Of a stretch of 64,000 nt of DNA, positions 1 to 64,000 are shown in pieces. The stretch covers positions 744,001 to 808,000 of the forward strand of contig JANFAH010000019.1 of the NCBI GenBank assembly GCA_024663395.1. The letters run 5' to 3'. Positions within the stretch are counted from its first letter, which is position 1; each line of letters begins with the position of its first letter. The notes below the pieces were generated by a model. The model saw nothing but the letters and a program-made list of their open reading frames with translations. It did no database searches and had not been told where the DNA came from. This stretch comes from Pisolithus tinctorius (taxonomy: Eukaryota; Basidiomycota; Agaricomycetes; Boletales; Pisolithaceae). The position numbers and the translations under genes are program-made.

Positions 1-289
1 GTGCAGACCAGTCTCTGGTGCTATGTTACACTTAGGTTACTTCCAGTATTTAAGCTGTAGGATAATCTGTTCTAGCCTCAGTCTGAAATCAACCTAGTTC
101 TTGTCTTAACCCAGCCTCTCTGATCCTCTGTCTTCTGCCCCTCAACTGGACTATGGCCCATGCAAGGGAATAGCACTGTGCCATCAGTTGCTAAGTCCAA
201 TAGTCCAAATCTCTTGTATCTCATATTACCTTCTGATCCCTGACCAGACTCCAGACTGGCTTTGGACTGGTGAAGACCCAGACTTAACA
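1..289 (+). repeat. Gy3 5' LTR, truncated by window start
   Basis: These bases match the last half of the 3' LTR (about 4,563-4,851) nearly base for base, ending in ACA. Differences between the copies are mostly C/T and G/A transitions. The stretch 290-357 between LTR and gag holds no gene I recognise and would contain the primer-binding site. Confidence 0.93.
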
Positions 290-357
290 GTATTTCAGAC
301 TCACACTTGTGTGGGTCACCACCTTTCTATCCAAGTCTTGAACAATACTCTCTTGGC

Positions 358-1740
358 ATGCCTACCCAAACCAGAACTCAAGCAGCATGGGTGCATGCTA
401 CCACCAACCCAGATTCTGCTTCAGCAGTTGACTTGTGCCATGCTGCTGCCCTGGTGTCCTTAGGGACAGCCAGAAGGTCACCCAGTGGAGTCAATAACTT
501 CAGGAGCTTCTCAGCCTGTAAATCCACTACCCCCATCCCTAATTGACCTCTTGCACCCACTAATGATCCAGATGATGAACCAGACCTGGACAAACCAGAT
601 GACTTCAATCCCAGTGGTAATGACCCTGGTGATGATGGTCCTGGTGATGACAGGCCAGGAGATGACCCAGACAATGACAATGAAGAACCCCTCCCAGAGG
701 ATGATGTCGAGCCAGGTGTAACTGTGCTGGACAACCTCACTAAAGCCATTGAGCTCCTCACATGTAATGCTCGCACTGGCTCTGAGTCATCCTCCAGAAC
801 CAAGTTGCGTGAACTGGACACCTTCGATGGGACAGACCCAAAGAAGCTGCACACATTCCTTATCCAGTGTGAACTTAATTTCTGGGACCAGCCCTGGGCC
901 TTTTGAAGTGATCAAGCTAAGGTCACTTTCATGCAGTCATTCCTGAAAGGGATGGCTCTCAAGTGGTTCAAACCGGACTTACTTGGGACTGAGGACCTGG
1001 AGGACCAGCCCTACTGGATGGACTCTTGGAAGGAGTTTGTCATAGAACTTCAAACCACTTTCAGACCTCACAACCCAGTGGCTGATGCTGAAAGCTAGCT
1101 AGACCACCTCCAGATGAAAGATAATCACCAGGTCAATAAGTACATGGTCAAGTTCAACTGGTTGGCCTCTCAGGTCTGGGGATACAGTGATGGTGCCCTG
1201 TGCCACTTCTTTTACACTGGTCTTCCTGACCGCATCAAAGATGAGGTCTGCTGGGTTGGTAAACCAAGAACCCTGCACGAGCTGCAACACCTAGCTCAGG
1301 AAATTGACATGTGCTACTGGGAATGCAAAGAGGAGATTCAGTGTTCCAGTAAGCACCAGGGGTTGTCCTCTGGTAACAAGTCTACTCCCAACTCCAGCCA
1401 CAGTAATCAGTCTAAGCCTGGTCAAGAGAAATCCAAGACTGGCAACAACTCCAGAAATAGCAACTCCGGTAACCAAACTCAGTCCAAACCCACCTTGACT
1501 GGTCAGACTGGCTCTAACACACCCAAGCCAGACTCAAACAAACTGGGCAAGGATGGCAAGCTGACACCAGAGGAATGCAAGCATTGTAGAGACAATAACC
1601 TCTGTATGTTCTGTGGGGGAACTGGACATTTTGCAGATAAGTGCCCCAAGAAAGCTGGGAAAGCCAAAGCTCACACTGCAGCGACCTCTGAGGCAGCACT
1701 GGCCTCAACCTCAGGCTCTGCCCCTGAGGCAAAAAAATAG
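358..1740 (+). pseudogene. Gy3 gag, disrupted
   Basis: Gag capsid-nucleocapsid protein of a Ty3/Gypsy element. One frame can be followed from an ATG at 358 to a TAG at 1738-1740. It is broken by TGA at 544-546, TGA at 904-906 and TAG at 1096-1098. A Pro/Asp-rich linker (about 565-715) precedes the retrotransposon gag domain, whose LDTFDGTDPKKLHTFLIQ core matches Gy1. A CCHC zinc knuckle (CMFCGGTGHFADKC, 1604-1645) lies near the C-terminus. Both TGA stops fall where the Gy1 relative or the restored frame implies CGA arginine, so C-to-T change at CpG is the likely cause. The stop at 1738 is probably genuine (see the frameshift site). Confidence 0.88.
1731..1740 (+). promoter_or_regulatory. candidate -1 ribosomal frameshift site at gag/pol junction
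   Basis: The gag frame ends GCA AAA AAA TAG. This is an A_AAA_AAA slippery heptamer directly followed by a stop. The -1 frame is open from here into the protease at 1,800 and aligns with the fused Gag-Pol junction of Gy1-B. The same arrangement recurs in Gy1-A at 21,381-21,390. Confidence 0.55.
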
Positions 1741-3444
1741 GTAGCAGCTCTCAGGACTCTGCACAGACTGAGAGCTGCATTGACTCCAGCTGTGCACCCA
1801 TGGAGGCTTGTCTCAATGTGTCTGCTCTTTCCAATCCAAACTCATTAACCCCCCATGTCTCCATTATCAGTCACAATTTACCCTGGTTCCATACACTAGT
1901 GGACTCTGGTTCCACACATAGTTTCATAGATAAAGACTTTGTTAATCAACACTCTTTTGCCCCTTATCCTGTGTCCCCTATCCAACTCCAGCTCTTTGAT
2001 GGGTTGTCAAGTTTCATTATCACTCAGGCAGTAGATCTTTCAGTTCAATTTGCAACTGGTGATGTCACCCCAGTAACCCTGTTTCTAGCCCCGTTGGATT
2101 CTGAATGTAAGATAGTCCTTGGACATGACTGGCTCACCCACTACAATCCATTGATTGATTGGGTATTGAGCAGTCTAACTTTCCAGACATCTACAGGAGG
2201 AATGCCAACCCAGTCAACACCCCCTGCCACACTGGTCTTAACTGGTCTTCCCAAACCTGGTCTACCTGACCAACCCAACCCCAGCCCTGTGCCACCTGTA
2301 CCATCTGTTGACTCACCGGTTTGCACCCCCCTGAAAGCTCCCCCTATTGCCCTGATCAATGCAGCTGCGTATGTACATGCTTGCAAACTAGAGGGATCTA
2401 CCCAATTCCAACTTCATCTACACCCATTGGACCCAGTCCTGGCCTGGTCTACTTCTACCAGTCCTCTACCAGACCTGGCTGGTGTACCAAAGGACTACCA
2501 TGACTTTGCTGACATCTTTAGCAAAGCCAAGGCTTCTACTCTCCTCCCACACTGGGAGTATGACCTTAAGATTGAATTGGAAGAGGGTACTACACCACCC
2601 ATAGGAACCATCTACTCACTATCCCCAGTTGAGCTGCAAGCTCTCCAGGCATTCATCGATGAAAACCTGACTACCAGTTTCATCCGGCCCACCTCTTCCC
2701 CCTACACTGCACCAGTCCTCTTCATAAAGAAGAAGGTCAGTTCACTCCAGTTATGTGTTGACTTCCAGGGCCTTAACAAGCTCACCAAGAAGGACCAGTA
2801 TCCCCTACCACTGATATCTGATCTACTTGACTCCCCTAGTTGTACCAAAATCTACACTAAAATTGGCTTAAGGCACACATACCACCTTGTCCAGATTGCA
2901 CCCAGAAATGAGTGGAAAACAGCTTTTAGAATGCACTATGGGTCCTATGAGTGGTTGGTGATGCCTTTTGGTCTTACCAATGCCCTGGCCACCTTCCAGC
3001 AGTTCATCAATTCAATCTTTGCAGATATGCTAGATGTCTGCATCATCATCTACCTCAATGACATTTTAATCTACTCCAGAGATGAGTCATCACATAAGCA
3101 GCACATCCAGGAGGTTCTTCACTGGCTCCAGTTGCATGGCCTGTATGCCAAACCAGAGAAGTGTGAGTTCCACTCAGACTCTGTGGAATATTTGGGTTAC
3201 CACTTGTCCCTGGCTGGCCTTACCATGTCTTCAGAGAAAGTCAAAGCTATCTGTGACTGGCCTGAACCCCAGAAGGTAAAGGACATTCAATCCTTCCTGG
3301 GCTTTGCCAACTTCTATCGCCAGTTCATTTTTAACTATTTGGACATAGTGGTACCTCTAACCTGGTTGACATGCAAAGGTACTCCCTGGAACTTTTCTGA
3401 GGAGTGCTGCCAGTCTTTCAACAAACTCAAGCAGGCCTTCACCC
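1741..3444 (+). pseudogene. Gy3 pol: protease and reverse transcriptase, 3' deleted
   Basis: Pol fragment open from the frameshift site through 3,488. The aspartic protease motif DSGSTHSF lies at about residues 36-43 counted from the ATG at 1800. The reverse transcriptase follows, with [19 protein letters not shown] and the QSFLGFANFYRQF thumb region. The catalytic YxDD box reads YLND (3,051-3,062), so one catalytic Asp is Asn and the enzyme should be inactive; GAT-to-AAT is a single transition. Homology stops near 3,444, where RNase H should begin. From there the bases belong to the antisense accessory gene, so RNase H, integrase and chromodomain have been lost by deletion. Confidence 0.88.
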
Positions 3445-4153
3445 ATGTTGTCCTCCTCGTCACCTGCACCCTCAAGTACCTTGGCTGATGGGTGCCTCAA
3501 CCTTTTCTTCTTCTCCCCAGCATGAGGAGAGGTCATGTCAGCCTTCCTTTTCCCCTTGTCCCCAGCCAGCCCAACACCTGTACCAGTCTCACCTTCGACT
3601 GGCCACTGGCAATGCTCCTTGAGCTCATTGCACCAGTTACATGCCAGGCACCTCTTCTTACTGTCAGTGCTGCGCAGACAGGGCATGTTGGTCTGGGTGC
3701 AGCGAAGGCAGCTGGTGGAATGTTAGTTATCAACACTGGTAGTAATCATCACAATACTCACCAAGGGTTCATCACCTCAACATTGGAACTGGCCCCAGTC
3801 AAACTACCCACTAAGGCATCCACCCACCAGCTCTCCTCTGCTTTTCTGGCTTCTTCAGCCTTGCATGCAGCCTCTATCCTCTGCACCTCTGCCTCTGCAT
3901 GCACCCTTTCCTCTTTGAGCTGGGCTTGCTCCTGTCTCTCCACCTCCAACCAGGCTTCCTCAGCCAGCTGGGCTTCTTCCTGCATCTTCACTTTGCACCT
4001 CTTGTGCTCAGCCAGCTTGCCCCAGATGGCCTCATCATTGTCATCATTGCCTACCTGCAGCTCTGTGCTTGTCACCCTGGTCAGGTCAGGCAGTAGGCCT
4101 TGATCATATGGTGTTCTGGACCAGTGAATAGACATGTCAAAGTGAAGAACCAA
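3445..4153 (-). pseudogene. Gy3 antisense accessory gene (coiled coil plus cysteine cluster)
   Basis: Read on the minus strand, exon 1 (about 4153-3758) encodes a highly charged Glu/Ala/Arg-rich helical segment (for example AEAEVQRIEAACKAEEARKA). A GTGAGT donor near 3,758 and an acceptor near 3,711 join it to exon 2. Exon 2 opens with a cysteine cluster: CLRC, then a Cys 6 residues on, then CLAC and later NWC and EHC, followed by Lys/Arg-rich and acidic stretches. The same layout lies at the same place and on the opposite strand in Gy1-A and Gy1-B, although sequence identity is low. The 3' end is truncated by the deletion that fused it to reverse transcriptase. Function is unknown; a nucleic-acid-binding role is inference from the Cys pattern. 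Confidence 0.62.
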
Positions 4154-4265
4154 ACCTGGGGTGAACCAGTCTTAAGTCCACTGGTTTTCAAGGTCAGACA
4201 CAAAACTTTTGATCTCAGCATTGTCCTCATTGGAGCCTCATGGGCTTGGCTCCAAGAGGGGATAC

Positions 4266-4851
4266 TGTCATGACTGTGTCCAGACCACCCTAGACTGGCT
4301 CTACACCAGCCTCAACTGGTCTCATCCAACCCTTGCCCTGGTCCTGGCCTTAACCATTTGACCCAGAAATGTGTTAGCTCGCAAGGCACTGCAAGGCAGT
4401 GCCCAGTCGAGTTGTCCCCTCAGTTAGTACCAGGCCGGTGTAACACCCAGCCCAGCCACATGTCCTGACCTGGTTCCTGGTAATTCCTCTGTTCATACTC
4501 TTGCTTGATAATATTCTTTGTAACACTACTTACCAATGTGTTTACCAATCATCATTGTACTGGCGCAGACTGGTCTCCAGTGCTATGTTACACTTAGGTT
4601 ACTTCCAGTATTTAAGCTGTAGGATAATCTGTTCGAGCCTCAGTCTGAAATCAACCTAGTTCTTGTCTTAACCTGGCCTCTCTGATCCTCTGTCTTCTGC
4701 CCCTTGACCAGACTATGGCCCACACAAGGGAATAGCACTGTGCCATCAGTCACTAAGTCCAATAGTCCAAATCTCTCATATCTTGTATTACCTTCTGATC
4801 CCCAACCAGACTCCAGACCAGCCTTGGACTGGCAAAGACCTGGACTTCACA
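4266..4851 (+). repeat. Gy3 3' LTR with upstream polypurine tract
   Basis: The 586-bp LTR begins TGTCATGAC directly after a purine-rich tract (CCAAGAGGGGATAC, ending at 4265) and ends in ACA. Its second half repeats the bases at 1-289. The stretch 4154-4265 between the accessory gene and the LTR holds no gene I recognise. Confidence 0.92.
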
Positions 4852-5272
4852 GATAGTCTCATAGGAGCCATCTGTGCGCTGATAGTGGGTGGTTTTGGAT
4901 TTTACAGGGACATCATCTATGAAGGGCAAGGTATGATGCAGGATCTCATCCTGGAAAACAAATGCAGTATCTCCCTGGTATACTTGTACCACATTTGCAG
5001 GGCCTTGCAGCAGAGTAGTAAGCTGATGTGGTCCAAGGGGGGTACCGAAGGTGGTGAGGTTGCAGGAATCAATGTGAAGTGCATGCTGGTCATACCCGGA
5101 GTAGAGATCCATCATCACATATACTGCATACCCAGCAAAGGATTCTGTGAGATGTTCTACAAAAGGTGGGACAGATGCATTGCAGATGGTCACTGCATTC
5201 AGGGGCTGTAAGTCATGTACAAGGTGAAGAGACTTTCCATCTTTCTTTACTACACAGAACCAGCGAGAGCGG
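4852..5272 (-). pseudogene. Gy2 reverse transcriptase fragment
   Basis: The minus-strand translation from 5,272 gives RSRWFCVVKKDGKSLHLVHD, LQPLNAVTI, DLYSGYDQ, LTTFGTPLG and LPFIDDVPVKS, the fingers and palm of a Gypsy reverse transcriptase. The FIDD block fits the catalytic YxDD position. The frame opens at the TGE1 boundary, where the other half continues at 7,134, and stops where the Gy3 LTR begins (…DGSYETI). Confidence 0.9.
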
Positions 5273-7133
5273 TGTGAGTCAAAGTGTGGAAAGGTGGTGA
5301 AAACCAACCAATACCAACACAAAAGACAAATAAGAGCGAGTGGTGGTTTGCCTCTGTGGAACCTGGAGTGCAGAAACCTAAATGTGGGGGGGAACTTCAA
5401 GTGGAGGTGCTCCTGGCACAAGTCGACGACAAGTTATGCAGGAGTAGATAAGTGAGTGATGACTAGATGGGGGATGCTGAATAGAGTGAAGGTATTCAGC
5501 TGAAAGTACTCTGGCGTGATGATCTTTTGGATGTGCTCCTGGCGCAAGTCAATGACGAGTTACGCAGGAGTGGAAGAATGACTAAACAAGAGGTTGCTGA
5601 CTAAGCACAGATGATACTGCTGAAGATGAATAGAGGTAGATAGACCCTTGATGGAGCCTCAACTACCAATGATATGAATGAAGACAGATAGACTCTTCCG
5701 AATGAGCCTCAACTGTCGATGACGAGATATGCTGAACTGAGCTGACTTCTGAGTGACTTCTTGATTGCTGCTTGATTGATTCTGGGTAGCTAAGTACATG
5801 GGGGTTTATATACTGTGGGGGGAGCATAGCTTGTGACAAACAAGGCACAAACACTTGGTAAGTAATGAGTAAGGACTGAGTAATCATGATGAGTAAGTGA
5901 GAAACAAAAAGTAAGCAAGCAAAGAAGATTGGTAAGTATTGGCAATGAACGAGTCAAGGATAGTCAAAAGATCACAGAACGAGTCAAATGGAGTCAGAAA
6001 CTGAGTAAGCGCACTGGTACCACATTAGGGGGTGGCGATGCAAGTCAGACCTCGGCGGAGACATCTCTAGATCCAAAGATGGCATGACAGATGGATGGTG
6101 TTTCCAGATAAGGAAGTATTAATTCCAGAATTGAAGGGCATGAGTCAGGTGTCAAAGGGGGCTAGGGCGTTGGGGGTCTGTGGGGCAATGGGAAGCATAC
6201 ACGATCGTGTCTCCCACCCTTCCATCCTCTCAGTGAAGTTAACAAAAACTTCATGAATGGGGTTCTGATGGAGGAGGAGGAGAAGGAGGGACATCTTCTG
6301 CTGGATCTTGCAGTAAGAAGGCAAGATGCACGTCATACTTGTCATGGATGTGATCAGGGAGGCTGGAGAACAGTAGACTATGCTGCAGCTGTCGCAATGC
6401 GGGAAGAATGATGGACGAGACTGGAATAAAGACAGTGCAGGGAGCAGGGAGGAACGATCCATATGCTTCATCAAGAGGGGAGACTGAAATGACCACATAA
6501 GACCTTTCTAACCGAGTGACAGACCTGAGGCGACCAAAGAATGTCCTTCTGGAAGTCATACTGACAAGGAGAACACACTGACCAAGCTGCATGGGATGGG
6601 ATGGGGCTGACAATGATGGGATGAACCAGGGGGCTTCAGGATGGAAGCTGGTGGGAATGCCTGGCAGATATACGTAGCCATTGTCTCTGGCAAACGAGAC
6701 AAGCGAGATGATTGATGAAGAGGCAGCCATGATTGATGGACTTAGCGAAATGAGCATCTGACAGATGGAGTGCTGTAGAAATGTGCAGGGTGTGAGGATC
6801 CTCTCCAAATTTGGAAGGAAGAATCGTGTGGCTGAGCACTTTAAGCGAGTATGCGAACCGAGTTGATATCTTTGGAAACAGTGGAGATATGATGAAAACC
6901 AGAATGCCATACATGGGCGCTAAAAACTTTTAATGCGCGCTTAACTCGCTTCCTCTTTTCTCTTTAACACTGACAACTCGTTCTTGTGCGAAGGATGACT
7001 GTTAACGTCCAACAGTCTTTCTACGCATGAGGCCTTTAGTCTTCATCTGCATGCATGGGCATTGCGCGCAACTCGTCAACGAGTTAGGCAGAGTCAGCTG
7101 TAACCATGTCCACAACACCTTTGGTGTGTGACA
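5273..7133 (-). mobile_element. TGE1: TGT...ACA repeat unit, 1,861 bp, inside Gy2
   Basis: Read from its minus strand the unit begins TGTCACACACCAAAGG and ends TTTGACTCACA. It shares length, ends and internal order with TGE5 (60,373-62,233), and is homologous to TGE2-4. It interrupts the Gy2 frame between EPSTAAY and RSRWFCV. Restoring that frame requires one CCGC at the junction: it is present as CCGC (5269-5272 complement) and as a decayed CTGT (7134-7137 complement), giving a 4-bp duplication. A TATATAAA box lies at 5,805-5,812 (minus). Best read as a large solo LTR of an unseen retrotransposon; a TGT-ended DNA transposon is the alternative. Confidence 0.85.
6251..6730 (-). CDS. TGE1 159-aa conserved protein of unknown function
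   Basis: The open frame starts at an ATG that begins MAASSSIISLVSFARDNG and ends …SEPHS. The same 159-codon frame, with the same start and stop, occurs in TGE2, TGE3 and TGE4; TGE5 has one nonsense change. Conserved blocks are YVYLPGIPTSF, MTSRRTFFGRLRSVTRLERS, SFLPAPCTVFIPVSSIILP and LPDHIHDKYDVHL, with a Pro/Ser-rich tail. It has no signal peptide or transmembrane segment and no domain I recognise. The open frame extends upstream to 6910, but length conservation and Met placement favour 6730. It lies upstream of the unit's TATA box. Confidence 0.6.
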   Translation of the reverse strand: MAASSSIISLVSFARDNGYVYLPGIPTSFHPEAPWFIPSLSAPSHPMQLGQCVLLVSMTSRRTFFGRLRSVTRLERSYVVISVSPLDEAYGSFLPAPCTVFIPVSSIILPALRQLQHSLLFSSLPDHIHDKYDVHLAFLLQDPAEDVPPSPPPPSEPHS

Positions 7134-8180
7134 ACAGTAAGCTGCTGTAGAAGGTTCAACATGCCAGACTTGATGTGATCTTTAATCATTTCAATGACTT
7201 GGGCATGTATCACACTTGGAATAGGGATGTTGCATTAGACCCAAGGTGTGTGTGGAATTGTAGGGATCTTTACAGGTGGGAAATAGTGTTCATCTAGGTG
7301 TCCATGCTCAGTAAGTCCAAAGCAAATGCAGGCTTGTGAACCAAGATGAGCCAAGTCACAAGCTTAAGTTCTTCTGGCCAAAGCCAATCTGCAGGATCAA
7401 GGTCAAGTTCTGCAGCCTGTTCAGCAGTGAAGCAGATGCCCAGAGCAAAGTCTGGTGGATGGGTTGGAAGTGGTTGGAGGCCAGTGAGTGGGTCATCAGG
7501 CAGACTGTGCACAATGTGGTATTCTTCTGCCATTGGGGCAGGTACTGTCTGAACCTTCTTGGCAACTGGCTTGTCAATGAGAGTGTGAACCACGGGGTCT
7601 AGTTGATAAATGCTGTTGAATGTGGCTATAGCAGAGGGGTTTAGTATTGTCTGAGTGGAGGAGAGGAAAGCAAAAGCAGGTGAGGGTATTCTGGTGGGTA
7701 TGTTCTGTGATATGAGTGCTGCAGGCAAAGGGAAGTTCATTGAAGCAAAGGCTAGAGATGAGACTATGGGACTGAGGAATGGATAACAGCAGCTAAACAG
7801 GAAACAGGACATCTTAGTAGGCTCTTCCTGACCATTTGGCAGATCATCAATACTCAAAAACCCCATTCAACTATACTCTGGTGACTATGACAGTGCTTGC
7901 TACACTTGCAGCACAGACAGCCTTCATGCCATGGGTGCATGGGCAGAGTGTACTCATGGCCATCATTTGGGTCATGAAGAGTGATCTGCTGGCCACTGTC
8001 AGGATAGTCATTTGTTACCACACTCATGAGGCAAATGAATGGGTGACCAAGCAGCATGTTGAAGTTGGCATGCTCAATTACCTGTACTTGGAGCATGACT
8101 GGCCTGGCTCTGAAGTCAAGTTTCAGGTGCTCTAGAATGCCTACAGTAGTGTCTTTAGACATATTAGCAGATGTCATAGT
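7134..8180 (-). pseudogene. Gy2 pol: protease C-terminus and start of reverse transcriptase
   Basis: From 8,180 the minus strand continues the Gy2 protease: LKLDFRARPVMLQVQVIEHA, then the FNMLLGHPF flap-like block typical of these elements. It passes through a linker (PADWLWPEELKLVTWLIL) to IPTIPHTPWV and EPSTAAY, just before the catalytic reverse transcriptase core. Frame changes and a nonsense codon near 7,300 disrupt it. The left end joins 5,272 across TGE1 and the right end joins 16,294 across Gy1-B. Confidence 0.82.
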
Positions 8181-8917
8181 TGTCAAGTCCAGGCCTACTC
8201 TGACCAACTCCAACACTATATAAGGTCTAGGGGAGGGTCCAGAAGCAAGTCTGACACAGGAGAACAGAACTCCAACTGGCAGAGTGGTGGCAGGAACAAA
8301 GTCTGCCAAGGCAGAGGTGGAGTGGAGTGAGGGCGTCAGGTTTAGCTCGTGTGCTACCCCCTTGCACAATCTCAGCCCTCATATTTCAGAGGGAGAGTAC
8401 AGACAGAGAGTGTCGGAGGTAACTCCGACAGGCAGAAGATGGAATCAGAAGGAGTAGGAACTAAGTTGATATTCATACTGCAGAACAGCAGAGTATGATA
8501 CATGCTTTTATACTACTGCAAAGGTACAGTGACTGGAATTGGAACTGACATACAGAGACTCATAAATTTTCAAGTAAAATTTCCTGGACGACGAATGAAG
8601 GGTAGACGGAGGACATTCGAATGGGTGACACAGAACATCCAAAAAAGGAAACAGTCCAGGTGCTGGACCATGCGGTGTGCACGCTGCAGAGTACCTGACT
8701 GCGTGCTGTCAAGGAGAAGGCTGAAGGACGGTCACATGACTCTTCGGAGAACGGTCCGCCCAGTCCAGTAGGAGGGCAACACAAGTCTGACAGCAGTTGG
8801 AGCAGAGATGGTCCGCAACCAACAGAAGCTGGGCAGAGTTGGTGCAGAGTGGATGACTGACTGGTGGAAAAGGGTGCGGAGTGTATAGGGACTTATAATG
8901 AATGCACGGTCATGACA
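8181..8917 (-). repeat. Gy1-B 3' LTR
   Basis: The 737-bp LTR matches 15,557-16,293. Read on the minus strand it starts TGTCATGACC and ends TTGACA. A TATATAAG-like box lies near 8,217 (complement of the CTATATAAGG string). The stretch 8918-9110 beyond it holds the polypurine tract and the leader of the accessory gene. Confidence 0.92.
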
Positions 8918-9110
8918 GTGCCCCCCCCTTAGGGCCTGAACCCCTGAAGGCCTCATGTATGGGAAGAGATCAACATGAGTTGATCATTTGAAACTACCTT
9001 GATGCCTTGAGGACAATGGTTTAGCTGCAGCAGAGCTCCGTTGGAGTTTGAAGAACCGCTTAAAAACACGTGTTAGGGTACCGACCCCTTGTCTTTTCCC
9101 CCCCACCACC

Positions 9111-10330
9111 ATGTCTTCCCAACGCCAGAGCAAAACCCCCCAGCCAACCCCCAGCCACATCCACGACTACTCCCAAGTCATGGATGAAGAGTTGGTCATC
9201 CTCACCGACAACTCCACTGACACCGAGCAGGAGAAGTCCGTGGAGAAGGTGCGCCAATGGGAGGAGGCTGAGCGGAGAGAGAGAGAGCACAAGGCAGAGT
9301 GCAGGGCCAAGCACGAGGAGGCCAAGAGGTGGAAGGCGGAGGAAGAGAGACTGGAAGCGGAGTGAAGGAAGAGAGTGGAGGAGGAAGAGGAGGTGCGAAG
9401 GAAGAAGGCAGCAGAGGAGGAGGCAGAAAGACAGAGGCAGAGGGTCTCTGAGGAGAGAGCCCAGGCCAGGTGAGAGGAGGCTGCACAAAGGTGAGTGGTG
9501 GAGTAATGTGGGTCAGGCGGAGCTGACTCGTAGCTCTACCTCTGCAGGTTATGCAGTGCGGTATATGATGTCAACACTGCCCAGAGGGTCCCTGGGACCT
9601 CTGTGGTGGCCACTGCAACCAGGCGCCCACCTGTACTCACTGTGTAGCAAGCTTGACAGTGGGACAGTGCGAGCCAGGGCAAGGCAAGACCAGGGCCTGC
9701 CTGCCCTGCCACAAGAAAAAGAAGGTGTGCAGCTGGACGAGGGAGGATGCGGTGGCAGGACCATCGCAGAAGAGAGCAGGGACAGGGAGCTCCTGAGGGG
9801 AGAAGAAGAAGAAGCCACAAGGGAAGGGGAAGGAGAGAGCGATGGAGACAGAAGAGGCGGACAACGAGCAGGAGGCGGGCAGAGACGAAGATGAACCAGC
9901 AACCCCACTCGAGGGTCCTTCAGGTGCGGGAGTGCACACATGGTGGGCAGAGTGGGAGTGGGAGCAGCAGCTGCAGGCCATGGAGAGACAGGCTGAAGCA
10001 CACGAAAATGCTGTGCTGGCCTTCGAGAGGATGGCAGAAGCAGAGGAATGGATGGCGGAGGCGGCAGAGCGGACAGCTGATGAGTGGGCGTTGTACCGCA
10101 CCTGGGCAGAGTGGGCAGAGATGAGGAGGAGGGAGGACACATGAGAAGCCAGGATGGCCAAGCTTGAGCGCACAGGTGGAGGGTGGAAGAGGGCTCAGTT
10201 GGAGGCAGCAGAGGACCAGCAAGAGGAAGTGGATGAAGGTGTGGAGGGGGACAACAAGGAGGAAGTTGAGGGAGGGCAGGAAGGTGGTGAAGAACAGGAG
10301 GGTGGCAGAGAGCAGGCAATGGAAGAGTAG
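9111..10330 (+). pseudogene. Gy1-B antisense accessory gene, decayed
   Basis: The gene lies opposite to gag-pol between the polypurine tract and the integrase end. Exon 1 starts MSSQRQSKTPQPTP at 9111, followed by an acidic stretch (DEELVILTDNSTDTEQEK) and a long Glu/Arg-rich coiled coil. It carries TGA at 9363-9365 and another TGA near 9,470. A GTGAGT donor at about 9,491 and a CAG acceptor near 9,548 join exon 2, which holds the remains of the cysteine cluster, broken by TAG and TGA. The C-terminal half has WWAEWEWEQQLQ, RMAEAEEWMAEAAERTADEW and an acidic tail ending QAMEE. Gy1-A preserves the intact equivalent. A T-run at 10,337-10,356 follows the stop. Confidence 0.75.
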
Positions 10331-10506
10331 AATAGTTTTTTTTTTTTTTTTTTTTGTATATTTTTTGTACTACTATGAAACAGACCTGTGACTTTGTTCG
10401 TGACTCTGAGAAGTGAAATGGATAAGCGGAGAAAATTCTAAAGTACTTAAGGTAGTGCAGTGAAGGGCAGAGTTGGCCCATGGAGGAAGGTTATGTGGGT
10501 GGAGTA

Positions 10507-13500
10507 TTATGGTGGAGGTTGATATGGGCCAGGTTTGTGCAGATACCGTTCATGGAAGGCGGAAACTATGTCAGAAGCGTGATCTAGCTCAGTTGCAAGC
10601 AACCAAGAGGTTTCTTCGTTGGTGTTCTTGTAACCAGCCCAGCGGACTAGATACAAGAGTTGACAGTGGCGGTGGCGGCAGTCCACCTTAGAGTTGAGTA
10701 TCTCTGACACTTCATACTCAAGGTCACCGTTGACATCCACTGGCAGAGGTGGAGGTTGTTGTCAGTTTGGGAAAGGGTTAGCTGCTGTGGCTTCTAGTTG
10801 TGAGACATGGAAGACCAGATGTACTGAGCGCATAGAGTCAGGGAGCTTAAGGGTGACAGAATGCGTACCTGGCCTGGCCAAGATGGTGAATGGGCCTAAG
10901 TACTTTTCAGAGAGTTTTTCCAAAGGACAAGTGGAGCAGAAGTACTTGGCTTTGACATAGGCCTGTTCTCTGACCTTGAACCCAGGCGGAGGTATGCGTT
11001 TAGCATCTGCTGGACCCTGGTAGCGCTGTTGAGCAGTGGACATTTCGGAGTGGAGGAAGTCATGAAGGGTGGAGAGCTCAACGACATAGTCATGAGCCCT
11101 TAGGGAAGTGAAGTCTTGGTCAGGGACCACAGACAGGTTTGGATGGTATCCCTTATTAGCGAAGAAGGGAGAAACTCCAGTAGTCACACTTGGTGTGTTG
11201 TTGAAAGTGAACTCCACTAGAGGTAACAGCTCAGCCCAGTTGTCTTGTTGGTAGTTGCAGTAAACATGAAGGTACTGTTCAAGGGTCTGGTTCGTTCGCT
11301 CAGTCTGGCCATCGCCTTCTGGGTGGTAACCCAAAGTGAAGTGAAGACGCATATCAAGGGCCTTTCCTAGGGAGCAGAAGAAGTGTGAGACGAACTCAGG
11401 ACCTCTGTCAGAGGTGACATTAGCTGGAACTCCATGCTTGGAGAAGACATGGGTTAGGAAGAGCTTAGCGAGTTCGGCAGAGGTGATGGAGTCATGGGTG
11501 GGGATGAACACCGCTTGCTTTGAGAGGCGGTCCACTACCATGAGTATGGTGGAGTAGCCATCGGAGTCTGGGAGGTGTTCGATGAAGTCCATGGAGATGG
11601 AGTTCCAAGGTCTCTCTGGGATGGGGAGTTGCTTCAGTAGACCATAGGGGCGGTGTCGCAGAGTTTTGCTCCATCCACAGGCGGTGCAAGACCTGATGTA
11701 CCCCCTCACGTCAGAGCAGAGGTTAGGCCACATGTAGTCCCTGCGGATGAGTTCTAAGGTGTGGTTTTGCCCGAAATGGCCTGCTAGAGGATGGTCATGC
11801 TTGAACCGAAGCACTCAGAGGTGGAGATCATCAATGTTGGGGACAAAGATGCGACCGTTAAGGCAGAGTAGACCGTCAGAGTCCAGGGACCACTGAGGCT
11901 TAGTCAGAGTTGGAAGATGGCTGGCGGAGACAGGATTGGAGGGTAGGGCGGAGATGATGTCGGAGTGCAAGCACTCAACATCAAAGACCATGGCAGTGTG
12001 GAGCACAGGTGCCATGAGGGTGGTGGTATGGAGGGACAATGCGAGTTGCTCCTGTGTAAACATAGGGCGGAGGTTGTGAGGATTTACCTGTGCATAGTCC
12101 CTATCCCCCCCTTTTGGGTAGATGTCCCAATGTTGCGTAAGTGCATTGGGTTTGGCCCCAAGGCAGCCAGGTCGGAAACAGATGGAAAGGTTAAATTGAG
12201 AAAGGTACTCTGACCAGCAGGCCTGTCAACGGGTGAGAACCTTAGAGGTGGAAGAATACTCAAGGTTTTTGTGGTCCATCACCACATTGACAGGTAAGGC
12301 AGAGCCTTCTAAGTAATGCTGCCAATGGCAGAAAGCCTCGAAGATAGCCAACAGCTCCTTGTCATGGGTATCATAGTTGAGTTCTGGTGTGGTCATGGTG
12401 TGAGAGTAGAAAGCGACTGGGCGGAGTTCACTGTCAGAGCAGGTGATCAACAAAATGCCAGCAATGGCATAGTCAGAGGTGTCAGTTTCCACTGTAAGTG
12501 GAGCATCAGGAACCCAGTGAGTGAGAATAGGAGCAGAGCTGAAGGCATCCTTCAGGTGGAGGAAAGTGGAGCAGCACTCCTCAGAAAAGTTCCAAGGAGC
12601 ACCCTTTCGCATGAGGTGAGTGAGTGGAACGATGATGTCGGAGTAGTTATTAATGAATCGTCTGTAGAAATTTGCAAAACTGAGGAAAGACTGGATGTCT
12701 CACACCTTCCGTGGCTCAGGCCAGTCGTGGACTGCCTGAACCTTCTCAGTGGACATGGTGAGACCAGAGGGAGAAAGAACATAACTGAGGTACTCGACGG
12801 AGTCGGAGTGAAACTCGCACTTCTCTGGCTTGGCATAAAGACCATGCTTTCAAAGGCAGCGGAGTACCTCTTTTACATGTTCATGGTGCGACTCCATGTT
12901 CTGCGAATAAATTAAGATGTCATCGAGGTATACCACGATGCAGACATTGAGCATGTCTGCAAAGATGCTATTGATGAATCACTTGAAGGCCACAGGCGCA
13001 TTAGTCAGACTGAATGGCATTACTCGCCACTCGTAAGAACCATAACGAGTGCGGAATGCCATTTTCCATTCATCTCCATCTGTGATGCGGACCAGATGAT
13101 AGGCATGGTGGAGGTTGATCTTGGTATAGACTTTAGCATGGCTTGGGGAGTTGAGTAGGTCAGAGATGAGCGGCAGTGGATAGCGGTCTTTTTTCATGAT
13201 TTTGTTGAGTCCTCAATAGTCTATGCAGAGGTGGAGTGAACCATCCTTCTTCTTTATGAAGAGGACAGGGGCACCATGAGCAGAGGTGGACTGCTTGATG
13301 AAACCATAGCCAAGATGCTCGTCAATGAAGGTGTGGAGAGCTTCAAGCTCTGGCAGAGAAAGAGAGTAGATCATGCCAATGGGTGGAGAGGCTCCTTCCT
13401 CGAGGTCGATCTTGAGATCAAACAAGCAGTGTGGTGGAAGTTCTGTGGCCTTGTCTTTACTAAAGATGTCGGCAAACTCGTGATACTCAGGAGGAACCGA

Positions 13501-15495
13501 GGAGAGGTCAGGAGGTGGAGATGAAGTGGAGGATGCATGAAGCTTCATATCATCAGCGGAAAGCTGTAAGCGGAACTGTCTAGAGCCAGGGAGGGCACAG
13601 GCTCTGACATATGCAGCAGCATTGATGAGTGAGACGAGCAGAGCAGAGCATGGCAAGTCAGTCGGAGTTGCAGACGGAGTGGAGGGTGTTGGATCCAGAG
13701 TGGAGGTCACAGCAGAAGGTGATGGAGGCGCCTGGGGCATCAGCATTCCCTGTAATGGTGGTTTGAATGATATACTGCCCAGTACCCAGTCAATCGACAG
13801 ATTGAAGCAGGTGAGCCAGTTGTGTCCTAATACCAGCGAACACAAAGAATCCAATGGAGTAACATAAAGTGAAACAGAATTGACATCGCTGGAAGGAAAG
13901 TGGAGGGAAAGATCTACTTCTTGGGAAATGACAGCATTTGTACTACCATCAAACAAGTGGAGCGGAATTGGCAGAGAAACGGAGGAAACAGGAATGGCAT
14001 ATTTTTTAATTACAGACAGGTCTATGAAGCAATGAGAAGAACCAGAATCGATCAATGCAGAGAAAGTATCAACAGAATAATCCGGAAGAGTTACAGATGG
14101 AAGTAGAGAATTGGGACTAGAAAGAGCGGACACATTGAGTCAGATGTCCGGTTGTGCACAATTGGGATCAACGCTTCCTCCAGGCTGTGCGAGCTCCCTG
14201 GAGGAGCAGACTAATTTTTTTGGCTCTGCCTGCTCCGTAGGCAGAGTAGGCGGAGTTCCAGCCATAGCTGCATGGGCTTTGGCTGCACAAGAGGTGGACT
14301 TTGGACAGTCCTTGGTGGAGTGGCCAGCCTCACCACAGAAGAGGCAGAGGTTGTTCTTCATCCTACGCTGGTGCTCAGCGGAGGTGAGTTTGCCATCTTT
14401 ACCCAGAAGGTGGGCAATATTGGACTTGGATGCATCAGACTTGGGCAGATCTTTCTGTTTTCCCTTGCCCTTGGTGTCAGACTTTTGAGCAGAGGCAGAG
14501 GACAACGATTTAGTTTTGTTGTCAGAGTTGGAAGACTGCGACTTGTCAGAGGCGGACTTGGTGGTACGTGAGATCTCCGCTTTGCGCTCCCAGTAGTGTG
14601 CATCGATGGTCTGGGCGAGTTCGTGGAGTTGTGTGAGGGTAGAGGGTTTTCTGATGTGAGCGATCTCATCCTTGATGCAGTCTGGAAGTCTGCTATAGAA
14701 GCAGTGGCAGAGTGCACCGACACCGTAGTCCTTGACTTGTGAAGCCCAGCGATTGAACTCCATGACATATTTGGTAATGCGAGAACCATCCTTCATGGTA
14801 AGGTTCTTGAGTTGTTGGACAGCATCTGCTATAGCATCGTGCGGACTGAAATTAGCTGTGAGCTCTTGTAAGAACTCATGGTAGTTGTCCATCCAGAGCA
14901 GGCGGTCATAGTTGTCGGGATTTGGCAGGTCTGGCTCGAACCAAGCCAGAGCCATACCCTTAAGGTACAACTGAGTGAAGGTGACCTTGGCTCTGTCAGA
15001 GCGGAATGTGTGGGGGCGGTCTTGGAAGTTCAACTCACATTGTACAAGGAACTCATGGAGTTTTTTAGGGTTGGAGCTGTCGAAGGTGTCAGGCTCGTGG
15101 ACTTTGGTTTTCGGAGCAGAGTCCCCAGTGCACAAACTAGATTGCGCAAGCGCATGGACAGCTCTAGCAAGAGCTACGAGGGGATCCTCTGGCAGCTCAG
15201 CTGGGTCTTTGGGGATATCCCCGTCACCACTGCCCCCACTGTTGGGATCACCATCAGGGTAGTCAGGGTCAGGGTCAGGTCCATCATCTCAGTTATGAGG
15301 AGACGGAGTATGGAAGGCTGATGGGTGGAGGTCAGAGCGACCAGCTTGCAAAGCGCTTTCACCCTCAGCACAAGAGTGGCGTTGAGCAGAGAAGGATTGG
15401 AATTGTTCAATGACAGAAGGGATTCAACACAGATTGGCTAGCGCTGCAGTGAGGTTCTCAGTGACCTCTCTTTGGGATTGAGCTCGAGTTCTCAT
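10507..15495 (-). pseudogene. Gy1-B gag-pol polyprotein with chromodomain
   Basis: The minus-strand ATG at 15,495 opens Gag (retrotransposon gag domain, LDTFDSSNPKKLHEFLVQ-type core). A CCHC knuckle (CLFCGEAGHSTKDC) follows near 14,340. Gag runs into Pol in one frame here because the A-run at the junction has 7 A's. Then come protease DSGSSHCF, reverse transcriptase with YLDD, RNase H (VETDTSDYA), the integrase zinc-binding region and catalytic core (MDFIEHL, SDRGPEF, GQTERTNQ), and a C-terminal chromodomain (LEYEVSEILNSK … LLYLVRWAGYKNT). The stop is TAA at 10,507-10,509. Nonsense changes near 14,140, 13,213, 12,845 and elsewhere break it; several are TGA where CGA is implied. Confidence 0.9.
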
Positions 15496-15556
15496 GATGG
15501 CGTAAGTTTTTTGGAGGACAGAAAATGAGATCGTACAAGTGTGAGTACGAATATAC

Positions 15557-16293
15557 TGTCATGTCTGGGCCTACTCCGACCAACTCTGACACTATATAAG
15601 GTCTAGGGGAGGGTCCAGAAGCAAGTCTGACACAGGAGAACAGAACTCCAACTGGTGGAGTGGTGGCAGGAACAAAGTCTGCTGAGGCAGAGGTGGAGCA
15701 GAGTGAGGGCATTGGGTTTAGCTCACGCGCTACCCCCTTGCACGATCTCAGCCCTTGTATTTCAGAGGGAGAGTACAGACAGAGAGTGTCAGAGGTAACT
15801 CCGACAGGCAGAAGACGGAATCAGAAGGAGTAGGAACTAAGTTGATATTCATACTGCAGAACAGCAGTGTATGATACATGCTTTTATACTACTGCAAAGG
15901 TACAGTAACTGGAATCAGAACTGACATATGGAGACTCATAAATTTTCAAGTAAAATTTCCTGGACGATGAATGAAGGGTAGACGGAGGACATTCGAATGG
16001 GTGACACAGAACATCCAAAAAAGGAAACAGTCCAGGCACTGGACCATGCGGTGTGCATGCTGTGGAGTACCTGACTGCGTGCTGTCAAGGAGAAGGCCGA
16101 AGGACAGTCACATGACTCTTCAGAGAATGGTCTGCCCGGTCCAGTAGGAGGGCAACACAAGTCCAACAGCAGTCAGAGTGGAGATGGTCCACAACCAACA
16201 GAAGCTGGGCAGAGTTGGTGCAGAGTGGATGACTGACCGGTGGAAAAGGGTGCAGAGTGTATAGGGACTTATAATGAATGCATGGTCGTGACA
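15557..16293 (-). repeat. Gy1-B 5' LTR
   Basis: The 737-bp LTR reads on the minus strand from TGTCACGACC to TTGACA and nearly matches 8181-8917. The leader 15,496-15,556 before gag is non-coding and matches the Gy1-A leader. Confidence 0.92.
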
Positions 16294-16971
16294 ATGGTCA
16301 TGAGATGATCACAGTGCAATGGAAGCCCGATCTTTTCCCAAACACACCTGGGCATGGCAATGATTTCTGAACTGGAATCTAGTACACAGTTGATTGTGAC
16401 ATCAGTCCCAGGGACCTTGGCTTCGATGCAGCAGAGCAGTAGAGTGTGGTGAGCTATGATGGAGCCATCATCACTGCAGATGATGTGGTCTCTGTATTTG
16501 CATGTGGTTTGTTGAGGGTTGCAGCTGGTCAGTTCATTTACTTGTACTCCTTCTTCATCATTGCTACAAACTACCTCAATCTCATTTGTGGTGACACATT
16601 TCACCATGGTGATGTCTCTGAACTGTTTGCAAAACTCAGGGGCTACTGCAAATAATTCTTTGACTGGCAAGGCAATGCTGGTTTTGAGTACATGCTCCAT
16701 GATATGCTTGGGCATGGCTTTGTCTTCAAGAGGGAACGAGTAATGATACTGGTTTTGATTGCAAGCTGCTGGGTATGGTGGTTGTGATGGGACAATTGCC
16801 ATGGGCATGGGATCCTTGCATGCCAGCATCAGAGCAGGATTAGTCAGAGTAACATATGGTTTTGCAGCAGTGGATGCTGGTGCAGGTGCAGAGGGCTTGG
16901 ATGCTGGGCAAGCAGCACATGAACTTTGAATGCCAGGGGAGATGATTTCCTCTTCTACAGTGGCTGCACAT
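16294..16971 (-). pseudogene. Gy2 gag-pol: gag end and protease N-terminal half
   Basis: The minus-strand frame gives …EDKAMPKHIMEHVLKTSIAL, PVKELFAVAPEFCKQFRDIT, then VTINCVLDSSSEIIAMPRCV. This is the retropepsin-type aspartic protease region of this Gypsy lineage, with the active-site D-S-G read as D-S-S. It joins 18,826 across TGE2 (target duplication ATGT) and 8,180 across Gy1-B. Confidence 0.85.
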
Positions 16972-17374
16972 TGTCACACACCAAAGGTGTTGTGGACATG
17001 GTTACAGCTGACTCTGCCTAACTCGTTGATGAGTTGCGCGCAATGCCCATGCATGCAGATGAAGACTAAAGGCCTCATGCATAGAAAGACTGTTGGATGT
17101 TAACAGTCATCCTTCGCACAAGAACGAGTCATCAGTGCTAAAGAGAAAAGAGGAAGCGAGTTAAGCGCACGTTAAAGGTTTTTAGCGCCTGTGTATGGCA
17201 TTCCGGTTTTTGTCATATCTCTGCCGTTTCCAAAGATATCGACTCCATTCCCACACTCGCTTAAAGTGCTCAGCCCCACGATTCTTCCTTCCAAATTTGG
17301 AGAGGATCCTCGCACCCTGCACATTTCTACAGCACTCCATCCATCAGACGCTCATTTTGCTAAGTCCATCAATC

Positions 17375-17854
17375 ATGGCCACCTCTTCATCAGTCATCTC
17401 GCTTGTCTCATTTGCCAGAGACAATGGCTACGTATATCTGCCAGGTGTTCCCACCAGCTTCCATCCTGAAGCCCCCTGGTTCATCCCATCGTTGTCAGCC
17501 CCGTCCCGTCCCATGCAGCTTGGTCAGCATGTTCTCCTTGTCAGTATGACTTCCAGAAGGACATTCTTTGGTCGCCTCAGGTCTGTCACTTGGTTAGAAA
17601 GGTCTTATGTGGTCGTTTCAGTCTTCCCTCTTGATGAAGCATATGGATCGTTCCTCCCTGCTCCCTGCACCATCTTTATTCCAATCTCGTCCATCATTCT
17701 TCCCACATTGCGACAGCTGCAGCATAGTCTACTGTTCTCCAGCCTCCCTGATCGCATCCATGACGAGTATGACGTGCATCTTGCCTTCTTACTGCAAGAT
17801 CCAGCAGAAGATGTCCCTCCTTCTCCTCCTCCTCCATCGGAACCCCATTCATGA
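17375..17854 (+). CDS. TGE2 159-aa conserved protein of unknown function
   Basis: The frame is open from MATSSSVISLVSFARDNG to …SEPHS, with the same length as the frames in TGE1, TGE3 and TGE4. Differences from TGE1 include VTRLERS to VTWLERS and VFIPVSS to IFIPISS. An in-frame ATG further upstream (17,195) exists, but the start at 17375 is the one consistent with equal length in all five copies. No known domain was recognised. Confidence 0.6.
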   Translation: MATSSSVISLVSFARDNGYVYLPGVPTSFHPEAPWFIPSLSAPSRPMQLGQHVLLVSMTSRRTFFGRLRSVTWLERSYVVVSVFPLDEAYGSFLPAPCTIFIPISSIILPTLRQLQHSLLFSSLPDRIHDEYDVHLAFLLQDPAEDVPPSPPPPSEPHS

Positions 17855-18292
17855 AGTTTTTGTTAACTTCACTGAGAGGATGGAAGGGTGGGAGACGCGA
17901 TTGCGTATGCCTCCCATTGCCCCACAGACCCCCAACGCCCTAGCCCCCTTTGACACCTGACTCATGCCCTTCAATTCTGGAATTAATACTTCCTTATCTG
18001 GAAACACCGTCCATCTGTCATGCCATCTTTGGGTCTAGAGATGTCTCCGCCGAGATCTGACTTGCATCGCCACCCCCTAATGTGATATCAGTGTGCTTAC
18101 TCAGTTTCTGATTCTATTTGACTCGTTCTGTGATATTTTGACTATCCTTGACTCGTTCATTGCCAATACTTACCAATCTTCTTTGCTTGCTTACTTTTTG
18201 TTTCTCACTTACTCATCATGATTACTCAGTCCTTACTCATTACATACCAAGTGTTTGTGCCTTGTTTGTCACAAGCTATGCTCCCCCCACAG

Positions 18293-18300
18293 TATATAAA
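18293..18300 (+). promoter_or_regulatory. TATA box of TGE2, shared core in all TGE copies
   Basis: TATATAAA is followed about 8 bp on by TGTACTTAG. The same TATA plus TGTACTTAG(G/C)TA core occurs in TGE4 (from 30,087) and, with TATAAAG, in the Gy2 LTR (complement of 32,400-32,420). This supports an LTR-like promoter. Confidence 0.55.
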
Positions 18301-18825
18301 CCCCCATGTACTTAGCTACCCACAATCAATCAATCAAGAAGTCACTCAGCAGTCAGTTCAGTGCCTATCTCGTCGTCGACAGTTGAGGCTCATTTGGGAG
18401 AGTCTATCTGTCTTCATTCATATCATTGGTAGTTGAGGCTCCATCAAGGGTCTATCTACCTTCATTCATTCATCTGAAGTATCATCTGTGCTCTGTCAGC
18501 ACACCTGCTTAGTCATCCATTCACTCCTGCGTAACTCGTCATTGACTTGCGCCAGGAGCATATTCTATCAAAAGTCCATTACCCCCAAGTACTTTTGGCT
18601 GAACACCTTCACTCTGTTCAGCATCCCCTTCCCAATCATTGTCCATTCATCTTCTCCTGCATAACTCAACGACGACTTGCACCAGGAGCACCTCCACTTG
18701 AAGTTCCCCCCCACATTTAGGTTTCTGCACTCCAGGTTCCGCAGAGGCACACCACCACTCGCTCATATTTGTCTTTTGTGTTGGTTTTGGTTGGTTTTCA
18801 CCACCTTTCCTCACTTTGACTCACA

Positions 18826-19638
18826 ACATGGGTCAACTCATGGAGGGTTGGCAGGATGTGCCATGGGTTGGGCTGTGATTTCAACTCCATCAAAGTGGGC
18901 TTTCTTTCTGCAAGGAATGACTGCTCCCTTGTTACCTTTATCTGCTTGGTAGGTAGCCCAAGCTTGAGCAACATATGCTTGGATGTTGGGGTCGGCTAAG
19001 TCTGCAATGGGTTCATTGACATCTTGGACAGTGCAGAAGGCTGGATCTCCAACTGCATGTTGACTTCAGGATGAGCAATGCAGAAAAGGTTAGCAGTGCC
19101 TTGCATGGCTGTGTTGCACAGAGCAGCAGGAGTCACAGCATGTGTGCTGGCCTGGTCTCTGTCAGCCATGATGTGGTCAACAGCCTCTCTCAGTGAGTTA
19201 CATTCAGGGAAGCATGGGATTCAACTTCCATCTGCAAGATAGAGATGGTTGTCTGTACCCCTCATGATCTTACCAGCACAGATATAAAGTTCAATGAGTG
19301 CACACATCCTTGTCCAGTGGTTGGGGTCTGCACAGAAACCACAGCCAGGTCTGCATTGCTGTGGTGGAGGCTGCATCTGGAAGTTGTACTCCTGTTTAAC
19401 AACAGTACCAGCAGGTGGCACTTGCAGCATGTAAGCTGATGAGGGAGGCACAGCTGGTGAGGCCATGGTAGCTATTGTCGGTACTGCACTATGGAGAGCA
19501 GATCCCATCAGGAGGAACTTGGCAGCTTTGACAACTTCTGTGAGTGGGTATGGGTCATCAGGGTGGAGGTCAGTGCAGACTATGGAGAGTCTATGATGAA
19601 TATGGTCTGCAATGGCCCTTGGGAAGCCATTCAGGAAC
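18826..19638 (-). pseudogene. Gy2 gag, C-terminal half with zinc knuckle
   Basis: The minus strand from 19,638 reads FLNGFPRAIADHIHHRLSI, then HPDDPYPLTEVVKAAKFLL, then a Pro/Gln-rich linker. A knuckle-like CGFCADPNHWTRMC follows near 19,320. A TGA near 19,221 (DGS then stop) is followed by more gag-like sequence in the same frame. It joins the N-terminal half at 31,047 across Gy1-A (target duplication GGAAC), restoring WDSMFLNGFP. Confidence 0.86.
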
Positions 19639-20352
19639 TGTCATAACTGTGCGTTCGTCATAGGTCTTTACTCACTCCGCAACCTTCTCCGCCGGTCACT
19701 CGCTCACTCCGCACCAACTCCGCCCACCTTCTATCGTCTACGAACCATCTCCGCTCCGACTGTTGTTGGACTTGTGTTTCTCTCCTACCGGACCGAGCGG
19801 TCCATTCTCTGAAGGGTCGTGTGACTACCTTCGCAGTCAGGTACTCCACAGCGCGCTCACCGCATGGTCCAGCATCTGGACTATTTCCTTTTCTAGATGT
19901 TCTGTGTTACCCGTTCGTATGTCCTCCGTCTACCCTTCATTCGTCGTCCAGGAAATTTTACTTGAAAATTTATGAGTCTCCGTATGTCAGTTCTGATTCC
20001 AGTTACTGTACCTCCGTAGCGGTATAAAAGCATGTACTGTACTCCACTGTTCTTCAGTACGAATATCAACTTAGTTCCTACTCCTCCTGACTCCGTCTTC
20101 TGTCTGTCGGACTTACCTCCGACTCTCTGTCTATACTCTCCCTCTGAAATACGAGGGCTGAGATCGTGCAAGGGGGTAGCGCATGAGCTAAACCCGATGC
20201 CCTCACTCCGCTCCGCCTCTGTCTCGGTGGACTTCGTTCCTGCCACCTCTCCGCTAGTCGGAGTTTCGTTCTTCCCTGTCGGACTTGCTTCCGAACCACT
20301 CTCTAGACCCTATATAGCATCGGAGTTGGTCGGAGTAGGCCCGGACTTGACA
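19639..20352 (+). repeat. Gy1-A 5' LTR
   Basis: The 714-bp LTR runs from TGTCATAACTG to TTGACA, with a CTATATAGC box near 20,310. The leader 20,353-20,413 is non-coding and shared with Gy1-B. Confidence 0.94.
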
Positions 20353-20413
20353 GTATATTCGTACTCACACTTGTACGGTCTCCTTTTCTGTCTTCCAAAA
20401 AACTTACGCCATC

Positions 20414-21390
20414 ATGAGAACTCGAGCTCAATCCCAAAGAGAGGTCGCTGAGAACCTCGCTGCAGTGCTAGCCAATCCGCGTCGACTCCCTTCCGTCGTC
20501 GAACAGTTCCAATCCTTCTCCGCTCGACGCCGCTCTCGCGCTGAAGGCGAAAGCGCTTCGCAAGCTGGTCGCTCCGACCTCCACCCATCAGCCGTCCATA
20601 CTCCGTCTCCTCGTAACCGAGATGATGGACCTGATCCCGACCCTGACTATCCTGATGGTGATCCCGACGGCGGGGGTTCGAGCCAGATTTGCTAAACCCC
20701 GACAACTATGACCGCCCACTCTGGATGGACGACTATCATGAGTTCTTACAAGAGCTCACAGCTAATTTCGGTCTGCATGATGCCATAGTGGATGCCGTCC
20801 AACAACTCGAGAACCTTACCATGAAGGACGGTTCTCGAATTACCAAATACGTCGTGGAGTTCAATCGCTGGGCTTCGCAGGTCAAGGACTACGGTGTCGG
20901 TGCACTCCGCCACTGCTTCTATAGCGGACTTCCAGACCGCATCAAGGATGAGATCGCTCGCGTCGGAAAGCCCTCTACCCTCGCACAACTCCGCGAACTC
21001 GCCCAGACCATCGATGTGCGCTACTGGGAGCGCAAAGCGGAGATCTCACGTACTACCAAGTCCGCCTCCGACAAGTCGCAGTCTTCCAACTCCGACAACA
21101 AAACTAAATCGTCGTCCTCCGCCTCCGCTCCGAAGTCCGATGCCAAGGGCAAGGGCAAACAGAAAGATCTGCCCAAGTCTGATATTGCCCACCTTCTGGG
21201 TAAAGATGGCAAGCTCACCTCCACTGAACGTCAGCGCAGCATGAAGAACAACCTCTGCCTCTTCTGTGGCGAGGCTGGCCATTCCGCCAAGGACTGTCCC
21301 AAGTCCACCTCTCGCGCAGCCAAAGCCTGTGCAGCTACGGCTGAAACTCCACCTACTCCGCCTGCAGAGAAGGCAGAGTCAAAAAATTAG
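20414..21390 (+). pseudogene. Gy1-A gag with internal deletion
   Basis: Gag starts MRTRAQSQREVAENLAAVLA. Near 20,673 about 0.3 kb of the gag domain is missing compared with Gy1-B (between PDGDP… and …FEPDL), leaving the two parts out of frame. From 20,689 the frame continues through the matrix/capsid region (GLPDRIKDEIARVGKP), a Ser/Lys-rich linker and the CCHC knuckle CLFCGEAGHSAKDC. It ends in TAG at 21,388-21,390 directly after the A-run. Confidence 0.9.
21381..21390 (+). promoter_or_regulatory. candidate -1 ribosomal frameshift site, Gy1-A gag/pol
   Basis: The codons TCA AAA AAT TAG form an A_AAA_AAT slippery heptamer touching the gag stop. The -1 frame is open into protease. Gy1-B has one extra A here and reads through as a fusion. 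Gy3 has the equivalent A_AAA_AAA then TAG. Confidence 0.55.
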
Positions 21391-24300
21391 TCCGCTCCTC
21401 CAGGGAGCTCGCACAGCCTGGAGGAAGTGTTGAACCCAACTGTGCGCATCCGGACATCCGACTCAACACGTCCGCTCTTTCTAGTCCCAATTCTTTACTT
21501 CCGTCTGTAACTCTTCTGGATTATTCTGTTGATACTTTTTCTGCGTTGATTGATTCTGGTTCTTCTCATTGCTTCATAGACCCGTCTGTAATTAAAAAAT
21601 ATGCCATTCCTGTTTCCTCCGTTTCTCCGCCAATTCCGCTCCGCTTGTTCGATGGTAGTACAAATGCTGTCATTTCCCAAGAAGTAGATCTTTCCCTCCG
21701 CTTTCCTTCCAGCGATGTCAACTCTGCTTCGTTTTATGTTACTCCGTTGGATTCTTCATGTTCGCTGGTATTAGGACACAACTGGCTCACCCGCTTCAAT
21801 CCGTCGATTGACTGGGTACTGGGCAGTATATCGTTCAAACCACCGTTACAGGGAATGCCGACACCCCAGGCGCCTTCGTCACCTTCCGCTGCGACTTCCG
21901 CGCCGGATCCGACACCCTCCGCTCCGTCTGCAGCTCCGCCTGCAACTCCGACCGACTCGCCGCGCTCCGCTCTGCTCGTCTCACTCATCAATGCTGCTGC
22001 GTATGTCAGAGCCTGTGCTCTCCCTGGCTCCAGACAGTTCCGCTTACAGCTCTCCGCTGATGATGTGAAGCTTCGTGCGTCCTCCGCTTCATCTCCGCCT
22101 CCTGACCTCTCCTCGGTTCCTTCTGAGTATCACGAGTTTGCCAACGTCTTTAGTAAAGACAAGGCCACTGAACTTCCGCCACACCGCTCGTTCGATCTCA
22201 AGATCGACCTTGATGAAGGAGCTTCTCCGCCCATTGGTACAATCTACTCTCTTTCTCCACCAGAGCTTGAAGCTCTCCGCACCTTCATTGACGAGCATCT
22301 TGGCTACGGTTTCATCAAACAATCCACCTCCGCTCACGGTGCCCCTGTCCTCTTCGTGAAGAAGAAGGATGGCTCACTCCGCCTCTGTGTTGATTATTGA
22401 GGACTCAATAAAATCACGAAAAAAGACCACTACCCGCTGCCGCTCATCTCCGACCTACTCGACTCTCCAAGCTGCGCTAAAGTCTACACCAAGATCGACC
22501 TCCGCCATGCCTATCATCTAGTCCGCATCGCAGACGGAGATGAATGGAAAACGGCTTTCTGCACTCGTTATGGTTCTTACGAGTGGCGGGTAATGCCATT
22601 TGGTCTGACTAACGCACCTGCGGCTTTCCAGCGATTCGTCAATAGCATCTTTGCAGACATGCTCAATGTCTGCATCGTGGTATACCTCGATGACATCCTA
22701 ATCTATTCGCAGGACATGGAGTCGCATCGCGAACACGTAAAAGAGGTACTCTGCCGCCTTCGAAAGCATGGCCTTTATGCCAAGCCAGAGAAGTGCGAGT
22801 TTCACTCCGACTCCGTCGAGTACCTCGGTTATGTTCTTTCTCCCTCCAGTCTCACCATGTCCGCTGAGAAGGTTCAGGCAGTCCGCGACTGGCCTGAGCC
22901 GCGGAAGGTGCGAGACATCCAGTCTTTCCTTGGTTTCGCAAATTTCTACAGACGATTCATTAATAACTACTCTGACATCATCGTTCCACTCACTCGCCTC
23001 ACGCAAAAGGGTGCTCCTTGGAACTTTTCCGAGGAGTGCCGCTCTGCTTTCCTCCGCCTGAAGGATGCCTTCAGCTCCGCTCCTATTCTCACTCATTGGG
23101 TCCCTGACACTCCGCTTACAGTGGAAACCGACGCCTCCGACTATGCCATTGCTGGCATTTTGTCGATCACCTGCTCTGACAGTGAACTCCGCCCAGTCGC
23201 TTTCTACTCCCGCACCATGACTGCGCCAGAACTCAATTATGATACCCACAACAAGGAGCTGTTGGCTATTTTCGAGGCCTTCCGCCATTGGCGGCATTAC
23301 TTAGAAGGCTCTGCCTTACCTGTCGACATGGTGACGGACCACAAAAACCTTGAGTACTTTTCCACCTCTAAGGTTCTCACTCGTCGACAGGCCTGCTGGT
23401 CGGAGTACCTTTCACAGTTTAATCTCTCTATCTGCTTCCGACCTGGCCGCTTGGGAGCCAAACCCGACGCACTTATGTGACGTTGGGACGTCTACCCAAA
23501 AGGGGGGGATAGGGACTACGCGCAGGTAAATCCTCACAATCTCCACCCTATGTTTACACAGGAGCAACTCGCGTCGTCCCTCCATACCACCACCCTCATG
23601 GCACCTGTGCTCCACGCCGCCATGGTCTTCGATGTTGAGTGCTTGCACTCTGACATCATCTCCGCCCTACCCTCCGATCCTGTCTCTGCCAGCCATCTCC
23701 CAACTCCGACTAAGCCTCGGTGGTCCCTGGACTCCGACGGTCTACTCCACCTTGACGGTCGTATCTTTGTCCCTGACATTGATGACCTCTGCCTTCGAGT
23801 GCTTCGGTTCAAGCATGATCATCCTCTAGCAGGCCATTTCAGGCAAAACCGCACCTTAGAACTCGTCCGCAGGGACTACGTGTGGCCTAACCTCCGCTCC
23901 GATGTAAAGGAATACGTCAGGTCTTGCACCGCCTGTGGACGGAGCAAAACTCCGCATCACCGCCCTTATGGTCTACTGAAGCAACTCCCCATCCCAGAGA
24001 GACCTTGGAACTCCATCTCCATGGACTTCATTGAACACCTCCCCAACTCCGATGGCTACTCCACCATACTCGTGGTAGTGGACTGCCTCTCGAAGCAAGT
24101 GGTGTTCATCCCCACCCACGACTCCATCACCTCTGCCGAACTCGCTAAGCTCTTCCTAACCCATGTCTTCTCCAAGCATGGAGTACCAGCTAATGTCACC
24201 TCCGACAGAGGTCCTGAGTTCATCTCACACTTCTTCTGCTCCCTAGGAAAGGCCCTCGACATGCGTCTTCACTTCACTTCGGGTTATCACCCAGAAGGCG

Positions 24301-25106
24301 ATGGCCAGACCGAGTGAACGAACCAGACTCTCGAACAGTACCTTCGTGTCTACTGTAACTACCAACAAGATAACTGGGCTGAGCTGTTACCTCTAGCGGA
24401 GTTCACTTTCAACAACGCACCAAGTGCGACAACTGGAGTTTCTCCCTTCTTCGCTAACAAGGGATACCATCCAAACCTGTCTGTGGTCCCTGACCAGGAC
24501 TTCACCTCTCCAAGGGCTCACGACTATGTCATCGAGCTCTCCGCCCTTCATGATTTCCTCCGCTCCGAAATGTCCGCTGCTCAACAGCACTACCAGGGTC
24601 CAGCAGATGCTAAACGCATACCTCCGCCTGAGTTCAAGGTCAGAGAACAGGCCTACGTCAAAGCCAAGTACTTCCGCTCCACTCGTCCTTCGGAAAAACT
24701 CTCCGAAAAGTACTTAGGCCCGTTCACCATCTTGGCCAGGCCAGGTACGCATTCTGTCACCCTTAAACTCCCTGACTCTATGTGCTCGGTACATCCGGTC
24801 TTCCACGTCTCGCAACTGGAAGCCGCAGCGGCCAACCCTTTCCCAAACTGACAACAACCTCCGCCTCCGCCAGTAGATGTCGATGGTGACCTTGAGTACG
24901 AAGTATCAGAGATACTCAACTCTAAGGTGGACCGCCGTCGCCGCCACTGTCACCTCTTGTATCTAGTCCGCTGGGCTGGTTACGAGAACACTGACGAAGA
25001 AACCTCTTGGTTGCTTGCAACTGAGCTGGATCATGCTTCTGACATAGTGTCCGCTTTCCATGAATGCTATCCACACAAACCTGGCCCATACCAAACTCCG
25101 CCATAG
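21382..25106 (+). pseudogene. Gy1-A pol: protease, RT, RNase H, integrase, chromodomain
   Basis: The polyprotein is complete in order. Protease DSGSSHCF lies near 21,553. Reverse transcriptase has YLDD at 22,683-22,694. RNase H starts at VETDASDYA (about 23,120). Integrase has an N-terminal zinc region (HPLAGHF … CTACGRSK) and core residues in MDFIEHL, SDRGPEF and GQTE. A chromodomain near the C-terminus (LLYLVRWAGYENT) marks it as a chromovirus. Four TGA codons break it, at 22,398-22,400, 23,478-23,480, 24,315-24,317 and 24,849-24,851. Each sits where CGA arginine is expected (for example GQTE then stop before TNQTLE). Apart from these it is open, so few changes separate it from a working ancestor. 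Confidence 0.92.
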
Positions 25107-25305
25107 TACTCCGCCCACATAGACTTCCTCCGCGGGCCAACTCCGCCTCTTACCGAACTATCTTAAGTACTTTAGAATTTTCTCCGCTTATCCGTTTCAC
25201 TTCTCAGAGTCACAAACAAAGTCACAGGTCTAACTCGTAGTAATACAAAATATACAAACTAAAAACAAAGACAAAAAAAAAAAAAAAAAAGAAAACAAAA
25301 CTACT

Positions 25306-26269
25306 TTACTCTTCCATCGCTTGTTCTCCGCCACCCTCCTGTTCTTCTACACCTTCCTTTTCTCCTCCGACTTCTTCCTCCTCCTCATTGTCCCCATCCG
25401 CACCTTCATCTGCTTCCTCTCGCTTGTCCTCCGCCGCCTCTGACTGAGGCCTTTTCCAACCTCCTCCCGCGCGCTCGAGTTCAGCCAGTCTGGCTTCGCA
25501 CACGTCTTCCCTCCTCCTCATCTCTGCCCACTCCGCCCATGCACGGTACATCCCCCACTCGTCGGCGGTCCGCTCCGCTGCCTCTGCCATCCTCTCGAAG
25601 GCTGTCGCAGCCTTTTCATGCGCCGCCGCATACCTCTCTGCAGCCTGCAGCTGCTGCTCCCGCTCCCACTCCGTCCACCAGGAGGAGACCCCTGAGGGTC
25701 TCTCGAGTGGCGTCTCTGGTTCCTCCTTGTCCTCTCCGCCTGCCTCCTGCTCGTCATCCGCTTCCTCCATCTCCGTCGCTCTCTCCTTCCCCTTCCCTCG
25801 TGTCCTCTTCTTCTTCTCTCCTCGGGAGCTCCCCGTCCCTGCTCTCTTCCGCGAGGGCCCCGCCGCCACCTCTTCCCGCGTCCAGCTGCACGTCTTCTTT
25901 TTGTTATGGCAGGGCACACAGGCCCTGGTCTTGCCCTGCCCTGGCTCACACTGCCCCGCCGTCAGACTCGCTATACAGCGAGTGCAGGGGGCTCTTCTGG
26001 TTGCGGTGACCACCACGGAGGTCCCAGGGACCCTCTGGGCAGTGTTGGCATCGTACACCGCGCCGCATAATCTAAGAAAATAAAACTGCAAAGTCAGCTC
26101 CACCTGACTCACAGTACTCTGCCACTCACCTTTGTGTGGCCTCATTCTGCTTGGCCTGAGCCCTCTCCTCAGAGGCCCTCTGCCTCTGCCTCTGCCTCTC
26201 TGCCTCCTCCTCTGCCACCTTCTTCCTTCGAGCCTCCTCTTCCTCCTCCGCTCTCTTCCTCCGCTCCGC
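25306..26269 (-). pseudogene. Gy1-A antisense accessory gene, exon 1 end and exon 2
   Basis: The minus strand from 26,269 reads ERRKRAEEEEEARRKKVAEE up to an intron (donor GTGAGT near 26,136, acceptor near 26,075). Exon 2 follows without stops: CTRC, then a Cys 8 residues on, then ACVPCHNKKKTC. This gives a C-x2-C … C … C-x2-C-x6-C cluster whose second half resembles a Zn2Cys6 half-site. Next come basic, then acidic stretches, WWTEWEREQQLQAAE and an acidic C-terminus ending GGGEQAMEE. The N-terminus (28,494-28,743) is separated and inverted by the TGE3/TGE4 event. No nonsense codon was found, in contrast to pol. A poly-A run at 25,274-25,290 separates it from pol. Confidence 0.78.
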
Positions 26270-28075
26270 TGTGAGTCAAAGTGAGGTTCAGTGGTGGAAA
26301 CCAACCAAAACCAACACAAAAGACAATGAAAGCGAGTGGTGGTGTGCCTATGCGGTACCTAGATGGTGGAACCTGTTCTTTGGGAGGGTTTTTGTGAACT
26401 ACAACACTCAAAGATGGGTGCTGAGGGTTGGGGGTGCTCCTGACGAAGAAGGAGCAGGAATGCGAGAGGAAGCGATGGGGTAGACTGCTGTCAGCCTACA
26501 GAAGGATGGATGATGACTTAATTCGATGCCCTGAGCTGCACTGAGCTCAGGGAGGACTTGGAGCAAAGTAGATTGATGATAGACGATAATAAGCAAAGTA
26601 GACGATAGTTAGACCCTTAATAAAGTCTCAACTATCGAAGCTGCTGAATGATTACTGAGAGATGATAAATTGCGAGCAAGAGGGGCTCTCTGATGTCTTT
26701 TTTTTTGCTACCTAAGTACAGTGATTTATATACAGCACAGGGGCATTGCCTATGGAAAACAAGGTGCAAACACTTGGTAAGTGATTGGTAACTGATGAGT
26801 AAGGAATGTAAGTGGTGGGTAATCGTCTTAGAGAGCATTGGTGAGCATTGGTAAGGATAAGTAAGCCAAAAAGCGAAGAATCAGTAAGCAAGGGCAAAAG
26901 ATTGGTAAGTATTGGCAATAGGTGAGTCAAAGACAGTCAGAATGTCAAAGTATGAGTCAAGTAATGTCAGAAACTGGGAAAGCGCACTGGAATCACATTA
27001 GGGGGAGGCTGTGCATGTCATATCTCGAAGAGATCGTTTCTGGGCCAAAGTGGGATGACAGAGAGGCAGCACTGATCTGATGCCGATATAGTACATCCAA
27101 AAGCGGACAGGGTGAGTCAGATGTCAACAGGGGTCAAGCTTTTGGGGTCTGTGGGGTGACAGGAGCATAGGGGATCGCAACTTTCCCCCCCTTACTGTCC
27201 TCTCAGTGAAGCAAATAAAAACTTCATGAATGAGGCTCTGTTGGAAGAGAGGATGAAGGGGGAGCGTCTTCTGCTGTATCTTGCAATAAGGAGGCAAGAT
27301 GTGCATCATACTCGTCATGGATGCGATCAGGGAGAGTGGAGAACAGTAGATTATACTGTAGCTGTCGCAATTTTGGAAGAATGATGGACGAGACTGGTAT
27401 GAAGACATTGCAGGGAGCAGGGAGGAAGGATCCATATGCTTCTTGGACTGGAGAGACTGAAACGACCACATAAGACCTTTCCAAGCGAATGACAGACCTG
27501 AGGCGACCAAAGAATGTCCTCCTAGAGGTCATACTGAAAAAAAGAACACGCTGTCCAAGCTGGATGGGCTGAGAGGGGGCAGACGAGGGTGGGATGTACC
27601 AGGATGCTTCAGGACGGAAGCTAGTAGGAACTCCTGGTAGATATATGTAGCCATGGTCCCTAGCAAAGGGGACAAGCGAAATGATTGATGTGGAGGCAGC
27701 CATATCAGAAGAATTAGCGAAATGAGCGTCTTTTGGAGGGAGTGCTGTAGAAACGTGTGGAGTGTGCAAATCCTTTCCAATTTTGGAAGGTAGGATCGCG
27801 TGGCTGAGCACTACAAGCGAGTGTGTGAATGGTTTCGGTGTCTGCTGAATTGGCGGAGATATGTCGAAAACCAGAATGCCGTACACGGGCGCTTAAGAAC
27901 TTTATTGGCGCTTAACTCGCTTCCTCCTTTTTCTTTGGCATTGACAACTCGTTCTTGTGCGAGGGATGACTGCCGACATTTCTGGCTGTCCTTCTTCGCA
28001 TGAGGGCTATGGTCTTCATCTCCATTCATCAGCTACATCCATGTCCACCTCACCAAACACCTTTGGTGTGTGACA
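26270..28075 (-). mobile_element. TGE3: left arm of the large inverted repeat, 1,806 bp
   Basis: The unit starts on the plus strand with TGTGAGTCAAAGTG and ends GTGTGTGACA. Outer flank is CCGC (26,266-26,269); inner flank is GCAG. It interrupts exon 1 of the Gy1-A accessory gene at an LEA|ERR junction. It is nearly identical to TGE4 in inverse orientation: the only length difference I found is a T-run of 9 against an A-run of 8. Confidence 0.9.
27224..27703 (-). CDS. TGE3 159-aa conserved protein of unknown function
   Basis: The frame opens MAASTSIISLVPFARDHG and ends …PTEPHS. It is identical in translation to the TGE4 frame and clearly diverged from TGE1/2/5 (for example VSPVQEAYGSF in place of VSPLDEAYGSF). 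Length is kept at 159 codons. No known domain was recognised. Confidence 0.6.
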   Translation of the reverse strand: MAASTSIISLVPFARDHGYIYLPGVPTSFRPEASWYIPPSSAPSQPIQLGQRVLFFSMTSRRTFFGRLRSVIRLERSYVVVSVSPVQEAYGSFLPAPCNVFIPVSSIILPKLRQLQYNLLFSTLPDRIHDEYDAHLASLLQDTAEDAPPSSSLPTEPHS

Positions 28076-28743
28076 GCAGTGAGCGCGCTGTGGAGTACCT
28101 GACTGCGAAGGTAGTCACACGACCCTTCAGAGAATGGACCACTCGGTCCAGTAGGAGAGAAACACAAGTCTGACAACAGTCGGAGCGGAGATGGTTCGTA
28201 GACGATAGAAGGTGGGCAGAGTTGGTGCGGAGTGAGCGAGTGACCAGCGGAGAAGGTTGCGGAGTGAGTAAAGACCTATGATGAACGCACGGTTATGACA
28301 GTGCCCCCCCCTTAGGGCCTGAACCCCTGAAGGCCGTATGTACGGAACGAGATCAACACGAGTTGATCATTTGAAATTACTTTGATGCCTCGAGGATAAT
28401 GGCTTTAGCCGCAGCAGAGCTCCGGCGGAGTTCAAAGTACTGCTTAAAAACACGTGTTAGGGTACTGAACCTTCGTCCTTTTCTCCCATCACCATGCCTT
28501 CCCAGCGCCAGAGCAACACCCCCCAGCCAACCCCTGGCCACGTCCGCGACTACTCTCAAGTCGCGGATGAAGAACTGGTCGTCCTTACCGACGATTCCAC
28601 CGACACCGAGCGGGAGAAGTCCATGGAGAAGGCGCGCCGACGAGAGGAGACCGAGCGGAGAGAGAGAGAACGCGAGGCCGAGCGCAAGGCCAAACGCGAG
28701 GAGGCCAAGAGGCGGAAGGTGGAGGAGGAGAGGTTGGAGGCGG
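28076..28743 (-). other. flipped 668-bp Gy1-A segment between the TGE arms
   Basis: Read on the minus strand, this piece contains the start of the Gy1-A accessory gene (28,743-28,494), its leader, the polypurine tract and the first 221-225 bp of the 3' LTR (28,300-28,076). Its orientation is opposite to the rest of Gy1-A on both sides. Inner flanks GCGG (28,740-28,743) and GCAG (28,076-28,079) are the complements of the outer CCGC flanks, as expected after an inversion. Confidence 0.88.
28494..28743 (+). pseudogene. Gy1-A antisense accessory gene, N-terminal piece
   Basis: The frame starts MPSQRQSNTPQPTP, followed by DEELVVLTDDSTDTERE and a Glu/Arg-rich coiled coil. It ends at RLEA where the TGE4 end begins. 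Its continuation (ERRKRAEEEEEA) is on the minus strand at 26,269. It matches 9111-9360 of Gy1-B. Confidence 0.85.
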
Positions 28744-30548
28744 TGTCACACACCAAAGGTGTTTGGTGAGGTGGACATGGATGTAGCTGATGAATGGAGA
28801 TGAAGACCATAGCCCTCATGCGAAGAAGGACAGCCAGAAATGTCGGCAGTCATCCCTCGCACAAGAACGAGTTGTCAATGCCAAAGAAAAAGGAGGAAGC
28901 GAGTTAAGCGCCAATAAAGTTCTTAAGCGCCCGTGTACGGCATTCTGGTTTTCGACATATCTCCGCCAATTCAGCAGACACCGAAACCATTCACACACTC
29001 GCTTGTAGTGCTCAGCCACGCGATCCTACCTTCCAAAATTGGAAAGGATTTGCACACTCCACACGTTTCTACAGCACTCCCTCCAAAAGACGCTCATTTC
29101 GCTAATTCTTCTGATATGGCTGCCTCCACATCAATCATTTCGCTTGTCCCCTTTGCTAGGGACCATGGCTACATATATCTACCAGGAGTTCCTACTAGCT
29201 TCCGTCCTGAAGCATCCTGGTACATCCCACCCTCGTCTGCCCCCTCTCAGCCCATCCAGCTTGGACAGCGTGTTCTTTTTTTCAGTATGACCTCTAGGAG
29301 GACATTCTTTGGTCGCCTCAGGTCTGTCATTCGCTTGGAAAGGTCTTATGTGGTCGTTTCAGTCTCTCCAGTCCAAGAAGCATATGGATCCTTCCTCCCT
29401 GCTCCCTGCAATGTCTTCATACCAGTCTCGTCCATCATTCTTCCAAAATTGCGACAGCTACAGTATAATCTACTGTTCTCCACTCTCCCTGATCGCATCC
29501 ATGACGAGTATGATGCACATCTTGCCTCCTTATTGCAAGATACAGCAGAAGACGCTCCCCCTTCATCCTCTCTTCCAACAGAGCCTCATTCATGAAGTTT
29601 TTATTTGCTTCACTGAGAGGACAGTAAGGGGGGGAAAGTTGCGATCCCCTATGCTCCTGTCACCCCACAGACCCCAAAAGCTTGACCCCTGTTGACATCT
29701 GACTCACCCTGTCCGCTTTTGGATGTACTATATCGGCATCAGATCAGTGCTGCCTCTCTGTCATCCCACTTTGGCCCAGAAACGATCTCTTCGAGATATG
29801 ACATGCACAGCCTCCCCCTAATGTGATTCCAGTGCGCTTTCCCAGTTTCTGACATTACTTGACTCATACTTTGACATTCTGACTGTCTTTGACTCACCTA
29901 TTGCCAATACTTACCAATCTTTTGCCCTTGCTTACTGATTCTTCGCTTTTTGGCTTACTTATCCTTACCAATGCTCACCAATGCTCTCTAAGACGATTAC
30001 CCACCACTTACATTCCTTACTCATCAGTTACCAATCACTTACCAAGTGTTTGCACCTTGTTTTCCATAGGCAATGCCCCTGTGCTGTATATAAATCACTG
30101 TACTTAGGTAGCAAAAAAAAGACATCAGAGAGCCCCTCTTGCTCGCAATTTATCATCTCTCAGTAATCATTCAGCAGCTTCGATAGTTGAGACTTTATTA
30201 AGGGTCTAACTATCGTCTACTTTGCTTATTATCGTCTATCATCAATCTACTTTGCTCCAAGTCCTCCCTGAGCTCAGTGCAGCTCAGGGCATCGAATTAA
30301 GTCATCATCCATCCTTCTGTAGGCTGACAGCAGTCTACCCCATCGCTTCCTCTCGCATTCCTGCTCCTTCTTCGTCAGGAGCACCCCCAACCCTCAGCAC
30401 CCATCTTTGAGTGTTGTAGTTCACAAAAACCCTCCCAAAGAACAGGTTCCACCATCTAGGTACCGCATAGGCACACCACCACTCGCTTTCATTGTCTTTT
30501 GTGTTGGTTTTGGTTGGTTTCCACCACTGAACCTCACTTTGACTCACA
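28744..30548 (+). mobile_element. TGE4: right arm of the large inverted repeat, 1,805 bp
   Basis: The unit runs from TGTCACACACCAAAGG to TTTGACTCACA and is followed by CCGC (30,549-30,552). It sits inside the Gy1-A 3' LTR: the LTR bases before it (CGCGCTCACTGC, complement of 28,076-28,087) and after it (CCGCATGGTCC) are contiguous in the intact 5' LTR as CGCGCTCACCGCATGG. A TATATAAA box starts at 30,087. Confidence 0.9.
29116..29595 (+). CDS. TGE4 159-aa conserved protein of unknown function
   Basis: This is the mirror copy of the TGE3 frame, with an identical translation from MAASTSIISL to PTEPHS. Shared blocks across all TGE copies are YLPGVPTSF, MTSRRTFFGRLRSV, GSFLPAPC and ISSIILP-like strings. 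Function is unknown. Confidence 0.6.
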   Translation: MAASTSIISLVPFARDHGYIYLPGVPTSFRPEASWYIPPSSAPSQPIQLGQRVLFFSMTSRRTFFGRLRSVIRLERSYVVVSVSPVQEAYGSFLPAPCNVFIPVSSIILPKLRQLQYNLLFSTLPDRIHDEYDAHLASLLQDTAEDAPPSSSLPTEPHS

Positions 30549-31041
30549 CCGCATGGTCCAGCGTCTGGACTATTTCCTTTTCTAGATGTTCTGTGTTACC
30601 CATTTATATGTCCTCTGTCTACCCTTCATTCGTCGTCCAGGAAATTTTACTTGAAAATTTATGAGTCTCCGTATGTCAGTTCCGATTCCGGTTACTGTAC
30701 CTCCATAGCAGTATAAAAGCATGTACTGTACTCCGCTGTTCTTCAGTACGAATATCAACTTAGTTCCTACTCCTCCTGACTCCGTCTTCTGTCTGTCGGA
30801 CTTACCTCCGACTCTCTGTCTATACTCTCCCTCTGAAATACAAGGGCTGAGATCGTGCAAGGGGGTAGCGCACGAGCTAAACCCGATGCCCTCACTCTGC
30901 TCCGCCTCTGTCTCGGCAGACTTCGTTCCTGCCACCTCTCCGCTAGTCGGAGTTTCGTTCTTCGCTGTCGGACTTGCTTCCGAACCACTCTCTAGACCCT
31001 ATATAGCGTCGGAGTTGGTCAGAGTAGGCCCGGACTTGACA
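30549..31041 (+). repeat. Gy1-A 3' LTR, distal part
   Basis: It matches 19,860-20,352 of the 5' LTR with a few C/T and G/A differences and ends TTGACA. The proximal part is in the flipped segment at 28,076-28,300. Confidence 0.92.
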
Positions 31042-31046
31042 GGAAC

Positions 31047-31891
31047 ATGGAGTCCCATTCCATCTCTGCAAGCTTTTTAGTTTTAATGAGCAGGGCAGAA
31101 ATCTTAGCAAATTTCTGCTGCTATTCTCTGAGGTCATCCTGGTTCTGCATAGGCTTGGACTGATATTCTTTGATGAGGTACTGCAAGTCTGTGTGGCAGT
31201 AGTGGTTGTCACCCTCACAGCTAGGGTACAAGCCCTTAACAGCGACTATGAAGGCATCCCAGTCATTGGCTGTGGGTGTGGCTTCCAGAAGTGTTTGCCA
31301 GACCTTGGCTTCTTCAAGGTCAGCATAGCAGATTGCCGCTCTGATCTTGCCACAGTCATCAAGAGCAGTGAGAGTACCAAGGAAGTCAATGTCTTTGAGG
31401 TAGCATGGAAGCTGCATGGGAGAATCTCCACTAAATTTAAGTGAGTTTTGTGTACTGTGGAGCAGCATCTGAAACTGAGGATTAGCCATTAGTGGGTTAA
31501 CCTGTGGCAGCAGTGCCAGATTGGTGATGGGTGGAATGGGTATTGGTTGTGGAAGTGGAGTGGTTGGTATAGTGTGCAAGTGGACTGGTGGAAGTGTTTG
31601 TGGGTTACTAATTGGCTGATGGGTGGTCTGCGACTGAGTGAGTGGTCACAGCAGTGTGGCAGATGGAACTGAGAGTCTGGGTATAGATTTGGAGGCATCA
31701 AAGAGATGGGAAAAAGAGGGCATCAGTGATGATGAATCAGATGGTGTGATGGGTGTTAAAGGTGATGGCAGGGTTTCAGGCCTTTGGGGAGTCAAGTGGA
31801 TAAAGCCACTGGGAAAATCAGGGGCAGTGAGATCTAGGTGATCCGATGCAATGGATATCTGATCTGCCAAAATATCAGGAGGAGTGATCAT
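31047..31891 (-). pseudogene. Gy2 gag, N-terminal half
   Basis: The minus-strand frame opens near 31,891 (MITPPDILADQISI) and includes a Pro/Ser-rich N-terminus. TGA near 31,646 interrupts it (TLL, stop, PLTQ; CGA implied). The gag domain follows: YLKDIDFLGTLTALDDCGKI, ICYADLEEAKVWQTLLEA, WDAFIVAVKGLYPSCEGD. It continues in the same frame at 19,638 across Gy1-A. Bases 31,892-32,090 are leader and primer-binding region with no gene seen. Confidence 0.85.
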
Positions 31892-32090
31892 GGGTAGTAC
31901 CCATGGAATGTCAGCAGGTAATTGTGCATGATCTGGTGTTACAGGTGAAACAGGGCAGAAGAGGTTGGAGTCTTCTGACAGGTTGAGATTGCAAAAGTGC
32001 AGGCATAAATTTTCTAGTTCAGTGCATTTGGCAGTGCACCTGAGTGACCTTCTGGAAGTGACAGCAGAATCCCTTGTGGTGGGCTCCAGT

Positions 32091-32766
32091 TGTAGGAAAA
32101 GTCCAAGTAGCTGTATAATACGAGCTAGATGGCTTAGATAACAACAATAAAAAATGAAGGGAATGAATTGCTCATCCCAAGGGATTCTGGACTGTTGAGA
32201 CTAGAAGGTGAGACCCAGTGCTTTGTAGTGGTAGTGATTTGTGACATGCATGGTGTGGTCTGCAGGATAGTACTGGCAGTGTGAGCGGTGTGAGCAGTAT
32301 ACATAGTTTGTGTGTGGCAGAATGTGAGACATGCAATGTAGATGAAGTGAAAAGGAAACTTGTGGTGACCTTCCAAGTGCCAAAAGGTATCATTCTGTAC
32401 CTAAGTACAGGGCTTTATAGTCTAGGCAAACCTGGAACCTAAGTAAGACAAGGTACAGGTAAAAGAAAGCCATGTGACGGTGTGTACAAACAAGACAGGC
32501 CAAACAGAGACCAAGGGTATACTACTAACAAACAGGGAACAGAGAGCATGGTAACAGAAAGAGTCCAAGGGAAAAGAAGTGACTGGAGCACAGCAGCCAC
32601 AGGTATAGCATTGCATGAGAGGGAGCAAGGGCATGGGAAGGTAGTGAGGTAGGCAGGAAGACAGCTCATGAATGGTGGTGGGTGTGAGCAGTCTGGGAAT
32701 GCAATGATAGTTGCAGAATGGTCAATGATAGGGGTTTACATGTACAAGGAATGCAGATTCCTTACA
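32091..32766 (-). repeat. Gy2 5' LTR and primer-binding site
   Basis: Read on the minus strand it starts TGTAAGGAATC and ends CCTACA, short inverted ends. A TATAAAG box (complement near 32,413-32,419) is followed by CCCTGTACTTAGGTA. Just inside the element, TGGAGCCCACCAC (complement of about 32,077-32,089) fits a tRNA primer-binding site, because its complement ends in CCA. The partner LTR is outside the window, so the boundary at 32,766 rests on the ends and on the abrupt start of Co1 reverse transcriptase. Confidence 0.75.
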
Positions 32767-33471
32767 CTGTCATAGTGATGCCCCCAGGTGGCATGCAGCC
32801 ATGGATAAAGAGATAGTGCAGCTGAAGACCATGAATGTCTATAGTCTTGTTCCTCTCCCTCCAGGATGTCATGCCATAGGAAGCTGCTGGGTTCTGGAAT
32901 ATAAAGAAGGCAACAGCAAGGGTGGCCCAGTTGAGAAGGTGCATTTCATGGCAAAAGGGTCCACTCAGGTCCCTGGTAGGGACTTTGGACAGATGTTTGC
33001 ACTGGTTGTGAGGCAAAGCTCCATCCAGCTTGTAGCAGCTGTCACAGCCAGAGAGGACTGGGAACTGCACTCATTGGACATCAAGTGGGCATTCCTCCAT
33101 GGAAAGGTTAAAGAAAAGGTGTACATCAAACAGCCACCTGGATATGAGGAATATGGGCTGAATGGTGAGGAGTTGGTCAGACATTTACACTTGGCCCTCT
33201 ATGGAATCAAGCAGGCTGCCTATAACTTCTACAAAATGCTCTGTGCTGAACTTGAAAGCCAGGGGTTCTGTCACAGTGAGGTAGACCATGCTGTGTTTGC
33301 TTTCTGCCAATCTGAGATCTTGTGCATGATGGCCTGGGGGGCAGCAACAATGAGCACTTCCTTGCTGAGGTCAAGCACCACCTACATCTCCACTTCAGTA
33401 TTTCAGACATGGGACCCATCACCAAATGCCTCAGGATTCAGTTTGAGCACAATCATCATACCTGGGAGCTC
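32767..33471 (+). pseudogene. Co1 reverse transcriptase, N-terminal part
   Basis: The Copia-type reverse transcriptase starts at DAPRWHAAMDKEIVQL, followed by GSCWVLEYK, the HSLDIKWAFLHGKV palm block (Asp of motif A) and YIKQPPGYEE, and continues to about 33,330 before frame changes. The YVDD box is not clearly readable; sequence near 33,340-33,470 is shifted in frame. It is interrupted by the Co2 LTR. Confidence 0.88.
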
Positions 33472-33932
33472 TGTTAGATTTGGCAAGTTGTGCATAGCCC
33501 AAATGCATCCACTCCAAGATGTGAGAATTACTTTCTGTTTTAAGGTTTTCATACTTCACATTACTATTGAGTGTGCAATTAACTTTCGTACCCTTATGCT
33601 TATTGTTCTTACAATGCTTTGCACTTGTGTGTGTGTTTCTTATCACTTACAAAGAATGTAGCACATCTCAAACAGACTGCCCTTGTCATGTAAATTGTGG
33701 ATTCAACATCCACAAGTTTCAGTATTGTAACACATACAGTATTTAGTCTTACACAGTACATTCGTCACCTCAGATGTTGTTGCTACTGACACATGACTGA
33801 GGTGAGCATGAATATCTTCTTGTTCCTTTACTATACTCATTCTCATACCTAGATTATTTCATATAGGTGAATAAATAGACATTGTCACTACTCGCATGCG
33901 ACTGAGATTATTTCATATAGATATATCTGTGA
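33472..33932 (+). repeat. Co2 5' LTR
   Basis: The LTR matches 42,270-42,729 with scattered transitions. It ends TGTGA rather than the usual TGNCA in both copies. Confidence 0.92.
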
Positions 33933-34008
33933 GGTTATGAGCCCCAAGCTCTAATAGCCCACGAACATCTCACCTTTCATTTCAATATTCTCACTGCCAA
34001 ACCAGTTC

Positions 34009-34920
34009 ATGATTACCCCTAAAATGACTACTGCTATCCCTGTCACCACCAACATGCTCCCAGGCAATGTTCCAAAGCTTGACATCAAAGGTGTGAACTG
34101 GGTGATCTTTTCCCTTTGCTTCCAGACCACCATCAAAGCTAAGGAACTGTGGTCCCATTTCGATGGCACCTCCCCTTGCCCTGTCAGTTCAACCTCCACT
34201 GATCAGGATGGATTTGTAACTGTAACCCCTCCAGATGCTGATGAACTTGCTAAGTGGCAGAAAAGCGAAAATATGGTGAAACATTTACTTACCCAAGAGA
34301 TCCCTGATTCCACTGCCCTCCAGGTGCATAGCCTTAACAGCATCACAGCTATGTGGAATGAAATCATTCATGAATACACAGAGAAAGGTACTTATGCACA
34401 GACTGACCTTTGCACCAAGTTTTTAAACTTGCAATGCCCCGTTGATGGTGATGTCCACCAGTTCTTGGATGATCTGCATACAAAGAGAGACAAGTTAGCT
34501 GCCATCAGTGTACAGATCAAAGAAAAGGATTACTGCTCGACAATCATCCAATTGCTGCCTAAGTACCTTGCTAGCTTCGCATCCGGACAGCTAGCAACAG
34601 CTTGCCTGTACAGTCTGACACAGACCATCAACCCTGACACCCTCATCTCCCTGATCATTGAAGAGTCAGAACAGCAAGGCTGTAAAGAGACTCGTAACTC
34701 ATGAGTAAAACAGAAGGCTCATGATGGTGATGAAGCCCTGGCTTTGACCCCTGGGAATTACCCCAGTCAGGGGTGGGGAAATGGAGGGAATGGAGGATGA
34801 GGGGGAAGTTCCAGAGGGCATGCTCACCAACACGGACCCTGCTGGAACTGTGGCTCGAGGGAGCACTATAAAGCTCAGTGTCCTGACCCTGATAAAAAGA
34901 AGGAAACTCCACCTGCCATT
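34009..34920 (+). pseudogene. Co2 gag
   Basis: The frame MITPKMTTAIPV … to TGA at 34,702-34,704 is a Copia Gag (UBN2-like) with VNWVIFSLCFQTTIKAKELW and SITAMWNEIIHEYTEKG. Past the TGA the same protein continues to a zinc knuckle CWNCGSREHYKAQC near 34,850. The Met at 34,009 fits the usual Copia N-terminus. Confidence 0.87.
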
Positions 34921-35040
34921 ATGAAGGGATCCACACATGCTGTAATGCTTGATTCTGATGAAGAGGGTGCCTTTTCAGTGCACAACCTGGGGGAACTCAA
35001 TGATGAAGTCCCACTCCCTGAACTACTAAGCATATCATCA

Positions 35041-35071
<31 letters not shown>

Positions 35072-38000
35072 GATGTTGCTTTGTTGCCTCTGACAAGGAC
35101 TGGTTCAGCAAAGAAGAGGAAGTGGATGGCAAGGACTTGCCTTACGGTAATAGCATGAATCCCAATGAGCCCACTGAAACCTCCCCAGAGCTTGTGAACC
35201 TCATGAATGACACCCTATCAGCACGCATGTCATCAAACTCTACGATTCTGGATCTACTCGCCACATCTCCCCTTACAAGGAGAGGTTCAAGACATTAACT
35301 AGCATACTGCCCAAGTCATTCTTGGCTGCAAACAAGCAACTCTTTGACACCACAGCTATGGGGGAGTTGGTCATTGAAGTGCTGAACAGGTATGATATAA
35401 CTAAACTGAGACTTACCAAGGTGCTGTACTCACCTGAAGTCAGATACACTCTTGTGTCTGTCAGTTGCCTTGATCAGTTAGGGTACTCCATCACCTTTGC
35501 TGAAGGCACCTGCACCATTAAAAACCCCACCAATGACATTGTCAGACATATTCCCAAATCCCAAGCTGGACTCTATCATGTTGTCCATGAAGATGATCAT
35601 GACACCATAAACACCACAACTGAAACCATAACCATAATGGAACTTCATCGAAGGATGGGGCATATCTCTCTGTCCATCGCTTGTTGCCTAGCAGAAAATG
35701 GACTTGTATCAGGACTGAAGTTCTACTTATCAAAGGACAAACCAACCTTCTGTGAAGCTTGTGTATATGCAAAGGCAACTAGGAAGCCTATCACAAAAGA
35801 GCATGCCAGACAATGAGCCCACAAATTTGTGGAAGAAGTGCACACTGACCTCTGGGGACCTGTGCCTGTGGAAACTCTTGGTGGATGGCATTATTATATC
35901 ACCTTCACTGATGACAAGATGTGACTCACCTATATCCACCTCCTTTGCCAGAAGAGTGAGGCTTTCACAGCCTACAAGGAATTCGAAGCCTTGTGTCACA
36001 CTCAACACAACACTTGCATAAAAATCCTCCACTCCAATTGAGGTGGCAAGTACCTAGGGAAGGAATTTGTGATGTACCTAAAAGCAGCTGGTATGAAGCA
36101 GAAACTTACCATGCATGACACCCCACAGCACAATGGGATTGCTGAACAACTAAATCACACCCTACTGGAGAAAGTCCATGCTATGTTGCATGAAAGTGGT
36201 TAACCTCATGCCCTGTGGGGTGAAGCAGTATGACACACTGTCTGGTTGAAAAACCGGACTCCCACCAAAGCACTTGACAGTGGGACACCTCTTGAAGCTG
36301 CTACCAGAAAGAAGCTAGACCTCAGTCAAGCCCATGCATGGGCCTCGAGTGTCTGGGTATGTATTGAGGGTGGAACCAAGCTTGGAGGACATGTTGTGGA
36401 GGGCTGATGGGTTGGGATTGATGATAACAGCCCCAATGGCTGTCGCATGTACTGGCCTGAAAAGAAGTCTGTAACCATTGAGAGAAACGTATACTGGAAC
36501 CCCTCCTCAGCTGAGCTGTTACCTTGTGAGGGGGAGGAAGAAGACAACTACTTACCAAACATGATGCTAACATCTCAAGCTCCTGTTGAAAAGACTAAAG
36601 AAGCACTAATGCCTCCACATGCTGCCCCAGCTCATCCTCCACTCCCATCTTCCTCAGCTGAACCACCTGTCATGAAACAAATTTGAAAGCCTAGTCAGTG
36701 CCTCACAGAGATACTTGCTGGTGCTGGAAGCACTAACTGTTGTGGCATACCTGAAATACCCAAAGGCGTACAGCTACCTACTGTTGTTGAGGACAGCGCT
36801 ACCAATAGGCCTGAAAGAGAGGAAGAAAATGCTGCCTTACTTGCAGCCATCATTGAAAACTTGGATGATGATTTATGTCGCATTGACCTCACTATGGCTA
36901 TGGATGAGGTCACCACTGAGACCGAAGCCCTTGAGCCCAGCTCACTAGCTGAAGCTCACTGTCACCCTGACTGGCCATGATGGGAAGAGGGAATCAAAGA
37001 AGAGTTAAAGATGCTGAAAGATGCAGGTACCTGGGAACTTGTTGGCTTACCCCCTGGTGCCATTGTTGTAGGTTCCAAATGGGTTTTCCATGCTAAGAAG
37101 GATGCCACTGGAAACATTGTGCAATACAAGGCTAGACTTGTCACATGGGGCTTTTCACAGGTTGAAGGAGTTGATTATTTCGACACATTCACACTGGTGG
37201 CAATGCTCACATCAATCCATGTTGTGCTTGTGATGGCTGCTCATTCCAATCTAGAGCTCCATCAGATTGATATCAAAGGAGCATACCTAAATGGAACACT
37301 CACCAACGATGAGGTCATCTATATGTGCCAGCCCCCTGGATTTGAATCCACTGACCACCCTTGCAAAGTTTGTTGTCTTCACAAAACCCTGTACAGCCTA
37401 AAGCAAACAGTCGCCACTGGTACCAAAGGTGAGTGGAGATATTAGTAGACAAGCTAAAATTTACCCAATGCTCTGTTGACCAAGCTGTATACTTCTGACA
37501 TTGCAGCACTGGTGAGCTTGTGATCATCATCATACATGTAGATGACTGCACCATTGCCGCTATGCTTCTAAGCAAAATTGATGAGTTCAAAAGGGACATC
37601 AAAAAGTACATTGAGATAACTAACCTCGGTGAGCTCCATTGGCTGCTTGGGATAGAAGTCACTAGAAACAGAGACAAATGCACTATCTCACTGTGCCAGT
37701 GCCCCTACATCGAATCGATTGTCGGTTGTTTTGGTCTCGATGAGTTGAAGCCTGTGTCAAATCCCATGGAACCTAGTATGAAACTCCATTCAGGTCAGTC
37801 ACCCTCCACTGGTGCTGAATTCACTGTGATGAAACATGTACCATATTGTGAAGCCATTGGTTTGCTGATGTACACCTCACTCAGCACTTGCCCCAACATC
37901 TTGTATGCTGTGACCACTGTCTCTTGCTTCTCTGGAAACCCTGGAATGCCCCACTGGGATGCAGTTAGAAGAATTTATCATTACCTTCTAGGGACCAAAG

Positions 38001-38160
38001 GCTTGAGGTTAATGTATGGTGGAGTACCTAATGCACTTGTTGGATATGCAGATGCAGATGGTAGCATGGCTGAAGACTGAAGAGTGGTCTCTGGGTACAC
38101 ATTCCTAATCGATGGTGGAGTGGTATTGTGGTCTTCAAAATAACAGGAAATTGTCTCATT
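34921..38160 (+). pseudogene. Co2 pol: protease, integrase, reverse transcriptase
   Basis: Protease is recognisable near 35,230-35,300 in a shifted frame (YDSGSTRHISPYKERF). The pre-integrase zinc region reads HRRMGHISLS … CEACVYAK. The integrase core is at about 35,815-36,200 with HTDLWGPV, a second Asp region near THQ/HSN and NGIAEQLN, broken by several stops. The reverse transcriptase has WVFHAKKDATGNIVQYKARL, ELHQIDIKGAYLNG and IIHVDDCTIA (the VDD catalytic box). RNase H begins at GYADADGSMAED and is cut at 38,160. A (GAT)n run at 35,041-35,070 encodes a poly-Asp tract. Confidence 0.88.
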
Positions 38161-38194
38161 AGTGGCGCTCAAGGTGGCTTTGGAAGTGCTCTGG
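38161..38194 (+). repeat. HARB left terminal inverted repeat
   Basis: It begins AGTGGCGCTCAAGG and pairs with 41,886-41,919. A TATAAAA box at 38,234-38,240 lies between it and the transposase start. Confidence 0.9.
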
Positions 38195-38385
38195 CAGCAC
38201 TCTGGAAGTGCTCTGGAATCGCGCCGCTGCTGCTATAAAATTTGACTCCGACATGCCAGCACTGCTTGACTAGCAATACATGTAGTTACTTATCCTGGAA
38301 GATACATGTCAAATAACATAGCAAACTCGCATTAATGCATTGTACGTGATCGATAAACATCTACCCATCATTCAAGAGCTACCAG

Positions 38386-39926
38386 ATGCCCCGGAAATCT
38401 GTCCGCCAAGATCTGCTCAAACAGCTGGACGAGACTAGCCTTCATGTTGCGATAGCAAGGCTTGAAAATGCACGACGTGGAGTTGACGGTAGCAGCTCAG
38501 AATCTATGTCAACGTCGCTGAGTTCAGGCTCCAGCTCCCCCACAACTCTCTTCTTCATCACTCCGCCATCGCCGGTCACTCCGATCCTGTCAGATTTCGA
38601 ATCCAGCGCCTCCGATGACACAGACTCCACAGCTGAGCGCGATGGGCGTTACGCTCGGCTGCTAAACGCGATCACGGCTCTCAGAGATGAAGTAGAGCAT
38701 GCGCGTATCCTTGAGAGACCTGAGATGCCAATGATGCGGGCATCTCAGCTGTGCCTCCTCGAACATTTCGCGGATCATCGGCCCCACCTGTTTCGAAAGC
38801 GCCTTCGTGTAGACCCACCAATTTTTGATTGCATTCTGGATCAGATTAGTGGACACGCGATATTCCAAAGCAATTCCGAAAACCGTCAGCTGGCAGTCGC
38901 AGTCCAGTTGGCGATCTTCCTTTTCCGCGCAGGGCATTATGGAAATGCGGCGTCGCCTGAGGATGTAGCGCAGTGGGCCGGTGTTAGCGTTGGCTCGGTT
39001 GTCAATTGTACGAACCGTGTGATGGTAGCTATACTGGATGAGCACGATAGATTCATCAATATTCCGTCTGAAGACTCGCAGGAGATGGAGAGAGCGCGGG
39101 TTTTCACTGAGTCACGCACCTGTTCAGCCTGGAGGAATGGCGTGTTCGCCGCTGATGGTTCGAGTATTCCCCTCTTTGAGAAACCACATATCTTCGGGGA
39201 AACGTTCTATGATAGAAAATCTAGGTACTCGTTGAACTGTCAGGTGTGTACTCAAACGCTGAGTGCGAACAGCAGAAGAAACTTACCGAGATAGCTTATT
39301 GTTTTGCCGCACAATCTTCTTGTCGTGGACTACGGACTTGGACATCCGGGAAGCGTCCATGATGCGTGGGCCTTCCAGGGGACTCGCATCGCTTCAAATC
39401 CTATGCAGTTGATTCCACGCGATCATTGGACGTGGGCGGACAGTGCATACCCATCGGAGACGTGGTGTGTTGTCCCCTTCAAAAAACCTAAAGGTGGGAG
39501 ATTATCTCGAGATCAGAATGTGTATAACAAGTACCTTTCAAAGGTACGCACCTAGTTTTGCCGCAGTATATTGGCTGACAGCTTTGGAAGATCCGCGTAC
39601 GAGTTGAACACGCATTTGCTGCCTTGAAAGGGCGCTTTCAAAGCCTCCGTGAAGTGCGTCTGAAAATCCGGACGGAGAAAGATATGAAAGTCACGATTTA
39701 CTGGGTGCTTTGTTGCATCATCCTACACAACATGATCATCCGGTTTGAGGAGGAAATGGACGATACGATTGAGCGTTCAACTGACTGGGCGGTCAACGAA
39801 GGAAGCGGCCTTGATGATGGGGACGGAATTGCTGCGGTGGAGGCTGTGGAGACTGTTGGTCAGCGATTTCGAACGAAGCTATTGGATCAGTTGTTTCAAC
39901 ATCTCGGACGGGAACGAACCCATTAA
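38386..39926 (+). CDS. HARB transposase (HARBI1-like DDE nuclease)
   Basis: Three exons are inferred: 38,386-39,243, 39,295-39,543 and 39,582-39,926, with GT-AG introns of 51 and 38 bp; all phases fit. The product is about 483 aa. After a Ser-rich N-terminus comes a helix-turn-helix-like region (EDVAQWAGVSVGSVVNCTNR). The DDE catalytic core has FAADGSSIPLF (first Asp), VDYGLGHPGSVHDAWAFQGT (second Asp), WTWADSAYP and VRVEHAFAALKGRF (Glu). The C-terminus has the WVLCCIILHNMI block common to this family. It would cut and join element ends, acting with the Myb-like partner. The start MPRKSVRQDLLK is the first ATG after the TATA box. The 38-bp intron is unusually short, so that junction is the least certain. 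Confidence 0.9.
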
Positions 39927-40100
39927 TAGCGGTTGTGGGAGACGGTAGTATTAGCAAGATGAAAAAAATACATTCACCGTATGTACATCTTGCGAGAGAA
40001 TAGCGGAAACACGAATATGGCGCGAGTACATAGTGGGAACGCGCCGGAGATGGATACAGCGGGGAAGTGTGAGTAAAAACTTGGCCACGACAAGATAAAC

Positions 40101-41830
40101 CTATGCAGCGGGAGGGGTTGCGTCCGAATCGGCCTTCATGAGTTTCGCAAGCTCGATTTTGAGGCGAAGCGTCTCTGCCTCGCTGTTGAAGGTGATCTCC
40201 TGGGCCTTCATCAGCTGGATGTCGAGTTTCTTCGCCTCCAACTCCAATTCCATCTTAGTCGCCATTTCCGCCTGCTCTTTCATCAATTCCTCCTTCCTAC
40301 GAAGATATTCCATCTTGACCATATAGCGTTTAGTCTTCCCAGAAGAAGAAGAAGCCACTAACGACTCAGCTTCGTGACTCAAGTCGATGACCTGGTCTTG
40401 AAGCTGAGACTTGCCACGTTTAGTTAGCGTCGAACTTGGCTTCGTCGAACTTGTCTTTGATGATGAGTCCCAGAGGGACTGGCTAGGTTTTCGGGAAGAG
40501 CTACCGGAGGATTCAGATGTTGTCGTAGAGGCGATACTTGCAGATGAAGGAGGAGGGCGAAGATACGGCGAAGACCGAGAGAAGGCGATTCGGCTATCCG
40601 ATGAGGGCGTACGACCCCTTCGCAGGAGGGAGAACCTAGAGGGGAAATGAGTGTCACTTGGCGTTGAAGGCCATTGTAACTAGCAATAACTTATCAGTAA
40701 AATTTCATTAACGTTGCTCTGAATGAACATGAACATACCTCGTCACCCTGCACAGACGCAGAGTCCATGTTGACGTCGGGGGACTCATCACCACCAGTCT
40801 GCTCATCCCCAAACCCCGGCATTGCCTCATCAAACCCAGCTCCACCATCTTCTTCGCCCGCATTAGTGACTTCACCGCCAGCTTGAGATGGCACGTCCTC
40901 CTCGGCTTCCTCGAGTTCCCCCGCTGTCCCCCCCGCACCCATGCAATCACCTGCGATCTCAGCCCCAGAACCCGAAACGTTCTTCATACCAAGTGTCTTG
41001 TTTTGGATAACCGCTAAGAAGCCCTCTGCATGGTTTTTGTTCGGCTCGGAGTTGAAGGGCTCGGGATCGAACGATGGGTTCCCCTGCCAAATGGAATGTA
41101 AGTCGTCATACCAAGGAAAACTGTTGAGAACGACATCTGTATGTACACATAAGCCCCTGCATTCTTGTACATCGGTCATGTAACATACCGTGAAGGTTGG
41201 CGAATTTTGGATGGCCAGGTATGATGCCTTCCCCAGACTGTTTGAATCGCGCACGGCACTTTCGATAGCTTGCTTTCAGCCTAGATGATCATTAGTGAAT
41301 CCTGGGTTTATCAGATGATCGGAGACTCACGTATTGAGACGGTTGCCCACGCTGACTTGAAACTTGGCAGCACTCGCTGTGTACATGTCCTTGTAGACGC
41401 TGTCATCCTCGAAAACGGCTTGAGCGATCATCGCTTGGACCTCCTTCTTGTTGTGGCCCACCGGTCTCTCAGTCGAAGTAGATGATAATGATGGGGGTAA
41501 GTCGCCTGAGTTTTTGTCGCTGAAAAGAATCCTGCAGTTAGCAGGATGGCTAAGGAGCCACTGGACGAGTATTTCGGTACGAGGAGTATCCCAATTGATG
41601 TTTTTCGGCTGGGTACTTTCCATCGAGGAGTCAGCCGCCGGCTGCTTGTTGGATGCTGGGCCCTTCCCTTTACTCCCACTCCCAGGTACTTGTGAGGACG
41701 ATCCACCAGCAGTAGTCGCAGTTACGGAAGGCCTTCCTCGACGAGCTTGTCCACTCGATGAAGCCATGGGTTTTGATAAGAGTGTCTGCAGGCGAGCAGA
41801 CCGTCGAGGGTGTCGTCGATAGGGAGGCAT
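40101..41830 (-). CDS. HARB Myb/SANT-like partner protein
   Basis: Four exons on the minus strand: 41,830-41,331, 41,280-41,189, 41,136-40,739 and 40,679-40,101. The GT-AG introns are 50, 52 and 59 bp, and all phases fit, giving about 522 aa without stops. The N-terminal half has a trihelix/SANT-like DNA-binding region (INWDTPRTEILVQWLLSHP, then LKASYRKCRARFKQSGEGI). Next is the NSFPWYDDLHSIWQGNPSF block seen in fungal Harbinger partners. An acidic middle and a C-terminal coiled coil (KMELELEAKKLDIQLMKAQE) follow. Harbinger elements usually need such a protein for end binding and nuclear import of the transposase. An ATG at 41,839 is an alternative start. Confidence 0.85.
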
Positions 41831-41885
41831 AATTTTCAAACTCCGTCACGGCATTGCTCTCGAATTTGCCACTTCCAGAGCGCTT

Positions 41886-41919
41886 CCAGAGCGCTTCCAA
41901 AGCCACCTTGAGCGCCACT
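41886..41919 (-). repeat. HARB right terminal inverted repeat
   Basis: It is the reverse complement of 38,161-38,194 apart from one C/T difference in GGAAGCGCTCTGG. The stretch 41,831-41,885 holds the partner gene leader and subterminal repeats. Confidence 0.9.
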
Positions 41920-42269
41920 ATTGTTGACAATGGAGAGCGAGTATGTGGCAGCCACCCATGCAGCCAAGGAGGCCTTATGGCTTCAGTCACTCATCGGAGA
42001 GCTATTTGGGCCACTGGTCAAGCCGACCACATTATTCTCTGATAATCAATCTGCTATTGCACTCATGAAAGACCATCAGTATCACACATGCACCAAACAT
42101 ATCAACATACATTTTCATTTTATCCACTGAGTCATAGAAAATGGCAAGATCTGTTTGATCTATTGCCCAACTGCTGATATGATTGCTGATACCTTGATGA
42201 AAGCCTTGCCATCGCCTAAAGTGAAACATTTTGCCATCGAGCTCGGTCTATGTCCAACTTGAGGGGGAG
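41920..42269 (+). pseudogene. Co2 RNase H, C-terminal part
   Basis: The frame from TMESEYVAATHAAKEALWLQ through LFSDNQSAIALMKD to TKHINIHFHFIH is Copia RNase H. It continues after a TGA to ENGKICLIYCPTADMIADTL. It ends at a GAGGGGGAG polypurine tract just before the 3' LTR. Confidence 0.9.
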
Positions 42270-42729
42270 TGTTAGATTTGGCAAGTTGTGTGTAGCCCAA
42301 ACGCATCCACTCTGAGATGTGAGAATTACTTTCCATTTTAAGGTTTTCATACTTCACATTACTATTGAGTGCACAATTAACTTTCATGCCCTTATGCTTA
42401 TTGTTCTTACAGTGTTTCGCACTTATGTGTGTGTTTCTTATCACTTACAAAGAATGTAGCACATCTCAAACAGACCACCCTTGTCATGTAAATTGCAGAT
42501 TCAACATCCACAAGCTTCAGTATTGTAACGATACAGTATTTAGTCTTACACAGTACATTCATCACCTCAGATGTTGTTGCTACTTGCACATGACTGAGGT
42601 GAGCACAAATATCTTCTTGTTCCTTTACTATACTCATTCTTGTACCTAGATTATTTTGTATAGGTGAATAAATAGACATTGTCACTACTTGTGCACAACT
42701 GAGATTATTTCATATAGATATATCTGTGA
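42270..42729 (+). repeat. Co2 3' LTR
   Basis: The 460-bp LTR is near-identical to 33,472-33,932 and is followed by the AGCTC target copy. Confidence 0.92.
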
Positions 42730-43552
42730 AGCTCTGGCTTCATCAAGGGGAGTATATTGCTCATCTCCTCCAAGAGTATGACCTCATGGACTGCCATCCA
42801 GTGCATCTCCCAATGGACCCCACTCATCCATTCCTCACTGACACAGATGCTGATAAACTCATTGAACCCAGTGATCTGAAGTCCCTCTACCCAAAGCTTA
42901 TAGGCAAGCTGCTGTACCTTTCCATCTGCACCCAACCTGATATCTCCCTTGCCATCCAATGCCTTTCACAATATCTGTCCTGCCTGAGTGCTCATCTGCT
43001 TGCTGCTGCAAAGCGCATCCTTTGCTACCTTGCAGGAGTGCTCAACTATCACCTCCACTATGGAGAACACACCTGCAGTCCCCTTCTGCACAGCTTCAGT
43101 GATGCTGACTGGGCAATGAACCCTGAAGATCACATCTTGGTCACTGGTTATTGCTGGTTCTTCTATGGGGGCATTGTTGCTCATAGTTCTAAGAAGCAGA
43201 CCATGCAGGCATTGTCCTCTACTGAGGCTGAGTATATGGTGGTCACTGTGGCCATCCAGGGGGGTTTGTGGATCCAGTCTTTTCTCTCATCTGTCAGTTT
43301 CCCTGTCCCAATGCCAATTCACCTCTATGCTGACAATGTGGGGTGATTGCTCTCTCACAGGAGGCTGCTAGCAACCATTGCATGAAACACATTGATGTCC
43401 ACTATCATTTTTGCCACACCCATGTCAAGGCCAGGACTTTCCTCCTTGAATGGCTTGCATCCTCCTGCAACACTGCCAATATCCTTACCAAGGCTCTATT
43501 GCATCCTTCTTTCTCTTGCCACATCACTGGCCTCTCACTCATGTCCCATTGA
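42730..43552 (+). pseudogene. Co1 reverse transcriptase end and RNase H
   Basis: The frame continues from 33,471: WLHQGEYIAHLLQEYDLMD, then GKLLYLSICTQPDISLAI, then RNase H with FSDADWAMNP, SSTEAEYMVV and YADNVG. A TGA near 43,344 interrupts it. The end KHIDVHYHFCHTHVK … ANILTKAL is the usual Copia RNase H C-terminus. It stops at TGA 43,550-43,552, followed by GGGGGTG. Confidence 0.9.
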
Positions 43553-43756
43553 GGGGGTGCTGCATCAGGTTTTTCAATGGTCACTCTTCAGTCACTCTTC
43601 TCCTTTTTCCTTTCCTTTTTTCTTTTCTTTTACTCTTCTTCATTTTTGGAACTCATATGCATAGGTCTTGGAAGTCATACACAGGTCTCACTCTACTTAG
43701 AAAGTTTGTGTTTCCTTTTTCTCCTCTTTGTTTACATGTGTCCTGCTGAGGGGGTG

Positions 43757-43972
43757 TGTTGGCATCAGTGGTCATGTGGCTACGTGCATCTGTACTTGTA
43801 GGTTTGTTTGCTTTGCTTTGCCCCTCAGCCATTGTGTTTACAATGCTGAGGTGAGTATGATAGCCCCTGAGGACCCATCTACATACTCATTCTCATAGCA
43901 TGTCCAATCAGGTAGAGTTAATCACAGCCATTGTGTCTACAATGCTGAGCATGTCCAATCAGTTTCTCTACA
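43757..43972 (+). repeat. Co1 probable 3' LTR
   Basis: TGTTGGCATCAG follows a polypurine-like TGAGGGGGTG. Internally, CAGCCATTGTGT(T/C)TACAATG repeats twice. The end CTCTACA at 43,972 is a guess from its inverse match to the start; the partner LTR is not in the window. The stretch 43,553-43,756 holds no gene I recognise. Confidence 0.4.
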
Positions 43973-44843
43973 CTAGTGATACCAAAGCCCTCTGGGCACT
44001 CCTGGCCACAGTTGGTAAAAGCATGCAACAAAATTTTATCTATGTAGGATGGTAGGAGTTGCTACAATCATCCTGCATGGAGAAGCTGGCCCCCATAGGT
44101 AGTGGTGGAGCTGCATTGTACTTGTCTTGGACCACTCTGTTCATGCACCAACACCATTGTCATTCAGCATTCAATAGCTCTCAATCGATGCATCCAAATT
44201 TGCAGTTGGGGTGAATTTGGGCATCTCTGAGCTGTCCACCTCATCTACCACATCAGGAAATTAATCGATGTCTATCATGCCTTTCATGTGCATGGATAGT
44301 CAGAAAAGTCTGGATAGTTGCCAGGACTATTTCTAGTAGATTCAATTTCTATTTTGACTATCTGTACTATTTTTCTGACTATCTGTACTATTTTTCTGAC
44401 TATCTGTACTATTTTTCTGACTATTCACACCATTTCTGTCTGACTATCCAGTCTATTTTTGACTATTCATTGACTATCCACACTATTTTTTTGACTATTT
44501 GTACTATTTGTGACTTTTCAGACTTTTTGTGAGGGCAACTTTTTTGATAGCAGGCTCATGTAGTTCACAAACAATGCATCATGAGATCTCATTCACAAAG
44601 CATAGTAGGAAAAAAAAAATTAAAATGAGCATAGTAAGCGCTTGCATCTTGATTCAAGCACAAGTGGGGATCGGACAGTGGAAAGAATGATTAAACATTT
44701 ATGCTAACAGGCATCCGAGTGATTGGGGGAGGGATGGGAGAGTATGCAATATATGTATGAAATATTCTGCACCACACGATGTAGGGGATTGCGATGAGGG
44801 GACATCCAGCCAAGTCTGTCCTGTCAACTCATCAGCAAGATAC
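43973..44843. other. non-coding stretch between Co1 and the next gene
   Basis: No convincing gene. It holds the short tandem repeat at 44,355-44,440 and an A-rich patch near 44,611. The minus strand at about 44,000-44,240 has a stop-broken frame that I could not identify. Confidence 0.5.
44355..44440 (+). repeat. 21-bp minisatellite
   Basis: TGACTATCTGTACTATTTTTC repeats at 44,355, 44,376, 44,397 and partly at 44,418. Degenerate TGACTAT…CTATTTTT units continue on both sides (about 44,290-44,520). Confidence 0.85.
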
Positions 44844-47106
44844 TCATAGCATACACAAAATCTCACAGATGCTTTGACATAAATCAGTATTAACAGCAAA
44901 ATAAAGCTCATCCATCAGGTCACCTGGAGAACTGCCATTGTCCAATGTCTCTGTGGAGGGGATAACAAGGGTGTGAGCCATAGCAATGATCTCACTCATT
45001 GCAGCATTATTGCATTTAGAAATGGATGCATGATAGTTGCGAGTGCTGGTGCCCCAATTCTGCTCAGAGAACACCAGTGCACTTGATGACTCCTTCCCAG
45101 ACACTTTGTTGAGCTTGAGCAGAGTTTTTGCCATCACCCTCATATCATGGGTACTCATTTGATCATCGACCTGCACCTCCCCCCTTTGGAATAGCTGAAT
45201 GGCATGCTCAAGCTAAAGTAACAGTTAAAACTGCAGATCAATGACTGATGAAGAGTTACATACTGCAGTGGTGCAAAGGGAAAGCGCCCCTCTGACAGCA
45301 TGTTTCTTCATTGCATTGGTGCCCAGTCCTGGAATGTCAGGGCATCCAATACAAGGCCGAAGATGGGTGTGTGTGAAGAGTTGCAGAATGAAGTGTGATC
45401 AATAAGCATGTGCTGGGTTCGTCGCATCGAGGTCTTGATATAGGAAGGAAAGCGGTCCATCTATGAGTTTGTTGCAAGTCTGCCTGACAGTGGCAGTGGA
45501 CCATGCATCATCATCCAGATCTGACGCAAGAAAATGAGCAAGGAGTGCGATGGCAGTAGAGCCAAAGTTGCTGCGCCACAGACTGAGTCACCAAGTTGCC
45601 TGCCCAAAAAATGAGTCAAGTGTCTAGTTTAAGTGTAAACAGAATAATCTTACCAGCATGAAAGTTGGCGTCCCTGGGTGTACTGCATGAGAAAAGCATT
45701 TGTTTCAACCATCTTCTATCCTCTTGCAGCTCTTCAGGCAAGTTTGCATTGACAAAATGTATGTGCCCACAAGTCATGCTGTTGGTCCCCATTGAAAGTG
45801 GCCGATCTGATGTGGAACTTGCTAAGGCCAACTCCCTTGATTCCTGAGTCATAGCTTTAGTTCCGTGCTGGCTACTGTCACTAACCTTCACTTTCTTTGC
45901 TGGCTTGTCAATTCTGATATTAGTCTACAACTTGACATAGGTTAGCAACGACCAACCTTAAGTGAACCAGAGGACATACCATTGTAGTAACACGTGGCTC
46001 CTTTACAACCTTCATGCGAATGTTTACATCACGGAGGTCACAGAAAGAACCCCCATCATCCATGTTCTCAACTTCAGATGAGGAGACATATTCAACATTG
46101 TTGTGATCAGTGTGCCTGCGCTTCAAGCTGGCCTGCACTGCATGAGAAATAGGATTTTTGACCTCAAGATCACTCTTGGCATCAGCACTTGTGTTAGTAG
46201 TGCACGCCATAGCCTAGAAATAGTACCAGTGTGTGTGTGTGAGACTCATGGGCTTTCATGATCCAAAGAAAAATACCTCTACAGGTTTCTGGTACTGCAA
46301 AAACTTGGCGGAGACAGTAAGGGGGTCCCTCAAGTAATGTTCATCCTCATCATGGGCCACTGCAGGAATGTTGTTGCTGATCATATGGCATTCAGTGCTT
46401 TCCTGTGGCATAGCATGCTCCTGATCATCCTCTGCGATGGAAATTTCTGAACTGATGCTGGTGGCTTTAGTTGTTAAGGATGGGACAGTGGAAGGGGGCA
46501 GGTTAGGCATCCCATCGGTTTGAACCTGGGAGCCTGATGTTACAGAGTTGCAGGGGGTACCATTTCCAACAGGTGCGATGCTGCTGGCCCAGCTCTTGAT
46601 GCGACCAGCCAAAAGGGTCCTATTGTTTGGGGCACTAATGTTCCAGGTAAGGTTCAGCCAAAGTAAAGTTGATTCAGTGAGCAGAAGGAGCATCATGCAA
46701 GGGAAGAGCACAATGTACCAGGACTTTCCTAGGTTGGGTGCACATGCTGAAGTTGCCACATCATCACCCAGCAGCTCAGTCATATCGTGTCATCTTGGCA
46801 GCTTATCACTCAAGCCCAAAAAATCATCAGCAGTCACATGGTGAGCTTCTACTTCTATATTTGCAACTGTTGATTGATTATCAGCATCCAGAACCAATGA
46901 ATTATGAAATTTGCAACCGCACCTTCACCATGAGGCAAGTCAGATATATTTGTAGGTCTGCCTTGCCTGCCCTTTGGTTTTGGTTTCAGCTTCACAGGCT
47001 TCGCTTTGACAGTGTCTTGCATCACCTGCTCTACCTCCATGGTCGCCTCCATCTCTGAGATCCAGGTGCAGCCCTGTTGAACCACAGCAGCACAAGCATC
47101 ACTCAA
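44844..47106 (-). pseudogene. conserved multi-exon hypothetical gene (WRSNFGSTA family), decayed
   Basis: Six coding blocks read on the minus strand: about 47,106-46,900, 46,783-46,256, 46,210-45,950, 45,891-45,650, 45,599-45,264 and 45,212-44,844. The last intron (45,213-45,263, GT-AG) joins in phase. The C-terminal half has LSLWRSNFGSTAIALLAHFL, IDGPLSFLYQDLD, CPDIPGLGTNAMKKHAVRGA and LEHAIQLFQRGEVQVDDQ. I recognise this as a family common in Agaricomycete genomes near transposases; its function is unknown. Two in-frame TGA codons (one before LSLWRSN, one in HAY-stop-SHF) break it, probably from CGA. Upstream blocks are Ser/Asp-rich and low in complexity; their exact exon limits are uncertain. 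Confidence 0.6.
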
Positions 47107-47518
47107 GTCCTTTGCATGCGAGTTGTCGGCTTTCTTCTGGCTTGAAGTATGTCATTTAACCTGCATGTCAAGAACTGTTTGTCCTGGGTGTAGATTAGCC
47201 TTTTCTCTTCATGGACGATGACTTCTAGAAGAATCATTGGCTGACATAGTACTTGCAATGCAAGGAGGGAGACAGAGACAGAGCAAGGTGAGTTTAAACT
47301 TCGCTTCTTTATGCAAAAAAGATCTCACAAACAATGTACCTAGTTTTCTGTACAAAGTCCCGCTTACCTCAAGCTAATTCACCCATGCCATCCCAACGTG
47401 TTTCCTTACATTGAAAATGCCTGCACAACTGACGTTTAATGTGCTATGACACCCTTGTGCCAAACTGGGGTGCAACCGTTGGTTTAGAAATCTCTCAGGT
47501 CTTACTCAACACACACAC

Positions 47519-50500
47519 ATGCATCATCCTAGTTTAGGCTGCGTTCCCCCAAGTTTTGCCATCAGCACAGGGTCGCCTGACCATTTGGGACAAGACTACA
47601 ATGGAATGGACCATGACACAGACATGATTCCTCCAGCAACCAAGTATGACATTCCAGCTCCTGGCCATCAAGAACTTGGCAATGACTCCGACTCATTGGG
47701 CCAGGAATGCGAGAGTCCAGGGCTGGAGTTTGTTGGTCCTGCAGGTAGGACTTATCACAATTTTCATCCAGGTCTAAACAGTAATTTGCATATACACTAT
47801 GATAACTACTTCAACTAATACCTTGTCCATAGCACGAAGATGCGATGCCAGTGGTCAATATCTGCTGGACGATGCACCACCACCACTGCCTGCAGAGAGG
47901 TCTTCTGATGACTGGTCCCCTTTCCAAAACCAGCTGGAATTCAAGCTCGTGGATTTTCTCTTTAGGCAGGCCGAAATGCCTGCCAAAAAAATCGACATGT
48001 TGCTTGAAATCTGGGCTGTGTCATTACTTGCCTTATGTGGGGAACCACTATTCACTAACCAGAAAGACCTTTATTGCATCATCGACAGCACATCCATCGG
48101 TGAGGTCAAGTGGGAGAGTTTTGTGGTGCAGTACACTGACAATGGACGAGATGGACAAGACAGCAATATGGTTCCTTGGATGCTTGACAGTTATGATGTA
48201 TGGTATCGAGATCCACATAAAGTCATCCACAATGTCCTTGCTTGCACTGACTTGATAGGTCGAATCAACTACATACCATACTGGGAGTATGATTCTACAA
48301 ACAATCGAAGGCGCTGGGAGGATTTCATGTCAGGAGCCTGGGCATGGAACGAGGCAGTAAGTCATGCCCACTGCAGCTTGAAATTGACACTAACTTCACA
48401 CTCCTAGGACAGAATCATTAGTGAGGATCCAATGACAGCTGGGGTGACACTAATTCCCATCATTCTCGGTAGTGACAAGACAATGGTATTGGTAGCAACT
48501 GGCCAGACCGACTATTACCCCTTGTATCTCTCCATCAGAAATGTTCACAACACCATTCATCATGCTCACTGCAGTGCAGTAGTCCTCATTGGGTTCCTGG
48601 CAATGCCAAAGAGTAAGATCCCACATTCCACAAGTTTGTATCACTGCTAACATACCATCTAGCCACTAGAGAACATGCCAGTTCCTCTGCTTTCCAAAAT
48701 TTCAAAAGGCAGCTTTTCCACTCCTCACTAACATGCATTCTTTGTTCGCTTCGACCACCATGAGTGTCCCAGAAATAATATTATGTGGCGACAAATACTA
48801 TTGGTGCATCATATATGTACTAGTGGCTTATATAGCTGACTACAAGGAACAAGTTCTGTTGTCTTGTATCATATGGAATTGGTGCCTGAAGTGCCTTGCA
48901 CACCAGGAGAGTCTGGATGACGATGCACTCCATCATCATCGTGAGCATGCTGATGCTGTGATCGAAGAATTTGACTTTCATAAACTGTGGGACATGTATG
49001 GGATTGTTGGCAACATAGTGGTAAGTGTAACCCCATGTTTTCTTTCATTTTCTAATCAAAGACAGCTGTTTACAAACGATTTTCTGCATGCAGACATCTA
49101 CTGCATGCTTTCACCAGATATCCTCCACCAGCTTATCAAAGGTGGGTTCAAGGACCACCTGGTGGATTGGGTCGAGCACTACCTAAGCCACATTCATGGA
49201 AAGACACAGGTGGAAAAAGTCTTGGACGAGATTGACTGGCGGTACATGACTTCAATTAATATTCATATCTACTTCATGGTCTTTCAGGATCACAGCTGTT
49301 GCCCCATATACTGGGCTGCAGTGTTTCCCTCAAGGTCAACACTTCAAACAGTGGACTGGCAATGATTCCAAGGGCCTTATGAAGGTGTGCTCATCTGTAT
49401 TTCCTTCGTGTGATTATTGACCAGTCCTTCACAGGTTTACATCGCAGCAATTGAAGGTTATGTTCCACAATATGTCGTCTTCACTTTTCGAGCCTTTCTG
49501 GAATTTTGTTACCTTGTTTGTCAGAACATTATCACTTAACAGATGCTTGTTGAAATTGATGATGCACTCAGGCGCTTCCACCTTTATCACGAAGTCTTCC
49601 GGAATGCTGGGGTAGTTGATACCTTCTCACTGCCCTGGCAACATGCTATGAAGCATTACTACCACCTTATCTGTCAGTTCAGCACACCTAATGGCCTCTG
49701 CTCTTCAATTACAGAGTCCAAACATATTAAGGCCATCAAATGGCCTTATTGGCACACTAACCACTTTCAAGCTCTTGGACAGATGCTTTTGATCAACCAG
49801 AGGCTTGACAAGCCCATCGCTGTGTGCACTGACTTCAAAGAACATGGTATGTTAAATGAACTGTTGCTATCACATGCGCTTGGGGCTCTAGGTATGAGTA
49901 TTAATCCTTTGATTCGCCCCTTTCTAATGAGTGTTCAGGTCAACATTCCAATGATGCTGATGATCTGTGTGACCAAGTTGGGGAAAGCTGTGACATGGCC
50001 GATGAAATCGAAGAACAAACAGGGAGTTATGAGGAGGAACTGGGCAATGCCATTGATGCTCTCAGGTCGGTCGAGGCCCATGTATCATTGGCTCATACTC
50101 ATTGTATGTCTCAACCTTCCACTCTGTACATACTCAGATGCTAACTGGTTTAAACATCTTAGAAGGTAAGTGTGCAAGGACCATAGGCGCCCTAGCAGCT
50201 GAGCTCTGCCTGCCACAGCTTCCCAACATTCTGCACCACTTCCTCTACTTGCAATTCTTTCCCACTGATGATCTGGATGACATCACCCTCGACGAGTGCC
50301 CACCCTATGATGGTAGCATGTGTGTCTACAACTCTGTGTGTTCCACTTTTTTTGCACCGAGCAATCTATGTGGCCTCTATGGCATGCACTGCAAGTACAT
50401 TCATTCCTGCCCCATGTGGAAGAACGAAGGACCCTGTTTCGACTGCATCTTTGTTGTAACCAATCCAGAGGTGGAGGGTATGTGTGGACTGGACATTGCC

Positions 50501-51375
50501 TGCATTCTGTGCTTTTTTTCATTCAAGTATCAAGGCACTTTGTATCCATGCGCTGTCTTACGTTGGTTCGACTGCATGGGGGATGGCCCAGACATAGCTA
50601 CAGGGATGTGGATCATCCACCCAAGTTACAATGCATGCAATGTCCCACACATTGCCATCATTCACATCGATGTGATATATCATGTGGCCCTGTCATAACC
50701 GTGTGTTTGTCATAGGTCTTTGCTCACTCTGCAACCTTTTCCACTGGTCATCTGCTCACTCTGCACCAACTCCGCCCAACTTCTGTTGGTTGCAAACTGT
50801 CTCCACTCCAACTGCTGTTGGACTTGTGTTGCTCTCCTACCAGACTGAGCAGTCTGTTCTCTTAGGGGTCATCACCTGGACTGTTTCCTTTTCTGGATGT
50901 TCTGTGTTACCCATTCATATGTCCTCTGTCTACCCTTCATTCATTGTCTAGGAAATTTTACTTGAAAATTTATGAGTCTCCATATGTCAGTTCTGATTCT
51001 GATTACTGTACCTCCATAGCAGTATAAAAGCATGTACTGTACTCCACTGTTCTTCAGTACGAATATCAACTTAGTTCCTACTCCTTCTGCCTCTGACTTC
51101 TGCCTGTTGGAGTTACCTCTGACTCTCCATCTATACTCTCCCTCTGAAATATGAGGGCTGAGATCGTGCAAGGGGGTAGCACACAAGCTAAACCTGATGC
51201 CCTCACTCTGCTCCACCTCTGTCTCGGTGGACTTCATTCCTGCCACCACTCCACTAGTCAGAGTTCTGTTCCTGTGTGTCAGACTTGCTTCCAGACCCTC
51301 CTCTAGACCTTATATAGCATCAGAGTTGGTCAGAGTAGGCCCAGACTTGACAGGCCCATCTCACACAACGTGGTT
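47519..51375 (+). pseudogene. Plavaka-type (CACTA superfamily) transposase, frameshifted and split
   Basis: The order of blocks matches Plavaka transposases of Agaricomycetes: SSDDWSPFQNQLEFKLVDFL, VKWESFVVQY, YDVWYRDPHKVIHNVL, RRWEDFMSGAWAW, then PIILGSDKTMVLVATGQTDY and YLSIRNVHNTIHHAH, DILHQLIKGGFKDHLVDWVE, QHFKQWTGNDSKGLMKVYIA, TPNGLCSSITESKHIKAIK, and the C-terminal CPPYDGSMCVYNS and TGMWIIHPSYNACNVPHIAI. Introns are visible (for example GTAAGT … CTAG at 48,357-48,407, and one at about 48,612-48,660). A one-base frameshift near 48,760 and other stops disrupt it. A Gy1 solo LTR interrupts …DVIYHVA|HLTQRG near the end. Intergenic DNA between 47,107 and 47,518 shows no gene. Confidence 0.85.
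50691..51352 (+). repeat. Gy1-C solo LTR
   Basis: The 662-bp unit from TGTCATAACC to TTGACA matches the Gy1 LTRs but has a deletion of about 50 bp and many CpG-type changes. It is flanked by GGCCC on both sides (50,686-50,690 and 51,353-51,357), a perfect 5-bp target duplication. It is a recombination remnant of a full element and lies in the last coding part of the Plavaka transposase. Confidence 0.95.
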
Positions 51376-51913
51376 AGCAGAGTTTAGACCAGGTTCAAAG
51401 ATTGTCGAAAATGTGAAGATGAAATCTGAAGTTTAGGTTGACATTGGTGTGATGGCAAGACTTGAAGTGTTGTTGATAGGAAAAATATTGGCTAAAACTT
51501 CAAATACTTACGAGCGTGCAGCTGCGTTCTGAATGTCAGTCTAAATAAGATGTATGGTCTCCGAAACAATGGATGTGCAAACATGAAATGTTGCCTTTGA
51601 GTAGAAAATCTGCTCACACATGAAGTTTTGCCGTTGCCTAAACGATGGCCTATATTTACAATATCGCCAAACAAAAAGACCATTGATTTTTGTTGAAGTT
51701 TAAAAACAAAAAAAAACTGTGTGTGCAATCTTGAAGTATAATCTGCAGATGATACTGATCGCCTGACGATCACCCAGTCATTGGTTGTTGTCCATCATGC
51801 AAACTGTGCGCATCCAGCAAGTGTGCCAAGTCCCTCAAGTCGTGCAACCTGGGGTCACTACATGGAGTCAAATTCGAGTAATATGTTTGAGTAATACACA
51901 TGATAAGTCCGTC
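51376..51913. other. non-coding stretch after the Plavaka gene
   Basis: No gene recognised. The sequence is AT-rich with short T/A runs near 51,700. The Plavaka element's right terminus may lie here, but I could not find a matching inverted repeat. Confidence 0.4.
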
Positions 51914-54715
51914 CTATGCGACGACGACTTTCATCCAAGGGAATGTTTGTTGAGGAACATTGAGTGCCTCAATCTCATGTTCGGTGAGGTGCACAATCCA
52001 GGCCCCATCGTACAATGCAAGGGGTAAAGCTTTTGCAGCACTATGTGTAGTTGATGGATTGTCAGGCACACGTTTGCGAGTGAGAGGCTTGGAACCTTGG
52101 GGAGAGAAAACATCAGTGTCAAGGATACGCTGGAAATCCACGATTTCTAGCTCTCAATCTATGTTCCTGCACCATGGCATGTTCTTCACATGAAGGATAT
52201 TCTCCACCCCATTCTCCACTGTGCTCTCCTCAGAACTCATACCATGCTCACCTAACGTCTTGATGAGGCGCTGTAGCCACTTCCAGCTTTGGATATCATC
52301 ATCTTGTACTTCAGATTTCAGCTTGACCATTTGATCGAGTACAAGGATCCTGTGGTGATATTTCTGGCGAGTGTAAATATTAGTACTAGAGGGACATGAC
52401 TCAGTTTACAAACTTATGTTCCAGCGACGGTTGGCCTGCCTGCTTTCCTTCCCTATCTGCATTCTTTCTTCAACCAAGCATGCCTCAGTCTCCACAGGTG
52501 TTTCCAAGGCACCTTTGGATGTTAGTTTAGGCTGTGCATTTCTCCACACCATCCATAGCCGCTTGTAGCGTTCCCGTAGTATCTCCATGACATAACTGTC
52601 ACTTCTTTTGATTGGCCAGTTCTTGTCCTCACAGCATGCTTGAAACTCTTGACAAAGCAGTTTGAGAATAAAAGTATTCCATGGTGATGAGTAGTTCTGG
52701 GCAAGGTCAAATGCGAGCTTGTTTCAGTCTGGTCCAGGTCCATCCTTGTACTCATAAGTGTGAATATCTTCAGCTGTCACTGGCTGGTGTGTGATGAAGT
52801 CGATGTCTTGTGTAATTCCAAGCCTCTCCTTGAAGAGGCAATGGACTTCCGCCTGTTGATAGCAGTTTTGGGTAAGTTGGGCAGACAGACAGATTAACCA
52901 TGTACTAATATGAAATCACGGTGAATGGTAGATTTGCTCTCCTTTTCTAGCCTGACCTCTTCATCTTCATGGGCTCTGCAATGGCAATTGCATCTTCCAC
53001 ACTGGCTAGTGATCATCTGTCCTTTGGCAAGGATATTACGAAGTGCTGCCTCTACTCCCTTGGTCACTGCTTCCATCATCACCAAGACAGGGACTGTACT
53101 GCTGTCATCATCGTTCGGTTCGTGCTCTTTGTCTGAGTTCATCTGTCTTGCTGCTGATGGCATTCCAATTCCTATGTCATCCTGCATCTGGACGTCAGAC
53201 AAAGGTGTTACAAGATCCGATGATGACATACATCGACAACAACTCCAAGGAGACAGGTTCATGTTGAGGTACCCTGGGCTCACCTAATCCTTTTGATAGC
53301 TTCGAGGGAAGGAGTGTTGGACTGTGAAAATTGAGCAGACTGAGAGGGGTGGGGAGGCTGCTGAGCAGCACATTGGAAGGGTTGCGAGGACAGTGATGAA
53401 GAACGCTCTCCTTGGCAAGGAGTGCTGGTTTGCACTGGTTGAGGGGGCCGGAGAGGCAGAGTGGGGCGTTGAAAGGGTTGAGAGGATGAGGATGTAGAGC
53501 ATTCCCCTTGGTAACCCATCGTTTCATCAGCCTGGGGTGTAGTACGAATGTTTCTCATGCAATAGTACTGCTGCTCAAGATTTGCCATCTCCCTCTCCTT
53601 CTCCACCTGATAAGTATATTAGTTACTTTCCGCATCTGATCTAGTCGTTTGCCACACACCTGTATTGATTCCCTCAACCTCATCACCTCTTCTTGCATAT
53701 GAGCCTCAAGATCTGCTACTCAGGCAGTCGACATTTTCTCCACTTGGGTTTGGATTTCAAGCTAGGGACCAAACGTTAACATTATCTCAACATCATCACC
53801 TGCAATGTACCTTGAACCTCCTTTGATAAGCTTCAAGTTGTGCATGGTTCTGCTGTGTGACCAGTCGCTGCTCATTCTGAAGTTGTTCTTGTAGTTCTGT
53901 ACACTCTTTTTCAAGCTCTGCATGCAGCAAAGCCAACCTGGCCTCTCTGCTCTGCAGAACCATTCCCATTTCATCGAGCACATCCTTTTGTGCCTGGAAG
54001 TCTTTTGTGACAGAGTTTAAAGCTGCATGATGGCAGTCTTCATATTCCCATCAGATAATGCACTGTTGCTCTTGGAAAGCCTGTCAGAGTAGCTTAGAAT
54101 ATTGTAGTAGCCGGCGCTTTGTCTACATACCTTCTCTTGATCTCGCAATTTGTTTTTCAAGCCATGAATGCGTTCTCCTTGACAATACAACTGCTGTCAC
54201 AAGGTCATAGAAAAGTCTTCTTCTTTGTGACAGCACTTCATGGCTGAATCAGCTGACTGCAAGCTCTGTGGGACAAGTCAGTAAATGAGCAGCGACGAAG
54301 CGTGGAGTCTTGCCTGTTTCGAGGTCAGTGTTCCTACAGTACTGCCAGCAGCATTACAATCCTCCATCATTGTCATGCCACTGCCAATGCTGCGACTGTC
54401 CACTACCATTATGCCATCTGTCACTGTTGCTACCATGTTATGATCCCCTGTCGCCCACTCCAGTACCATCATGTTGCCAACCATGGGACTGTGAACATCA
54501 CCTGTTTGGCCAGCAGCCTCATCCAATGCCAGCACTACATCTGCTGGATCACCATCATCATCAAACAGGGTGTTCTCAGGTACTGTCTGTACATCCTCCG
54601 GTCCTTGGGCGGTATGCAGAGACAATGAAGATGATATGCTAGATGACGAACCATGAGTGCAGAATTTGCCAGGCATGTTGACCATGGGGTAACCTTGATC
54701 CATTTTCATGGACAA
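51914..54715 (-). pseudogene. conserved multi-exon hypothetical gene (coiled coil, MPWCR block), decayed
   Basis: Read on the minus strand from ATG near 54,715 (MSMKMDQGYPMVNMPGKF). It has Ser-rich and coiled-coil blocks (ALLHAELEKECTELQEQLQN near 53,900), a Gln/Pro/Ser-rich stretch near 53,300-53,600, then ILRERYKRLWMVWRNAQPKL and LVEERMQIGKESRQANRRWN. The C-terminal exon has WKWLQRLIKTLGEHGMSSEE, VKNMPWCRNID, VFSPQGSKPLTRKRVPDNPS and LALYDGAWIVHLTEHEIEAL. The stop is TAG at 51,914. I recognise this as a recurrent Agaricomycete hypothetical family, with no known function. A TGA after MPWCRNID stands where CGA is expected. Exon limits between blocks are approximate. Confidence 0.6.
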
Positions 54716-55117
54716 AATATCTCATCGCAGAAAGCCACCTTCGGACAAAAAGGGGAGGGAAAAAAATGAAGATAACGTGAGTCGGTTGGGTCAGGAAACA
54801 TGCACGATGACTATGCTTACATCGCCTCGAATTATTGTTCTTATTGTTGTAATTGTTGGGGTAATTGTTGGGATAAAAGCGGCTAGTCTGGAGAGTCAGT
54901 ATATGTATCAGAAAAGATAAGTAGTCACCCACTCACTGATCGCCTGCTGATAACATCATATATTGCCTTTGGTGCTGGACACCTGTCGCTCCTTCACCCA
55001 CTGCCCAGTGTGCCCTCCGTCCTAGAGATGATGAATTCCCACGTGTATATCCTGCCTTCCTCATTGGTAAGTGGAATGAAATGAAAATGTCATGAAGTCA
55101 CCTGACCTTTGCCTTAG

Positions 55118-55666
55118 ACACCTGAGCTTCGCCTCAAGTGTAGGCTATACTTGTCTGTGTGGTCCCGTCCATGGCAAGTGACAATGCCCACATGCTGTGC
55201 TGACCCATTGCAGACGGTGATGGCGAACAGATTCCCCATTGCAGAAAGTTTATTCCAGGAGTCTTGCCTACAGCCATACATTCATAACTGTGAAGTTACT
55301 ATCGTGGAGGGATGGCACACTCACCGCTTTTGTGTTTTCTTCAAGCAACACTGCCATCTTCGCCTGAATCCACTTTTGAGCAGCGATGACAGCAAATTCC
55401 AAGGTGATGCTGTTGTGATGAGAGTGGGTGCAAGATCTGTAGTAAATATGCGACCCAGAGATGCTGCTCTTGCAGACTACATGATGCCTTGGTTAGGATT
55501 AATTGAGTCGAGCTTGAAAATCTCTACTGATTTCACGTACAGTTTTGTGCAATATCTCAAGAGGTCGCAAAGGTCCAAGCCACCTCGTTCTCTCACCTTC
55601 GTGAAACTGTTGAATCTGCATATGAGTGCACATATCCAGGAGCAGTCATGGGGACATACTTTGTAG
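55118..55666 (+). pseudogene. conserved hypothetical gene fragment
   Basis: An open frame reads LRLKCRLYLSVWSRPWQVTM, FPIAESLFQESCLQPYIHNC, VEGWHTHRFCVFF, GDAVVMRVGARSVVNMRPRD and ADYMMPWLG. The GWHTHRF and GD-VVMRVG blocks look like conserved protein, but I cannot name the family. An upstream exon (RDDEFPRVYPAFL, about 55,022-55,063) is separated by a GTAAGT … CTTAG intron. The frame past about 55,500 is less convincing. Confidence 0.4.
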
Positions 55667-56940
55667 TTGGCAACATTATGAAGTGGTGGTGGAGACACAC
55701 TTGAATCCTGAGGCTGGCTATTACCCGCATAGGTGTTGAATGTTGATACACGATAACTATATACATACCCAAACAAATCTCGTTCTTCACTTTCAGTTGA
55801 CCTCTGGAAGGTTAGTCAGGCGAGATCGCAGCCCTGCATTCAATCCAACGTCGAAACCTACAGATCCTTGAAGCCATCAGTCGAACTTAGGAGTTTGTAC
55901 TTGATCACCTTGTTTACAGCCCGAAATTGAAACACTTTTTTCGACATCTGCGCGTATCAAATCCCATCAGCCACATCTCATACGGCAGCCAGTGCTTGAC
56001 AATCGCATTGGACAAGGTGGTTTGGCATGACTACATACAATTTTTCAAAGCTGGCAAGGTACAAACGTCCACCCATCCTGTTCAACACTGTCAGTGTTGA
56101 CTGATGTCATAAAGCAATGAATACGACTTGGGAAAGAACAACAAGGGGGATGCTTTCCATAAGGTCTACCATCGATTCCACTTGAGAATGTTGGGACGCT
56201 GTGGTCTGAGCTTGAGGCCTTCGAGAATGGGCCAAACAAGATTACGGTTTGTTTTATGTCTGATTTGCCTTCATCTCATCTGCAAACTCCTACAGAGACA
56301 CCTGGGCCTGTTGTTTGCACCCCACTCCCATCCTATTCATCCCAACTGTCAATCCATCTACTACTACTCATTCAACATGCACACCAAGCTATCGAGAACA
56401 GGCCAAACAAGATTATGGTTGGTTTTTTGTCTGATTTGCCTTCGTCTCATCTGGAAACTCTTACAGAGACACCTGGGCCTGCTGTTCGCACCCCACTCCC
56501 ATCCTGTTTGTCCCAACCATCAATCCATCTACTACTACTCATTCAACATGCACGCCGAGCTCACAATCTCAAATCCTACCACTGCTGCAAGGACAGCCCG
56601 CACCCTCGAGCTCTCCAAGCACGCCATCACCTCGGGTACGACTGTCACGGGAAAGGTAGGCATGTTACGAGTATCAGTTTGGTGATCTCGGGGCTGTGCA
56701 GAAACTTGAGAAAGAAGTTTACTCAATGGGTAAGTCTGACAGTGTACAGCTTTTGGAGATGGAACGCTCTTTTTGACATCGTTATGAGGGAAGTGGCCAT
56801 GAGCATTTTTCTCGCAGTGGCGGAAACACGCCATCGGTTCTGCACTTAGCTGCAGAGACGTAGAACCAACAGGTAGGCGATGGGCAACTGCGGCGGTGAA
56901 TGTACTGTAGTTGTAGGTCGGAATGTAACAGCAGCCATAT
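55667..56940. other. degenerate stretch with a tandem duplication
   Basis: No complete gene. Coding-like pieces occur near 56,660-56,849 (YQFGDLGAVQKLEKEVYSMG, then FFDIVMREVAMSIFLAVAET). The 171-bp duplication lies at about 56,231-56,572. I could not assign the pieces to a family. Confidence 0.4.
56231..56572 (+). repeat. 171-bp direct tandem duplication
   Basis: GCCAAACAAGATTA starts at 56,231 and recurs at 56,402, followed by near-identical sequence to CATTCAACATGCAC. The period is 171 bp, or 57 codons, so it keeps reading frame. Confidence 0.9.
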
Positions 56941-58953
56941 CAGCTGATTTTGACCAAATGACCATGGTAATTACCACAAAAGCAGTTACAGAATTCATGG
57001 CAACTACCACTTCCCAATATAGACAATGCCCCCTGAGTGACAACCTCTGTCGGTGTTTGAAAAAAATTCAGATTGGAATGTTCCCACAGCAGGTTACCCT
57101 GTCACAAATATTGATAATTTGCACCTGTACTGTGGCTATACAGATGAGCATGTGACCAGTAGATGTGATGGTCACATGATGAGTGACATAAGCAGAGATG
57201 ACCCTAGATCACGTGATTTTTATGTAATTGATTACGTGATGTGACCCTCCGGAGCGTTCTGTTATGTAATTTATCACGTGGTTGTGGGAAAATATGCATG
57301 TGACTTAATCAATGTCACATGACTGTACTCATCATGTGATCTCACCTCTAGCACTCTGCACATGACTCAATCCATATCACATGACCAGCAATCCCACCCC
57401 TATTCGCATGCTGGGCATTTGTGGCTGTGCTAAAAATGCGAATTGTGTCCCCACCCATTCAATTCTTGACATATGGATCTGGATTTTTGTGTGTAGAATA
57501 GGCTACCATGTTGCTACACATTGTCAAAGGCACAGCTGGTCTTGTCCAGTAGTCGCTGAGATATAAAGGAAATGAAAATGCCAACAAAACATCACATCTG
57601 AAACTTCAGGAGGGTTGAAGAAGATTCCTTCAATGCATTTCCAAAGTTTCAAGTTTATCCATTTAGAATTGAGTGAACAGCAAGCCAAATACTGATCCCA
57701 GAAGCGTGGGAAAGCCTCAAAAAGAGAAAATAAAATAGTGGAGATTTTGAAAACATATCAAAAACATAGCACAGCACATCCCACAGTGCAGCTACCACTA
57801 CCAGAACTTAGGTGAGGGATATTGGGACATGGTGGAAGATATTGGTAACAAGTGCCTAATGTGATACTCACTGCAAATGGTCAAAAATGCGAAATGGTAC
57901 ACTTGACTCATTGAGACAATGGGAGATTTATGCCAGTGCAAGGTCAACACCACTACCCCATTGCACAAATTTTCGCAATTTTGACATGTTTAAGTGGATA
58001 TCTCACCAGGCACATGGTGCCAACATGGTAGGCTATATTGCTGCATTCCTCACCCAAAGTCTGGGGTTGGCAGGGTCACTGTGATGTGTGCAAATCCACA
58101 TTTTTGATATGTTTTCAAAATCTCCATATGTTATTTTGGGACTTTTTCCCACTTTCCCACACTCTTGAATCTTTATTTTGCATCTTGCTCTCTCAGTTCT
58201 GAGTGGGGTGACACCAAACTTTGTCTATGAATTGATATGCATGTGTCCAACCCTTCTGAAGTGTCAGATATGGCATGAAGGATGTGTAAGATGAATGATG
58301 TGATGTTTTGTTGGCATTTTCATTTCCTTTATATCTCAGTGACTACTGGACAAGACCAGCTGTGCCTTTGACAATGTGTAGCAACATGGTAGCCTATTCT
58401 ACACACAAAAATCCAGATCCATATGTCAAGAATTGAATGGGTGGGGACACAATTCGCATTTTTAGCACAGCCACAAATGCCCAGCATGCGAATAGGGGTG
58501 GGATTGCTGGTCATGTGATATGGATTGAGTCATGTGCAGAGTGCTAGAGGTGAGATCACATGATGAGTACAGTCATGTGACATTGATTAAGTCACATGCA
58601 TATTTTCCCACAACCACGTGATAAATTACATAACAGAACGCTCCGGAGGGTCACATCACGTAATCAATTACATAAAAATCACGTGATCTAGGGTCATCTC
58701 TGCTTATGTCACTCATCATGTGACCATCACATCTACTGGTCACATGCTCATCTGTATAGCCACAGTACAGGTGCAAATTATCAACATTTGTGACAGGGTA
58801 ACCTGCTGTGGGAACATTCCAATCTGAATTTTTTTCAAACACCGACAGAGGTTGTCACTCAGGGGGCATTGTCTATATTGGGAAGTGGTAGTTGCCATGA
58901 ATTCTGTAACTGCTTTTGTGGTAACTACCACATTGCTTGGTCAAAGTCAGCAG
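56941..58953. repeat. 2-kb imperfect palindrome (foldback element)
   Basis: The left half pairs with the right half about a centre near 57,947. Outer 0.6 kb of each arm (about 56,951-57,597 and 58,298-58,943) is highly similar. The inner halves still pair but with more mismatches and indels (GAGATTTTGAAAACATATCA occurs on both sides). It is rich in TCACGTGA and TCACATGA. No coding gene was found; the two 60-90 codon frames in the arms are mirror images. Exact ends and target duplication could not be fixed; TTTGACCA is a candidate terminal string. Confidence 0.88.
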
Positions 58954-59415
58954 ACTCTGGTGGTAACAGCTTATTGCAACATGGAGGGAGGTCTCGGAGA
59001 CAGATGGAAAAGTGAGATTATCATATTCTGAAGACACCGCTTCTTCCTCATCAGATGAGGTGCTAGGAGTACTGGTGGATTCAGAACGAGCCTGTGAAGG
59101 GGCTCTCTTTGGGTAGGGAGATCCAAACCACGTGGCTGGAGTCTTGGAAGCTACAACAAACTTGGGGGCCAGAGTAGATTTCTGGGATTGTGCCAGAACT
59201 TCAGAGACATGCACCTTCTTTGACGAAAGTGTATGGGCTGGGGGGAGGACTTTGTCAGCAAGTAGGCCTGAGCTCTTTGAATGAGATGCTTTTCCAAAGA
59301 GCTCAAGTTGGTCAGTAAGCATAGTAGGAAATGGTGGAGGTGCGGCTGAATCATGGTCGTAGAATGGTGAAATGCTCTTAATCATGGAAGGCATAGCTGA
59401 GTACGAACAAGACAA
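58954..59415 (-). pseudogene. Ser/Pro-rich hypothetical gene next to the palindrome
   Basis: The minus-strand frame starts MSCSYSAMPSMIKSISPFYD and includes PPPFPTMLTDQLELFGKASH, TWFGSPYPKRAPSQARSEST and a Ser-rich acidic stretch. It runs into the palindrome, so its natural C-terminus may have been displaced. Low-complexity composition makes homology hard to judge; no domain was recognised. It is divergent from the WD40-like gene. Confidence 0.4.
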
Positions 59416-59467
59416 GTGGTTTGATTGATAGGGCCATTGATCAGTTGGTCACCTGCATTTAACGCAC

Positions 59468-59775
59468 TAGTATAATAATTAACTTCCGTAGATGTAAACA
59501 TGGGTTACCCGACAAAAGTCGTTGTGATCACCCAATGAAAAGTCCTAGAAGTGAAAGAATTGTCATGACTGCATACAACCCATGCACTAATACGCATCAC
59601 CCAACAAAATTTAACATGGTAGTATAACAATTAACTTCCGTAGATGTAAATGTGTGGTCACCCGACAAAAGTCGTTGTGGTTGTGCAATGAATCGTCCTA
59701 TTAAAAGTGAAAGAGTCATCATGACTGCGTACAACCCATTTAATAATACACACCATTCAACAAAAAGCCGCAAGT
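59468..59775 (+). repeat. 152-bp tandem duplication upstream of the WD40-like gene
   Basis: TAGTATAA(T/C)AATTAACTTCC begins at 59,468 and again at 59,620. Both copies continue through ACCCGACAAAAGTCGTTGTG and CATGACTGC(A/G)TACAACCCAT with substitutions and small indels. It lies between two divergent genes (59,415 minus and 59,872 plus), so it fills the likely shared promoter region. Confidence 0.85.
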
Positions 59776-60372
59776 TAAACAAAAACACGTCACATAGCTC
59801 CAAAATACAATTACCATCAGTACTTTAAATAAGAAGGACGAGCGACGAGCGTCGACCGACCTTCACACAACATGTTCTCTGCTATTTTTATCAGATCACC
59901 ACAGCACTATAAGAATGTAGCATCTTTCACTACAAGTGCTGCATCAGTCCATTCCCTTGCTTTATCTAATGATGGCGACATAGTCACTAGTGGAGGTAGG
60001 ACCTAATTGTGTCAACACACATGCCAAACTAAAGTAGGGTCTAGGCACCGGTGGCATCAGACTTTGGAACATCAAATCATGAAAGGAACTTACATGTGCC
60101 AATCACAAATCCTATGGCACAATTAGTTGCGCAACTTGGATCAGGACAAAGCATTGTTCAGTGGAAACACTCTGCTATGGCACAGGGATGGGCTACCTAG
60201 TATTCATGTGGCTGAATCCAGTTGATGTGAGTGCTGTGCGATCTGAATATGGGAGCTGTGTCTAGATTCCGAAAAGAATCATTATCAGGAAATTACCACC
60301 CGAAGACTAGGAGCAGGATTTGAGATTACCTGCATTGCATGGGATATATCATGGCCTGACGCTGGAGCGCGG

Positions 60373-62233
60373 TGTGAGTCAAAGTGTGGAAAGGTGGTGA
60401 AAACCAACCAATACCAACACAAAAGACAAATAAGAGCAAGTGGTGGTTTGCCTCTGCGGAACCTGGAGTGCAGAAACCTAAATGTGGGGGGGAACTTCAA
60501 GTGGAGGTGCTCCTGGCGCAAGTCGACAACGAGTTATGCAGGAGTAGATAAGTGAGTGATGACTAGATGGGGGATGCTGAATAGAGTGAAGGTATTCAGC
60601 CGAAAGTACTCTGGCGTGATGATCTTTTGGATGTGCTCCTGGCGCAAGTCGATGACGAGTTACGCAGGAGTGGAAGAATGACTAAACAAGAGGTTGCTGA
60701 CTAAGCACAGATGATACTGCTGAAGATGAATAGAGGTAGATAGACCCTTGATGGAGCCTCAACTACCAATGATATGAATGAAGACAGATAGGCTCTTCCG
60801 AATGAGCCTCAACTGTCGATGACGAGATATGCTGAACTGAGCTGACTTCTGAGTGACTTCTTGATTGCTGCTTGATTGATTCTGGGTAGCTAAGTACATG
60901 GGGGTTTATATACTGTGGGGGGAGCATAGCTTGTGACAAACAAGGCACAAACACTTGGTAAGTAATGAGTAAGGACTGAGTAATCATGATGAGTAAGTGA
61001 GAAACAAAAAGTAAGCAAGCAAAGAAGATTGGTAAGTATTGGCAATGAACGAGTCAAGGATAGTCAAAAGATCACAGAACGAGTCAAATGGAGTCAGAAA
61101 CTGAGTAAGCGCACTGGTACCACATTAGGGGGTGGCGATGCAAGTCAGACCTCGGCGGAGACATCTCTAGATCCAAAGATGGCATGACAGATGGATGGTG
61201 TTTCCAGATAAGGAAGTATTAATTCCAGAATTGAAGGGCATGAGTCAGGTGTCAAAGGGGGCTAGGGCGTTGGGGGTCTGTGGGGCAATGGGAAGCATAT
61301 GCAATCGCATCTCCCACCCTTCCATCCTCTCAGCGAAGTTAACAAAAACTTCATGAATGGGGTTCTGATGGAGGAGGAGGAGAAGGAGGGACATCTTCTG
61401 CTGGATCTTGCAGTAAGAAGGCAAGATGCACGTCATACTTGTCATGGATGCGATCAGGGAGGCTGGAGAACAGTAGACTATGCTGCAGCTGTCACAATGT
61501 GGGAAGAATGATGGACGAGACTGGAATAAAGACGGTGCAGGGAGCAGGGAGGAACGATCCATATGCTTCATCAAGAGGGGAGACTGAAACGACCACATAA
61601 GACCTTTCTAACTGAGTGACAGACCTGAGGCAACCAAAGAACATCCTTCTGGAAGTCATACTGACAAGGAGAACACACTGACCAAGCTGCATGGGATGGG
61701 ATGGGGCTGACAACGATGGGATGAACCAGGGGGCTTCAGGACGGAAGCTGGTGGGAATGCCTGGCAGATATATGTAGCCATTGTCTCTGGCAAACGAGAC
61801 AAGCGAGATGATTGATGAAGAGGCGGCCATGATTGATGGACTTAGCGAAATGAGCGTCTGACGGATGGAGTGCTGTAGAAATGTGCAGGGTGCGAGGATC
61901 CTCTCCAAATTTGGAAGGAAGAATCGTGGGGCTGAGCACTTTAAGCGAGTATGCGAACCGAGTTGATATCTTTGGAAATGGTGGAGATATGATGAAAACC
62001 AGAATGCCGTACATGGGCGCTAAAAACTTTTAATGCGCGCTTAACTCGCTTCCTCTTTTCTCTTTAGCACTGATGACTCGTTCTTGTGTGAAGGATGACT
62101 GTTAATGTCCAACAGTCTTTCTACGCATGAGGCCTTTAGTCTTCATCTGCATGCATGGGCATTGCACGCAACTCGTCAATGAGTTAGGCAGAGTCAGCTG
62201 TAACCATGTCCACAACACCTTTGGTGTGTGACA
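60373..62233 (-). mobile_element. TGE5: TGT...ACA repeat unit, 1,861 bp, inside the WD40-like gene
   Basis: It has the same length as TGE1 and nearly the same sequence. Flanks are GCGG (60,369-60,372) and GCAG (62,234-62,237), a 4-bp duplication with one G-to-A change. Dropping one copy restores DAGARIAVGMHD in the host gene. Confidence 0.9.
61351..61830 (-). pseudogene. TGE5 159-codon frame with one nonsense codon
   Basis: The frame starts MAASSSIISLVSFARDNGYI at 61,830. A TGA at 61,492-61,494 (after SSIILPTL) replaces the CGA present in TGE1-4 (TLRQLQ or KLRQLQ). The rest of the frame down to 61,351 is otherwise conserved. Confidence 0.75.
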
Positions 62234-63694
62234 GCAGATCGCCGTTGGAATGCATGACAGCATCATCCAAGTGCTGCTCCTCAATGCCAATTCGCAACTT
62301 CAACCAATATTCGCAGGGCGGCTCGAAAACATGGTACCAAAGTTGATCACCTTCATGCAGCATGGGAATATCTATATGTTTGGCTTATACAATGGCAAAG
62401 TGTAAGCCATGAACTCAATCATAATGATGATTGTCACTCACAAGGTGCCATTAGCATTAAAATGGATGCCACTGATGGAGTTATTCTCAGTGAGCATTGC
62501 TATGACTCTGTGATGTACACACTGATCTTTTCACTTGTCCAACACTCGTCCCACCAGGATTGCAGAGGTTGCGCTGCAGTTAGTCTGAAGAAGGAGCTGG
62601 TAGTGATTGACAATGCCATGAATGGCTTCACCTTGTATCCGCTGGACCGTGGAGATCCAATCTGGTATTTTGTTACTGAGCTGCAGCATGTTCCTGTACC
62701 CAAACAGGTTGCCTTCGGAGAAGAGTCAAAAATTATTGTAGGTGGTAGCGACAATGGCAGCGTATACCTATTTGAAAGAAGGTCAGGTCAGATGCTAGTG
62801 AAACTCGCCCACTCAAAAACGGGCTTAGTTCAAATGATTACCGTATGCACAGTGATATTTTCACATTCTTCATGTCTCACCGCCTGCAGGGTGTGTGATG
62901 TTGGGGGCCATTGCATCATCGCGAGCGCTTCGCCTGCATCAGGTCATAAAAAGTCACTTATCAAGGTTTGGACTCACCAATACACTTCTAATAAATTGGC
63001 CACAAGATCAGAAGGCCAGTCAACATTGAGGTCGACGATCACAATCACCACCTTCCTTTTGGTGCTTGGACTTGGTTTACAAACGGTACAGTCAAATTTA
63101 CTATTAGTGAAGAAAGGCGTGCTGATGGAATACCAGAACTTACTTGGTGGGGTGCTTATCCTGCAGGTAACCTACTGGTGTTCTCGTCTCCCAGTGCAGA
63201 AGCCAGCTCCTGTGCTGACACCCCCACCTCACCCTTTGGAAGAAATAGTTGCTGGTGTGGGTGACATGGAGATACTGAAAGAATTAGCAATACAGTTAGT
63301 GGGTTTAGCAAAGGTGGTTCATGAGAATAAAGATGAATGTACTAGTGAGGATGTGGTGAGGGATACCTGGCCAAGTGGGCACGAGGAGACAACTGGTTTG
63401 GTTGGCGATGATCACCCTGATGAAGTTGATTCCAACCTAGAAAAAGGCATCATCATATATCTGTAACATACAGGCTCACCCATTTTAATCGTTCAATAAG
63501 TATATCATGTTCTTCCCTGCAGCCCGCTGTACCTGCAGTGGTGACAACAAGCAGGTGTAGTTCAAAAAAGGCAAGTCTTATCACAAACACGCATGATGAG
63601 CCTAACAATGCAACACACTCAGAGTATCCTTGTTCTCTACAAGGTTATGCAGACTCACATTTTTCTTTATAAAGGAGACCTGCAAAGAGCTATC

Positions 63695-64000
63695 ATGTCA
63701 ACACAAAGGTAAGTACTTGACTTACATGCCTGTTTTGTGGCTGATAGGCCACGAAGCATGCCTGCCTCGTGCCCTACGCTGAAGCAGTGCATGTGTGAGG
63801 AATGTATCGTGAAGAACACCAATGGTGTGCTCATGGAAACGCGATTCTTACTGGTGCACCTCAACCATGTTGGGGAAGAATGTTCTAGATGCAGTGATGC
63901 CCCACAAGTCCTTTCAGATGTGACTCTGGCGACTCCAGACACTTCCGTTCCTCACCCTGACAAACTTGCTAGTCGTCTCTTTGGCCTGATGCTCATGGAT
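63695..64000 (+). CDS. 5' end of a Cys-rich gene, runs off the window
   Basis: Exon 1 is only 14 bp (63,695-63,708, ATGTCAACACAAAG). A GTAAGT … GATAG intron (63,709-63,747) leads to exon 2 from 63,748, open to the window edge. The protein begins MSTQRPRSMPASCPTLKQCM and has CMCEECIVKNTNGVLM, then a His-containing LVHLNHVGEECSRC, a Ser/Pro linker and LASRLFGLMLMD. An N-terminal C-x-C-x2-C with a downstream His and a 'T/S-xRLxxLxL' segment recalls the N-terminus of fungal tnp2/CACTA-like transposases; this is inference from pattern only. TTATAAAG near 63,667 may be its TATA box. Confidence 0.5.

Follow-up and report, generated by a model that had tools for sequence, protein, structure and literature searches.

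Five repeated units in the window, the 64,000-nucleotide stretch of Pisolithus tinctorius DNA that was analysed, are confirmed as solo LTRs (1.8–1.87 kb) of a Ty3/gypsy retrotransposon. With a probability of roughly 0.8, we consider that they come from an abundant and recently active family that carries an accessory gene of ~159 codons in U3. Since U3 carries the gene, a copy of it stands at the start of each LTR, whether paired or solo. LTRs are usually regarded as non-coding control regions, and a conserved gene borne by the LTR is unusual.

Solo LTRs and their insertion sites

The first-pass annotation had proposed five units with common ends, TGTCACACACC...CTTTGACTCACA, and their coordinates were borne out (Table 1, strands given as the sense of gag-pol). 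Chance is ruled out, because a 20-mer from the LTR end occurs 1,695 times genome-wide versus 0 times for its reversed control. The internal TATA box was located at LTR position 1322 in subfamily A (copy 16972) and 1344 in subfamily B (copy 28744), with the ORF upstream as proposed, and the U3/R border probably lies directly downstream of it in copy 16972. The frame has the identical length claimed for it, 480 nt in all five copies, but is open in only four, because copy 60373 has a TGA at codon 113.

Table 1 Features of the LTR family in the window.
Feature	Position	Strand	Remarks
Solo LTR, subfamily A, 1861 bp	5273..7133	-	flanks GCGG / ACAG
LTR ORF, 159 codons + stop	6251..6730	-	intact; in copy 5273
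Solo LTR, subfamily A, 1854 bp	16972..18825	+	exact 4-bp duplication ACAT
LTR ORF, 159 codons + stop	17375..17854	+	intact; in copy 16972
TATA box TATATAAA	18293..18300	+	~440 nt 3' of ORF, copy 16972
Solo LTR, subfamily B, 1806 bp	26270..28075	-	left arm of inverted pair
LTR ORF, 159 codons + stop	27224..27703	-	intact; in copy 26270
Inverted 668-bp spacer between two LTRs	28076..28743	.	re-inverted junction matches 19664-20059
Solo LTR, subfamily B, 1805 bp	28744..30548	+	right arm of inverted pair
LTR ORF, 159 codons + stop	29116..29595	+	intact; in copy 28744
TATA box, subfamily B	30087..30094	+	copy 28744
Solo LTR, subfamily A, 1861 bp	60373..62233	-	flanks GCGG / GCAG (one CpG transition)
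LTR ORF, same length	61351..61830	-	TGA at codon 113; in copy 60373

The mark of a solo LTR, one LTR flanked by a target duplication of its own, was found. The claimed 4-bp duplications are consistent overall and exact in copy 16972, but as such they are inexact or absent in the other window copies. Specifically, the flanks of 60373 differ by one transition and those of 5273 by two, while 26270 and 28744 show no individual duplication, owing to inversion of the 668 bp that separate them. With the spacer re-inverted, the duplications read CCGC/CCGC and CTGC/CCGC, and the junction so restored matches the uninterrupted relative at 19664–20059 over 396 bp (95.7%); recombination between the two LTR copies produced the inversion. 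Host frame restoration also held, in that joining the flanks of 5273 rebuilds a motif of gypsy RT that spans the junction (...EPSTAA/YRSRWFC..., the slash marking the junction), with stops in the host copy further upstream of it. For the rejoined flanks of copies 5273, 16972 and 60373, the DNA searched contained no uninterrupted relative.

The 62 units sampled were reduced to 58 distinct copies by removing four duplicates with identical flanks (L013, L021, L025, L033), three of which have exact or one-transition duplications, so that their inclusion would lift the counts slightly; L030 and L048, without a unit end, stand outside all counts. The sample was drawn from the best matches of two window queries, which favours young copies. 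Flanks were exact or within two transitions in 40 of the 58, and 14 of the remaining 18 are explained, leaving four with non-matching flanks and no explanation (L047, the second unit of L075, L078 and L081). The insertion sites are mostly NCGN.

Full elements and their class

The genome search that had been suggested found two direct units around gag-pol, which upholds the reading of the window units as very large solo LTRs. Pol lies between the LTRs in four elements, of which C114 and C8 were read for gag and pol, and C18 and C28 for pol only; in C114 and C8, the interior between the direct LTRs comprises a gag-type frame of 1313 aa together with pol. In C114, C8, C18 and C28, the two LTRs differ at 12/1867, 1/1856, 2/1813 and 1/1814 sites, and the target duplications are CCGG, TCGG, GTGA/GCGA and CCGT, respectively. 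The pol of C114 shows the order RT, RNase H, integrase (RVT_1 2–179, RNase H models within 245–373, H2C2 519–572, and rve 601–681 at 27.9 bits, below the cut-off of 32.6), and that of C8 contains two TGA codons. A further pair 9.5 kb apart (C10) was rejected as a full element, because both of its LTRs are solo, each with a near-duplication of its own, and the interior is a different one.

The genome contains 1,695 LTR 5' ends in total, ~1,500 of them in solo or orphan copies, together with 80 LTR–PBS junctions, which have the conserved sequence ...CACATCTGGAGCCC and a candidate tRNA-type PBS after the 5' LTR. TG...CA ends and a short target duplication are present, as in Ty3/gypsy. At the one element junction read, there was no obvious purine run as polypurine tract 5' of the 3' LTR. 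No chromodomain was matched in the 930 aa of one pol (C114) at E up to 10, so by this criterion the element does not class as a chromovirus.

A Ginger-type or other DNA transposon derivative, offered by the first-pass annotation as an alternative, would share the TGT/ACA ends and the 4-bp duplications. Ginger elements carry a DDE integrase gene between terminal inverted repeats, without RT, whereas the coding interior found here has RT, RNase H and integrase between direct LTRs, with near-identical LTR pairs in each of the four full elements and 80 junctions of LTR–PBS type. Because direct units with 4-bp duplications flank gag-pol, we discard this alternative as having virtually no chance of being correct. 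It is also extremely improbable that the family is a non-autonomous, LARD/TRIM-like composite mobilised by another family: the interior is indeed missing from most copies, but there are 51 pol matches at 85–100% identity, and the four pol-bearing elements have these very LTRs.

The coding frame in U3

Judged from its sequence, the frame of 159 codons is a gene; it lies in U3, on the sense strand and upstream of the TATA box. Its length is 480 nt in 58/58 copies and it is intact in 50/58, and none of the 81 indel events (65 + 16) falls inside it, versus about 19 expected. Third-position excess extends across the ORF, though weak over its final 120 nt, and the non-coding stretch at LTR 1002–1060 leans the same way. 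The proposed dN/dS check was run and found the frame constrained, in agreement with the claim of a small protein encoded upstream of the TATA box, with the caution that many genomic copies have a broken frame. NG86 dN/dS is 0.24 in frame versus 1.00 and 1.81 in the shifted frames, values that overstate the constraint because transitions dominate (kappa 17). Maximum-likelihood omega between subfamilies A and B is 0.355–0.462 in 12/12 quartets (2dlnL 14–25), compared with 0.18 for pol; it is 0.70 and 0.73 within the subfamilies and 0.594 over the whole tree. The dS of the ORF (0.49) equals that of pol (0.45–0.50). A longer protein from the open stretch of ~222 codons was rejected, since its in-frame upstream part differs between the two subfamilies and third-position excess is missing from the 60 nt preceding the ATG; an antisense gene was likewise rejected, with no antisense frame of at least 60 aa in copy 5273.

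Relatives of the ORF occur as NCBI gene models in four Pisolithus species and among many environmental proteins, the latter at 42–56% identity. One of them, P0078, aligns from LTR nt 8 onward, i.e. near the LTR tip, and by this alignment a relative outside the genus records shares the U3 layout. Pfam and PDB sequence searches with the protein returned no credible relative; its predicted fold contains a small barrel, only weakly similar to known barrels (SH3/Tudor-like folds were compared).

Could the frame be a non-functional bystander, conserved only through dense promoter or RNA signals in U3? The 400 nt upstream are almost as conserved as the ORF (mean A–B divergence 0.21 versus 0.17) and many genomic copies are broken, yet the constraint is frame-specific, as seen in the third-position excess, the lack of indels and an omega well below 1, and relatives persist at the protein level down to 42% identity. 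We regard a bystander as very unlikely.

Decay of solo copies

Among 983 matched copies genome-wide, codon 113 is TGA in 407 and CGA in 576. The LTRs of full elements are open in 17 cases and have TGA in one, versus 78:66 elsewhere on C1–C2 (p = 7e-4); with one count per element, the ratio is 9:1 (p = 0.04). Old solo copies decay, broken frames in many copies are expected of decay after insertion, and it is apparently the replicating lineage that is under selection. Among singleton variants of subfamily A, N:S is 28:21, fewer replacements than a neutral frame would be expected to give; because the ratio is only 28:21, these variants do not cleanly demonstrate relaxation in solo copies.

These counts also bear on whether the host took up the gene, with the solo LTRs forming a dispersed host family, e.g. 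for anti-retrotransposon defence. Such uptake would fit the ~1,500 solo or orphan copies, many open at codon 113, the gene models in four Pisolithus species, and the precedent of the endogenous antiviral, LTR-encoded MMTV Sag (PMC11998498). Codon 113, however, is lost more often in solo copies than in full elements, omega is higher within subfamilies, and divergence tracks pol. Host uptake is thus unlikely.

Proposed mechanism

In our preferred reading, an accessory gene of a Ty3/gypsy element, the gene would help the element, as suggested by selection that tracks the replicating lineage and becomes weaker among copies. A short mRNA whose promoter would lie within the initial ~400 nt of the LTR would probably be translated; an own promoter is favoured because the inferred leader of 626 nt lacks any donor-like splice site (GTRNGT). 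The odds nevertheless stand about even between such a promoter and the other routes, namely genomic-RNA read-through or re-initiation, or undetected splicing. The protein may act in trans, during mobilisation or against silencing, and contact with chromatin or nucleic acid is a weak and tentative lead. LTR–LTR recombination would leave solo LTRs, which later decay.

A bolder version takes each LTR as a stand-alone gene driven by a promoter of its own at the 5' end, and the ~1,500 solo LTRs as scattered sources of a barrel protein acting in trans, which would read chromatin or methylated CpG and steer the chromodomain-less integrase to NCGN or shield the family from CpG silencing, the LTR gene family being widespread in soil fungi; we hold this to be unlikely.

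Comparison with known systems

The sag frame of MMTV lies on the sense strand. Its likeness to the fungal gene is one of position only; sag is found in an env-bearing vertebrate retrovirus, and its action is on T cells. In both cases, a complete coding frame sits in the LTR of a retroelement and hence in every LTR; Sag is described as an 'LTR-encoded ERV protein' whose endogenous form protects mice from exogenous virus (PMC11998498). A large gypsy expansion has been described in P. tinctorius, where the most abundant gypsy group is that with a chromodomain (PMC5689174). The present family resembles the Boletales Ty3/gypsy elements of that description in its direct LTRs, gag, pol with RT–RNase H–integrase, TG...CA ends and solo LTRs; it differs in the conserved gene inside the LTR, which the available part of that source does not mention, and, unlike the chromodomain group, in having no chromodomain matched in the one pol searched. 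Plant LTR retrotransposons also have additional conserved ORFs (PMC7264820), including ORF0 of Retrosat2, an element likewise with very long LTRs and TGTCACACCC ends (PMC3485330); as far as these sources describe them, such ORFs lie outside the LTR, in the internal region, where they either precede gag-pol or sit between pol and the 3' LTR. Crapaud of Podospora is similarly a fungal element with LTR subfamilies that diverged in one part of the LTR, but it has two ORFs, gag and pol-type, and no LTR gene is mentioned in the available part of its description (PMC10787394).

Together, these data describe a conserved protein family inside an LTR, and therefore recombination leaves a potential gene copy behind with each solo LTR. 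The gene draws attention to a protein family that has numerous environmental members and for which no described function was found, and the NCGN target preference offers a testable link from integration to CpG methylation. A coding LTR alters what a solo LTR can do, and the family provides a fungal positional counterpart to MMTV sag.

LTR identity and the host element

The window corresponds to C19:744001-808000 of a 92.5-Mb assembly of 221 contigs, and all five units lie exactly where the first-pass annotation had placed them. Read in the gag-pol sense, each unit starts with TGTCACACACCAAAGGTGTT and ends with CTTTGACTCACA. Units 5273, 16972, and 60373 (named by start position) form subfamily A, about 1.85-1.86 kb long, while 26270 and 28744 form subfamily B, about 1.81 kb long; A and B are about 71% identical over the LTR. 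A/B divergence reaches 0.36-0.71 per 60-column window in R-U5 (LTR 1353-1780), far above U3, and the LTR thus divided appears to be a mosaic. By eye, a small palindrome is present at the LTR tip of both subfamilies (LTR 1-40; ACACCAAAGGTGT in A, CACCAAA...TTTGGTG in B), a possible binding site for integrase or a regulator. The window also holds an inverted repeat unlike the LTRs (56965-57598/58297-58930), with 634-bp arms, 100% complementary as listed, separated by 698 bp.

Features of the window units and of the LTR
Feature	Position	Strand or orientation	Location
Units 5273, 26270, 60373	window, named by start	minus	
Units 16972, 28744	window, named by start	plus	
ORF	LTR 404-883 (A), 373-852 (B)	sense to gag-pol	upstream of TATA box
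TATA box	LTR 1322 or 1344		

The proposal that these units are large LTRs is borne out by same-strand pairs spaced about 9.65 kb apart on contigs C114 and C8, which flank a gag-type frame of 1313 aa and pol. The C114 pol matches reverse transcriptase (RT), RNase H, and integrase zinc-finger domains, with the integrase core scoring under its cut-off; the C8 pol contains two TGA codons. Together with full elements on C18 and C28, these pairs differ at few sites (C114, 12/1867; C8, 1/1856; C18, 2/1813; C28, 1/1814) and carry duplications at their outer ends (CCGG, TCGG, GTGA/GCGA, and CCGT, respectively), which indicates that the four elements are young. The host element is Ty3/gypsy, judged by the features tested; no chromodomain was found in the single pol tested. 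The genome holds at least 51 pol matches at 85-100% identity (best 49 candidates scored), 1,695 occurrences of the LTR 5' end (20-mer, ≤1 mismatch), and 80 of the LTR-PBS junction, the latter two being lower bounds since more decayed ends escape both counts. If each junction represents one element with two LTRs, solo or orphan copies number about 1,500.

Target duplications and apparent insertion at CpG

Four-bp target duplications, as initially claimed for the window units, recur in most of 58 distinct units (62 found minus four duplicates): 19 are exact, 16 differ by one transition, and five by two. Among the remaining 18, ten adjoin the element interior on one side, where the flank is TCTGGAGCCC, TGCCGGTGGA, or TGCCAGTGGA, four belong to two inverted pairs, and four are without explanation. 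NCGN accounts for 14 of the 19 exact duplications, while CpG makes up only 2.6% of flanking dinucleotides (p = 6e-19), and the centre is CG, TG, or CA in all 40 exact or near duplications. Of the 21 near duplications, 17 have CG on at least one side; the other four have TG opposite CA, most simply a CpG that decayed on both sides. The NCGN excess and these centres suggest that the integrase inserts at CpG. A preference this sharp would be unusual among elements of this kind, and no paper describing it was found in the literature searched.

As they stand, neither 26270 nor 28744 has its own duplication. Re-inverting their 668-bp spacer recovers CCGC/CCGC and CTGC/CCGC, and over its full 396 bp the resulting junction matches the uninterrupted relative at 19664-20059 with 95.7% identity, which argues that the intervening DNA was inverted by recombination between these oppositely oriented solo LTRs. 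Flanks of a pair on C203 (locus L083), worked by hand, are compatible with the same exchange. When the flanks of 5273 are joined, a gypsy RT motif spanning the junction reappears; the host copy that carries it has stops upstream. The DNA searched yielded no uninterrupted relative of the flanks so joined for 5273, 16972, or 60373. Flanks are identical on different contigs at L012/L013, L020/L021, L024/L025, and L032/L033, which appear to be uncollapsed haplotypes or segmental duplications of the assembly.

The LTR frame as a gene

The frame lies upstream of the TATA box, as first reported, and hence in U3. Its identical length likewise holds, at 480 nt in 58/58 copies; its integrity holds in 50, seven having TGA at codon 113 and one lacking a start. 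None of the 65 distinct indel events in A, nor of the 16 in B, falls inside the ORF (expected 15.6 and 3.8). A/B differences at codon positions 1, 2, and 3 are 21.8, 15.8, and 45.6. Scored per 60-column window, the excess at third positions is clear across LTR 405-764 but weak over the final 120 nt of the ORF, and it does not extend into adjoining windows; one isolated window (1002-1060) leans the same way. NG86 dN/dS is 0.24 in frame, against 1.00 and 1.81 when the frame is shifted. In one antisense register the value is 0.37, which we take as an effect of wobble columns in common with the sense frame; copy 5273 has no open antisense frame of 60 aa.

Because transitions predominate, we trust a codon model above NG86. 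In the suggested dN/dS comparison, omega was 0.355-0.462 in all 12 random A/B quartets (2dlnL 14-25 against omega 1, kappa grid), 0.594 across the full set of 45 distinct intact frames (2dlnL about 31), and 0.70 and 0.73 within A and B; a pol quartet gave 0.175. A/B dS is 0.49 for the ORF and 0.45-0.50 for pol, and this equality indicates that the gene travelled together with the element. On this sequence evidence, the reading of the frame as a gene is firmly supported.

Decay of solo copies

The 58 copies come from the top hits of two queries taken from the window, and hence form a young sample. Across the genome, where the surrounding motif is otherwise exact, codon 113 is open in 576 copies and TGA in 407. 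This CGA-to-TGA change recurs across hundreds of copies, a recurrence that CpG deamination would account for. On contigs C1 and C2, LTRs of full elements (10/11 junctions with a match) have codon 113 open in 17 cases and TGA in one, against 78 and 66 for all other LTRs (p = 7e-4); counted once per full element, the ratio is 9 to 1 (p = 0.04). Internal TGA occurs in 9/150 scored ORF matches, a sample likewise weighted toward top-scoring copies. The pattern is what would be expected of a gene retained by the replicating lineage and lost from leftover copies. Subfamily A singletons (N:S 28:21) look less than fully neutral, which points to residual constraint among copies or to biased sampling.

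Protein relatives

A single-sequence search returned nine proteins, from P. tinctorius, P. orientalis, and P. albus plus two JGI proteins. A profile search gave 30 matches, adding P. microcarpus and environmental proteins, the latter 42-56% identical to the query; a profile built from eight of those matches gave 320, of which 120 were listed. Across 81 sequences, the invariant or nearly invariant residues, first Met aside, all lie within 11 to 98. From NCBI gene models P0003, P0012, and P0014, about 18 residues of the predicted barrel core found in other members are missing, probably owing to a false intron. The environmental read-through protein P0078 aligns to nt 8-229 of the B-LTR (E 3e-5) and 143-811 of the A-LTR (E 9e-37; both against a database of five LTRs). 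Ten further long environmental proteins align to the LTR over the ORF, several beginning well upstream of it. These protein alignments indicate that the LTR-tip-to-gene layout is common to sequences beyond named Pisolithus records.

In PMC7264820 and PMC3485330, additional ORFs of plant LTR elements sit in the internal region, whereas the Pisolithus ORF lies inside the LTR. A known LTR-encoded protein is MMTV sag (PMC11998498). The Pisolithus case is best described as an accessory gene borne in the LTR of a fungal retrotransposon.

Probable mode of expression of the LTR gene

Full elements carry the 3' LTR copy of the gene at the 3' end of the genomic RNA, where about 130 nt plus 400 nt separate it from pol. 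The inferred 626-nt leader contains no GTRNGT donor and the RNA, as far as read, only two, a scarcity that leaves a retrovirus-like spliced mRNA without visible support. The 400 nt preceding the ORF come close to it in conservation, with a mean A/B divergence of 0.21 versus 0.17 in the ORF, which together with the donor-free leader favours a dedicated promoter within U3. We put about even odds on the LTR gene being transcribed from such a promoter; if it is, solo LTRs would be expressible.
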